Assembly (NCBI GenBank): GCA_903813345.2
Contig: CAIIXF020000003.1
Location: 20,848,931-20,912,930 of the forward strand
DNA length: 64,000 nt
Source: Owenia fusiformis
Taxonomy: Eukaryota; Annelida; Polychaeta; Sabellida; Oweniidae
Reading direction: 5' to 3'
This document shows, in pieces, positions 1-64,000 of this stretch. The notes under the pieces were generated by a model. It was not told the origin of the DNA. It searched no databases and saw only the letters and a list, made by a program, of their open reading frames with translations. The position numbers and the translations under genes were made by a program. Every line of letters begins with the position of its first letter. Position 1 is the stretch's first letter.

Positions 1-1985
1 CCGGGAATTTTTCAAAAGTTTAAAAATCAAGTTTGAAATTTAATTTTTTTTTTCAGTTTAAATGTTACAATTTCATTGTATTGAACTAAAGGAATATTAC
101 GAAATTGTTAATTGTAAATTGTTCTTTTACTATAGGCCTATTTTGTCATTTGAAAAGGTGGAAAAGGTTATATCTACCCCAAACCCACTCAAGTATGAGA
201 TACACCTGGTCCAGTTATGTATGGTCGGGTTTGGATAGAGGGTATATACATCGGGAAATATTTATATCTCCCCTTGGTCCCTTCGGTCCCTCGGGGAGAT
301 AGATTTATCCCATAGTTGGACGTGTTACAGGTACATACGTCATAATCGCCGCTCGCATATTTGTTCATAATGCACATAATGACTGAAAACGACAATGGAG
401 AAAAAACACAGACAATCGGGATCTGTTTGATGGTTTAAAAAAGGGAAGGAGCATACACTTTTAATCAACCAAAAAGTCGAGAAAATAAATGTGGGAATAT
501 TTGAGAGAGCAGGAAAATCCGCCCACGGCCAAGAAAACAAAACTGGACATGAATATTCTAAAATATTTCAACCATTGAACAATGTGAACCAGATGACCAA
601 GATTGGTTGAAAAACATATTATCCTATAGTCGGTTCAGGACATTGGGATTATCCCTATATATATTTTCCCTCGGGATCTGCGGCCCTCGGGCAGATATAA
701 TATATTTGCCTCGGGATAATCCCAATATCCTGAACCTCATATAGGATAATCTCTATATGTCCCTTAGGATAAACCAAAACCTATATCCAAAACCTCCTAG
801 TACATATAACCCTTATATATATAATCAGTATTCTAAAAGCTATTGCTTTGTTTAAGTTTTATACAGGTATCCAGATCTCTGCCTTATGAACATATGTTTC
901 AAGGATTATAACTCGATGGTCTTGGTGTAGTTTTTATTTGCAAACAAACTGAAGACACAAAAATTCAAAGGTCTCGCGTAACATCGAAGTGAATTCTACT
1001 TGAATTGATTTTCAATTGATGGTCAAATGGAATGATTGATTATTTTACCTAATTGTTTGCTTTTTCACACTATCTAATGACCATTTCTTGTAAGTTTTTT
1101 GTATCTACTTTATTTTATACGATTTCACACTGTGGTTACGTCTAAACGTATTAACTTCCTAAGTAAACAGTAATAAATAATAAACGACTATAAAGGTATT
1201 AGGTTAACCAAAAAGACAAACTAACCTAGAAGTTACGTATATCATATAAAGCAAACAAGAAAAAAGATAGAAACAAGCAAGCATCTCTTGGAAACTCTCT
1301 CAAAATATTGACATTTCTTTACCTACGCAATGTTACGGTGAGTCATATAATGTTCAACTTTGTTCTCTGGGTGGGCCTCTTTTGTTTTGTATTATATGTG
1401 CCTCTAGATCGAATGATTGAACACAACAGACAATTAAAAGAGACTAGGGATTGAATCAAAATGTTTGTGTTCATGAATTCTATACATTGATAAGATCCCT
1501 GTTCAGTTGGCATATCAAAAATTATCTAGAAAGAGATAAGGTAATTTGTTAATCAAAATTGATTGAGTCTTTATACAAAATAAACATAGCGTCGGAACAG
1601 CGTCGTATGACGAATATAGACCCGACCCCTCGATGCAATTACAATATATCAGAAATATAAACGATAAAAGTTATACGCAGGTATAGGATTACTAATACCC
1701 TTTGTTATATGATGATAATTCAAACATTTAATATGGAAATTAATGGATCTGTCTGTTATTCAACATTACAAGTGGTGAAGTATTTTAAGAGCAATGATTT
1801 AAGTGGACGGATTAAAGAACCTATGTTTCGCTGCATACTGGGTCTATAGAGCAGCTTTGTGATACTCTATAGCATTCTATTATGAAAGAGATATGTTTTA
1901 TCATAGAGGAATCCGATGAATTTTTTACCCTAGTGGTATTTGATTTCAATTCATACCGATATCAATATTTAGAATCTACTTCCAG
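1..1985. other. Non-coding flank with palindromic repeats
   Basis: No exon was recognised here. The stretch holds a hairpin at 266-300 (ATCTCCCC/GGGGAGAT), a longer inverted repeat at 621-748, and otherwise AT-rich unremarkable sequence. It is presumably an intron of gene A, since the exon at 1986 begins within a codon. Confidence 0.5.
621..815. repeat. Imperfect inverted repeat, member of a dispersed family
   Basis: The arm ATCCTATAGTCGGTTCAGGA... (621-653) pairs with ...CCTGAACCTCATATAGGAT (713-746). The right flank (ATATCCAAAACCTCCTAGTA) recurs almost unchanged near 39745 inside gene C. A related GGTCCCTTCGGTCCC hairpin lies at 205-310. It is probably a small MITE family. Confidence 0.6.
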
Positions 1986-4900
1986 AGCATTTGTACAACA
2001 ACAGAAGCGTTGTTGAAGGGTGTACGGATATCCGATGTAGCAATGGTGGTTCATGTATAGCGCTCATCGACAGGTCCAGATCAAATAGAACGTACTGTAA
2101 ATGTGCTAATGGATTTACAGGTAAGTCTATAAGCATTTAAGCAGACATATGGGTTATTTTGCTGATGTCGATCGAACTGTACAAAATATACATTTTACAG
2201 AGCATTTTTACAAATAGTTATGACAATTACAACTTACCTAATATCAAAATAGCAGATACACAATGGATTATATACATCGCTGTGTAATAAGAGATTCTAA
2301 TTAAGTGAATAATCAAGAGGGAGTTATTAACATTTCCCGAAAAATAAACCGCATATCTAAAATCGATTACTCATTGTTTTTGAAAATAAGAAATGGGCTA
2401 TTACGAAACAGACAATTGTGCATGAGTAGTGGGAATATAACATATATTTTATGAGGGTAATTAGAATAATACACTTTGATTTTGAGTGCAGTGAGTGCGG
2501 CGAAAGAATAAATATAATCTCTATATATCTTTTAGTGGATTGAAATAATAGGAGAGACTTACATTTTTATCCCATTGTAAATTATTCTGAATGTCGTTGG
2601 GAGGTGTTCAGAAAACTTGATCTACATGGAATTGCTATTTGAAATGCAACGGATATCACTGTTTATAAAGTGATATTCCGAATTTTGTGTTTTTCTAAAA
2701 TATAATTATCTTCACGTGATGAGAACAAACGTTATTTTTAATCATCACATACAGGGTGATTATAACGTATCGTATTTTTTACACCGCGCGTTTATCTTTC
2801 CGATGCCTTACTGAATATGGAATAAATATTTGACTGATCCTATGGTAAACGACTAATATAATGTACTGTAATAAGACCAGGATTTAAAGGTAAATGATGT
2901 AAGACTGGTGGTACATCTTTAATCATGTCTATATTCTGATAATTAATATAACATCATTATACATGTATGTTATCCAAAAGGTAAAAGAATCAAGATAACA
3001 AATATCTTAATCCAATTCTACGAAAAACATTGTTAGGGTCCCACCTCAACACGTTTTCCGAAATACTAGACTTTTTGGTATCAAAGTTGTAATGTTGATT
3101 TGCTCGTTTGGTTTTAGGCTCCTTATGTATGACCAGTCCTTGTGCACATCAGGATAACACATATCTTAATCCAACTCTACGAAAAACATTGTTAGGGTCC
3201 CACCTCAACACGTTTTCCGAAATACTAGACTTTTTGGTATCAAAGTTGTAATGTTGATTTGCTCGTTTGGTTTTAGGCTCCTTATGTATGACCAGTCCTT
3301 GTGCACATCAGGATAACACATATCTTAATCCAACTCTACGAAAAACATTGTTAGGGTCCCACCTCAACACTATTCCGAAATACTAGACTTTTTGGTATCA
3401 AAGTTGTAATGTTGATTTGCTCGTTTGGTTTTAGGCTCCTTATGTATGACCAGTCCTTGTGCACATCAGGATAACACATATCTTAATCCAACTCTACGAA
3501 AAACATTGTTAGGGTCCCACCTCAACACTATTCCGAAATACTAGACTTTGTGGTATCAAAGTGGTAATGCTGATTTGCTCGTTTGGTTTTAGGCTCGTTA
3601 TGTATGACCAGTCCTTGTGCACACGTTGGAGGATGTCAGCATGGCATATGTAATATCTCAAAAGATCAATGCGATTGTTATCCTGGTTGGTTTGGTAACA
3701 ATTGTACCACACCTGCTGAAACCTGTGATTTTACTCGTTGTAATGGCCATGGCACGTGTAACGGCCAGTTTTGTGAATGTAGAAATCCATGGAAAGGTAT
3801 AATATATTGGGCTATTTAACGTATCCTCGACATCAGTTAAAGTAATAATCATGCATTGAGTTAGAGAATTTTTAAAATCTTTTCCAAAGTTTTTTGCTCT
3901 ATTTAAGTAGATAAATAAAAAAGGTAACCCTTTTCTTGATTCATAATTCGAGTATGTACATTTTTCTTAATTAAAAGTATTATTAAGAAACTATATGTAT
4001 TGAAAATATGCGTTCTTGTGTGAATAGGTGATGGATGTACTAAGCAGAGTCAGCTTTTATTCTCAACTAATTTAAGTATGAAAACATTTGCCGAGCGATT
4101 ATTGGACGAACCATTTTGGATAGGGGTCATTGTAGTGTTGATTGTGCTTCTAATAACTGGGATGGTTTACTGTATAAAGAAGAAATGTGCCGACAACTTT
4201 GAATGTCTCCAAGAACAAAAGCCAGATGATACAGAAGTCTTTACAAGAACTGGTGAGTGTATCAGTTCAAGTATCATAGTTTGTACCCGTTCTTCGTATT
4301 CTCCAATTTTGCCCGTGTGATTATTTTTCTTAATTTTCAATTTATGAGCGTTATAAACACAGTGACATCAAATTTGTAAATGTGAAATTCATCGTTAACG
4401 ATAAAAGATGGTATCCAATTCACCATGGCGCATGCGCTCAACATTAACTATAAACTGCGCATGCGCAACGAATCACTGTATAATTGCCCTCTATTTCGTA
4501 AATTCTTTGCTTTTGTTAATCAATTCCATTATTTTATTGTTACCGGTATGTAATTCTGTATCTCTAATTCGTGGCTGTATTAACCGAACGTATATTGTTT
4601 TCTTCATTAGGGGATTATGGTCTGAATAGCTCTAAACGAAAAGGCCAACACTTCGTTATAGACATAGATAACCCAGCAATGATGGACAAACTTGATACCG
4701 GAAATGAAGCAACTGGGGTATGTGTAATTCTCCTGTTACTATAAGTATGTTATAACAGATTTCAAGGAACTCAAATACTGCCACTATCTGTATATTCCTA
4801 TATCTGTCCCACGGCATTAAGTTATATGAACATATTTTCCGAATGCCCCGTCATGTACTTAGTACAGTATACTAACTTTGTTCGTAAAAGGGTCATCCAT

Positions 4901-6949
4901 ACATATCCAGATTATGGCTAAATTGTTTATTAACTCGGTATTGACGTTATTCCAATTAAAATGTTTCATAACAGTTGTTTATGATACATTTGATAATAAC
5001 AGTTATAGTTTATGATATACCGTATGACAGAGATGCAAGTTTTACATCTGGGTTGTGTAGCATAACATTCCAATGACGAAACATTTGACTTGTCACGAAA
5101 ATCAAATAGTGAAAAATTGAGACCAGGCCGATTATACTTATATTGATTTGCTATTTGTGCTTAGATATTTACTCGTAACTCGACGGATTTGCCTTCCCTC
5201 CACAAGTATTAAATTTACCTCTTATTACAGGGTACCCTTGACATGCCTACTTCTCCACGCGTGAACGAAGACAACCTCGAGGCCGCTGCTAGGCTGTTTG
5301 CATCTATCAACCATTCACAAGAGGAAGATACAGACAGCAGAAATCTGGATAAAAAAGACGGATTCCACGGTGTGCTTGGTGCATTTAATAAAACTAATTT
5401 CACAGAAGTTCCACTTAGGAGGTCACATACAATGTACAACAGTCCAAATTCTTCAAACCAGTTCAAAGGAAGTCACTTACATAAGTCAAAATCTTCAGAT
5501 TTTGCGAAGTATGAACCTCATTTCGTAAACACACTCAAAGTTGAACCACGTGATGCACGTGACGCATTTCTAGCCAGTGAAATAGCTAAGATAAGGAACA
5601 ATGTTAGGATAAGACGTGACAGATCTAACAGTGAAAGAAAAAGACATCAATTTGCAGTAACAAAGCAATGTCACTTAGACATGACTCCTACCCCTGTCAA
5701 TGATAATGTTTTCGATTTCGACTTTGTTGACTCTTCCTTAGTTAAAGGAAATAGGACTGATGACTTGAGAAGAGAATTAAGTCAAATGGGAAAAGCAAAA
5801 TCAGAAACACACATAGACTACGACATTTGTTCGTCTTGTTCAGAAGAAATAAGGAATACTGAAGAATGTATGAGCGATGGAAATAACAGAGTCAGAGTAA
5901 AAACAAGAAAAATCTTGCAAGAATCTAAGAAATGGAACTCTTACGAGGATCGTTTGATGGCACATGCGCAGCACAATCTTTCAACCTGTAGACGATGTTG
6001 TAAGTGCTCTTGTTGCTCAAAAAGCCTTAGTTCCCATGGTCGAAGCAGAGCCGATCACCAATATCACCAGTATAGATATCAACATAAACGGAGACATCAT
6101 AAATCCAAGAAACCGAAGTTCTTTCTCGAAACAGAAGAACCATCGAATACACCATCCAGTGGCAAAACTGCAAAATCGGATCTTCGGAATAAACGTAAGT
6201 CGAAGCATCGATCTGCGAAGTGTCATAAGAGTGACTGTTCTGACCCTATCGATAATCCTATAAAGAATTTGCAAGATAATTTGTCAGTATCAGAGATGGG
6301 TGTCCCTCCGTATCAAATCAAGAAAGAGTCTGGATACGAATCAAACCAAGGCAGCCACGATCGAAGTGATGAATCAGCCACCGATTTAAGAAAATTAGTA
6401 ATATTTACGAATCACCGTAATGAGAGCTCAACAGACGGTAAGGACGATGGCTCATCGATATATTATACTGAAACGGATCTTATTGAAAAAAGTTTACAGA
6501 AAGATAAAGATAGCATTGCTCAATACAGTAGTATCGCTGTTGATATACACAATGAACCACCTGGCATTTTAGATGATCCCATGGACCCCATTAGTTCTCT
6601 CAGATCATGTAATGATATGATCTTTACTAACGATACAAATAAAGCTGCACATATGACATTTTCATCAGATGGTTTCCCCGATGAATGCGAGACTCCACTT
6701 ACAAAAATCCCAATCTCCGAAGCCGGTGAGTATTCATTATCATCGGATGGATCATCACCTTATAGTCATGGTACCAAAAAACGTCCAGTTGGTATGAGTC
6801 TTCAACGCAGAGAACATAGGCTTCGTCGTTTGATGACAGATTCAGCCTACCAATCAAAGGAATCCTCTATAGAGTGGCACAATTCACACAATAGATCCTC
6901 CACCCAAGGAAGCCCAAAATCAAACAATAGCAGTTTAAGGTATTTATAA
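1986..6949 (+). CDS. Gene A: EGF-domain single-pass membrane protein, 5' partial
   Basis: Five exons join in one frame: 1986-2120, 3593-3796, 4028-4252, 4611-4717 and 5231-6949 (phases 1-1, 1-1, 1-1, 1-0, 0-stop), about 795 residues. Acceptors are TTCCAG, TTTTAG, AATAG, CATTAG and TTACAG; donors are GTAAGT, GTATAA, GTGAGT and GTATGT. Exons 1-2 encode about three EGF-like modules (for example CSNGGSC...CKCANGFTG, then CQHGIC...CDCYPGWFGNNC and CNGHGTC...CEC). Exon 3 encodes a short stalk and the helix FWIGVIVVLIVLLITGMVYC followed by IKKK, a type I stop-transfer signal. The rest is a long cytoplasmic tail. Exon 1 starts inside a codon, so the signal peptide and probably further EGF exons lie upstream. 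No ligand or family could be named. The exon joins are inference; the modules and helix are directly visible. Confidence 0.8.
2121..3002. other. Gene A intron, first part
   Basis: AT-rich intron following the GTAAGT donor at 2121. No cysteine-rich reading frame or repeat was noticed before the 159-bp tandem array. Confidence 0.5.
3003..3637 (+). repeat. 159-bp tandem repeat, four copies, spanning a splice acceptor
   Basis: Four direct copies start near 3003, 3162, 3321 and 3479. Each contains the intron end (CGTTTGGTTTTAG) and the first ~34 bases of the gene A EGF exon (GCTCCTTATGTATGACCAGT...). Only the last copy continues into the full exon at 3593. Decoy acceptors therefore stand at about 3118, 3277 and 3435. 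The copies differ by only a few bases, so the expansion is recent. Confidence 0.92.
4428..4466 (+). promoter_or_regulatory. Two GCGCATGCGC palindromes in an intron (NRF-1-like)
   Basis: GCGCATGCGC occurs at 4428-4437 and again at 4457-4466, inside the intron before the 4611 exon of gene A. The sequence matches the core of the nuclear respiratory factor 1 consensus YGCGCAYGCGCR. Two perfect copies 29 bases apart in AT-rich DNA are unlikely by chance. They could mark an internal promoter, but no other core promoter element was recognised. Confidence 0.3.
5231..6949 (+). CDS. Gene A terminal exon: large cytoplasmic tail
   Basis: This exon opens after TTACAG and runs 572 codons plus TAA at 6947-6949, with an open frame far longer than chance in this AT-rich DNA. 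The product is hydrophilic and rich in Ser, Asp, Lys and Arg. A cysteine cluster (CRRCCKCSCC) lies near the middle. It is followed by basic runs such as KRRHHKSKKPK and RNKRKSKHR that could act as nuclear-localisation or membrane-binding patches. Near the C-terminus is RREHRLRRL. No enzymatic domain is recognisable and I do not recognise the family. Its join to the transmembrane exons rests on phase 0 at 4717/5231. The tail could be an intracellular signalling domain, possibly released by proteolysis, but that is speculation. Confidence 0.8.
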   Translation, partial: GTLDMPTSPRVNEDNLEAAARLFASINHSQEEDTDSRNLDKKDGFHGVLGAFNKTNFTEVPLRRSHTMYNSPNSSNQFKGSHLHKSKSSDFAKYEPHFVNTLKVEPRDARDAFLASEIAKIRNNVRIRRDRSNSERKRHQFAVTKQCHLDMTPTPVNDNVFDFDFVDSSLVKGNRTDDLRRELSQMGKAKSETHIDYDICSSCSEEIRNTEECMSDGNNRVRVKTRKILQESKKWNSYEDRLMAHAQHNLSTCRRCCKCSCCSKSLSSHGRSRADHQYHQYRYQHKRRHHKSKKPKFFLETEEPSNTPSSGKTAKSDLRNKRKSKHRSAKCHKSDCSDPIDNPIKNLQDNLSVSEMGVPPYQIKKESGYESNQGSHDRSDESATDLRKLVIFTNHRNESSTDGKDDGSSIYYTETDLIEKSLQKDKDSIAQYSSIAVDIHNEPPGILDDPMDPISSLRSCNDMIFTNDTNKAAHMTFSSDGFPDECETPLTKIPISEAGEYSLSSDGSSPYSHGTKKRPVGMSLQRREHRLRRLMTDSAYQSKESSIEWHNSHNRSSTQGSPKSNNSSLRYL

Positions 6950-7164
6950 ACACCTACATATTTGTTGTATAATTTCGATTTGAATGGCTTTGTATTTTGA
7001 TCATATATATTGGTAAGTGCTTCGTAAAGTACATTATAAAAACATTATAAAAACAAAAATCTACTTGTAAGTGCGTCTTGGTATTAAAAGACTTAATTGT
7101 TCACATATTTAGGATCACAAACTTATTCATAAAAGTTCTATTATTTAGCATAGCATCAATAATT

Positions 7165-7281
7165 CCTGGGTCACATTTGCTCCGATTGAGTATTTAGTTC
7201 AAAATTGTATACAGTTTTGACCAAAATACTCAATCAGCCGTGGGCCGGCCGTCTGATGAATGGGAGCAAATGTGACCCAGG
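7165..7281. repeat. Short palindromic MITE-like hairpin
   Basis: CCTGGGTCACATTTGCTCC at 7165-7183 is the exact inverse of GGAGCAAATGTGACCCAGG at 7263-7281. The inner sequences (TTGAGTATTTAG and CCAAAATACTCAA) are also roughly inverse. It lies about 215 bases after the gene A stop and so may be in its 3' UTR, where it could form a stable RNA hairpin. No target duplication was clear. Confidence 0.7.
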
Positions 7282-7679
7282 CTTAAATCAAATGCACTAT
7301 TATGTGTACAAAAAGGTAATGGATACAAAGTAACAGTACATAGCCAAAAGCAACGCACATCCAAACATAATGCGAATTATCCAGAACGAACATTAGAAAT
7401 CGTATGGCAGATACACAGTGTAGCTTTCTCGCTATTAGCATGTTCTTTCCATACACCACATGATTGCAGATTTTCATTTAGACGCTATTAATAATTTAAT
7501 ATATACTCTATTATTATTTTGAGATTGCACCGTTTAGTGCATATGATTCTCAATATACTCAACCTGTTTTGTGCCTGAGATAAGTGTGAACTGATGATGC
7601 ATGTATCTAGAACATAGACAAATGTTACAATGGAACTATGATGCATATATAATTAACAATGTTTTTTATCATTTAGATA

Positions 7680-7830
7680 ATTGAAATATGATGCTAACAT
7701 GTACGTATATAACTGTGTGTATATCAAGGTTGTTGAGATGTAATGCCTTAATATAACAGTGTTGGTTTTATAATTGAAATACGATGCCTACAACTGTGTG
7801 TATATATTTAGGTTATTGAAATATAATGCT
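7680..7830. repeat. Degenerate direct repeat
   Basis: The motif TTGAAATA(T/C)GATGC...AACTGTGTGTATAT appears near 7682 and 7773, with a partial third copy before 7830. It abuts the mariner end at 7833. The remaining 6950-7680 sequence holds no gene that I can see. Confidence 0.5.
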
Positions 7831-7832
7831 TA

Positions 7833-8520
7833 TACGAGGGGTGATCCAAAAGTCTTGGACGCCCCGCTCTAACTTTGCTATTTTCTTATATAATTACACG
7901 AAACTTTCAGATAATAAAGACCAACATCTTAACAACTTTGTGTGTAAGTTTCAACATAAACTAATATATTTTAGCTACCTTTCTAAATACTTTTTGATAC
8001 CGGGTCCCTGCCACCCGGAACGGATTTAAATATAGCAAATCAAGTCACAACTGTTATAATATGGCAAATACTTTAGGTGCAGGTGCACAACCTAGCACCA
8101 GTCATGATATGAGAGAATTTCCGACTTTCAGTCTGAGTGTCATCTGCCATCATCATCTTCGCATATTAAGACCTACTTTTCAACATATTTTTTACGAATT
8201 TGAACACATTTTTCATACCTCTTTACCAATGAATGAAAGACATTTATGAAACAGCAATTGGCTATGTGATACAAATGCTACTGGAGTGCCACTCTAAACC
8301 TCATCCAATGAGTAAAAAACATTTTCTTTCAACCCTCCTTTCAACTTGGAGAAAAGGAAGAAAATCACACGGAGCCATATCTAGACTGTATCGTGCATAT
8401 TGAAGCTGCTCAATGTCAATAATAGTGAAAATATATTGTAGTATTCTTTGTTCCACTTTGATTTCTTTCATGTTCTGCATTTCAGCAGCCATCTTGGAGC
8501 AAAAATGACACCAAAATGAG
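7833..8520 (-). mobile_element. Mariner-like remnant, left part with transposase fragment
   Basis: The end TACGAGGGGTGATCCAAAAG (7833 on) is preceded by TA (7831-7832). It is matched in inverse at 30820, where TA also follows, as expected for Tc1/mariner. On the - strand, 8492-8301 encodes a fragment containing YSLDMAPCDFLPF, the degenerate form of the mariner transposase motif YSPDLAPCDFxLF that holds the last catalytic Asp. The reading frame is short and broken, so the copy is dead. The element is interrupted after 8520 by the giant TIR unit and resumes at 30413. Confidence 0.8.
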
Positions 8521-9475
8521 AGATCTGATTATTAGTCCCGAGCCCGACAAATGTTTTTCACAGAGCGGGATATAATAAATCACAGTTACACTGTCACGTA
8601 ATTTTATAGGGCTCGCGGGATAGTCGCAATTGCAAACACCTTTATCCCGTATGAGCACTTTGTAGCACTGAGCCTCGGGACAGTCAGTTTCTCAAACTCA
8701 CTGTCCCGTAATTTTTTTTTTGCAAACGACGGGATATAATTAATTGAGACCTGACATATCCCGGCGCTGGGTAAAAAAATTTGCTGCGGGATAAAGTGAT
8801 TTCAGAACTTGACTAATGCTGATCAAAGTATATGCTATCAAGCCATCACACATCTCTATGTAATTACCATACTATATTACCCTTGCAAAAAAATCCATTT
8901 TTCATGACCTCTTTGTAGATCAAAGTATATGCTATGAAGCCATCACACATCTATGTAATTACAATACTACATGTATATTACCCTTGCAAAAATTTTCATG
9001 ACCTTTTTGTACTGTATTATATCAACATCTGTCTTTTATTTTAAAAATGTTGCTAAAGTTTATTGGGAGGGGTGGCACCTACACACTTGATTCAAAGTGC
9101 TATCTGTTATGTGGGGGGGGGGGCATCTTCACACTTCACTCACACCATGGTCTAGAAGAATCACAACTGTCACAATTCCTCATTCCATCCATCTGGTATC
9201 ATTTAAATAGCCTTGAATATAATATGCAGTATGTACATAAATCCTTGTGTGACATCCTGTATGATTTATTATGCCTATTGCTGCATATGTCTTTCTATTT
9301 TTTAATCAGCGAATATATATGTATATAAATCCTGGTGAAGTAATGTGGTCATTCCTTAAGCCGTCTCATATCATTTATCATCCTAATTGTTCATATTCAA
9401 CAGCTCCTTGCAGCGAATTAAAGAAAAGTTGTTTTTCACGATAAATACTGGTGAAGTATTGTGGCAATTTCCTCG
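8521..9475 (+). repeat. Left long terminal inverted repeat
   Basis: This arm is inverse to 29562-30403. It contains repeated CGGGAT/ATCCCG words that could fold locally. An extra internal duplication of ~95 bases (CAAAGTATATGCTAT...CCTTGCAAAAA near 8825 and 8920) is absent from the right arm. Confidence 0.88.
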
Positions 9476-9576
9476 TGTCTATCTGGTTTTCTTTGTCATC
9501 CTAATTGTTTGCTGTACATTTCTGAGGACCTGAATAAATCAATAATAAAAACATTTATTAACAAGACACACAGTGA

Positions 9577-12332
9577 TAAATATCGCACTTTGAAGAGCAA
9601 ACTGGCCACCATGCAATTTATCCAGCATGGCCAAAACCTAATCAGACCTTGGCACTAGTCTGCTCTTGCATCTGTAAACATTTCAAGTTGACAAGGTTAG
9701 CGGTTTTCCTGCAATTTTGATGACAAGAATTGATTTGTAGTGTGGAACTTTGGGAAAATTTAGATGACATCGTTTGTGACCTAATTTGATGACCTTCGAC
9801 CTTGAAAATTTAACTTTTTCAGACCTCAGTAGGTGTTTTGTAATTAAGCTGACCTAAATTTAAATCCAAAATATCAATTTAGAAAATCAACTTTTTTGAC
9901 CTTTTCAAGGTCACTGAAGGTGAATGAAAGGTCAAATCTGAAATCTAAGGTCAGATTTGAACTTCTGAGAATTTGTAGATGTTTTAAAAAAAAAATTTGG
10001 TAAATTTGGAGCAAGTTGAAAAATTCAAAATGGCCGCCAAATTGAAAAATTCAAAATGGCCACCATGTAATTCAGCAAGCATACCCAAAACCTAATCAGA
10101 TCTTGGCAATAGTCTGCTCTTGCATCTGTAAAAATTTCAAGTTGAACGGATAAGTGGTTTTCCTGGAAATTTGATGACAAGATTTGTTGAAAAATTCAAA
10201 ATGGCCACCACGTAGTTTACCCAGCATGCCCTAAACCTAATGAGATATTGGCACTAGTCTGCTATTGCATGTGTAAAAATTTCAAGTTGAACAGGTTAGC
10301 GGTTTTCTTGGAATTTTGATGACAAGAATTGATTTGTAGTCTCAAACTTTGAGAAACTTGGATAACATCATTTGTGACCTAGTTTAATGACCTTGACCTT
10401 CGACCTTGAAAATTTAACTTTTTCAGACCTCAGTAGGTGTTTTGTAATTAAGCTGACCTAAATTTAAATCCAAAATATCAATTTAGAAAATCAACTTTTT
10501 TGACCTTTTCAAGGTCACTGAAGGTGAATGAAAGGTCAAATCTGAAATCTAAGGTCAGATTTGAACTTCTGAGAACTTGTAGATGTTTTTAAAAAAAAAA
10601 TTTGGTCAATTTGGAGCAAGTTGAAAAATTCAAAATGGCCGCCAAATTGAAAAATTCAAAATGGCCACCATGTAATTCAGCCAGCATACCCAAAACCTAA
10701 TCAGATCTTGGCAATAGTCTGCTCTTGCATCTGTAAAAATTTCAAGTTGAACGGATAAGTGGTTTTCCTGGAAATTTGATGACAAGATTTGTTGAAAAAT
10801 TCAAAATGGCCACCACGTAGTTTACCCAGCATGCCCTAAACCTAATCAGATATTGGCACTAGTCTGCTATTGCATGTGTAAAAATTTCAAGTTGAACAGG
10901 TTAGCGGTTTTCTTGGAATTTTGATGACAAGAATTGATTTGTAGTCTCAAACTTTGAGAAACTTGGATAACATCATTTGTGACCTAGTTTAATGACCTTG
11001 ACCTTCGACCTTGAAAATTTAACTTTTTCAGACCTCAGTAGGTGTTTTGTAATTAAGCTGACCTAAATTTAAATCCAAAATATCAATTTAGAAAATCAAC
11101 TTTTTTGACCTTTTCAAGGTCACTGAAGGTGAATGAAAGGTCAAATCTGAAATCTAAGGTCAGATTTGAACTTCTGAGAACTTGTAGATGTTTTTAAAAA
11201 AAAGAATTTGGTCAATTTGGAGCAAGTTGAAAAATTCAAAATGGCCGCCAAATTGAAAAATTCAAAATGGCCACCATGTAATTCAGCCAGCATACCCAAA
11301 ACCTAATCAGATCTTGGCAATACTGTACGCCCGGTATTATTCGCGTGCGATTAACTTTCGCGCTTTTCGCGATGGTGTTAAAATCGCGAAAAATTATCGT
11401 CGCGAAATTGCCAATTAAATCCCCGGGAATTTGTTTTTACCCGTGGCTCTGATGCATTTCGTCAACTTCTGATCCCTCCATTCCTACATGTAAGAAGAAC
11501 TACTGTAAGAAGAACTACAAAATGCATTTCGTTTTGTGTAAAACGTTTCGTCTAGTGTTATTGGGCGATAATTGGATGATTTCCACCAACATGTCTATTT
11601 TACGTTGGCTAGTCAGGCCAACTACTACCAATGGGCCTAGGCTCAATAATGACATCGACGATATTATAGAAACTGAAGTTCAAATTGCTAAAAATAACAT
11701 GAAGTCCAAGCCTGGAACATATAAAGTGTACAACGACGCAGAAAGGGCAAACATAGCCCGGCACGCACTTCTGAACTTGTGAAATTCGCGAAATTTAATA
11801 GCCGCGAAACCGTGTTTTCGCAAAATTCGCGAAATTAAAGCTCGCGAATAATACCGGGCGTACAGTAGTCTGCTCTTGCATCTGTAAAAATTTCAAGTTG
11901 AACGGATAAGTGGTTTTCCTGGAAATTTGATGACAAGATTTGTTGAAAAATTCAAAATGGCCACCACGTAGTTTACCCAGCATGCCCTAAACCTAATCAG
12001 ATATTGGCACTAGTCTGCTATTGCATGTGTAAAAATTTCAAGTTGAACGGATAAGTGGTTTTCCTGCAATTTTGATGACAAGATTTGTTGAAAAATTCAA
12101 AATGGCCGCCACGTAGTTTACCCAGCATGCCCTTAACCTAATCAGATCTTGGTACTAGTCTGCTCTTGCATCTGTAAAAATTTCAAGTTGAACAGGTAAG
12201 CAGTTATCCTGGAAATTTGATGACAAGATTTGGTTTATGTCCCGCCCGCCCGCACGCCCGCACACCCGCCCGCACGCCCGCCCAACAGCACAAGACGACG
12301 GCAATATAGCACTTTTTCAAAGTGCGATAAAA
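9577..12332. repeat. ~600-bp tandem repeat array flanked by an inverted motif
   Basis: Units beginning GACCTA(A/G)TTT(G/A)ATGACCTT recur at about 9778, 10376 and 10980, a period near 600. Each holds TGACCTT words, AAATTCAAAATGGCCGCC modules and an AACCTAATCAGAT module. The block opens with ATCGCACTTTGAA (about 9578) and closes with the inverse TTCAAAGTGCGAT before 12332, preceded by a CCCGCCCGCACG stretch. This looks like one non-autonomous element with an expanded core. Confidence 0.75.
11323..11865 (+). mobile_element. 543-bp TIR element inserted in the array, TA target duplication
   Basis: The TIRs are CTGTACGCCCGGTATTATTC and its inverse, flanked by TA (11321-11322 and 11866-11867). The uninterrupted site GGCAATAGTCTGCTC is present in the sister array copy near 10711, so the insertion is exact. 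Inside, 11522-11782 is an 86-codon open frame ending TYKVYNDAERANIARHALL, which looks like a captured or residual coding exon and is not recognised further. Flanking sequence is rich in TCGCG words. Confidence 0.88.
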
Positions 12333-12349
12333 ATGCATTAATGTTAACA

Positions 12350-13905
12350 CGGTATGTTACATGATATAACATTGAGTGACAGTGACAGAGTATGTTACAA
12401 GTTATGACAGTAGTAACAATATATGCTACAATGGATGACAGTGATTAACAGGGTATGTTACAAGATATGACAATGAGTGACATGGTATGTTACAAGATAT
12501 AACAGTGAGTGACACGGTATGTTACAACATATAACAGTGTGTGACAGGATATGACAGTAAGTAACATGGTATGCTACCACGTATGACAGTGACTGACAGG
12601 GTATGTTACAACATATGACATTGAGTGACACGGTATGTTAGTAGATATAACAGTGAGTGACAGGGTATGTTACAAGCTATGACAGTAAGTGACATGGTAT
12701 GCTACAACATATGACAGTGACTGACAGGGTATGTTACAACATATGACAGTGACTGACAGGATATGTTACAACATATAACATTGAGTGACATGGTATGTTA
12801 CAAGATATAACAGCGAGTGACAGGGTATTTTACAAGTTTTGACTAAGTGACATGGTATGCTACAACGTATGACAGTGACTGAGAGGGTATGTTACAACAT
12901 ATGACATTGAGTGACACGGTATGTTAGTAGACATAACAGTGAGTGACAGGGTATGTTACAAGCTATGACAGTAAGTGACATGGTATGCTACAACGTATGA
13001 CAGTGACTGACAGGGTATATTACAACATATGACATTGAGTGACACGGTATGTTACAACATATAACATTGAGTGACAGGGTATGTTACAAGCTATGACAGT
13101 AAGTGACATGGTATGCTACAACGTATGCTACAACGTATGACAGTGACTGACAGGGTATGTTATGACATATGACATTGAGTGACATGGTATGTTACCACAT
13201 ATAAGAGTGAGTGACAGGGTATGTTACAAGCTATGACAGTAAGTGTCATGGTATGCTACAACATATGACAGTGACTGACAGGATATGTTATAACATATGA
13301 CATTGAGTGACACGGTATGTTACAACATATAACAGTGAGTTACAAGGTATGTTACAAGCTATGACAGTAAGTGACATGGTATGCTACAACGTATGACAGT
13401 GACTGACAGGGTATCATATGTTATGACTTAGACATTGAGTGACACGGTATGTTACAACATATAACAGTGAGTGACATGGTATGTTACAAGATATGAAAGT
13501 GAGTGATGCGGTGATGATACAAAATATGGCAATGAGTGACAAGGTGTTAAAAGATCTGACAGTTAGTGATATGGTATATTATGAGGTATGACAGTACAAC
13601 ATTGTATGTAACATATGAAAGTGAGTCACATGAAATGTTACAAGTTACAACATTGAGTAATATGGTATTATACCACATCTGACAGTGAGTGACATATGTT
13701 ACGAGATCAGACAGTAAGTGACATTATATGTAACTAGATCAGACAGTAAGTGACATTATATGTTACTAGATATGACAGTAAGTGACATTATATGTTACTA
13801 GATCAGACAGTAAGTGACATTATATGTAACTAGATCTGACAGTAAGTGACATTATATGTTACTAGATATGACAGTAAGTGACATGGTATGTTCCATGATA
13901 TGACT
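12350..13905 (+). repeat. 32-bp minisatellite, block 1
   Basis: Degenerate units of the type GACAGTGAGTGACATGGTAT + GTTACAAGATAT repeat about 48 times, with local higher-order variation (CAGTGACTGACAGGG, ATTGAGTGACACGG). Open frames on either strand are by-products of the periodic sequence and are not genes. Confidence 0.93.
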
Positions 13906-14394
13906 TGTTAACTTAGGCATTTTTGAAGATTCTTGGCTCCAGAACTTAGAAGTAGTATTAGCTACTTAAATATGGTACCATACCATATCTATTTTTACTT
14001 GCTTTCATGTATGTATTTGAAGAAAATTCCTTTCATTGTAGCAGCACATCTATAAATGATGTTAATTTTAATTAATGGTTAAGAGATACAATATTTTGAC
14101 TTGTTTTTGTTTTCAATTGAATATCAGCAAGATGGACATTTTTTCAACCATGATTACAATCTGGGTTTTCAAACCAAAGCAATGCATTATAATTCTTTGA
14201 AAAATTGGAAATAGAGAGTCTGACTTTAAGTGACATTTTTAAAAGTAAAAGATACACTAAGATGTTTGGTCAGTATTTAATTGACATAATGCAGATCAGG
14301 AAAGACTTTATTTTTAAACAATAACTAGTTATTTTAAAATGTTCAAATGTGTCTCATAAGCCCAGATAGGGCTGGTTGTATGATATGATACAAA
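13906..14394. other. Unique spacer
   Basis: AT-rich, non-repetitive sequence between the minisatellite and the ~136-bp satellite. Nothing else was seen. Confidence 0.5.
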
Positions 14395-14792
14395 TGGTGT
14401 CCATTTTTCAAAATGGCCGCCTTCTACCAAAAGTGCCATTAGACAGTGTGCCATGCTTATAGTATCCACATACCAAATATGAACAAAATCGCTCCACTAC
14501 TTTTCGAGTTATAGTAAAATATGTTAAAATGACGGCCATTTTTTAAAATGGCCGCCTTCTATCAAAAGAGTCATTAGACAGTGTGCCATGCCTATAGTAT
14601 TCATATTCCAAATATGAACAAAATTGCTCCACTACTTTTCAAGTTATAGTAAAATACGTTAAAATGGCGGCCATTTTTCAAAATGGCCACCTTCTACCAA
14701 AAGTATCATTAGACAGTGTGCCATGCTTAAAGTATTCATATACCAAATATGAAGAAAATAGCTCCACTACTTTATGGCCACTTTTCAAAAAT
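14395..14792 (-). repeat. ~136-bp satellite, three copies
   Basis: Units starting CCATTTTTCAAAATGGCCGCC recur at about 14401, 14536 and 14671. Each includes ATTAGACAGTGTGCCATGCT and CAAATATGAACAAAAT. This is the same satellite as 26985-29440 but in the opposite orientation. Confidence 0.9.
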
Positions 14793-14794
14793 GA

Positions 14795-15235
14795 AAGTCA
14801 GTGACATGGTATGATACATGATATTACATTGAGTGCCATTGTATGTTACAAATATGATTGTAAGTGACATGGTATGTTTCAAGATATGACAATGAGTGAC
14901 ATGGTGTTACAAGATATGACAGTGAGTAACACAGTATGCTACATGATTTGACAGTGAGTTACGTAGTATGATCAAGATATGGCAATGAGTGACATGGTGT
15001 TATAAGATCTGACAGTGAGTGACATGGCATATTACAAGGTATGACAGTAAGTGACATGGTATGTTTCAAGATATGACAGTGAGTGACATGGTATGTATAA
15101 CAAATGCCAGTGACTGACATGGTATGTTACATGATATGACAGTCTGTGACATGGTATGATACATAATATGACAGTGTGTGACGTTGTATGTTACAAAATA
15201 TGACAGTGAGTGGCATGGTATGTAACAACAAGGCA
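14795..15235 (+). repeat. 32-bp minisatellite, block 2
   Basis: Same GACAGTGAGTGACATGG-type units as block 1. The block is bounded by the ~136-bp satellite on the left and the GTCACCACC element on the right. Confidence 0.9.
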
Positions 15236-15249
15236 TTAACATGACAAAA

Positions 15250-15879
15250 TGTCACCACCTAAAACAATTTGGTCAATTTAAAGCAAGTTGGAAAATACCT
15301 TTTGACCTTGAGAAGGTCATTGAAGGTCAAAGGTCAAATCTAAAGTCAGATTTGAACTTCTAAGAACTTGTAAAGTCAAATTTGAACTTTTGAAAAGATG
15401 TAGATGATTTTGAAAAAAAAAATTTAGTCAATTTGAAGCAAGTTGAAAACAGACCTTTTTGACCTTTTTTGACCTTGAGAAGGTCATTGAAGGTCAAATG
15501 TCAAATCTAAAGTCAGATTTGAAGGTCAAATGTCAAATCTAAAGTCAAATCTAAAGTCAGATTTGAATTTCTGAGAACATGTAGATGATTTTGGAAAAAA
15601 TTTAGTCAATGTGAAGCAAGTTGAAAAGACCTTTTTGACCTTGAGAAGGTCATTGAAGGTCAAATGTCAAATCTAAAGTCAGATTTGAACTTCTGAGAAC
15701 ATTTAGATGATTTAGAAAAAAACTGAAGTCAGTCTAAACAGTATTTGTTAAGTTATAGGAAGTTGTAAGAAATTGTTACAGACGCCGGACGCCAACCTCC
15801 AACCACCAACCGCCAACCACCAACCGCCGTCGCAAAAAACGGAGACCATAACAATATGTCACCACTATTGGTGGTGACA
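15250..15879. mobile_element. TIR element with TGACCTT core inserted in the minisatellite
   Basis: Ends are TGTCACCACC (15250 on) and the inverse GGTGGTGACA (to 15879). The core has three tandem units with AGGTCATTGAAGGTCAAATG. A GACGCCGGACGCC...AACCGCC segment and ACCATAACAATATGTCACCA lie near the right end. A shortened relative sits at 37081-37182 in gene C. Confidence 0.75.
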
Positions 15880-15884
15880 TAATA

Positions 15885-16790
15885 ATAAATGACAGTGAGT
15901 GACATGGTATGTCACATAATATGACAGTCTGTGACATGGTATGATACATGATATGACAGTGAGTGATGTGGTATGTTACAAGATATGACAGTGAGTGACA
16001 CAGTATGTTACAAGATATGAAAGTCTGTTACATGGTATGATACAAGATTTGACAGTGAGTGACATGGTTTGTGACAAGATATGACAGTCAGTGGAATGGA
16101 ATGATATAAGATATGACATTGAGTGACACAGTATGTTACAAGATATGACATTGAGTGACATATGTTATAAGATCAGACAGTAAGTGACATTGTATGTTAC
16201 AAGATATGACAGTCTGTGACATGGTATGATACATGATATGACAGTGAGTGACATGGTACGATACAAGATATGACAGTGAGTGGCATGGTATGTCACATGA
16301 TATGACAGTTTGTGACATTGAATGATACATGATATGACATTGTATGTTACAAGATATGTCAGTGAGAAACATGGTATGTTACAAGATATGACAGTGAGTG
16401 ACATGGTACGATACAAAATATGACATTGAGTGACATGGAATGTAACAAGATATGACAGTGAGTGACATGGTATGATACAAAATATGACATTGAGTGACAT
16501 GGAATGTAACAAGATATGACAGTGAGTGACATGGTATGATACAAAATATAACATTAAGTGACATGGTATGTTACAAGATATGACAGTGAGTGGCATGGAT
16601 TGTTACAAGGTATGACAGTAAGTGACACAGTATTTTACAAGATATGACAATGAGTTACACGGTGAGTTACGATATATGACAGTGAGTGACACGGTATGTT
16701 ACAAGATATGACAGGGGGTGACATGGTTTGACACATGATATGACAGTCAGTGATATGGTATGATACAAGATATGACATTGAGTGACAAAT
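15885..16790 (+). repeat. 32-bp minisatellite, block 3
   Basis: Continuation of the same minisatellite after the inserted element. The - strand frames that read as repeated CHILxHSMS-like peptides are translation of the 32-bp period through all three frames, not protein genes. Confidence 0.92.
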
Positions 16791-17141
16791 ACAGTAATCA
16801 GTCCTAAACTGATTAGCTGAATTGACTGATTTGGCTTGAAATCTGTAGCCTAGACAAGATTTATCGGGATGACTGCCCAACGGCCTATGCATTAACCAGC
16901 AAACTGATTACTATTTAGCACCCAAGTGTCTGATAATAAGTCATCAAAATTTAGGGCCCTTACCTCTGTCTGTTGTTTGAAAAATAAATCAGTCTGACTC
17001 TCTGTGATAAAGTCGTGTGTTGAAAAACTGGATTATACATTCTTACTGCACCATCCCACTTTTTCCATCCTTGCTCATCCTGAAGCAGATAATACAAAAT
17101 GCATCAGCATATGTCTAATAATAATTAATAAACAAGCAGAG
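16791..17141. other. Short unique spacer
   Basis: It contains AATCAGTCCTAAACTGATTA near 16796 with a nearby partial inverse (CAAACTGATTACT). No gene was seen. Confidence 0.4.
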
Positions 17142-17366
17142 CAGGCCCGTAGCCAGGGGGTGGGAGCAGGGGGTGGGAGCGGAGGGAGGGGCAGCTCCAC
17201 TCCAGGCAGAAATTCTTTTAAAATCATGTAGTTTTTTCTTGTTCACTATTCTGAGCACTTTTCGCAAGATTTTTTGCCAAAACTGTCAAAAAGCTCCCCC
17301 CTGCCTAGGAAAAAAGTCCCCTTTGGTAAAACCACTCCCCCTAGGTAAATCCTGGCTACGGGCCTG
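17142..17366. mobile_element. Short hAT-like MITE
   Basis: CAGGCCCGTAGCCAGG at 17142-17157 is exactly inverse to CCTGGCTACGGGCCTG at 17351-17366. The interior is G-rich then C-rich and non-coding. The termini are of the common CAGRGGCGTAGCCAGG type of hAT elements. I could not find a clean 8-bp duplication. Confidence 0.75.
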
Positions 17367-17841
17367 CAGGGTATACAATGATCATTAATGAGCAATCATA
17401 TGCATGCATAATTGGTAATTGTCTCAGTCACATGATATAAAGTTTATACTATTATCAAGTTACAACCCTTACAATTTATACAAGTCAAACATATACAAAC
17501 ATGAAATCAAGCCAATGTTATATACATGAGAACTTGCTTCTTGTTTCACACCGAGACATCTGGTCTCAGTTTCCAGGAACGTAGTCATGACGTCATGATA
17601 AAACATTCGATGATTATCGTCTGGTCCGGAAAATATTTGTGAAAATGCATTTCATATGATGTATTTTTATCGTTTGTGCAAATACATGTGAAGAAGAATG
17701 TCAAATAAAGCTGAAATGATGTGTTTAAAATGGGACCCTGTATTAATTTATTACCCGGCCAGATGTATAAAAAATCTGTACCCGGAAGTTGAGCTTGATG
17801 TAGAATATTGCTGTCACTCTGAACTATCGCGTCTATTGGAC

Positions 17842-18045
17842 CATAGGCGTTGCCAGGGGAGTATAATCAAACCCATAACCAATAAAAATAGAATCATGAG
17901 ATAAAAGAAGAAAATAACTTTAAAATGCTTTTTATGATTTTCTAGCTTAAGTTGCATCAATTTTGAAAAATTCTTAGACACAAATTGGCTTGCTTTATGC
18001 CACGATCGCACCCCCCCCCCTGTCTGAAAACTGGCTAAGCCCCTG
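17842..18045. mobile_element. 204-bp hAT-like MITE
   Basis: The element starts CATAGGCGTTGCCAGG and ends CTGGCTAAGCCCCTG, imperfect inverses. ATTGGAC is present directly outside both ends (17835-17841 and 18046-18052), a 7-8 bp target duplication. The interior is non-coding and ends in a poly-C run. Confidence 0.7.
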
Positions 18046-18052
18046 ATTGGAC

Positions 18053-19979
18053 CTACTATTACTACTCATAATACTAGTAATCACCCTCCCCAGGGGTCAG
18101 GGATAATCAAGTTACCTGCAAACGTACAAGGCCTGCCATTGAACATGAAGATTTCTGAAAGTAGCAATAGAACTGTTGTAGTCGTCTAGACACTGGTTAT
18201 TCTTCTTATCTTTCAATCTCTTTTATCTTTAGATCACAGCAAGTCTCTCAGGCTGATACTTCATCCTTAGGCTCTGTCTGTAAGAAAAATGGACTAAAGG
18301 TCAAAACAGAACTCTTTTATAACAATTCAAAAAGATTAAAAAATCCTCATGCTTTTTTAATTTCCTGTTTGGTGTAAAGGATAGGTATCGATAAGGTGAA
18401 CTGAATTCAACAATGTTTTTCTCTTCAACTAATTATTGAAAACATTATGTAGAAAACACGGTCCTTTATGTAATGTTGACTGATTGACAACAATTTAATG
18501 CAAAAATTACTTAAATATATTTCATATAACTGTTTTTGTTAACAATTGTTTTTTAGTGCAATTGTTTTTTGTTCCTTTCTACCAATTCTTGAGAATGAAA
18601 TAAAATGTCTTTCCGAACCTTGTTGGAACAAAATAGCACATACAACATTTTCTTAAACCTCTCAATATTATAGTTATACAAAGGAGATTTTGGTTGATTT
18701 AACAAAGAGTATTCAAAAAATTAAAACAACCCCCCCCCCCAAAAAAAAATCGATTAAAATTAAGATAAACCTTTTATTTCATTAACAAGATACTTTTTAA
18801 AAATCAACCAATCTTTCCTTTGTACAATTACACCATTGACCTAAACACCTAACACGTTTATGTGGTTTTGTTTCAATGAGGTTTGGATAGATGTTTCATT
18901 TCATTTATGATGTAACATGAAATGTGGAACACAAACAAGCACAAACTCATATTTTACAGTATATTTGTTTTGTAATTTCAAGAGCTACAAAAAAGGGGGG
19001 GGAAAGCCCCAGAGCTTCAGCGATGACTGACATAATATGTTTCTTGCGTACCACCTTCGTTTGCCCAAATTCTCACAAGTTAATTTTCGAACATAGCGCG
19101 TTGTCATGATGTTTAAATCGATGTAAATAAAAATAATACCGCGAATTAACCCACGAATACTTGGCATAAAATGCTAAATGTAATATTTCCAATAAATATG
19201 ATTTAATCCAATATTCACACATAGCTAGGCAAGCTGTGTCCGATTCCAGCAAATCCGAACAGAGTATTCACATAATGAACAGTGTGTGAAATATCAATAA
19301 AACATGCAAGGTCACTAGTTAAACAGTTTTCATGGTGATGAATTGATTTTTCACAATGGATTTGATGACTTGCCAACTCGACCCTTGCAAAGAACTTTTC
19401 ATTGAAAATGTGTTCTTTTTACTAATTTAATTCCTGTGAGATGTTTTTATAAAAAATTGCAATGTGTGAAAAGAATTTAAACCAAAGACTCAATGCATTG
19501 TAGCTGCTTCATTCCACTCAAGAGTTGTTTCCTAATCTTTGCATTCCCACTGTGCAGTCATGCAAAGGTTTGGGAACAACACTTGTATGATTCAGCAAAC
19601 AATGCATTGAGTCTTGGGCTTAAATCCTTTAATCACACATCAGCATTCAATGTTTTATTCCACATTTATACATTTTTTGCATGTTTAGAATTTTGCTGCT
19701 GTCCTAAATTGAGTCGCATGTTATTTTTAAAATTAGGAATCACTTCTCCACATTGTCCACATCTTTCAGTTTAGCACAAAGAGTGCACTTATGTACCTAG
19801 AAAAGACTTTAAAGAAGATTTTTTTGTAAAATGTATAAAAAGGAGAAAATTTAGTGAGAAAATTGACCTTCTGTCACTGAATTTTCTCATTTTTTACACA
19901 TTTTACAAAACATATCTTCTCACCAGACTGTGATTCACACTCTCTTCTAAAGACAATCCCCTTGCCTTGGCAGAAAATT
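18053..19979. other. Gene-free stretch inside the giant element
   Basis: No coding signal. TAGTCGTCTAGACACTG at about 18179 recurs near 22260 with similar flanks, a diverged duplication. The 19210-19400 sequence (GCTAGGCAAGCTGTGT...TCCGAACAGAGTATTCACA) resembles 51870-52030 in gene C intron 1. A poly-C/poly-A run lies at 18730-18749. Confidence 0.45.
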
Positions 19980-19988
19980 GATTATTTC

Positions 19989-21785
19989 GGCTTTGTATAA
20001 AAAATCTCCTACCTCATACCCACCTACGTGGGACATAACAGTCATTGAGGGGTTCAATTTCAAAGATTTTTAAATCTCAAAATAACTCTAATTATTAACA
20101 TTTCTACAATTCTGGCTTATTTTATAACTAGACGGATGACAGATCCATAAATAAAGGCATATAGGTGCATTGTAATGTGACATGACCCGAGGGCGTTCCA
20201 GGGGAATAACTAACTAACGACCGTGGGTATAAGCCAGATAAAGAAATTGAAAGAAAGTGTGCTAAAATCGAACCCAGCTGGGCTGTTGTAGCAACTTGCT
20301 ATCAAGGGTCGTTACAAATGCATCTATAATTCATCAAACTAAGATCTTTAAAATTGAACCCTTCAAAGACTGTATCATGTCCAACATACGTGGGTAGGTG
20401 GGTATGACGTACAGGGGCGTAGGAAGGTGTAAATGCAACACTACGCCAAAAATCCCGCCAAAAAAATATGAAACAATTGTGTCAATATTCTATAGCAAAA
20501 CGCCTATATTATGCTTGTAAAACGTCATTTTATGGTAACAGAGATTTTAAGCTTGCAATGTTTTTCACAAACTAAATGTGAACGGAAATACTTAAGCGAT
20601 GCATTTATATGGGCGATTGGGCATACGTATAGGTTGGCGTTTCGATTTTATATGCAAGCTTTAAATCCCTGATACCTTTTTAATGTGCTTTAAAATGTTC
20701 GAATGATTTTCATCATTTAAAATCACCTTGGAAAGTCTATCTTTTAAATCACGACACAAATCATTCTCACTTTGCTTATGTCTCGAACGATTGAGACGAC
20801 CAATTTCCAAAAAACAATTAGAGATTTTTTAATCATTTTCGAATAATTGAATTAAGATATACAGATATATAGTATTGTCTGATTCCATCGTGTACCATGC
20901 AATACAATACGTACAGATTAAAGAAACTAGTTTGATCAATTGATATAAAGAAACGCATTCGTGATCAATGAAACAAATAAATACACCCACCACAAAGGTC
21001 AAATCGAGGTCAACGTGACTTAGGGGGTGCCAAAAATGTTATAAAACAAGAATCTATTATTTTTCAAATGAAAAAAATAGGTAATCGCTTTTCTAGAACT
21101 GAAATCAATGGAACGTGTAATTGAATAATCAGCATTTTCAAGTTGTTTTTGTCTTTAACATCCATATTTCAAAAAGTACTACCAATAACAATTAGTGATT
21201 TAGTAAGAAAATAGATAATTGTTGACTTAACTATAATTTCGTGTCTATGATTTTGCATAGCAACGGAATATAAATCGATAGTGAAATTGAAAAATTGGGG
21301 AGAATAAAAAAAATGTACATCTAAATTTAAAGAGGTTCATCATTATAATTATATGATACCATAGTTTGCATAAGCATTACGGAAAATGCAGAAAAAATGT
21401 CAAAGGTATTTATCAAGTAGTTTTTGAAAAAAAAACAGTTTTCCTCTCAAATTCGTGAAGAGAACGCGATTCACGAATATTTGGCAAAATTGTATTCATA
21501 AGACATTCAATAGTGGCTCGATTTTCATGAAATAAAGCATGTTGCTAAGGGAATTCAATCTGTTAAATGATATTTTCCAGACAGACCAATAATGATATGG
21601 TATCCACAAAACATTTCTTTAGGCTAGTGTGCTCGAGATTACTTTTACAATTTATGAACAATGAGAAAATATGACTAAAGAACATAGGAAAATTCTTTTT
21701 TATTCTCACTTTTCAACACTACGCACTGGCGTTTTGGCGTACATTGTTCCTACGCCACTGACGTAGGTTTTTTTTATACAAAGCC
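19989..21785. mobile_element. Mutator-like MITE with 9-bp target duplication, itself interrupted
   Basis: GGCTTTGTATAAAAAA at 19989 is inverse to the sequence ending at 21785. The inverted arms extend about 100 bases (CATACCCACCTACGTGGGAC; GGGTTCAATTT...AAAGAT). GATTATTTC flanks both ends exactly (19980-19988 and 21786-21794). Removing the nested 20412-21760 insertion plus one ACGTA leaves a ~443-bp element. No coding content. Confidence 0.8.
20412..21760. mobile_element. 1349-bp TIR element nested in the Mutator-like MITE
   Basis: Termini are CAGGGGCGTAGGAAG and GTTCCTACGCCACTG. ACGTA is duplicated on both sides (20407-20411 and 21761-21765). The interrupted arm of the host MITE confirms the original site as ATGACGTAGG. 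The ends look hAT-like, but only 5 bases are duplicated. The interior is AT-rich and has no convincing frame. Confidence 0.75.
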
Positions 21786-21794
21786 GATTATTTC

Positions 21795-22921
21795 AAAATC
21801 ATGCAGTTTTTCCAACTGCCAGATCGAGGAGCTAACAACATGAACAAGGGGGGCCCAGAGTCACATTCTACAAAAAAATTTGAAGCCCATTTATAGATAA
21901 TATTGCCTAAACAGTTGTAAAAGGCCAAGAAGTCCAAGTTTCGCCAAACAAAAGTCCAGTCTTGGAGGCCCAGCAAAAAATTTTGGCCAAATATGTTTTG
22001 GGGCCCTTGAAAACTTTTCTGGGCCCACTCAAGGGGGGTATCTACTAGCCCCCTGGACCCGCACTTTCACAGTTCTAAAATGTGAACTTACCAAAACTTG
22101 GCTAAGAATTGGATCTTTAACCCCCCCCCCCCCACAGAATAGGCCTATAGAAAGTGCAATGCAAGTGCCTGCCTGGGCTGCCACTGAAGAACTTGAATAT
22201 TTCTCTGACTCCCAAAACTAAAGTCTGTATCACAAGATAGTCTAGACCGTAGGCTACTTAGTCGTCTAGACACTGCCGTCTGCCTAACATTCCTATCTTT
22301 GAATCAATCTCTAGATCATATTCGCAGACATTCTGGCGGGACGTGAGAGATCTCGGCATGTCAAACTTGAATTGTTATATTCAGAACGAATTAACATTTT
22401 AGGCTTGCTTTTTAACAGATCAACTAAAAAATCTTACAATAAATTATTTTTTGATAATTATATAAAATCATAACTAATACTCAGAGACTCTATTAGGAGG
22501 TTTATTCACCATTTAATTTTTCTCTCTCTTGTTTTCGAAAGATTATGTTACACATATAGTTTGACGTCTAGACTACCCCATAGCTACAAAAATTCAACGT
22601 TTCTGAAAAGTACTTCTTCAACATTTTACAATTTAAAACTGTAAACTATCCACTCAGTGGGAAGAAGCACTACCTTAGACATGATAGGAGCTGCAGTATT
22701 AGTCGTACGACGACGACTAAACTTCCAAGGTAGGCTAGTCAATTTCTTTGCTGTTTTTCATTTTTTGCCAATTTTGAACTTCAATTTGGGGACTTTTCTT
22801 GAACTTGTGGATGTCTCAAATAGATCTACAGGCCTGTCAACCTGGGAGCACCTAAATAAGTAACTTACAAATGTTGAACATCTTCCTTCAAATTGTGAAC
22901 ACCTGGTCCAAATCTAAACAC
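21795..22921. other. Gene-free stretch inside the giant element
   Basis: Low-complexity C-runs near 22120 and a diverged copy of the 18180 sequence near 22260. No gene supported. Confidence 0.4.
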
Positions 22922-22929
22922 CTTGGTCC

Positions 22930-23416
22930 TAGTGTTGTCGCGATTAATCCATACATCGCGATATACATGTACATCACCAAAGCTGATTCTGGCGATGCAT
23001 CGATGTCTGAAACAAAACATCGATGTTTTTGAAAAAAATTTATTTGCTAAAAATCACCCTTTCTTATCTTATTTTGACGCAAATCGCTTACCTTTCTGAT
23101 GTCTTATTTCATTTTCCAATGTTTTCTGATATTCTTTCGCTTTAACACTGTTTTAGCTAGTCGCAATGAACCATTAATCTAAAAAAAATTTACTTTACTT
23201 TCATTTCACCATTACTATAGAAGTTCCCGGATGTACCAGCGACCAGCGTATTCTTATTAATTTGTTCTGTTTGGTATTTTAGTGCATTAGCATTCAGGAT
23301 TTCAGTGCACTTTTCTCGGACTTTTTCTCGATGTACATCGTGATGTGCATCAATGTTTACTAACTGAAAATTGCCGATGCATCGATGTACGATAAACGCA
23401 CATCGTGACAACACTA
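22930..23416. mobile_element. 487-bp non-autonomous hAT element with perfect 8-bp target duplication
   Basis: Begins TAGTGTTGTCGCGAT and ends ATCGTGACAACACTA. CTTGGTCC stands on both sides (22922-22929 and 23417-23424). Sub-terminal CATCGATGT/ACATCGATGC words are repeated in both orientations, as is usual for hAT ends. Non-coding. Confidence 0.88.
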
Positions 23417-23424
23417 CTTGGTCC

Positions 23425-23964
23425 AAATTTCGACGGGGGAGACAAAAAATTTAAAAAAAATGCATGACATGCAATTTGCATAAAAAATCTGAATGAAATG
23501 TGCACGATTTTTTCGGCACTCCTCTTTTGATGTTTTGCCTTTCATTTCAAGTTGGATGTTCTTCTATTGAACCATTGATCATGTTTGCTCCTGTAATTAT
23601 TCACTTCTTCACCTCTTTAAATTGTGATTCAAATTGGTTGATCAAATTTTCGGACTTTGACCTCAAATTCGAATATAAATATTTTTTTAGAAAAATACTG
23701 ACTCATTATTATATTTTTAAAGGTGTTTCAAATAAAGTGAAATGAACCCAAAATCAGCTAAAATTATGCGATGTCGTAAAATGGCGTGACTGGAATATGA
23801 TGCAATCAGCTGTGTCATGTCATGACACATCTGTCATGTCAAAAAAAACGGCTTGACTTCAGTAAATGCATGACAAATACGCATATAGTATTAAATAGTA
23901 AGATCAACGCGATGCAAGCATTTATTACCTATTCAAAGGCACGACTGATCTGATTATTCACGAT
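23425..23964. other. Spacer without recognised features
   Basis: AT-rich, with short CATGTCATGACA-type palindromes near 23815-23840. No gene. Confidence 0.4.
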
Positions 23965-24370
23965 GAAACAGAAATACTGAATTCAACTGCTTCCTTTATT
24001 TTTACCAAATATTCAGCTGCCTCTATACCGATTAATGGTGGTTTTAATGGAAAGTAACGAATAAATAAGATGAAATATGAAAAATGTGTACACCTGGAAA
24101 TCAGCCATTTGTTCACCTTCATTGGGAAATCTCCGGGTACTTTAAGGAATAAAGAATCATGTATCATTCTATATTGTAAATATAAAAGCATGAGTGTATG
24201 TACTAACCCGTACACATAATGCACAAAGGCGAAGCCTGATTGCATTATCAGAATGGGTTAGTACATACACTCATGCTTTTATATTTACAATATAAGCATG
24301 GCCACTGATGATAGGAACATTTGGAGAAATATTAGCATAAAGTAAGCAGCTGAATTCAGTATTTTAATTT
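23965..24370. repeat. Palindromic element with perfect 40-bp inner stem
   Basis: TATATTGTAAATATAAAAGC...ACTAACCC (about 24170-24210) is inverse to GGGTTAGTACATACACTCAT...AATATA (about 24253-24293). Outer arms AATACTGAATTCAACTGCTT (23974) and AGCAGCTGAATTCAGTATT (24345) also pair. It is probably a MITE; no target duplication was identified. Confidence 0.75.
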
Positions 24371-25156
24371 AAGCTGTTACGATTACCAAGTGATGTATAT
24401 TATGCAAATAAAGGCTTTCTAAAAATCAGACACAGACTTTGAAATGGGTAATGCAAGCATACAAACATGTACTCACATACCTTATGAATAAAAACACATC
24501 ATCCCATATACCCCTGAGTGTGATTCATTTGAAGATGGCTTTGGAAAAGTCGGTTCCTGGGGTCTGTTCAGACTGCGGTAACATTGAAATTGTAAATCGT
24601 GTCAAAACCACCGTTGACACACTGAACAAAATGCCAATGCACATGTTTTTCCCTGTTTAATATTCCTGGGAATATTTCACAAACTTTTTGTCTATTCTGC
24701 AATAAAAACTCTAGGCTGAGACCAGCTCTAGGTACAAAACAAAAGAAATATGTTGTTTATTTGATTCTAGTTAACATCCTAGGCCCCTGTGAATTTTTAG
24801 ATCACATGGCATTTCAAAAAAATTCCCAATTTGAAAGGCTTATTGCTTTTTACAAACACCTGGCATTCGAAGAACATTTGGTTTAAAAAATTTGTTTCAA
24901 AAGTCATATTTCAGTGTTTCAAAAGTCAAATTCGATGGTTTATTATTCAAATCTTATTACGTCTGTCCGTCCGTCTGGGCAATAACTCAAATACCGTTGG
25001 CCCGATTTTGTTCATATTTTGTACACATATACCCTATGGGGGTAGAATTCTGCTTAAAAGTCGATTTTCAAAATGGCTGCTCATTTAAAAATGGTGGCCA
25101 TTTTAGTGCCAATTTTACAGTAATCTAGGTGCAATATGTAAAACTGTAATAGCAAT
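24371..25156. other. Spacer with weak satellite similarity
   Basis: 24945-25105 contains GTCTGTCCGTCCGTCTGGG, CCCGATTTTGTTCATATTTT and AAAATGGCTGCTCATTT, a diverged relative of the ~136-bp satellite. A 73-codon frame at 24439-24660 is not supported by anything else. Confidence 0.4.
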
Positions 25157-25158
25157 TA

Positions 25159-26956
25159 CTATAAGTACGCTATTGGTGCACACTCCCGTTTCACAGGAAA
25201 CAATGAAATGTGACGTTATGAAAAATGTTCTCGCAATTTGACGAACATTCGACGACGTCATTATTCCTTCAAAATTCACTGAAGCATGAACATAAAATTA
25301 TGAAAATGACACATTACATTTTTATTATCTACATTCTATCTTAGGAATGAATCGATGAAAAGGTATTTCAAAACAAACCAAGCAACTTCACAAGCAAAAC
25401 ATCGATTTAAAATTGAATAAACATGGAAACCAAGACAAATATTCCGAACTATAAAATTGAAAACTTCGTACCAATCTTCCATATTTGATGAATTTATATG
25501 CAAATCCTACAAGATGTAATCATTAATAATATCAATAGATAACCATTACATCAAAATGACATGTGCATCTTTATTTCAAATGAGAATTCATCATGATTGA
25601 AAGTTATGATTTGTAGAGAATTTGTTCTGTTAACTTTTGATGAGGGACTCCTCAATCGCGCGCTTTTTACGTTTTCTCGCGTATTATAACCTATAGCGCG
25701 GAAATGTCTATATTCTTTAAGACTCAAAGAATACGGTATATGTTCATGAAGAAGTATGGTTTACCCTATCATTTGGTACCACTGCAATGTATGGAACATG
25801 CGCAGGCAAATAAAAAAGCTATCAAATTATTTCAATAAAATCTGTCCTCGCTAATTCCGATGAAAGGGGACACAAAGTCCCCATTTTGTGTGTAAAATGA
25901 CGTCAAAACGGTCTATGCACATTTAGTTCAGACTCTGGTATCATTCATTTTAAAAGGTGAAAAACTAAAATAGAGTCTCTAATTTTTTAATACATTATAA
26001 TCACCTGATGCGCAGCTGAGAAAAATATTTTTTAGGACTCAAAATATTAAAATATTCACACTCGCATAGATTGAAAATGCCCAATTGATTTTAACGGGGA
26101 TTTTTATCACGGAGGCTTCACTTGAACATTTTTCAATATTTTATAGAATTTACGAGGGTTATATGTCAACCAGGTCATCAAATATACTTTTTTGTAGAAC
26201 AAACATCTTCTTTATTGTTGACCATAAAAATTTGAGATGATTTATTGCAATTTAAAAAAACTTAGATGGCTTAGAACATGTCTACCGTGGTAAAAAATAA
26301 CGTAATTTTGACGAGGCTTCACTCCTGATATTCGTACAAAATCCATCGTGGCTGATACGTTTACATCTGAATCACTGATAAGTATAGTTTCAGTATGTTC
26401 GTGAAACTTTTCCGGATCTAACAATATAACAACTGTATGACAAACTGCTATATAACTCACAAAATCTACATTTAAGTACCATACGCAGGCTGAATAAGTC
26501 AGAGTTGAACACGAGTCACTCACAATTACGATTGCGACAATAGCTATTGTGACGTCATACGCTGTTCGTTATTTGTAAATATTTATGCATAGAATTGATG
26601 ATCCATGAAATAGGGTATTATCCTGAAAATATCATAAACATTGATGGCACAGTTAAAAAGATATATACTTTTACATACTACATGGCCATTTCGTTTCGTT
26701 CCTCGTTGAAACGTTGAACACGCCTTTTAGGGTGTATTTATTCAATTGAGAGCTATTTCGAAGGGCTGTGAATTGAATAACCATAGAGGATATTTCATAA
26801 AATTCAGTTCGAATAATTGCCTTATATAATAGCAAGAAGGATATATAAAAATTATTATAAATTATGTCGAAATAAATGTTAATCGAAGACCGAGATCTTT
26901 ATAGACGTCTTAATTATATTGGCGATTTCAAATGTGTACCAATAGCGTACTTATAG
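25159..26956. mobile_element. 1.8-kb TIR element, TA flanks
   Basis: CTATAAGTACGCTATTGGT at 25159 is inverse to ACCAATAGCGTACTTATAG ending at 26956, and TA borders both ends. The terminal inverted repeat is about 19-26 bases. A 93-codon - strand frame at 26523-26242 is the longest inside and resembles nothing I know. Confidence 0.65.
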
Positions 26957-26984
26957 TAAATATGTTTCAAATGTAAAAAATATA

Positions 26985-29440
26985 TATAGGACATTAATAA
27001 AGCTAGAATGTAGATATGAAAGAAGCAAATGACAGCCATCTTGAAAAATGGCGGCCTTTACTCGTTATTTTACGATTTTTGCTGTAACTTGAAACGTAGC
27101 GGAGCGATTTTGTTCATATTTGGTATGCAGGGTTCGAACTTAACTTTTTAGACTGGTAGTGTATGTGGATACTATAAGCATTGCACACTGTCTAATGACA
27201 CTTTTGGTAGAAGGCTGCCATTTTGAAAAATGGCGACCATTTTTACTTTTATAACTATTAATTGAAAAGGAGTGGAGCGATTTTGTTCATATTTGGTATG
27301 TGAATACTATAAGCATGGCACACTGTCTAATGACACTTTGGGTAGTAGGCGACCATTTTGAAAAATGGCTACCATTTTTACTTTTATAACTGTAAATTGA
27401 AAAGTAGTGGAGCGATTTTGTTCATATTTGGTATGTGAATACTATAAGCATGGCACACTGTCTTATGACACTTTGGGTAGAAGGCGACCATTTTGAAAAA
27501 TGGCGACCATTTTTACATTTTTAGGACATTAATAAAGCTAGAATGTAGATATGAAAGAAGCAAATGACAGCCATCTTGAAAAATGGCGGCCTTTACTCGT
27601 TATTTTACGATTTTTGCTGTAACTTGAAACGTAGCGGAGCGATTTTGTTCATATTTGGTATGCAGGGTTCGAACTTAACTTTTTAGACTGGTAGTGTATG
27701 TGGATACTATAAGCATTGCACACTGTCTAATGACACTTTTGGTAGAAGGCTGCCATTTTGAAAAATGGCGACCATTTTTACTTTTATAACTATTAATTGA
27801 AAAGGAGTGGAGCGATTTTGTTCATATTTGGTATGTGAATACTATAAGCATGGCACACTGTCTAATGACACTTTCGGTAGTAGGCGACCATTTTGAAAAA
27901 TGGCTACCATTTTTACTTTTATAACTGTAAATTGAAAAGTAGTGGAGCGATTTTGTTCATATTTGGTATGTGAATACTATAAGCATGGCACACTGTCTTA
28001 TGACACTTTGGGTAGAAGGCGACCATTTTGAAAAATGGCGACCATTTTTACATTTTTTACTATAACTCAAAAAGTAGTAGAGCGATTTTGTTCATATTTT
28101 ATATGTGAATACTATAAGCATGGCACACTGACTAATGACACTTTGGGTAGTAGGCGACCATTTTGAAAAATGGCGACCATTTTTACTTTTATAACTATAA
28201 ATTGAAAAGGAGTGGAGCGATTTTGTTCATATTTGGTATGTGAATACTATAAGCATGGCACACTGTCTAATAACACTTTTGGTGGAGGAGACCATTTTGA
28301 AAAATGGCGACCATTTTTACATTTTTTACTATAACTCAAAAAGTAGTAGAGCGATTTTGTTCATATTTTTATATGTGAATACTATAAGCATGGCACACTG
28401 TCTAATGACACTTTGGGTAGTAGGCGACCATTTTGAAAAATGGCGACCATTTTTACTTTTATAACTATAAATTGAAAAGTAGTGGAGCGATTTTGTTCAT
28501 ATTTGGTATGTGAATACTATAAGCATGGCACACTGTCTAATGACACTTTGGGTAGTAGGCGACCATTTTGAAAAATGGCGACCATTTTTACATTTTTTAC
28601 TATAACTCAAAAAGTAGTAGAGCGATTTTGTTCATATTTTATATGTGAATACTATAAGCATGGCACACTGTCTAATGACACTTTGGGTAGTAGGCGACCA
28701 TTTTTACTTTTATAACTATTAATTGAAAAGGAGTGGAGCGATTTTGTTCATATATGGTATGTGAATACTATAAGCATGGCACACTGTCTAATAACACTTT
28801 TGGTGGAGGAGACCATTTTGAAAAATGGCGACCATTTTTACATTTTTTACTATAACTCAAAAAGTAGTAGAGCGATTTTGTTCATATTTTTATATGTGAA
28901 TACTATAAGCATGGCACACTGTCTAATGACACTTTGGGTAGTAGGCGACCATTTTGAAAAATGGCGACCATTTTTACTTTTATAACTATAAATTGAAAAG
29001 TAGTGGAGCGATTTTGTTCATATTTGGTATGTGAATACTATAAGCATGGCACACTGTCTAATGACACTTTGGGTAGTAGGCGACCATTTTGAAAAATGGC
29101 GACCATTTTTACATTTTTTACTATAACTCAAAAAGTAGTAGAGCGATTTTGTTCATATTTTATATGTGAATACTATATGCATGGCACACTGTCTATTGAC
29201 ACTTTGGGTAGTAGGCGACCATTTTGAAAAATGGCGACCATTTTTACATTTTTTACTATAACTCAAAAAGTAGTAGAGCGATTTTGTTCATATTTTTATA
29301 TGTGAATACTTTAAGCATGGCACACTGTCTAATGACACTTTGGGTAGTAGACGACCATTTTGAAAAATGGCGACCATTTTTACTTTTTTAACTATAAATT
29401 GAAAAGTAGTGGAGCGATTTTGTTCATATTTGGTAAATAA
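26985..29440 (+). repeat. ~136-bp satellite array with higher-order duplications
   Basis: About 18 units of GAGCGATTTTGTTCATATTT...GCATGGCACACTGTCTAATG...CCATTTTGAAAAATGGCGAC. A ~533-bp block starting AGGACATTAATAAAGCTAG at 26989 is repeated at 27522. A ~521-bp block at 28240 recurs at 28761. Each unit contains a CCATTTTGAAAAATGG-type palindrome. Confidence 0.93.
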
Positions 29441-29561
29441 ATCTTATTTGCTTATTTCAGGATGTATGGCATGGGTAATCAGCATGTCAAAAACATATAG
29501 ATAGAATATGGTGGAATAACAGCAGGGAATAGATGGAAAAACAGATTGCATGTGGAATTGC
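29441..29561. other. Junction between satellite array and right terminal repeat
   Basis: Unique sequence with ACAGCAGGGAATAGATGG. No feature. Confidence 0.4.
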
Positions 29562-30403
29562 CGCAATACTTCACCTGTATTTATCGTAAAAAACAACTTT
29601 TATTTAATTCACTGGAAGGAGCTGTTGACAGATGAACAATTAGGATGATAAATGATATGAGATGGCTTGAGAAATGACAACATTACATCACCAGGATTTA
29701 TATACATATATATTAGCTGATTAAAAAATAAAAAGACATATACAACAAAGGCATAATATATGATACAAGATGGCGCACAAGGATTTATGTACATACTACA
29801 AATCATATTCATAGATACTTAAATGATACCAGATGGAATGATGATGTGTGACAGTTGTGATTCTTATAGACCATGATATGAGTCAAGTGTGGAGATGCCC
29901 CCTCCCCCCACACAAACAATAGCATTATGAATCAAGTGTGTACATGCCACCCCTCCCAATAGACTTTAGCAACATTTCAAAGATTAAAGACTAATGTTGA
30001 TATAATTCAGTACAATGATGAAAAATGGAAATTATTTGCAAGGGTAATATAGTATGGTAATTACATAGAGATGTGTGATGGCTTGATAGCATATACTTTG
30101 ATCAGCATTAGTCAAGTTCTGAAATCACTTTATCCCGCAGCAAATTTTTTTACCCAGCGCCGGGATATGTCAGGTCTCAATTAATTATATCCCGTCGTTT
30201 GCAAAAAAAAAATTACGGGACAGTGAGTTTGAGAAACTGACTGTCCCGAGGCTCAGTGCTACAAAGTGCTCATACGGGATAAAGGTGTTTGCAATTGCGA
30301 CTATCCCGCGAGCCCTATAAAATTACGTGACAGTGTAACTGTGATTTATTATATCCCGCTCTGTGAAAAACATTTGTCGGGCTCGGGACTAATAATCAGA
30401 TCT
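29562..30403 (-). repeat. Right long terminal inverted repeat
   Basis: Inverse copy of 8521-9475. Landmarks are CCGCAATACTTCACCTGTAT (29562 on), CTCCCCCCACACAAAC near 29905, and TTTATCCCGCAGCAAATTTT near 30130. It is near-perfect toward the outer end. Confidence 0.88.
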
Positions 30404-30412
30404 CAAAATGAG

Positions 30413-30820
30413 GGTTGATTGTGTGATGTCATTTTCTTAGAACTTGACATATACGGCCATTGCCATATGTGACATTATGATTTAAACACAAATAATTGGT
30501 TGCCTAGTAACAAAGGAAGTAAACTAACATGGTTGAACATTCAAAATTTAAGGAAAGATAGTGGTCAAGACTTGCAAAACAAGTCAAATAGCAGCAACAT
30601 TTAAGGCTGAAAGTTGCCACGTGCAAATACCGTTCCGGGTGGCAGGGTCACTATATTAATAACTATCGGGAAAACTACATAAAATATATCATTTCACCAT
30701 GAAATTAATACACAAAGTAGTTAGGCTGTTGGTCTTTATTATTGGAAAGTTTAAAGTAATTTTATCAAAAACCAACAAAATTAGAGCAGGGCGTCCAAGA
30801 CTTTTGGATCACCCCTCGTA
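30413..30820 (-). mobile_element. Mariner-like remnant, right part
   Basis: The inverse terminus CTTTTGGATCACCCCTCGTA ends at 30820 and is followed by TA. About 180 bases here resemble the inverse of 7833-8030 with considerable divergence, including GCCACCCGGAACGG/CCGTTCCGGGTGGC. No N-terminal transposase frame could be recognised. Together the two parts total about 1.1 kb, close to a mariner of ordinary length. Confidence 0.75.
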
Positions 30821-30822
30821 TA

Positions 30823-31542
30823 TCTGTATATCAAACAGCATTGAGCAAAATCGATTGGTAATGAAAATACGTTTCGAGGAAAGACTTTTTGATATAGCTG
30901 ATCCTGGTCAAATATCATATTTGTTAAGATACACAAGGAGAATATAAGGTCGATATATAGTCATTAGAAAATATCATCAGCAATTTGCTCTGAAACCCAA
31001 ATGCAATGGTATGGCAAGTGCAGATTTTGACAAACATTGTATTCTAGAATCTGAATGAAATAGCCATTGGCCTCTTCAAGTCATACAAATGTACACGTGT
31101 CTGTTCTTTCAGCTCAATGTCAGTGATTATTGCAATCGTTCTATTTATTCCTTAAAGGCAGAATCAGATCTATGGGGGTGACAAAATTACAAGCAACATG
31201 TACAATTGACCTACCAATATATTCCTTACAATATCAAATACAATATCTCCCAAAAGATTCATGATATGTTATAAATTGGTGAAGTTATTATGGATTCAAA
31301 GTGCAAAAATGGGTGAAAAATGTTCAAATTCTCCCAAATAATAAGAATGGTAACCATTCTTATAGAAAAATAAAACATTATTGTAACAATCTTTAGTTTT
31401 CCTGAAATAATATGTGCACTTATGGGATTTTTAGAAAATAGACATGAAAAAGAATGACACAAACCAGAAATATTCTAAAATTGAAACAATTTTTTGTGAG
31501 GCTGCTTGCTAGATCTGATTCTCTCTTTAAATATATTTTCAG
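30823..31542. other. Sequence between the transposon nest and gene B
   Basis: No earlier exon of gene B could be identified here. AT-rich, without repeats. Confidence 0.4.
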
Positions 31543-32644
31543 GTGTGTGACAAAACAGTTGACTCAGGCAGCAGATAGGCTGGCAAAATTAGAGTCGATT
31601 GTGGACAGTGACTGTTTACTGATAAAACAGGATTCGGAAAGACACGGCGATTGCATTGTGGATAATCGGGAGTCAACGGTGGACAATGATTCAACCCTTG
31701 CAAAACTAGAATCAATTAGAAACAGTGATCAAATACGGGATAGAAAAGAGTCGCTTGAGGAAAGTCAACGTGTACTCGCACAGCTAGAATCGATCAAGAA
31801 CAGTTACCCCACACTTGCAGATGAGTCGATCAAAGACAATGAATCAACGATGCAAGGGTTGATTGAGAACTGTTCACCCAATTTCGCGAAACAACACTTA
31901 ATCAAGGACAGTGACCTTACAATTGAACAAATCGAATTTGCGAATGAAAGGTATCCAAAACTTGAAAAAATAGATAAATCGACTAAAAATGACAGTAAGC
32001 TTGCAGAATTCGAATTGACCAGGAACACAAACTACCTACTGAATAATGGCATAACAATACCAAATGACAGTGACACGGACAGTAAGGAGATAAATATACA
32101 ATTTCAACCCATTGACAATGATTTGCAATCATCATGCTGGACTTCTGATTTAAACAAGGAGGCTTCAAATTACAATATTCAGAACGCCGAGTGTTACCGG
32201 AAGGGAAGTTTGATGTCACGCTTCCCGGAAAAACGTAAACATCGTGACAGTGACGTAAATGTTGTAGAAAATATCGAACTAAATGACATGAGTTCTAAAT
32301 CATTTGACAGTAAAGATAATGCATATCAAATTGAAGTTATACCAGACATGAAAAATAACTCTGAAATCTGTGACAGAATACCAGATGCGTCACTTACACA
32401 AAAACCTGGCAAGTCACATAGACTTGAAACATTCGCTCAGCTTAAACCAAAACAGAAATATGGTATGAGCAAATCATTAGATTTGCCTGGTCTCTCTGAA
32501 AGACGCAAGTGTTTGAAAAAACTTCGATCTCAGTGTACTGTTGATTTTACTCAAGACAAAACGTCCATGTTGTTGGATAGCCCTAATCAACATATGCATA
32601 GCTTAAGAAAGATGAACACAATTGTAATCGAGGAGGAACTTTAA
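31543..32644 (+). CDS. Gene B: terminal exon of an acidic internally repeated protein
   Basis: The open frame runs to TAA at 32642-32644. A good acceptor (CTCTCTTTAAATATATTTTC then AG) precedes 31543, giving a phase-2 exon of 366 codons. An ATG at 31454 in the same frame would allow a 396-residue single-exon reading. The N-terminal half contains about eight degenerate 25-30-residue repeats: LAKLESIVDSD, LAKLESIRNSD, LAQLESIKNSY, then weaker FAKQHLIKDSD, LEKIDKSTKND and LAEFELTRNTN. The second half is Ser/Asp/Lys-rich and ends IVIEEEL. No signal peptide or membrane span was seen and I do not recognise the family. Short resemblances to the gene A tail (AARLFASI versus ADRLAKLESI; RREHRLRRL versus ERRKCLKKL) suggest a related cytoplasmic tail. 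Confidence 0.65.
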
Positions 32645-34076
32645 ACGTAATGCTCATATATATTTTTCAATATATTTTTAACATAAGTGCAGTAGGGGTT
32701 TAGCAACATAAACATTGCAATTTGTGACGTTTATCATTCCCTTGATAGTAGATTTTATCAATAGCTAGAATATTTATTTCTGAAAAATCCCAAATTGAAA
32801 CAGTGAGTGCCAGTGCGTGCAGAGGACGAACGTAGAATTATAGTAACAGTAAATATTATATGTACAAACATAATCAGTTACAATTTGGAAAAGCATCTTA
32901 ACTATTGCCAAGGGGGCATTAATAGCAGCTTCATAAAGTTGAGAATTCCTACATAGCTGTAACCAAAAACATATGAGGTTATAATAAAACAAACATGTAC
33001 TTTTGGAATTTTTCAAGTATATTATGACCCTCTGCTGATAATCAACATATATCCGATTATAATGAAAGTTGCTTATCTATTAAAATTCAGATTTACAATA
33101 TTTATTTGTCATAAGTCTTTACAAAGTTTCTGTTAATGACTTCCTTATATATTTAATTTGCGATGTTAAGATATTTCAGTTCTTGCATAAATGTACATCT
33201 ATTTCTAGTTAATATTAAGACTATGCATCTATGGCTTATAAATTGGAAACTTAAGATTCTATATAAAATCTGAAAACTTAATAGTCAATGTTTCGATGTT
33301 TAAAATGTGAGTCACAAAACACGAAAATGGGAATACAAAAATGTGGATACAGAATTTGTATTAATGATATACTGTATCTTCATAGATAACTAAAAACATA
33401 GAACATTTTGAAAATACACATTCCTTCATAAGATCGGGATCGCTTTAGTTCAGCCTTATCTGGGGATGACATGAGAAGCTTGATTATAGATTTGAGTGAT
33501 TTGTGAATGGTTGTAAGTACGCGAGTTCTTGTATGAGACTTAAAACGAGAGCAGCAATCCAAGTTGAAAGACTGACATTTAGATCATTGAACAGTAAAAA
33601 TGAGTAAATTGATTGTTCGATGTGATAATTTAGCAATGGTTGAATAACTGACAAATAGTCAAGTGTTGTATTACATACTTACAAACCATAATTATGTTGC
33701 AAGATTATGTTATATATTTTTCAAAAATACATTTGCTTCAAACTGCCATTGTCATTTGTGATATGTAATATATAGATTCTTAATATCTATATTAATTTTA
33801 TTTGTATATCAACTGCATCTTTTAATACTAACAAATAAAGTAATGCTGGTATTCGTATGTAAATATAATTTGTATTTATTAAATACAATTGTACGGTAAT
33901 ACTGTACTGTAACCAGGCATACTAGCAACTTTTTAATATTTTTCAAGAAAAATACATATCCAATGTCTCCTAAGTCCATATCCTATGACTCCGTTTCCAG
34001 CTTATTGCAAAATTATAATAATATACAAGTCAAAGAAGACTTGGGCCAAATGGCATTTTTCTGTTTTTATGAGTAT
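32645..34076. other. Convergent intergenic region between B and C
   Basis: Contains the 3' ends of the + strand gene B and the - strand gene C. AATAAA on the + strand occurs near 32984 and 33834 and could serve B. No other gene was seen. Confidence 0.45.
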
Positions 34077-34082
34077 TTTATT
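34077..34082 (-). terminator. Poly(A) signal candidate for gene C
   Basis: AATAAA on the - strand lies 46 bases after the gene C stop codon, a plausible though rather close cleavage signal. Confidence 0.5.
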
Positions 34083-34127
34083 TACAAATGAATGCAATGA
34101 TCACGAAACTGCGAACTAAATGTTTAT

Positions 34128-35483
34128 TCAGACTCCTGGTGAATCCGGCAGCACGTATTCTATGTCCTCATTTACATAAGTATGCTTGTCTGCACCGTCT
34201 TGTGGTATCGGAGGGAGCTTTCGACCAGCCATATCCGGGTTGGTAAAGTCCAAATAATCAACCGGACTATCACTTGGTGGTATGGGTGTTCTTGGGGGTG
34301 GGGATGGGGGTATATCCGGGCCTGCACTACTCAGAGGACGAGGTATCGGAAGTGGCTTATCGAACTCCCTAAGTTGTAAGAGTGGGGGCTTTTTAATACT
34401 TTTAGGCTCAAGATAATCACTTGTGTTATCATTTTTGTTTAATGGTTTCAGTTCAATGTTTTCATTTGTATATCTAGGCCTTTTATTGTTCTCTTCGATC
34501 ATGGGGTTTGTTAATTTTGGCTGGTTGTCTGTTGTAAAGCCACATGCACCCATTCCGTATGCTTTATTTTCGTTGAATACATTGACATCTTTTTGCCGCC
34601 TCCAAGGACCGCTCCTGTCACTTTTTGTTTCTGAGACACAATATGGTTTAGGAGCATCCAAATCAGCGTATATATTTTCTGAAATCAACAATTTAGGAAA
34701 CATTTAGTGTTTTTGACATGTTTTACATTAGACTTCTGCTAGCACTTGTAGGAGCTGAAAACCTTTACGTGTTAATTAGACATATTTGGATCAAAATACT
34801 AGTAAGATATCTCATTTGAAGGACTAAAATTGATTTTTTTCAGTCTACTTTGTTTGAAAATAAATTCTACCTTCTGTTGGAGACGTTGGTGAATGAAGCA
34901 TGGGTTCCCTCTCAGGTGGAGTATCAGTTCTCATATATGCTGGGTTGCTCATGGGTGCAATGGGATTCACAATTCTTGGCGGGTCATTGTTTAATTTACG
35001 CATACTGAAAATGTCCATATAGTTATACGCGCATTGATTTTTTAATTTTGAAGATGTATTCATAAAGTAAGTTAAAGGGCAATGTACATCTCTGACACAA
35101 AGTGGATGAATTTAAAGGAAGCAGATAAGAAAAAGTTTGGAAACAGTAGCCCTAGGATGATAGTTCTTGGTTCATCAATAGGAAAAGCTTTATAAATTAG
35201 ACTCTGCGTTGCTGCTTTAACTACGTTACTGATATGACTACGTTACGTGACTGATATGGACACGTGTAGAATCATTCATTGAGAAAGTATCATCATGTAC
35301 ATGCTGCTTAAATTTATTCATTGAAGCGCTCATACCTTTGTACCCCCCTTTGTCTCCGCTTTCTCATGACAAGAACAACCGTAAGGAAGAGTATAGCGAT
35401 AAGGATTAATGCACAAAGTACACCCAGGGCTGCATACAGACCCACGTCCTGATTGTTTTCCGCTGTTACCGATTCTGTAGCAG
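34128..35483 (-). CDS. Gene C exons 33-35: transmembrane helix and signalling-type tail
   Basis: Exon 33 (35483-35336) holds the helix [20 protein letters not shown] continuing LTVVLVM, then RKRRQRG, at residues about 2042-2071. Exons 34 (35004-34871) and 35 (34678-34128) form a ~235-residue cytoplasmic tail. It contains NPAYM, IYADL, two YxNx motifs (YTNE, YVNE) of the Grb2-SH2 type, and proline-rich [12 protein letters not shown] and KLPPIP that could bind SH3 domains. Stop TGA at 34128-34130. Motif function is inferred from known consensus only. Confidence 0.85.
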
Positions 35484-38400
35484 CTGCAATTAAACATTTA
35501 AAAGGATAATGAGATTGCTGACGGCCAAAATACTGGAAGAAGTCAGTGGGTAAGTGAATGCTCAAAAATGAAACCACTTCAAAATTACATTGTTATTGAC
35601 TCTTAAGCAAATTACCATGGAGAAATACATATGACTACCAACTTGAAATGTACTATATGCAAGGAAGTTACGGAAGTGTTTATAACAGTATTTAATATAT
35701 CTTACGTGGACTGCGTTTGTCAGAAAAGCGGTATTGTTTGGGCGAAGCTCGAAAACCCCCTAGTTGGCCAGACCTCAGCGATGCATTCAACATATCCGAT
35801 AGAGTTTTGGGCCTATCATCCTTTTCAAAATCAACTTCATCAGGGTTATAATATATAGTGTGTATGAGATCAAAATCAACCAAGACGCTTCCTTTGCTGG
35901 AAAATATAAACAATTTAAAATGTTAACGAATTGCGTACACTGAATATACAAGAAGTAAAATTGACCGGTACATGTGCGTTACTTTGTTTAAAAGTTGCTT
36001 ACCTAACTTCGTTAATGCTGACTTCTATCTTACTGGCATCTTCCAATGCTGCATAAACGTTGTGAATCTGTAAAGTTGAAAAATAGAGGAATGAATTATA
36101 AACACGTGTGATAAAGTTAGCTTCAATTCAAAGTTATTTAATATCAGTATTTTACCCATCATTAATTTTGCCCCATTTGCCCCTCGTGATAAGCGGTTTA
36201 TAACGTTTACTATTATTAAGTATCGCATCTTAAAGTGATTAACGACTTAACATTTAGTAATTTAATTACTATTTAATTTAATAAAATGGTAGATTTATTA
36301 GTATGCAATTTGCAATATTAACAGTTTCAAATCTGGGTACCCTGAAGTGAACTTACCGCTGCACTAAATCCCCTTTTAAAATCGGCCATATGCTTTAGAT
36401 ATGGATTGTAGCGCATCTCCAATCGTACCAGAACATTGTAAACAAACTCCTCTGGAAAAGAACAAAGCAATCAATTTAAGTTACCATAGTAACCATACTA
36501 AAATATACAGAAATCACGTGGTGCTGAAACTTAGGGATTTGATAGACAACACTTTAATAGCATCATAATAGTTAATTTTATCAGATTTAAAATTAAGGAG
36601 ATCTAGAGTTAAACCAAATGGTACAATTCCTAAGGAATAACCTCCGACCACCATATAAATTGGTACGTGCGTTCTGTCAGCTATTTCGAGAAATCTGAGA
36701 AATATAATAAGGAATCTTCTGTTGTATGTGAAAAGGTATCACCAACTCCTAGATGATGTTCACTAATTTAATCCAAAAAAGCTTTGATTTGTAGAAAAAA
36801 TACCTCATGGATAATTTACCTTTCAGCTTTTCCTTTTTGCAATAAAGACCTGTGAATTTCAAAGGACATTTACATCTGAATCCATCCACCTCGTTAGTAC
36901 ATTCCCCTCCATTGTAGCAGTTGACGTGGGAACAGAAATCTAAAATGGAAACGAAGGAACATTCCATGAAATTGTAATGTTTTGTTCAATTGGTAATGTT
37001 TTATTTAATTTCATAAACGGGTAAAATTAGATCAAACTCATCAAATCGGGAACAAAAATGAAACAAGACAAAATGTCGAATGTCACCACCTGCCAAGTGT
37101 TACAGACGCCGAACACCAACCGCAGAATATCGTCATAAAAACTTGGGGACCATAACAATATGTCAACACTTGTAGTGGTGACATAACAAAACTGTATGAA
37201 AAGTTATATTATTAATCAAAACTCGCAACCAAAATCGGCTACAAAGAAATAACGAAACGTATGACGATCAGCATGTTTAATTATTCCCTCTCCTACACCT
37301 TCACACAACCTCGATCTGAACCAAGATATCTAATTTCTAACGGAAAATGAAACAGCTGTATCACAAGTAAATGACATCGTGCATGGGCGTGTTTTATTGA
37401 AGTTTCAAATAGTCATCCTATGATAGTTACAAGTTCATTACTCTCCAGACAAAGTTATAAATAAGAATTACCTGGTATAGTTATTTCAGTAGTAGTTGGT
37501 TCCGTCGTCGTTACTACAGTTGTGGTAGCCTCTGTTGTTGTTGTGATTAACGTCTCACATCTCGGTCCAGTATAAGGCAGATTACATCCACATTCAAAAA
37601 ACCTTCCGGGCAATCGTACACAAGTTCCCCCATTGATGCAAGGAGATGAATCACACGGATTGACGATGTCACAGTTTTGGCCCCATGTGACGTCAGGTAA
37701 ATCGGGACATCTACACTCATACCCCTGGCTAGAAGACGAGGAAAGGTAACATTGCCCCCCTTGAAGACATGGATTGATGTTGCAGTTTGGTTTGTATTCA
37801 ATGTTGCATACGCGACCTTTCCATAATCCTACACAGTCGCATTCAAATCCAGTTTCAGTTGGGTGACATTGACCTCCGTTGTGACACGGAGAACTGTCAC
37901 ATGCGTTTTGAGTTAATTCACAATATTCACCATGGTAACCATTGTGACAGTGACACTCGGAATGGTCTTGGTAGTCAATACAATCACCATTTGGCCCACA
38001 TTCCATGCTGTCACACCTAGGTTCACATCTCGGCCCCATACTCGGAAGGGGGCATTCACATCTATATTGACTGTTATCTTGGTTGGGTACGCATGTTCCA
38101 TTGGCAAGGCATGGATTTGATAGACACGGGTCGAGCACATAATCACAAGTTCTCCCTATTACAAAAAAGAAACACAACTTCATCAAAAGATGGTCGTAAT
38201 TTGCAAGTAGAAACTAAGAATTTATAACAAATAATGTTATTTTTTATCAAAATGTCTAAACATAAGGCTACTGACCGGTATACCCTGGCAAGCAGTGACA
38301 TTCAAAATCGTCATCCTCTTGAGAAACTGTACAGATTGCGTCATTTTTACATGGATTCGGTGAGCATTTGTTAACAGTCTGAAACGTTAAAAAGGAGCTT

Positions 38401-41400
38401 CGTTATTCATTAATACCAACAAAAAATAAAATAAAAGCACGCTTTGGTGGAAAAGAACGGTGGAAAATAAAAGATCAGCGGAAACTATGACCAAGTATAG
38501 GCCTACATCAAAACTTTAAGAAACGAGAAACTGGTCACTTGCCTGATCACAAAACTTGCCCTCATATCCAGGTTTACAAGAGGAACAACTAAAATTCCCC
38601 TTTAAGTCCTCGCAAACGAACCTACCGCCACACCGTGCTCCATAAAAGCACTCATTAACATCTGTAAGGGAAAATTAGCGTCAGTGTTCAGGTTTCTAAA
38701 GTCAAAAACAACATCAATGGCCATAACAAAAGCTATGCTGCTTGCTTTAATAATTATCTCCATTTAGTTCCATTCATTATGAAATATCATTGCAAAGGTA
38801 ATCCAGGTCTCAGTACATTTAGTTCATTTATTTTAAGAACTAATATGACGTACGGTATATCTAAAAGCATTCCCTTACCCAGGCAAAAGCTTCCGTTTCT
38901 AACTTCAACATTTCCGTTTAGACCAGTAGCAAACTGTGGCCAGTTCAGTACATCGCCAAGGGCCATGTTACAATATGTTGAGTTCGCTATATCATTAATT
39001 GACTCTTCTGGAAGGACACTGTCGTAGACATTAACTTGTGTGAGTTCTCCTATAAATGCTTCCTGTGGATTGAACAATCTTTCGTAGCCATCTTGTTCTT
39101 GACCTAGGAATAGATAGAATTAAAGGTATGGATTAAAATATGGATCTGATCGACATCTAGTGGATTGGATTCATGTAAAATGTGAATTGGATCGAGAATT
39201 TTCAAATATGGAACTTTCATAGTTAATTAAAAAGCTCAAGTTCAAATTATAAGTATGTTGAACATGTGACTGCATAAATCAACTACAATAATGAACTACG
39301 ATAATATGAAAACTAAATATCGCCCCCTTCATTATATCTATACCTTCTTTAAAAATGTCCTCTTAATGATCTTGCTAAGTTCAAAATTACATAATCTCTC
39401 AACGGAAATAACCTAAGATAACTTACCTAGGACAAAGGCTCCTCCCCCTCTGATGTATGTCCCTGCAGCAAGCTGGCTACCCACTGCCATTATAGTCCCA
39501 TTGATGTAGATTTGCCATTGTCCACCCCCACTCGCCCATGTGACACATATGTGTTGCCAGCTACCATCATTTAGGGAAATATTTGTTCGCACCGATTCAC
39601 CATTGACATATAACTGAAACAATTAGGAATTGAAGTGGGTAAATTATCTCTCACTGTTACAGAAATGCATATTTAATGTACATCATTTCTAAGGTGGACC
39701 TTCGGTCCCACAGGTAGATATGCATATCTCCCTCTGGATAAACCCCATATCCAAAACCTCCCAGTACACAACCCTTATGTATTTTTTTAATTAATTAAGG
39801 ATCGGTTTATGCAGAGTATATTTTCTGGTTCATAATTGTCCAGCAAGAATAATCTCTAGATCAAAACACAATGTTAACAATACTAATGCTGAGATCTTAC
39901 CAATCTCATTCATGCTCTCTTTCCAGTTTGATTGAAGTGAATATAATGAAAATATATATTACAAAATGTTACTTATTTGAAAACAGGGATACAAACCTGA
40001 AGTTGTCCAATGTCGTACAGTGTAATTGTATTTGTGTCATCTGCACTAAGCCAATTACTTTCAACAGCGTATGACACAGGGGTTCCGTAGTTTTTAGTAT
40101 CATCGCTTCTGAGCCACAGACACAGAGTCAGGGCATACAAATCATAAGGTAGGGAAAGTGAAGAATAATCCAATACGCTACCTTCTCGGAATATGAGGTC
40201 ATAGTCTGACGTTAAATCTACAATGAATATGAGGTCATAGTCTGGCGTTAAATCTACAATAAATATGAGGATGAAATATGAAAATACAAAGAGGAACGAC
40301 CAAGGAGTATTAAAAACGTAACCAAAAAATGAAAATATAAACGGACAACCAGCCATAAAGATACAAACACAAGATATCTAAAATTATGATCCAATGCAAA
40401 AAAACGGTATTTAGAAAAGAGAATTTATGAAGATGAACTTACTCATTTGACAATGTACTCCTCCGGTGAGTGGCTGGCAATCGCATGTGTAGCCACCAGG
40501 GAAATTGCGGCAAGTTGCACCATTCACACACGGATCTGATAGACACTCGTTCAACTCTACTTCACATCGCTTTCCTTAAAGGAATTTAAAAAGAACTGCA
40601 CAATTATGTTTGGTTTTGTGGTTAAACGTTCCTTATTTCTTTGATATCCTTCTTTTAATTAGAAGTTTGTTTTTGTAAATCCCATTTGAATATTTCTCTA
40701 CCTGTCACTATGTTTTAACTTGAATCTGTGGAATTAAAATTGGCATGGGGCTTAAATATGGGCTCACGATTTCATATCATTCGTCGTTCGAGTAAACGTC
40801 AGAGTAGACCTATACAGTGATAGTAAAACTCACCTTCGTATCCTTCTGTGCAATTGCAGTAGAAGTCGTTCTCTATATTGTTACACGTGCCTCCATTGTC
40901 ACACGGATCATTAAGACAGTAGTCAATGGCAACATTGCACAATTCCGCTATAACAATAAGACATTTAATTAAGTCATCACCAGTATGAGTGTAGACTCAT
41001 TACAATTCAACCTACACCCGATGGTAATATGATACATAACATCAATTCTCGAAATCGTTGTTCCCTCTTCAAAAGAGAAGACGCGAAAATCTTTCCTTAT
41101 AAGGGCAAAATATTTCCCATGATGCAGTTCGCGGAGGAACAAATTTATACTTCCTTATTTTCCCTCATAGGTTTAACATAGGGATTTTCACACCTATTTT
41201 TCAAACGAAATATTCGTTCATATTCCCGTAGGAGAGTACAGAAAAAATTATTAGAAACGATTGATCTCTTATTAATCTTAATATAACAGCTATTTTTTTC
41301 ATTGTATTAATTCATAGCGTGGTGAAAACGATGATTGAAAAGTGAGAAAATATTCCGGAAGAGAAGGTCACGTGATCAGTAGACTAGTCGCCATATTGGA

Positions 41401-44400
41401 AAAAACAATTCCATTCGACTTTCAATACTTTCATGCCAATTTTACCGCACTACAAACTGCGACATCGATGCAACAACTGAATAAAAGTATTCATCTTCAA
41501 ATTACATTATAGAGTTACGTTGAAAACCCACAAACAACTGAACAGTAGACCAAAGAAGACGCGTCGCTATTATCTAGGTCAATCCGTTCAGTGGTCCGAA
41601 AGCAAATCTATAGTACTCGTTTCCGAATTTTGTTGTTCGTTGTACAATCTTTTATTGATTAAACTCGGTATACTGACTATTAAAGCAATGACAAAGAAGA
41701 ATACTTCCGATGGTGTCATTGTTTTATTTAGCGTGCGAGTGTAAAAACAAAATTGAGTAGTTAGTTTGATTTAGAACTTTCGTGTCACGCAAATAGCTAC
41801 GCGAAATGCATAGTGGGAAAAGATTGACCAATCAAATTTTGTCCTTTTTGAGTGCTTTTTCAGTGCATATTAGCGAACGTTCTGTTTCAAAGAGCGAATC
41901 GCGAAAAGGAGAATTGTATGTACATGTTTTACTATACTACAACCAACGTTTGGTTAAAAATACAAACAATTCATATTCATATTGCAAATTGTACCTAAGT
42001 GGAATGATATTACTTAATAATTGTTTCATTTATCTGAGTTAGACTTGAGTTGAAATCAAACCTGTATATCCAACAAAGCAGGTACATTGAAAAGCATCAA
42101 CCAAATCATAACAGTTTCCATAGAGACAAGGAATACCCTCGCAATCATCAATATTCACTTCGCAGTTCGTTCCATTGAAGCCTCTTTGACAGAAGCATTC
42201 ATAGGTGTCGCTGCCAGTTGCAAGACACGATCCCTGGTTTCCACATGGTGACGAGTCGCATGGTCCAATTTGAATTTCACAAAATTCACCTTTAATTGAA
42301 AGAAAATAAATGGTGATATTACAGTTGGCTTTATGAGGGTCATTTACATAATGTCTGTTTTGTGAGATAATTGAAGCTCGATGCGCTTGAGGTAACCTTT
42401 CAGGTCTCGCTTTTGAAAAAACAAGACAATTATTGAATTCTACAAAATTAAATCATTCATCAAACTTTATTCTTCTCTGCCGATTGAACATGTTATCATT
42501 CAATGAAATTAAATAAACAGATGCTCGTTGCAACTTACCAGTAGTGTCAGTCGAACAGTTACACATGTACCCATTAACCATGTCTACACAAGTGGAATTA
42601 TTTGTACATTCTGATGACAAACACTCGTCGATGTTAGTCTCGCAATGTGGACCTGTGAAGCCTAACGAGCACTCACACATTGCATCGCCTTGAATACTGA
42701 TGCATGACCCATTGTTCTGACACGACACATTCAGGCAATGGTCTATATCTGTAATTTGATGAAATGAGTTCAAAATACATTCAACTTTTACACAAATAAC
42801 TCGTTAGTCGATTTTTATATTTACAGATATAATTTCAACTTGTATTTTTGCTGTGGAACTAAACATCAATGATTGAAGCAATCCTCTGTCTATTTCGTCC
42901 AGGCGTTAGATTGATACATCAATGATTGAAGCAATCCTCTGTCTATTTCGTTCAGGCGTTAGATTGATACATCAATGATTGAAGCAGTCCTCTGTCTATT
43001 TCGTTCAGGCGTTAGATTGATACATCAATGATTGAAGCAATCCTATGTCTATTTCGTTCAGGCGTTAGATTGATACATCAATGATTGAAGCAATCCTCTG
43101 TCTATTTCGTTCAGGCGTTAGATTGATACATCAATGATTGAAGCAATCCTCTGTCTATTTCGTTCAGGCGTTAGATTGATACATCAATGATTGAAGCAAT
43201 CCTATGTCTATTTTTTTCACGCGTTAGATTGATACCTCAATGATTGAATCATTTTCGACATGATAACAGTGGTTGATTTGGTTTATTGTCTTAGATAGGA
43301 TTCTGAGAACTTGAATGGAACCTGTCAAATACTTGTAATACGTACATATACATTCATCCATAGAAGTTGCTCCAGTAACGAGTGTTTCGTTGTTACTTGG
43401 GCAGTCCAAACACTCCAACTTCCCCTTCTCTGATTGGTAGGTATGCAATGGGCATGGTAAACATGGTTCCAATCCAGAAGTTGCATTGAAATGTCCTTTT
43501 GAGCATTGGGCTAAAAAATATGAAGTTAAGTATATGTAATATCTCATAGTTCAATAGGTAGGTGTTCATTACAGAGAGGGTAAGTTATACAAAAGTCAGT
43601 AGGATATGTGCAGAGGAAGGGCGTCTACTAGAGACAGGTGTTCACTAGAGAGAGGTGTTCACTGACACAAGTTTTGCTATAATTAGCAGAAAAGCTAGTT
43701 CTGATTGTGTTACCTTGGCAATCAGTGACTTTGCTATTTCCAGTTGTTAGAGTAGCAAGTCCTTCGGGACATTGAACACAATCAGTCATCCCAGGAGCAT
43801 TTTGATATTTCCCAAAAGGACATTTATCACACGGTTGTAGTCCTGTAGTAGAATATTCTCCGGGCGCACATGATGCTGTAATAATAGCAGTATATATGAA
43901 TAAAACAATGGACAATAGTTATTTTCAAATAGACCCTGAAACGTATTGCTACTTTGAAGAAGCGAGGATATATTAGCCAGATTGACCCTGTCATAGGATG
44001 CAGGTAGTAATAATGTCAAGCTGAAGTGAGATTAACCTCTTAGATTTTCGTTTGTTAACATCACTACTCGCATCTCATGATACCATTTTTGTCAATTTCA
44101 AAATTGATATAATGAAAAAGAAATTGGAAACAAATATGAATTACAAGATAAAGTATATGGCGCTTCAAGATAAAGAATTACAAACCATATTACAAACCAA
44201 ACCAAATATATCATTTGGATGTTATTTGAATATTTCACAAAACTTTTCTTCAAATAAGAGCATTTTGCCGTTAACTTATTGAACGAAGTGGGACATGGTT
44301 AATGATACCGTACCTAAACATTCATCAATGCTCGAAGATTTTGTGCCAATAGTTTTCAATCCATCAGGACAGGCCTTACACGACGTTTTTGCTTCTTCAT

Positions 44401-47400
44401 CTTGGAATGTGTTGATTGGACATGGTAAACAAGTAGCATTGTGCTTAAAGTGGCCCAAAGGACAATTTACTACAAATGATAAGTCATTTTAAATGTGTTT
44501 TTACTAATGCATGTATAAAATCCTTCAACATGTTTTCTGAAAATATAATCAATATATGCTTATAATTATATAATGGTGTCTTTTTAAATGAAATACTTAA
44601 TTGTTATATACTTATTTACTGTATGTACTTTTGCCTGATACCCTTTATTTGGGTGATGGTATAATAAATAAAATTGAAATTGAAATAAAACATTCCTATA
44701 TCTAATTCTGCAATTATTTGATAAATATTGTTTGGTCACGTGACTCACCACAAGTTGCCTCATACATTTTCAGTTTCGTAACCTGACCCGCACTACAGTT
44801 TGTGATAAACTCCAAATGTGTGTTATTATATGTGATTGCCTCTAGTTTGACTCCATCAACATCTACGTTTAGCTTGTTACGTGGATCCCTGTCGAGTTGT
44901 GACGTCACGATTATCAGATTACGTTTTAAAGAAAACTGACTACGTTTGTTGACTTCACCATCGATTTTCGCTTTGATAGCAAACTGTAACTTCAATTTTG
45001 TTCTCACAACTTCAGGACTTTGCGAAGGACAAATCGGTATCTTCGTTTCGTTTCCTTCTACAGATCCAGTTGTTAAATTTGTACATGATACATTGCCAAG
45101 AATTGAATTTTCTATTGGAATATTTTCTATTGCGTCATCAGATCCGGTGATTGATCGCTTGCGTCTTGAGTCAATTCCGCATGATATCCGAATAGATGTC
45201 AGGTCACATTCGATACTTGGTAGATTACACTGGAATCTAGGGTCTTCTTGAGCCTAAAATATATCCAAAGTAAACATATTTTGAAATCTGAATCCGATAT
45301 AAACATATCTATAACCTGATTCATCTATGTTGTGATTGAATTCGGCAAGAACGCAAAAAACTATATTGAAACATATGTACAGAATTCGAAAATGTGTCGA
45401 ACCTTTTTAATGAATGCTTGTTCTATGGCGTCGGCATTGTCCTTGCAACTACCTCCATAGTAGAAATATTCAATCTCACTTTGCATGATAGCATAATTGG
45501 GGATATTGACCGCTGAAAATTGAAAACAATTCGATTTTCTAAAATTACACAATTTAAAAATAAACCAAGCATTAATAATTGTTTACATTGAAGAATCGTG
45601 ACAAAAACTGTATTCCATTTTATATAGTTACATATAGTAACACTATATATTTATATAGTTAGTGTTAAATACACGTTTCATTATCAGGGAATTCAAATTG
45701 GTTAGGTGAGAAATTTTAATGAGAATGTTTTTAATGTTTTTCTAAATTGTTATTGACATTATTTAGATACCAGAACAATCAGGTGGAGAACTTGTGCCAT
45801 CTGGAGAACCCCACACTCCGTTTCTGTCGCAATAGTAGTGATTCGCCGGAGGAAGAAAGAAGTCCCAGTTTTCCTGACAGCTTACTGTGCACACCTGAAA
45901 CATTTAGTAATTTAGTACTTAGTATATACATTGGGCGATTTGTTCTCAAAACATTGCATTATACATCCATGGGCAGGCATTTTTGATATGTTTAAGTAAT
46001 CGTGTGTTTGTCATGGTTGTTAAAATTAACATATTAAAATGAACTAAAGTGGACATACTTATTACTTATAATTATGTGTCATTGACATTCCTACGTATGA
46101 CTTACTTGAAGATAAACTCCTGTTGGTGCACAACTTACACTACCATGAACTGGAGGCGGTAAAGGGACGCAGGTTTTGGCTGAAACAAACATTCATCATT
46201 TAAAGTGAGTAGTAATTAAGTTAATTTTGATATTTCAAAAAGTAATTTTAAGAAAGATTTAGTAATGTTATTTCTTGAAGCTATTCCATAATACATGTTT
46301 TGCATGAGAGTATTTTGAAATATTGGTTTTTAGATTTGGCAAAGTACCTATTAACTCAATGGTGAAATGGCAAACAACGTCGAGGTGCTCCAAGGGTTGA
46401 CAATAAACGTTGTGCTTTCCAATGGTAAACTGTGTTCCACTGGTCTGACTACACCTATAATTAAAGATACAATACATCAAACTAAAACTAAGGTAGGCAC
46501 CCTCGCAATAAAGGGATTGAACACACAACAATCCAGTCTCATATGAAAAAGTATATATACGGAAAAAATTATGGAATAATTTTATGGTTCACCTGCCACT
46601 TGTTTTGCACAGGCTGACAATGTAGTCCTATTTTAGCCAAATAAGAACGTTTTATCACTAAAATCGAATGAAGACACTTCACCAGAGTACAGAAGGCGGT
46701 TCATAGGCATTCGTCGATACATCTTAAATCTATCGTCGAAAAATCGTCGTACCAACTTTATGTGAGTTAAGATTAGGAATATACTGTACTGTACTGTACT
46801 GTACTGTACCTGTAGTTGGATATATGTTTGTTATCCTGGTCAGTGAATATCGGGGGTTGCCAGGCAACTATCAACGAGGAAGTTGTGACATCCTCCATCA
46901 GTTGACTTTCGGGACAAAAATGTGCCTTGGCAGATTTTCCTGTAAGGAGAACATCGTCAAAGCATTGATCGAAATCATTAGCGCAAATTACACGCAGCTA
47001 TATAAGTTTACCAAATATGGATCGTTTACTAATAGCTACAGGTTTTTCTTATGTGAAACATGTGTTTAGATTGTTTTTAATCAATGTCGTAGATGTGAGA
47101 TTTTCTATAATATTAATATGGCCATATATTTTATTTTGGGATATATTACACATTTCGCATTTTGAGTATCCAATGTTAATTCACCGTTTGATAAAACTGT
47201 AAAATGTTACAGAATTGTGCATTTAGAGTAGCTTTAATTGTAAGAATTGCAGTACAACCTTACGTTGTGTTTCTTTTTGTTGGAATTAGATCATTTTTAT
47301 CTTATATCCATCCATATAATACTATATATTAGAGGCACAAGAATATATAAAACCAAAAGATATGGAGTACCTTTTACGTGGATGGCTCTGTGACAGCTAG

Positions 47401-50400
47401 CTGAATTCATTCCACTGTCCGTCACTGTATATTTTAGTAAATGGAATCCAATCGCAAACCTAAAATAAATTCGTCAAGTGAAAACATGCCTGTGATGGCT
47501 CAATCTAAAGAACGACTGAGTATATTTATATGTATAGGGCATATTCTATATTTGTAGGTATACGTTCCTATGTTACCTTGGCATTAACCGAAAATGTGTG
47601 GAAGAAAAGCATAAAAATGTTTTAAACTTTGTTGTATGAGGTATGATCTCTCATCCTTTTTTCTTTCTTACACTGTTTTTACTCAAGATGAAATCAATCA
47701 CAACATTTGACTGGAAACCTCATTTGATGCTATATGTAAAATGTATTATTACCTCTTATTCTCTGGTTTCGGTGTAACAGTCCATTTATACTTAGAATTG
47801 TCAGTGATCCTAGGTTCGTCCCCTTTCCAATGTATGACAGCGTAATCCGTCCCGGAGTCTGCTGGGCGAGTAATGTTTGCAGGACACTCGATCACTGGAG
47901 CTTGTACATCTATAATGAGGTCAGCAGGTCGTTTGTATATATACTGTATGTTTCTGTTTTTTTAATTTAAACAATAAATCCATACGACTGAGATTAATAT
48001 TGGCTACTGTTGGCAGTCATTATTTCATAATATGTGGTTACTTTGGGGGTAGTGAATATGTCTATGATGCCAATGATCATGGCAAATTAAGATTAACAAC
48101 GTGAAGTATTAGATTGGTAAGGGAACAAATGCATTTAACAAGCTCAATAGATGGCGTTTGATACGTACCAATACATTCAGTTTGAATACTGTGATCTGTC
48201 CACTTGTCATTATTTTCGCACGTTCTGCTACTCGGTCCACGTACTTCAAAACCAGGTGCACATGTATATTCACATTCAGTACCGAATCTAAAAGAAGCAA
48301 CACATTATAAGTTTTAAATTGGTCATTGGGACTCATGAACTCTTACAGTCCATAAAAACAATAATGACTTTTTCAAAGTAGTGCATACAAAGACCGAAAA
48401 TGCACACGTACCTCTGGCTTGACTGGACGCAAGTTTCTGGATATATCACACCATATTGCACTTTCGGCAGGCGAGGGCAGCTTATATCTAAAATACAGAA
48501 ATATTCACTTGATTATTTACACTATGACGTATATTTATTTTATCTTGAATTTTCAAAATCGACTTGTAATTGAAGGAGTAATTACGTATACGTATACGAG
48601 GGTTTTCCCAAAAATCTTTTGCTCTACGTCAACTTTTTCTTGAATATTTTCCAATTCAGCTTAGATTTTATAAATACTGCACTTGGAGTGTTATATTTAT
48701 CTGTTATGTATCCTGAAGTTTTAGCATCATACCTTAATGATCAGTCTAAAAATGGTTGTTGTAGCAACGCATGGATGGGGATGGGTGGGGCATGTATATC
48801 CGGTGGTGTTTTATTGAATATGTATCCCAAAGTACATGTACATACCTACACAATGAGTTTTGGTACCGCTCCATATACCTTGCTGTAAGCAAATTCGGGT
48901 TTCGTCTCCAAAGGCTCGCATTCCTATTGGACACTTTATGTTGACCTCTGACCCAAATGTGGTAGTGCCATCTTTATAAGTAATAATTGCAGATGGATCT
49001 GCTTCTCCTATCTCTTTTAACGTGTGGCATTGGACAACTAAAACAAAACACTTTGGATGTCGATATTTGGTAAATAATGTATGCCTATTGTCAAATTACC
49101 GTTCGAAAGGAGCAATATGTTTGGATTTTCGTAAGATGGAAAACGAACATATAGTCAAAATAACAATAATTTTAAAAAAGAGTATACTTGTACACGAAGA
49201 AGATATATAAAGTCGAAATTGTAGTTTCGTAATCATTATATTACATATGGCATAGCCCAACACAAACATATGTTCGTATAGTCCTATATGAATACACCCT
49301 CCCTCCAATATTGACTTACTTTGACACTCTGGTGTGTTCCCCTCCCAGCTGCCATCTGATCCACACACGAGAGCCGGAGCACCTGTCAACCGGTATCCCT
49401 CGGTGCATTCATAATGACAAGAATCCTCTACGGTATTAGAACACGCCTTTCCGGTGTTCGGGACCTCGTTCATATTTCTACCTCGAACGTAGAACTTTTC
49501 ACTATTTGCTACCGTTGGCAATTCTGGGCAAAACAGCTCTTAGAAAAAATATATTGGAGTTTAGTATTAATACATATACAGTATATATATATCCTTCATA
49601 TAATTTTTTCTCATGATGACTTGACATAAAATATTTTTCCTTATTGAAAACATAATTTTTTAGTGAAGGTATATTAAACACGTATAGTAAACTACATATA
49701 TTAGACTCGGCCTTAATTATTAGTACCTATACATGGTTCTTCTAGAGATTGCCTCACGAAACCACGGCGACAATTACACTCCTCTAGGCTAGATGCTCCA
49801 GACTGTGGTGTTTCTGAGTTAGAGGGACATTTTACACAAGAACGTGGGGAAAGGCCTTCTTTAAAGAAACCACGTTTACACGCTGCAATTAAACACATAC
49901 ATATTCACACGTTTCGTTTTTATGTTTCTTGGTTGAAAAAATGTGATCACTGATTTGAAAAGTAATTCATTTCTGGGGCTTTTTTTAAATTTTCAGTAAT
50001 AATTGTGTTTGATGGTAAGATATACTATTGAAGTTTGCACGTTTATTGACCCCTCTATCTAGTAAATAAATTAAATCGCAATGGCGCTCCTCTCACATAA
50101 ACATTTATAACACCATCGACCTAAACATATGGTCTTATTTAACACAGCTTTTTGTTAACAGTATTGGAGTCTTATTCTTATGAGGAGGCATCAAGAGCAA
50201 CACGTTAAAAAGTAGGAAAGGTATCAAAGATTAAGTGAAAAAATAGATATCGAATGCTGATTGATTGCGTACAGCCTGTTTGCTGTTTAGTCACCTGGTC
50301 CACATTTCAAAAGAATTTTTGAAAAATATTGCAATGTAGTTCTTGTTGTTAAAATAGTGATCATATACCTTTACATGTGATGCCATCACCTTCATAGCCG

Positions 50401-53400
50401 GGTTTGCATACGCAGTGGTATTGCCCGGTTCGTGTACCACAAGTGCATTCGGCATATAACGAACATCTAGGCTGGCAAAGGTACCCATCTACATGAGTCC
50501 ATATTTCCTCTTGTTTATCTGGTAAACAACAAACAAACATTCGAGTCTTAATTCACGTGTGAGGTTAAGAGGAGGGGACAACAGAAAGCCTATATATTCC
50601 TTAAAAGACGGTTCATAAACCCTATATATGAACTACCTATGATTTTATGTCAATTATTCTTTGTACCTGTTGTAATGACATTGTTTTTTATCCTGAGCTA
50701 GATATACCATGACAGGAAATTAACCATATACTCGAAAGAATATGGGTTAATCAAAACGACATGGATACAGGTAGATGATAAATATCATATTCAAACCGCA
50801 AGTTCGCCATATGTTATTGCCCTCGCAAAAAGGGATCTAAATGAGAAAAAGCTAGATTTGACAGTTACTGTATACTAGTACCATGGATGCTTTTACATGT
50901 AAAAGCTATTAAAGAGCATTAAGTAACGCCAGACGTCAGTATTAATTAGATGTCCAATAAACAGATTAACTGTGAAAACAAGAGACATGTGCCGTTTAAG
51001 TGTGACTTCCTAATTATACTATTGTGGTTACCTAGATGTTTTTACAGAATAAAACACAAGTTGTTGGAATAATTGTGGTAAGTAAAAATATTGAATTTCG
51101 AGTGTTTATTGACACCTGATACGGGCGACCTACACTGTACGAAATAGCCTTGCAAATCAAATTGCGGTTACTCCAGTGTACTGTGGGTTGTTCCAAAATC
51201 AGCAATCAGATATTTTCCTTAACTTTGAGATTATGTAATTTTTTCAATTTATATGGCTAGTCTATAACTGAAGAGAACAAATGATCATTAATTACGATTA
51301 ATCAGATTCAGTCTCAGTTTCTATTCTACTCTACTCAAGTGCTTGATCTTGAGAATACAGTCGTTCCCAAGTGTAAATACACAAGTAATTGCTTGTCACT
51401 TGAACAGGTTTCGAGTCTGTTTATTACCTTACGCATTTTATCTGGTTCTTATACCAGATCATTTAGTTTTCTTTGTAAATTAAAGGGAGAACCAGGGTTG
51501 ATTTGTTTATATAATATTCCTATTCAATTCTTCTAATGTGAGAGTTCACATATACCTATTACATGTAAATATTTCTCTGTCATACAATAAACATATCGGA
51601 AGGAAATTATTACAATAAACAATGTTTTGCTCACAGCATTCTCTACTACGCCTACGTATTTTGAAGCAAATAATTTTAAAAACATGTAATAATTCGCTTT
51701 CATGTCACGAAATGATATTGGTTGCCAATTATATTTGGCATTCATTTGAAAAATAGGAAATGTCTTCCTTTTCAAGTCTAAAGATTTTGGACATTCCTGC
51801 GACATTTTTTTGATTGGGTATACGAACACAAAGAGGTGAAGGCATCTAAACGGCGTGTGATATGTCAGTAATTCACACTCAGCTAGGCAAAGTTCTTCCT
51901 ATTTCAGTCAATCCGAACACAGTATTTCTAATAACTGCAGTGCATTATATCACCAGTCATAACATCCAAGGTGACATCCTGATTGTACAGACTGAAATTG
52001 ATACTTTGCCAGCTTGACCATTGTAAAAGGTCTCATTGAAAATATGTTTTTTGGTAATTTCGTATCTTTTAAGTGACCTGGTAGAGAGTATTTTGCAGAC
52101 GTTGTTTCCTAAAATTAACACTCGACGCTGCGCAGCTCGTGTAAATTTTGAAAAGCAACACCTTTAGTGAATTGTCATTCCACATTGCACTGAGTCCAGG
52201 GCTTAAATTCGTGAATAAAATCGTGGATGATAAAAGAATACATTTTGATGCGTGTAAAATTTATTTCTTCATTTTATTTTATCGTTTGTTGCAACTTTAA
52301 TTTTGACCTTAAATTTCACCGGGAAAGGAAATCTAAACACGTCTGTTCAAGTTGTCAACCAAATGTCTGGTCGTACGGACGAAGTACTCTCAAAAGAGTT
52401 TCTTGAAAGGAAATCCTTCACTTAGACGATCAAAAAATAGCCATGTTGTTTTTGTCATTCTCACTTTTAGCCATTAAACGACCACAATGTTTAACAAAAT
52501 GGATTGGTTTTTCAACAAACCAAACTCAACCCATTAACCCTTTGGTTTAGTTTTTCAAGACCATACGCGCTGAACTAGATAGATATAATGTTATCGAGTA
52601 ATGTGGCCTGATTTTTGAAAAATAGTTTCCGTTCAGTAAACATTAAACATGCATACAAATTGCATATACTGTATATCATCTTTTAACATGCTTCCATCTA
52701 GCACGTAAAACTGAAATAATGAGTTTATCTCTAAAATAATTATGACGAAGCTGGAGTTCAAAACATGCACCATTGTTAAACTGTTTACTCATAAAATCCG
52801 AGTTTAGAACGCAAGGTTTTTCATTAAATGTAAATATAAAACAATTGTTTTTGCGCTATGTGGCTGAAGCACATCTAAAATAGTCTAGACAACTCTAAAC
52901 CTAAATTACCCATTGAGCGAAACTCGATTCTTGTGGCACGTGATTGGACACAAATAACTGTTTGTCAAATAAAAGAAAATATCACAGGATGCAAAAGTTA
53001 AACATTTTACAATTCTTTAGATTTCATTCGAAATTGAGGCACCACGTCATATCATATTTATAAAACAAGCCGAACAAAACCACGTGAACAAAAAAGTAAA
53101 TAACATTGTACCCAGTACGCCCCTACGTGCAAAGAAAAATAAAAACTTTGAATTTTGAAAATCGGATCCAAACAGATACAAACTAACATTGTATAATGCT
53201 CATTCACATGAAACGCACCAATCATGTCCTCCCTTTGAGATTTCCCAAATGTGCAATACCAAATATAGGCAAAACAAAATGAAGTCCATGACTAAATATT
53301 GCCAAACCTCAATATCAATTAATTAAGAAAAATCTGTCATGTTATTTCTTGGAAAAGGAGTGAGGTTTTCTAAGATAGTTATGATGGGGTTTATAATATC

Positions 53401-55950
53401 TACGGAATGTTATTGCCACATGATATGGTAACCATGCAACGTTAATGGCAACCGTTATCGCTGTTTAGTCTACGTTTGTAAAATAGTACCGAAACCGACT
53501 TTCTCTGCATTGCTACACCCTTATTCCTGGAAAATGAACATGAGAATACATACTGTAAAGGGTCGAGGGGTTTTTGTACCCTAGTATGCAATTAACGCAT
53601 GTACACTCCCCTCCATAAGTTTGGCAACCTTTTTTCCCCCATTGAACTACGTGTTAAAGCCTCTTTACCTTTGCATTTTTATTTACTTAACCTGCGATGA
53701 AAATACTTATACTATTGATGGAAACGTAATTTGACTTTAATTCCAATACCTCCAAATTTTCTCAATTTTTTTCCTCAATTACAGTAGGTCGAAAATTGAT
53801 GATGAATTTGATGAATTTTTGAAAATCGACATTCCCATGTTAACCAATGGGAAATGGTAGGTTTGCCGCAAGACATATGACAGAATATCCATCCATTCTA
53901 GTCCTTGCAAAAAATACGAGTTAGGCAGATAATTGAATTTGCTATCTTTATTTAACAAAAAATTGATATGTTTCTTCAGGTTCAACAAAGTTATAGGGCT
54001 TTAAAGTCAAAATTGTTTTTCAAATAACCTCTCCCATTGAAATAACACAGGAGGCGAAAAATTATTTTCAAAAGTGACTTTGAAGCGCTGTAACTTTAAT
54101 ATTCATCAAATAAACTAAACACTTAGTGTTCAAAAAAGTAAGACAATTCAATTTTCTATATGAAAATATTTTTTGCTGAATCTTTTACTGAAAAGATATC
54201 CTGATTTCTGATTTGCCCCGAACCCTCCATTTCTCATTGGATTACATGGGAATGACGATTTTCAAAAATTCATCAAATTTATCATCAATTTTCGACCTAT
54301 TGTAATTGAGGAAAAAATTGAGAAAAATTTGGAGGTATTGGAAATAAAGTCAAGTTACGTTTCCATCAATATTATAAGTTATTTCATCGCCGGTTAAGTA
54401 AATAAAAATTCAAACGTAAAGAGGCTTTAACACGTAGTTCAATGGAGAAAAAAGGTTGCCAAACTTATGGAGGGGAGTGTATGCTATATAAGATGAATTT
54501 ATCTTATGGAGTATAGAAGGGCGAGCTTTGAACTTTGCGTATGACGTTATGCAAACTTTGACGTAAAGAGTTAAAGGTCCACTCTGCGTATTTTCAACGT
54601 TCTGGGGCGAAATAAAGACTTACATTTGAATTTCATAGAATTTTAAATGTATTGATAAGAACCTTATCTTTCAATTGACACCAACAATAGCTCAAACGGA
54701 CCACATCAAAGCTTACAATAAATTATCAAAAAATATTTTCGATCTGTCAAGCTTCATATATCAAGTTTTTTTATCAATGTTATTGAAAGATAGCAAAGTT
54801 GTTTGTATTACATGACACATTCATTTTTATAGAAGTGTCGCCATCTTTTAAATCAACAGTTATGTAAAACATGCACTTTGTTTAACATGTGCATGCACTT
54901 CTAATGATCTCTGAACTTCAAATGCTTTTTTCTATGTGAGTTGCCAACTTTCTTCTAAATTGAGTATAGTGGGCCTTTAATTCAGCAAGTTTGCTTATCC
55001 AAGTCTGCCTACCTTGAATATATAGACAACGCATGCAATGGTCAAGCATGATATTAAATTATTAATCTATTTGTTGAAATACTCCATTCCCAGCCTTAAA
55101 TCTACATACATCTAATTAAGCAAAATAAATGACATCTTTATCTGGGCTAGTATCACAATTCATATGTACATGTATACTATTGAGTTCTTTTGCAAAGGTC
55201 GAGAATTAGTATTGTCAGCCATGCATTACTATAATTTGTAATCATCTCACCTCCATGGAGGCTCCTTGCAAGCCGGTCAAATGTCTGAAAATTTGGAATC
55301 ATAAATGTATGATTGGGAAGCCTAGATGCAATTGATTTCAGTTCTTCGAGATCAGCATTTTTTATTCCAAATGCATAGATTTCAGCCTGGGGGCCGAATT
55401 TTTCAGTATTCCATTCTGGGTCCCATTTCAGAGATTGTATCGTGTAAGAAACTTGGACTGGAGGGTTTCCTATGTTTGATTTTCCGTCTGTTAAAACAAA
55501 TACAGCCTTTTTAGAAGTCACTCGAGAATTTAACAATATTTCGTAAGCTTTTTGGAGAGCTTCATACGTAGCAGTCCAACCTACTGGAGTTTTACGTTCA
55601 ATGCTACCTGCTATTCGTCGCGTCAAAGAACACTTATTCTCTCTGTCATTATTAAGATCATTTATATCAATGACCGCTGATGTACTGTATGTTATAATGG
55701 CGACACGTGTGTTGTCACCATCCACTGTGAAATGTTGAAGTAGGGTTTTTACGAAGTTTACCATAGCGTTCCATCCATCAGCAGTTACGCTGTTAGATCT
55801 ATCTAAGATAAATACCAGGTCTATTTCGTGGGTGGTGTTGTATCGGAGGTAGAACTCATTAACAATGTCAAGCCCTTCATTGATGATATCCGTGTGTGAT
55901 GTCACAATGCTGCAGGCGCATATAATTAGGAATGGTATTGCAGGCTTCAT
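34128..55950 (-). CDS. Gene C: transmembrane SVEP1-like protein (vWA, GCC2, sushi, HYR, EGF, pentraxin, SEA, TM), complete
   Basis: Thirty-five exons keep one frame of 6918 bases (2305 residues): 55950-55251, 50518-50369, 49882-49727, 49538-49320, 49037-48846, 48487-48412, 48287-48169, 47909-47753, 47459-47371, 46939-46810, 46454-46348, 46179-46106, 45894-45771, 45512-45403, 45253-44749, 44469-44314, 43875-43714, 43510-43346, 42748-42539, 42289-42062, 40947-40834, 40574-40443, 40217-39997, 39613-39427, 39103-38879, 38661-38543, 38378-38276, 38155-37472, 36939-36820, 36451-36357, 36067-36003, 35896-35706, 35483-35336, 35004-34871, 34678-34128. Every phase matches. All introns are GT-AG except one GC-AG. 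Domain order through the pentraxin follows vertebrate SVEP1, a secreted matrix protein. Here a SEA domain, membrane helix and tail follow instead of a long sushi array. It is probably a cell-surface adhesion or signalling receptor; that function is inferred. An acceptor at 55960 indicates a non-coding 5' exon. Confidence 0.87.
35706..36451 (-). CDS. Gene C exons 30-32: SEA domain
   Basis: Exons 36451-36357, 36067-36003 and 35896-35706, residues about 1912-2028. [20 protein letters not shown], then [20 protein letters not shown] and [16 protein letters not shown], follow the SEA pattern, ending with the characteristic (G/S)SVxVxF strand just before a membrane span. A Ser near the SxVxVDF strand could mark autoproteolysis, but a clear GSVVV cleavage loop is not certain. 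Confidence 0.72.
36820..38661 (-). CDS. Gene C exons 26-29: eight EGF-like domains and Thr-rich linker
   Basis: Exons 38661-38543 ([12 protein letters not shown]), 38378-38276 ([14 protein letters not shown]), 38155-37472 (five EGFs in one 684-base exon, for example [42 protein letters not shown]) and 36939-36820 ([14 protein letters not shown]). Before the last EGF is a mucin-like [20 protein letters not shown] linker. Exon 26 ends in a GC donor (CAG then GCAAGT). Residues about 1570-1911. Confidence 0.87.
37081..37182. mobile_element. Short MITE, deletion derivative, in a gene C intron
   Basis: TGTCACCACCTGCCAAGTG and CACTTGTAGTGGTGACA are near inverses. The interior CAGACGCCGAACACCAACCG and GGACCATAACAATATGTCA match the right part of the 15250-15879 element but lack its TGACCTT core. 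Confidence 0.75.
38879..40217 (-). CDS. Gene C exons 23-25: pentraxin domain
   Basis: Exons 40217-39997, 39613-39427 and 39103-38879, residues about 1359-1569. HICVTWAS matches the pentraxin signature HxCxS/TWxS. The surrounding sequence ([62 protein letters not shown]) follows the pentraxin/laminin-G beta-sandwich order. The exon 23 acceptor is duplicated 36 bases upstream (see findings). Confidence 0.88.
39691..39785. repeat. Dispersed repeat in a gene C intron
   Basis: GGACCTTCGGTCC is followed by GGATAAACCCCATATCCAAA and ACCTCCCAGTACACAACCCT, closely related to 760-815 and, in inverse, to 205-300. Confidence 0.6.
40211..40258 (-). repeat. 36-bp tandem duplication across a splice acceptor
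   Basis: GTTAAATCTACAATGAATAT... at 40211 is repeated 36 bases away at 40247. Each copy carries a TAG acceptor plus the start of exon 23. Both acceptors keep frame, so use of the outer one would add 12 residues ([12 protein letters not shown]). Confidence 0.85.
40443..42748 (-). CDS. Gene C exons 19-22: six EGF-like domains
   Basis: Exons 42748-42539 (two EGFs, the second with [16 protein letters not shown], a calcium-binding start), 42289-42062 (two; [12 protein letters not shown] and [10 protein letters not shown]), 40947-40834 (one; [12 protein letters not shown]) and 40574-40443 (one; [16 protein letters not shown]). All are phase 1-1. Residues about 1131-1358. Several D/N-x-D/N-E/D-C starts predict calcium binding. 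Confidence 0.88.
42863..43255. repeat. 53-bp minisatellite in a gene C intron
   Basis: About seven tandem units with ACATCAATGATTGAAGCAAT and TTCAGGCGTTAGATTGAT. Copies differ by one or two bases. Confidence 0.92.
43346..44469 (-). CDS. Gene C exons 16-18: three GCC2/GCC3 modules
   Basis: Exons 44469-44314, 43875-43714 and 43510-43346 are each phase 1-1 and encode one ~52-residue module: [40 protein letters not shown] and [20 protein letters not shown]. Each ends in a CxxCP...DEC/DC pattern. Residues about 970-1130. They are tandem duplicates of an exon-encoded unit. Confidence 0.88.
44749..45512 (-). CDS. Gene C exons 14-15: linker region with furin-type site
   Basis: Exons 45512-45403 and 45253-44749, residues 765-969. 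No module name can be assigned with confidence. Sparse cysteines, beta-rich texture and N-glycosylation sequons (NVS, NLT, NNT) suggest a folded extracellular spacer. RRKR at about 831-834 matches a furin cleavage consensus, so the protein may be cut into two chains. Confidence 0.78.
45771..46179 (-). CDS. Gene C exons 12-13: fourth sushi domain
   Basis: Exons 46179-46106 and 45894-45771, residues 699-764: [15 protein letters not shown], then [28 protein letters not shown] and PPDC. The phase-0 junction lies inside the domain. The order sushi-HYR-HYR-sushi is as in SVEP1. Confidence 0.82.
46348..47909 (-). CDS. Gene C exons 8-11: two HYR domains
   Basis: Exons 8-9 (47909-47753, 47459-47371) encode [19 protein letters not shown]...AVIHWKG...[15 protein letters not shown]. 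Exons 10-11 (46939-46810, 46454-46348) encode a second, more diverged copy ([13 protein letters not shown]...[13 protein letters not shown]...CHFTIEL). HYR (hyalin repeat) domains are immunoglobulin-like and directly follow sushi domains in SVEP1. Both are split at phase 2. Residues about 538-698. Confidence 0.82.
46783..46809 (-). repeat. (ACTGT)n microsatellite abutting a 5' splice site
   Basis: Five ACTGT units on the + strand read as (GTACA)n on the coding strand, beginning exactly at the donor after gene C exon 10 (CTACAG then GTACAGTACAG...). Confidence 0.85.
48169..49538 (-). CDS. Gene C exons 4-7: three sushi (CCP) domains
   Basis: Exon 4 (49538-49320) runs from [13 protein letters not shown] to [14 protein letters not shown]. 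Exon 5 (49037-48846) runs from CHTLKEIGE to [14 protein letters not shown]. The third domain is split over exons 6 and 7 (48487-48412 and 48287-48169; [30 protein letters not shown]). Residues about 336-537. Each shows the four-Cys, W-before-last-Cys sushi pattern. Confidence 0.88.
48596..48640 (+). mobile_element. Mariner-like terminus fragment
   Basis: TACGAGGGTTTTCCCAAAAA after TATACG resembles mariner termini (TACGAGGGTNNTCCAAAAAGT). No opposite end was found, so this is only a fragment within a gene C intron. Confidence 0.4.
49727..50518 (-). CDS. Gene C exons 2-3: EGF-like and GCC2/GCC3 modules
   Basis: Exon 2 (50518-50369, residues 234-283) gives [20 protein letters not shown] and [11 protein letters not shown], an EGF-like module as found after the vWA of SVEP1. 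Exon 3 (49882-49727, to residue 335) gives [20 protein letters not shown] and [13 protein letters not shown], the Cys-rich GCC2/GCC3 (ephrin-receptor-like) module. Both exons are phase 1-1. Confidence 0.85.
50519..53603. other. Gene C intron 1, distal part
   Basis: 4.7-kb first intron (50519-55250). 51870-52030 is a diverged copy of 19210-19400. No exon was recognised. Confidence 0.45.
53604..54479 (-). mobile_element. 876-bp TIR element with TA target duplication in gene C intron 1
   Basis: Starts CACTCCCCTCCATAAGTTTG and ends with its inverse. TA flanks both ends (53602-53603, 54480-54481). Inverted arms are about 250 bases. The short - strand frame 53988-53779 is nearly the same as 63441-63644 on the + strand, showing the two copies lie in opposite orientation. 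No transposase; probably a Tc1/mariner-class MITE. Confidence 0.87.
55251..55950 (-). CDS. Gene C exon 1: signal peptide and vWA domain
   Basis: Residues 1-233. ATG at 55950 begins a hydrophobic signal ([18 protein letters not shown]). The vWA domain follows at about 42-230, with a complete metal-ion site: DRSNS at 50-54 (DxSxS), the Thr in GWTATYEAL, and the Asp in VLTDGKSN. It should therefore bind a divalent cation and a protein ligand, as in other MIDAS vWA domains. The exon ends in phase 1 at donor GTGAGA. A splice acceptor 9 bases before the ATG (CCAG then GTTAAGAAA) supports this start. Confidence 0.9.
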
Positions 55951-55959
55951 TTTCTTAAC

Positions 55960-58900
55960 CTGGAATTAAAGATATGGGTATAATTGAGCGATTTACAAAA
56001 TATAAAGCTGCATAGATATGACGCAAGACGCAAGTGTGGAAATACCTCCTAGATCAAAGCAACGTGCCTCCTGCCGGCTGGTAACGTGATAGCATTGCTT
56101 TACGATCATGTGTATACGTATACGGAGAAAACAACGTGGGTTAATAAATACTTTTTTGTTCATATCGTTTTCCATGATAAGCATATCATTCGATTCAAAT
56201 TGAAGCTGGATGTTGTTATGAAAACGTGAATCATTTTGAGAATAATCACATAAACAATTTATAAAGAGACTCATTTGTCCTTTTCAATTGACATGTTATC
56301 AAGAATTTGCCGAATTCTCACAAATACTGATAACTTTTTCTGACCGAATTCCCTCAGCTAAACATAATATTTTATGTTTGCCATGCCATACTTTAACATA
56401 CATCACGTCATATTATCACAATTCTCAATACTTGCCCCGAATATCGTTAAATTCTGGAAGTATTTACAAGGAAACTTATCGTAAAAGATATGGAAGGTCG
56501 GTTTAATCCAGACCCTTGAGATAAACAACTAACATTTAGAACGTTATGTTAGCTTCTGTGTTTCTAAGAAACCAATCCATTGAAATGCCTAAACCTCTAG
56601 CTCTTCATCCATGATCGACAAGGACATTAATCACAGATAGTTCACCAAAATTGCTATAACTTTGGTTGTGCAATGGTCTATGTTTACTACATTTAACATT
56701 TACCAAAAAATGTCCTGCTTATTGAAAATGTATATCGGGTAGCTTGGTCGTAGCTGGAGAGCTTAATTGTTTAGATTGTGGAGTCTCGGTGGAGAAACGA
56801 GGGCATAAAAAGTCAGTTGGTATTTGATAAGAGCGTTTATGAACCCTTTACGTGTAAATGTCTTCATATCTCAATCTTATAAACTTTAGTAATATCACGA
56901 AAGAGAGATACTTGAGAGATTTTTAAGTATAAAGATTATATTATAAGCATAATTATAAAATTGCTTTATTCGCAGGGTATTTTTTGATTTGAAGGTAACT
57001 GTCAATTGCAAAGGCTAGTCAAAACCTCAGACAAATGTTACCCCTTCGTAAAATAGCACTAGCTGCTAGCAGAATTGATTTTACATACATCTCCCTTTCC
57101 ATTTGATAAAAAAAACACAAATATATACAATGGAAAGAAATACGAAACCTTATACAACAATGTTTAGAAGATATGTCAAACAAAACATTTTAATTGGGCA
57201 GCTGCCTGTGTTTTAATAAAATCATCCCATGAGAATCATGTGATTCATTAGCATAGCTCGCAAATTGTCTGAACAGTATCAATCCGCACAAAATACTAGA
57301 AATCCCACCAAAACGTTTCACTTGATATTATGGACCGATGTTTTCAGCGACTAACTAATAATTTTCGACTTGTCAGACCCATGACGACATAAAATCGACC
57401 TGCCCGATATAATTGTTGGTAAATTTATATAGTGTATGATTTATGTATTTATCAATTTGATGAAATGTTTTTAACTCATATGCAAGTTGCAAGGGTAACA
57501 CTTGCTTTATCACAGAAGGGTCTGTGAAATTTTTAAATGATAAATATTTGTGGCATTACTTTATGTACCCACGTATAGATAGTTTTGGAGAGGGTAGACC
57601 GCAGAATGATTAATTATTGCCGAAACACATGGTATCTTTTTTACGATTTCGTTTGCCTCTTAAATTACGAGATCGATGGTATTCCAGTCTTCATATTAGA
57701 TTTGATGGCCGATTTAATCGTAACGACTGTGTTTTGATAAATACCGATCTGAGATTTGCATCTTCAACATCTATATTTGTTATCAATAAGAACGATTTTT
57801 ACTCTCCATTAAACTTACCCAACAAAAGTACTGCCATATACAGCATAGCGAAGTCTTTAAGAACTAGCTACTAAAATTGGTGGTCTCATAACAACAGACA
57901 AAGCTGTCAAATTTTAGACCTGACATTGAATCCGTTTTAAAGCACAAGTGTTGTAAAAGTGATGGAGTGTTAATTTAAATTGATAGAATGGCTTCAGAGT
58001 GCATATAGCACACTATACCAGTGGCAGATATAAGGCAAAGTTAGTTAAAAAACGATAGTGGAAAAATCTCGAACGAAGTGGTTGGCCATGACTCATTTAC
58101 ACCCTGCTGAATGCTATAAACAATAAACGAACAGCTTGTAATCTAAACATTTACAATAAACAGAGTTCGTATTTCTACTGAAACAATTCTTTTGTCTGGC
58201 TATGTACCAGTGTACAGGGCCATGGACTACTTTGTCATAAAATAAGATACAGATGCATATCAGATTGAATGACAGTGCTTGTGGTTCCCTGTAACCAAAT
58301 ATTAACTAATCATAACCACTTATCATAACCATAAAGCATATTCAAAACTCAGCTCTGTCTTCGACACAGAGAACTATACGAGTTGTGTCTTTTTAATGTG
58401 TATAATCTTCTATACACTAAAAACGATACAAATCATATGTAAATAGTTCTCTGTGATTTTCGAGGGTAAAAAAATATCAAATATGCAAAGTGCAAATAAG
58501 ACATATTTTGTTGATCTTAAGAATATGATTTGACATGGATTTGAACAAGGGGCTGTAGAATTTTGATTTCAAGTTCAACAAATAAAAATGAAGATGGGTT
58601 TAAAAAGAATAGAACCATATTTGTTCTGAGCATATATTTAAAACATGTAGTTCATCAAAAAGGCCTTTTCTCTCAAGTTGAATTCCCCAATTTGGGTTTG
58701 AAAATTCTCAAATCAACTCTGTGCACATAAAATCAGGTCTGGTAATTTTAATTCAGGACAAACAACAATTCTTGTCACTTTATCAACATAATATTCAGCA
58801 AAATCAGTTCTTACCTTATTTTTATGCTATCGTGTGTCTATTCATCCCTTTAGCAAAACAGTGAACTTTCTTGGTTTTATATCTGTTTTGCATCTCATGT

Positions 58901-60585
58901 TCTGTATCATTTTATCCCAGTCCTATGTACTAACATAAATGCACATATGCACAAAGTGAAGTCACAAAATGTCATAAAATTCTTCAAAATAAAATCATTG
59001 GCACAGTTGGTCCCTCATAAAATGTGTACTCATATATCGCCTGCTTCCTCTCAGGAATTTTACGTTGGCTATGAACTCAGGAGGTCGTGCATCTATGGGT
59101 GCTTCTTGAACATTTAAACTTCCATCAACATGTACCTCGTTGAATCGAAAGTACTTCTGCTTTTTGTTTAAGTAAGTATTGGCTGATTAAAGTAAAATGG
59201 TAAAATATCCGTTACAAGTGTTTCTTCACTGCAAGAATTGGTAGAAAAATACATGCCTATTAGCTTGTATCATTCAAAAGAGCTGAATATATTTAGGATT
59301 AGCTCATGATACTCTAATAAAAAACACAAATATTTAGTCCGTTTCCTCTCTTAATTCATAAGGAGACTTGTGACTCCTCCTTCGATTGCTTTCTTTGTCT
59401 AATATTGCAGACAATTGGAACCTTTTTGCTATCTTAATGAAACTGTTTATTTATCATCTTAAAATAGTCATACCACTACAAAATAAAAACAGACTGCAGT
59501 GCTAGAGTACAATGTATATTACAGAAGGTCTACAGCTGACAAAAGCGACCATCGACGGTGACAAAGGCTAGTCTTTCCCTAGTCTTTATCTCTTGCACGG
59601 CAGTAAAAGTGGTAATAATCACACGAAACGTGTTCAACAAGTTTTTTCTCTAACAATGGAGATATTTCGGATCAAAAGCAAAACCACAATGCATTTACAT
59701 CACCCTCCAAAGGTTTTTGAGTATCCTAACTCCTCGCTGTAAATATTTTTCAACATTTGAATCATTCGGCAATGCCTTGGTTTAGGCCTGTACGTCAACA
59801 AATACTTGTATAACTTGGTATTCGAATTCGAAAAACGAAAACGAAAAGTCATATTGTTATCAAACTGAATTAAATTCTGCCAGGCTATTGCATTTTATAA
59901 AGGCTAAATTCAAATTATTTTGTTAAAATAACAATGTCCCATTTGTTTTATCTCAATTATTAATTAGCCCTTGAGACCAGTGTACCCTGGTTTTTTATAT
60001 TTATACATGCGTTGGATTTGTTCTCTAGCCATGTTATAAATAACCTTGGCCTTTGATTTACTTTAATTTTGTTATTTAATGTAATACGAGGGTCTAAAAG
60101 ATGGATTTTAAAAAATAAGGCCGAAGGGTAGATTTCAGAAGGATGAAATTTATCAGGTACGACCAATAGAACACGAATATAGTTAATACAAAACATAGAA
60201 GAAGAATTGTGCAATCGTTTATACTTTGAGTTGATCATGCAACTTACAATAACCCATCAAACTGTTTTTTTTCGTTCACAAATCAGTTGAATGCGCACGA
60301 ACCCAAAAATCTAACCAATGGGAGAATCATGTGTAAAAATTATAGGAAATAGATTACATACCAAGGAACGTTTGTTTATGCTCACTTAAGTGAACTTTTA
60401 TCAATGCAAAAAATGGATAAGATAACCTGAAAGGGGAATTAACACTGTTACACCATCTATTCACATTAATATGAGTTTTTTTCATTATATTCGACTCAGT
60501 AAATATAAGCGCCAGGGATTCTTAGACCATGTACGTATTGATCATTTTATGATGTACTCGTTTTATTTCCAGTACACTCGCTTAC
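55960..60585. other. Gene-free upstream region of gene C
   Basis: About 4.6 kb of AT-rich sequence without a supported gene. It presumably holds the promoter and non-coding first exon(s) of gene C, which I could not place. Small open frames (for example 57617-57874) have no other support. Confidence 0.45.
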
Positions 60586-60928
60586 TAAAGCTAGCCGTAG
60601 TTATTGAGTAAAATATTTTCATGGGACATGAAGGGACAAGTTCGGACATTCCCATGGGACATCAGGGAATATTGTCCCAAGTTTTCCTTTTTGTCCCAAG
60701 TTGTCCCCGGGACATTGTCCCAAGTTGTCCGATTTTGTCCCTTTATGTTCAAAGTATGGACATGTTGATTCTTTTCTTGGGACATTACCGGACAAATGAT
60801 GGGCATTTCACCACGTGATGATCATATGACAATTTTCTGACAAAATTGCACTATATTCCAGACATCATCGGACAAAACGGACAAAGGGACAAAATCGGAC
60901 ATTGTCCCATTGGTGTACGGCTAGCTTA
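60586..60928. mobile_element. MITE-like unit full of TGTCC/GGACA words
   Basis: TAAAGCTAGCCGTA at 60586 is inverse to TACGGCTAGCTTA ending at 60928. Between them TTGTCCCAAG, GGGACA and GTCCGATTTTGTCC occur more than a dozen times in both orientations, with potential for extensive folding. Confidence 0.6.
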
Positions 60929-61425
60929 AGCTGACACTGGGCAGGCTGCACAATCTGACAATGCTCTATGTCATTCAAATGTCAATGTCCAGTAATACTC
61001 AATAAGAGTCAAGTTCACCATGTTTATGATCATGATAAAATATTCCCGATGACCATGCTGGTATAAATGCCAAAACTTTTACTTTCGTCTACGTACTGTC
61101 ACCATAGGCATATCTAAGAACTGCTATACTACTACATTATAATCTAAACACACTATGAACCAAAACCACAAGTCAAGATATATATTTTGTCCAGTGATAT
61201 CTCTACATGCATTCACTCAAATATTTTGTTTCTCTGTTCAAGAAAATATCAAGTGTGCCTGTTCAATTAACATTAACATAAAACACTAAATATAATTCTG
61301 AATATTATTCATTTAATTTTGATTATCTACCAATCTGCATATGCCCAGTCAATAGTCAAAACTGCTAACCCCGCCGCCTAACACAGTTGTAATAGAGTAT
61401 TGATATAAAGATACTCAATATACAT
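60929..61425. other. Spacer downstream of the GPCR
   Basis: AT-rich, no gene seen. Confidence 0.4.
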
Positions 61426-61431
61426 TTTATT
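61426..61431 (-). terminator. Poly(A) signal candidate for the GPCR gene
   Basis: AATAAA on the - strand 14 bases after the stop codon. Close, but possible. Confidence 0.35.
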
Positions 61432-61444
61432 ACAAGCATCCAAA

Positions 61445-62422
61445 TTAAAAGGATTGGCCAAAGCTGCTGTTCGCGTCCATGTGTCTCCAGGGACATAAGA
61501 GCATTTTAAATGCCCTGCGAAACTCCTTACTCTTCCAGCCATAGACGAATGCATTACAGAACGAGTTGCAGTACAATAGCAAACCAGCGTACTTCTCCAA
61601 GACAATGAGCCAGAATGGTTTAGTGCTAAACGTCACCACAATGATGTTAGCTATCCAATACGGAAGATAGCAGATGATAAGTATTCCATACACTGTCACC
61701 ATCATCTTCAATATCTTCATGTTTGTTCTTCTCGTGACATGCTCATTCCCATTCATGGTGCACTGCTCGTTTTGAATCTGCTTTTGTTGCTTCAGGGCAA
61801 TGTAGAAAATCACAGAATAAAGAGTTGTGATTATAATCACCAAGGTAACCATATTTGATATCACAATCCCGTACAGGAATTCCATATCATACAACACTTT
61901 CGTAAATATGCATTCTCCATTTGGTGCCCAATGGTTGAAGTAGCTTGTAATGGTTATACCAATGACCGAGTACAACCATAGGCAGATTATTAAAGCATTT
62001 GATCGGGATTCTGAGAATCTGCTCGGATATTTGAATGGTACAACTATAGCAGTGTATCTCTCCACAGCGATTCCAGTGTACGATAATATGGATGACGCCA
62101 CGGTGACAGCTAAAAACCATTGGCAAACTAGACAGGAATATTTCTCGTATGATCCCCCGTCATACTGAAGTGCCTCTGGATAAAAGACCCGTATGCTACA
62201 GTATGGCAGCGTCAGTCCGAGTAGCAGGTCTGCACATGCCAGACTTAGCACAAATTTGTTACTTGTCGTCTGCAAGAATTCAAACTTCGTAATAGCGACG
62301 ATAGTTAATACGTTTGCTGCAATGACGAGAGACGCTGTCAACTCTGATATGATAATATAAGATATTCCAAAATTGTGACCAGTAAAGCCAGGTCTTGTAG
62401 CAACTGTAACGTTTTCATCCAT
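61445..62422 (-). CDS. Class A (rhodopsin-like) GPCR, single exon, orphan
   Basis: Intact 325-residue frame from ATG at 62422. Seven hydrophobic segments are visible. TM1 has ANVLTI (N1.50) and TM2 has LACADLLLG (D2.50). TM3 begins at a Cys (SCLVCQW) and ends in ERY, the DRY variant. ECL2 has a partner Cys (NGECIF). TM6 has CYLPYW in place of CWxP, and TM7 has NAFVY in place of NPxxY. After TM7, KSKEFRRAF forms helix 8, and Cys residues (LLCPW) may be palmitoylated. An NVT sequon lies in the short N-terminus. Size and motifs fit an amine/adenosine/lipid-type family A receptor, but the ligand cannot be named. Intronless, on the same strand as gene C and ~5.5 kb upstream of it. Confidence 0.9.
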   Translation of the reverse strand: MDENVTVATRPGFTGHNFGISYIIISELTASLVIAANVLTIVAITKFEFLQTTSNKFVLSLACADLLLGLTLPYCSIRVFYPEALQYDGGSYEKYSCLVCQWFLAVTVASSILSYTGIAVERYTAIVVPFKYPSRFSESRSNALIICLWLYSVIGITITSYFNHWAPNGECIFTKVLYDMEFLYGIVISNMVTLVIIITTLYSVIFYIALKQQKQIQNEQCTMNGNEHVTRRTNMKILKMMVTVYGILIICYLPYWIANIIVVTFSTKPFWLIVLEKYAGLLLYCNSFCNAFVYGWKSKEFRRAFKMLLCPWRHMDANSSFGQSF

Positions 62423-62951
62423 CGTCTTTCCCCAAATTATCTGTTTTAACTTTCGTTCTTAGATAATATCTACAACCAATTTGTTATTATTTCGACCACT
62501 TCGATTAGCAACGATCAACAGCACAGGCTGATAAATTGTATTAAATGCACGTTAAAAACGTACAAAAACAGGGATAAGGTAATTTATCATACATTAATGT
62601 GGTCTCATCATCCATATTGCTTGTCAGGTAGTATTTTCCCCGGGGATTTGTTATCAATTAAAAACACAAATGGACCTCTCTATCGATACATTAAACAGCA
62701 ATACAGCTATTACCCGTTACTAAAACAGTTTTTTCCAAAGGGAAGGCAGGGTCAATGGCATCTATGTGAAAATCTTGCATGTGTAGTGATGGAACATTTT
62801 AGAACACCTTGACTTATTTACCAGCTAATGGTTAATTTTTGTTAGAATCATTTCGTTCAGCTTGCATAGAAACATTTTCGTTGTTCATTCTGAATAGGGG
62901 AGGTAAGCTTCCTAATCTGGATTCTTACGAAGGGGCAAACATACTCATGTA
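62423..62951. other. Upstream region of the GPCR
   Basis: No further exon or clear promoter motif recognised. Confidence 0.4.
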
Positions 62952-63818
62952 CACTCCCCTCCATAAGTTTGGCAACCTTTTTTCTCCATTGAACTACGTG
63001 TTAAAGCCACTTAACGTTTGAATTTTTATTTACTTAACCGCCGATGAAATAACTTATAATATTGATGGAAACGTAACTTGACTTTATTTCCAATACCTCC
63101 AAATTTTTTCAATTTTTTTCCTCAATTACAATAGGTCGAAAATTGATGATAGATTTGATGAATTTTTGAAAATCGTCATTCCCGTGTAATCCAATGGGAA
63201 ATGGAGGGTTCGGGGAAAATCCGAAATCAGGATATCTTTTCAGTAAAAGATTCAGTAAAAAATATTTTTATATAGAAAATTGAATTGTCTAACTTTTTTG
63301 AACTAAGTGTTTAGTTTATTTGATGAATATTAAAGTTACAGCGCTTCAAAGTCATTTTTGAAAAGAATTTTTCGCCTCCTGTGTTATTTCAATGTGAGAG
63401 GTTTTTTGAAAAACAATTTTGACTTTAAAGCCCTATAACTTTGTTGAATCTGAAGAAACATATCAATTTTTTGTTAAATAAAGATAGCAAATTCAATTAC
63501 CTGCTTAATTTTTTGCAAGGACTCGGATGGATGGATATTCTGTCATATGACTTGCGGCAAACCTACCATTTCCCATTGGTTAACATGGGAATGTCGATTT
63601 TCAAAAATTCATCAAATTCATCATCAATTTTCGACCTACTGTAATTGAGGGAAAAAATTGACAAAATTTGGAGGAATTGGAATTAAAGTCAAATTACGTT
63701 TCCATCAATAGTATTTAGTATTTTCATCGCAGGTTAAGTAAATAAAAATTCAAAGGTAAAGAGGCTTTAACACGTAGTTCAATGGGAAAAAAGGTTGCCA
63801 AACTTATGGAGGGGAGTG
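62952..63818 (+). mobile_element. Second copy of the CACTCCCCTCC TIR element, inverted
   Basis: Begins CACTCCCCTCCATAAGTTTG after TA and ends CTTATGGAGGGGAGTG at 63818, but no TA follows. It is about 90% alike to 53604-54479 when inverted, with the same internal short frame. Confidence 0.85.
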
Positions 63819-64000
63819 GGATTTTAGCAAATGAGAATATACGAGTTTGCGATCTACTACTTTGACAGAAAGATTGACGTTTTTATATTGTATCAAAGTA
63901 TGACTTTGTGGATTTGGAACACCAAGCCATTTTTCCATGCAAACTGAAACATCCAACCATACTCCAACTCAGTGCCAAATATGTATATGATTATAATCTT
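63819..64000. other. Window end, no feature seen
   Basis: Unremarkable AT-rich sequence. Confidence 0.4.

What the first reader, a model, noticed from the sequence alone, without database searches (positions are those of the whole stretch)
8521..30403. A 21.9-kb unit with long near-perfect TIRs and an exact 9-bp target duplication
Seen: AGATCTGATTATTAG... at 8521 and its inverse at 30403, each bordered by CAAAATGAG. Outer arms are almost identical over ~370 bases. Known: 9-bp duplications and long TIRs mark Mutator-like elements; foldback elements also have long repeat-filled arms. Inferred: a very large non-autonomous element that moved as one piece, carrying arrays and older nested transposons. 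A unit this size without visible transposase would be unusual.
Basis: partly seen in the sequence, partly recalled or inferred. Interest (0 to 1): 0.78.

Follow-up and report, generated by a model that had tools for sequence, protein, structure and literature searches.

The report
Giant noncoding jumping-gene family
A 22,000-base stretch with no recognisable gene is a real mobile DNA element from a family of giant siblings, and one 38,000-base sibling with the same ends carries a possible engine: a huge open gene joining a kinase, a DNA helicase and a transposase-like domain.

Summary
Confirmed. Window 8521-30403 has 385-bp end arms 99.2% identical and an exact 9-bp duplication. The 498-Mb host genome holds 28 inverted pairs of such ends, 25 of them spanning 10.9-38.0 kb. 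Of 27 pairs tested, 25 have exact 8-9-bp duplications, against 0 of 702 swapped flanks. Our joined flanks match an empty target copy over 1,008 ungapped bases (98.7%) with one 9-mer; junction-spanning empty sites were found for 7 of 23 pairs. The unit moved as one piece.

No significant protein domain was found in 95 scanned frames of our copy. One 38,030-bp relative with the same ends holds an open 3,104-codon frame: kinase, RecQ helicase and a weak MULE-like DDE region. Its C-terminal third has no second match in the genome. I propose it as transposase source; this is inferred, and the MULE match is below Pfam's cut-off. Our copy is best called a giant nonautonomous, foldback-armed, MULE-like element: a new variant of a known kind. 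The host may be the annelid Owenia fusiformis (inference).

The parts
8512..8520 (.). left 9-bp target duplication CAAAATGAG
8521..8905 (+). left outer terminal inverted repeat (terminus AGATCTGATTATTAGTCCCGA)
   Evidence: 99.2% to the right arm; 49 matches for the first 370 bp in the genome
8918..9491 (+). left inner inverted repeat
   Evidence: 85.5% to 30103-29536
9598..11322 (+). direct repeats of roughly 600 bp containing 145-bp units
12381..13904 (+). 32/64-bp tandem array; further blocks at 14791-15228 and 15889-16787
   Evidence: also in the four siblings read and in the 38-kb relative
14389..14776 (+). 135-bp tandem array, left side
   Evidence: inverted match to parts of 27161-29442 at up to 87.8% over about 385 bp
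16800..20411 (.). unique core part 1, no gene recognised
   Evidence: 98% to C10:27.4; partial 93% block to C6:35.5; no overall codon-phase bias
20412..21761 (.). nested 1.35-kb insertion with CAGGGGCGTAGGAA-type inverted ends, absent from the siblings aligned here
21762..25156 (.). unique core part 2, no gene recognised
25157..26958 (.). nested insertion of about 1.8 kb, absent from sibling C10:27.4
27161..29435 (+). 135-bp tandem array, right side, inverted relative to the left one
29536..30103 (-). right inner inverted repeat
30018..30403 (-). right outer terminal inverted repeat
30404..30412 (.). right 9-bp target duplication CAAAATGAG
7831..30822 (.). target: an older repeat whose own roughly 200-bp ends (7831-8027 / 30822-30625, 79.8% inverted) flank the insertion; empty copies exist elsewhere

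Best explanation
The 21.9-kb unit is a giant nonautonomous DNA transposon with foldback-like arms (outer inverted repeats plus inverted 135-bp arrays). It inserted as one piece into a repeat and made a 9-bp staggered duplication (shown). It belongs to a family whose larger members span 10.9-38.0 kb and share the same terminus (shown); the copies read in full also share the subterminal arrays. I found no transposase gene in it. The proposed source of transposase in trans is a 38,030-bp relative (G000:C12:29017515-29055544) with the same ends. That relative has an open 3,104-codon frame with a protein kinase, a RecQ helicase with RQC domain, and a C-terminal MULE-like DDE region (frame, kinase and helicase shown; DDE region weak; role inferred). 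Proposed route: the DDE domain recognises the shared ends and cuts and pastes with an 8-9-bp stagger, and the RecQ helicase resolves the long inverted arms during excision or repair (both inferred). The members without the gene keep both ends and subterminal arrays, while the coding middle was lost and replaced (inferred from patchy backbone matches on either side of the coding region).
For:: 28 inverted pairs of ends; 25 of 27 tested have exact duplications of 8-9 bp, against 0 of 702 swapped controls; junction-spanning empty sites for 7 of 23 pairs; our empty site, 1,008 ungapped bp at 98.7%, with one 9-mer; arm identity within 25 pairs is 94.4-100%, 24 of them at 98.2% or more; no significant domain in 95 frames of our copy; no overall codon-phase bias; 3,104-codon frame; PF00069 E 4.6e-36; NCBIfam recQ_fam 262 bits against a cut-off of 219.8. 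PF10551 E 0.0078 (whole protein), 0.0017 and 4.1e-4 (fragments cut after the first hit). D2451, D2528, H2552 and E2642 in MULE-like order (my reading); the 38-kb element matches members without the gene over about 3.2 kb at each end (right up to 93%, left about 80-91% in pieces).
Against: The MULE match is below Pfam's curated cut-off (17-21 bits against 27.6), and the genome-wide PF10551 search at E 0.001 did not list this locus among its 8 hits. A profile comparison with this genome's MULE proteins was not significant (probability 1.8, E 0.027). A Cys-Cys-His-His finger-like motif that I see before the DDE region was not recognised by Pfam. The C-terminal third has no second copy in the genome, and none of the five copies read in full holds a tblastn match to the frame. 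Inside the 38-kb element a 172-bp inverted repeat at 75% (8431-8601 / 32780-32620) brackets the genes, so a nested element is not excluded. The 38-kb element has no close empty site: 21 of 30 other matches cross the junction, by 17-30 bases, at 69-82% identity. No expression or transposition was tested and no structure was predicted.
Confidence: 0.66

Rival explanations
1. The giant elements are moved in trans by the ordinary small MULEs of the same genome (Rehavkus/Phantom-like, 586-601 aa).
For: Intact MULE frames exist, with FLYWCH and MULE domains in both proteins scanned and a sub-threshold PHD match in one; foldback-like arms and 8-9-bp duplications.
Against: The ends of the three loci read (GGTTCCTAGTCAACTCGGACCC and similar, 16-bp repeats by eye) bear no resemblance to AGATCTGATTATTAGTCCCGA. 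None of the 8 MULE hits lies inside a pair of this family.
Confidence: 0.13
2. The kinase-RecQ-DDE frame is only a passenger (a captured gene or a nested element) in the 38-kb unit. The true transposase is extinct in this individual or lies in an assembly gap.
For: Single copy; no tblastn match in five copies read in full; an inner 172-bp inverted repeat at 75% brackets the genes; many nonautonomous families outlive their autonomous partner (general knowledge); G000 has gaps and withheld stretches.
Against: The frame is long and uninterrupted, contains a DDE-like region and lies between short backbone segments shared with a member without it (8305-8738 and 29720-29847, 94-96%). The inner 75% repeat also occurs in those members, so it looks like family backbone. 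The outer arms of the 38-kb unit are 99.8% identical over the 500 bp compared.
Confidence: 0.18
3. Misassembly, segmental duplication, or two short independent elements that happen to face each other.
For: Two short paired-end elements (190 bp and 86 bp) with their own 9-bp duplications exist; six of the 40 near-complete arms are unpaired.
Against: Empty target copies continuous across the junction with one 9-mer; 25 of 27 pairs with matching duplications against 0 of 702 swaps. Two independent insertions would not share one duplication.
Confidence: 0.01
4. A decayed virus-like giant element (Polinton/Maverick type) with degenerate genes.
For: Size of 11-38 kb and long inverted repeats.
Against: Duplications are 8-9 bp, not 6 bp (the 6-bp value is recalled). 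No integrase, polymerase B or capsid domain among 95 frames of our copy, the 3,104-aa frame or 41 further frames of the 38-kb relative.
Confidence: 0.02

Closest known systems
Tm1 Mutator/Foldback family of root-knot nematodes (PMC3169594; abstract, Results part 1 of 3 and Discussion part 1 of 2 read)
   Same: 9-bp duplications, composite inverted repeats with internal tandem repeats, mostly noncoding members, short MITE-like derivatives, and a single element coding for a MULE-domain transposase
   Different: The Tm1 elements described in the parts read are about 1-3 kb with a 496-aa transposase; here most paired members span 11-28 kb and the candidate coding element is 38 kb with a 3,104-codon frame
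Rehavkus / Phantom MULEs of animals (PMC6446971; passages and section 8 read)
   Same: 9-bp (Phantom 8-10-bp) duplications; inverted repeats of 26-400 and 18-613 bp in its table; minisatellites inside; Rehavkus is known from insects and annelids
   Different: PHD or FLYWCH finger plus MULE; the word helicase does not occur in that paper's main text. Rehavkus/Phantom-like MULEs also occur in this genome with different ends
KolobokH (PMC9587614; passages read)
   Same: DNA transposon that joins a RecQ helicase to a DDE transposase
   Different: Kolobok makes TTAA 4-bp duplications; RecQ lies downstream of the transposase; KolobokH found only in fungi (a red-algal Kolobok has RecQ on the other strand); the word kinase does not occur in its main text
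Drosophila FB/NOF foldback elements (recalled, no call)
   Same: Long arms filled with tandem repeats, 9-bp duplications
   Different: Smaller, with a different protein
Pack-MULEs and other large DNA elements (PMC6431247; abstract and section 5 read)
   Same: Nonautonomous MULEs with filler between the ends
   Different: That section says none of the Pack-MULEs in the cited survey exceeded the 7-kb full-length element, most being 1-2 kb. It also names 16-20-kb CACTA elements with genes in a red alga, and 100-200-kb cargoes moved in artificial constructs, so size alone is not unprecedented

Membership tests
Mutator-like (MULE) superfamily | 8-11-bp target duplication | tested here: met
   15 of 27 nine bp, 10 of 27 eight bp, 2 of 27 none
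Mutator-like (MULE) superfamily | long terminal inverted repeats (common, not universal) | tested here: met
   385 bp outer plus about 570 bp inner arm
Mutator-like (MULE) superfamily | MULE DDE transposase in an autonomous relative | tested here: inconclusive
   PF10551 E 0.0078 on the whole protein, 0.0017 and 4.1e-4 on two fragments, all below the curated cut-off; hhalign against MULEs of the genome not significant; not listed by the genome-wide PF10551 search
Foldback elements (structural class) | long inverted arms containing tandem repeats | tested here: met
   inverted 135-bp arrays inside the outer arms in our copy; 135-bp arrays near both ends in the four other copies read
Rehavkus/Phantom | PHD or FLYWCH finger in the transposase (typical, not universal for Phantom) | tested here: not met
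   no PHD or FLYWCH hit at E 0.5 in the 3,104-aa protein, none at E 10 in the fragment before the DDE region
Kolobok | TTAA target duplication | tested here: not met
   duplications are 8-9 bp of varied sequence
Polinton/Maverick | 6-bp duplication, integrase, polymerase B and capsid genes (recalled) | tested here: not met
   8-9-bp duplications; no such Pfam domain in the frames scanned
Pack-MULE | captured host gene fragments | tested here: inconclusive
   no significant Pfam domain in 95 frames of at least 45 aa; captured noncoding DNA was not tested

The most novel reading that the evidence does not exclude
A previously undescribed transposon lineage in which one 38-kb element encodes a kinase-RecQ helicase-DDE fusion (with ubiquitin-hydrolase-like and GDSL-hydrolase frames) and drives a fleet of 11-28-kb satellites without that gene, 'giant MITEs'. 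The built-in RecQ helicase would let long foldback-armed DNA be mobilised well above the size usual for nonautonomous MULEs.
Probability: 0.42. Interest if true: 0.85.

Novelty: new variant of a known kind. Interest (0 to 1): 0.72.

Why it matters
A review states that natural DNA transposition becomes much less efficient above about 6 kb of cargo (PMC6431247, section 5), while naming a few larger cases. Here is a family that appears recently mobile (24 of 25 pairs with arms 98.2% identical or more), in which 24 of 28 paired copies span 11-28 kb, and a 22-kb copy is shown to have inserted as a single piece. If the kinase-RecQ-DDE gene moves them, it would be a transposase with a built-in helicase for large, hairpin-prone DNA, and a concrete gene for an ordinary excision or integration assay. 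It also shows how large, complex tandem arrays can be scattered through a genome by transposition.

Tried and rejected
Assembly error, chance inverted repeat, and two independent short elements: rejected by empty sites and the swapped-flank control. Hidden gene in our copy: 95 of the 99 frames of 45 aa or more listed for 9500-12380 and 16800-27160 (4 left out as repeats of others) gave nothing better than E 0.008 in Pfam; frames in the arms and in the 12381-16800 and 27160-30403 arrays were not scanned. Codon phase of substitutions: 33/27/44 against a close sibling, 75/62/64 and 57/53/51 against two diverged members. This pools the whole aligned core, so exons in different frames would average out; it is weak evidence alone. 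Rfam: nothing over gathering scores in the window. MULE PF10551 in the genome: 8 matches, none inside a pair of this family. Relatives of the C-terminal third in IMG/VR: none confirmed. The empty site of C1:37.26 on small contig C485 could be another haplotype, but matches are 80-91% in pieces and stop 339 bp right of the junction, so it is left open. Structure prediction was not used: its stated rule does not list loci from the fetch from genomes. Literature: searches for a MULE joined to RecQ or kinase, or for giant noncoding MULEs, listed nothing matching. Listings were capped (15 of 25, 12 of 62) and the library holds open-licence papers only. One search (host genome) listed 8 of 1,248 papers, none relevant.
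Full report
OBSERVATION. AGATCTGATTATTAG begins at 8521 and its reverse complement ends at 30403, each bordered by CAAAATGAG. The outer arms match over 385/386 bp with 2 mismatches and 1 gap. A second inverted pair lies further in (8918-9491 / 30103-29536, 85.5%), and inside it 135-bp arrays face each other (14389-14776 against parts of 27161-29442, up to 87.8% over about 385 bp). 32-bp arrays lie at 12381-13904, 14791-15228 and 15889-16787.

A FAMILY, NOT A SINGLETON. The window lies on contig C3 of a 498-Mb genome. The first 370 bp gave 49 matches (40 of 78 candidates scored). Forty are near-complete arms, forming 17 opposed pairs including ours, with six arms unpaired; nine are a short internal repeat. 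The 21-bp terminus with up to 3 mismatches gave 79 sites, against 2 for the reversed-pattern control, and added nine large pairs and two short palindromic elements of 190 and 86 bp. That is 28 pairs in all. Three are small (2.7 kb, 190 bp, 86 bp); the other 25 span 10.9-38.0 kb. Counts are lower bounds, since not all candidates were scored.

TARGET DUPLICATIONS. I read flanks for 27 of the 28 pairs (the right flank of C9:32.64 was not fetched). 25 of 27 have an exact duplication at the same terminus: 15 of nine bp and 10 of eight bp. The two failures are C8:16.3, whose right end is truncated, and C2:16.97, where the copies differ. Swapping flanks between elements gave 0 of 702 combinations with 8 bp or more; the longest were one of 7 and one of 6. 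Arm identity within 25 pairs (the truncated pair and the two palindromes left out) is 94.4-100%, and 24 of 25 are at 98.2% or more.

EMPTY SITES. Our insertion lies in a repeat. Joining the flanks and removing one 9-mer gives a sequence found intact elsewhere: 220 bp at 100% on C2, and 97-99% at three more places. With longer flanks, the C2 copy aligns over 1,008 ungapped bases at 98.7% with CAAAATGAG once at the junction; a second copy on C12 aligns over 963 columns at 96.6% with 14 gap columns. Across 23 joined sites (7, 11, 5; only 40 candidates scored in each), 7 had junction-spanning matches: ours, C7:38.2, C6:1.55, C1:37.26, C6:35.5, C12:18.27 and C5:12.9. For the 38-kb element a separate search gave only distant matches: 21 of 30 besides its own flanks cross the junction, by 17-30 bases, at 69-82%. 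For our copy this settles that the 21.9-kb unit arrived as one piece.

CONTENT OF OUR COPY. The longest stop-to-stop frame in the element is 145 codons and lies in a tandem array. Of 99 frames of 45 aa or more in 9500-12380 and 16800-27160, 95 were scanned; the best Pfam E-value was 0.008. Substitutions against a close sibling (6,908 bases aligned) and two diverged members (4,388 and 4,155 of 7,007) show no clear phase bias: 33/27/44, 75/62/64, 57/53/51. This pools the whole core and is weak evidence alone. The core is shared with siblings in long blocks: 98-99.7% with C10:27.4, 93-99% with C7:23.4, and 85-99% in shorter blocks with the two diverged members. Two inserts (20412-21761, about 25157-26958) are absent from the siblings that align there and are common repeats elsewhere, so they are later additions. 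The four other copies read (C10:27.4, C7:23.4, C6:35.5, C9:32.64) contain the same 135-bp and 32-bp arrays in varying number and order, with 135-bp arrays near both ends, frames of at most 156 codons, and no tblastn match to the large frame described next. The remaining paired copies were read at their ends only.

A CANDIDATE ENGINE. One pair, C12:29017515-29055544 (38,030 bp), has the same terminus, a 9-bp duplication CATAATTTC, arms 99.8% identical over the 500 bp compared, and 32-bp and 135-bp arrays. About 3.2 kb at each end matches members without the gene: the right end up to 93%, the left about 80-91% in pieces. Its middle holds an uninterrupted 3,104-codon frame: protein kinase 259-544 (PF00069 E 4.6e-36), DEAD and Helicase_C domains, RecQ zinc-binding and RQC. 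NCBIfam recQ_fam scores 262 bits over its cut-off of 219.8. Kinase and helicase motifs look complete (VAIK, HCD, DFG; GSGKS, DEAH, QIGRAGR; motif meanings recalled). The C-terminal third matches the MULE domain weakly: E 0.0078 for the whole protein, 0.0017 and 4.1e-4 for shorter pieces cut after the first hit, always below the curated cut-off. The genome-wide PF10551 search did not list it. D2451, D2528, H2552 and E2642 stand in a MULE-like order (my reading). Profile comparison with this genome's MULEs aligned the same region but was not significant. On the same strand upstream are a frame with a ubiquitin-hydrolase start (PF00443 E 3.3e-6, over cut-off) and one with a possible ubiquitin-hydrolase C-terminal part (best PDB match USP46, E 0.23, not significant). 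A GDSL-hydrolase frame lies on the other strand (PF00657 E 5.5e-8). The C-terminal third has one match in the genome, itself. Short backbone segments shared with a member without the gene lie on both sides of the coding region (8305-8738 and 29720-29847, 94-96%). Against this, an inner inverted repeat (8431-8601 / 32780-32620, 75%) also brackets the genes, though its sequence recurs in those members too.

MECHANISM. Shown: single-piece insertion of our copy, 8-9-bp staggered duplications, shared ends, and an intact large frame in one member. Inferred: the DDE domain acts on the shared ends in trans; members without the gene arose by loss and replacement of the middle; the RecQ helicase helps with long inverted arms. 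The typical MULEs of the genome (three loci read: frames of 586-601 aa, FLYWCH plus MULE in the two scanned, foldback-like arms of 16-bp repeats, 8-9-bp duplications) have unrelated ends and are a less likely source.

COMPARISON. Tm1 of root-knot nematodes is the closest published system in logic (PMC3169594; abstract, Results part 1 and Discussion part 1 read). Rehavkus/Phantom share duplications, long arms and minisatellites (PMC6446971; passages and section 8). KolobokH joins RecQ to a DDE transposase but makes TTAA duplications (PMC9587614; passages). A review reports that the surveyed Pack-MULEs did not exceed 7 kb and that transposition efficiency drops over 6 kb of cargo, while naming larger CACTA elements and artificial cargoes (PMC6431247; abstract and section 5). 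My searches listed no description of a MULE joined to RecQ and kinase, within capped listings of an open-licence library.

HOST. Twelve contigs of 32-62 Mb make up about 477 of the 498 Mb (lengths). This would suit the annelid Owenia fusiformis (505.8 Mb, 12 chromosome-scale scaffolds; PMC9977687, passages). This is inference from size and number only.

On rereading the calls I narrowed 'noncoding members' to the copies actually read, corrected the asymmetric-end count, and added the results against the reading (miss, inner repeat, weak junction matches).

Noticed in passing
window 53604-54481 and 62950-63818: A second long inverted repeat: 880-bp arms 95.6% identical, about 10.2 kb apart, with arms starting ACTCCCCTCCATAAGTTTGGCAACC; no target duplication seen in the bases printed.
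   Followed up: partly
G000:C12:5756800-5764800 (L080), C80:9100-17100 (L081), C12:4478000-4486000 (L082): Intact MULE frames (586-601 aa; FLYWCH and MULE in L080 and L082, sub-threshold PHD in L080; L081 is 99% identical to L080) between foldback-like arms of 16-bp repeats, with 8-9-bp duplications: Rehavkus/Phantom-like elements.
   Followed up: partly
window 20412-21761: Nested 1.35-kb element with CAGGGGCGTAGGAA-type ends; more than 20 copies at 94-99% in the genome.
   Followed up: partly
G000:C485:36600-37800 (L088): Empty homologue of the C1:37.26 insertion on a 62-kb contig; possibly the other haplotype, which would make a 25-kb insertion polymorphic, or a paralogue.
   Followed up: partly
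G000:C10:33506661 and C10:33516425 (L041, L042): Two arms in the same orientation 9.8 kb apart with nearly identical left flanks, which looks like a tandem duplication of one arm and its flank.
   Followed up: no
window 2989-3623 and 42863-43248: Homogeneous tandem arrays outside the element: 158-bp unit x4 (98%) and 53-bp unit x7 (96%).
   Followed up: no
family subset with asymmetric ends (C1:37.26, C1:47.56, C2:26.7, C5:13.78, C6:19.84, C7:2.85; C6:35.5 and C12:29.68 differ): Six of the eight asymmetric-end pairs tested have 8-bp rather than 9-bp duplications, against 4 of the 17 other pairs apart from the two palindromes (11 nine bp, 2 none); the cause is unknown.
   Followed up: no
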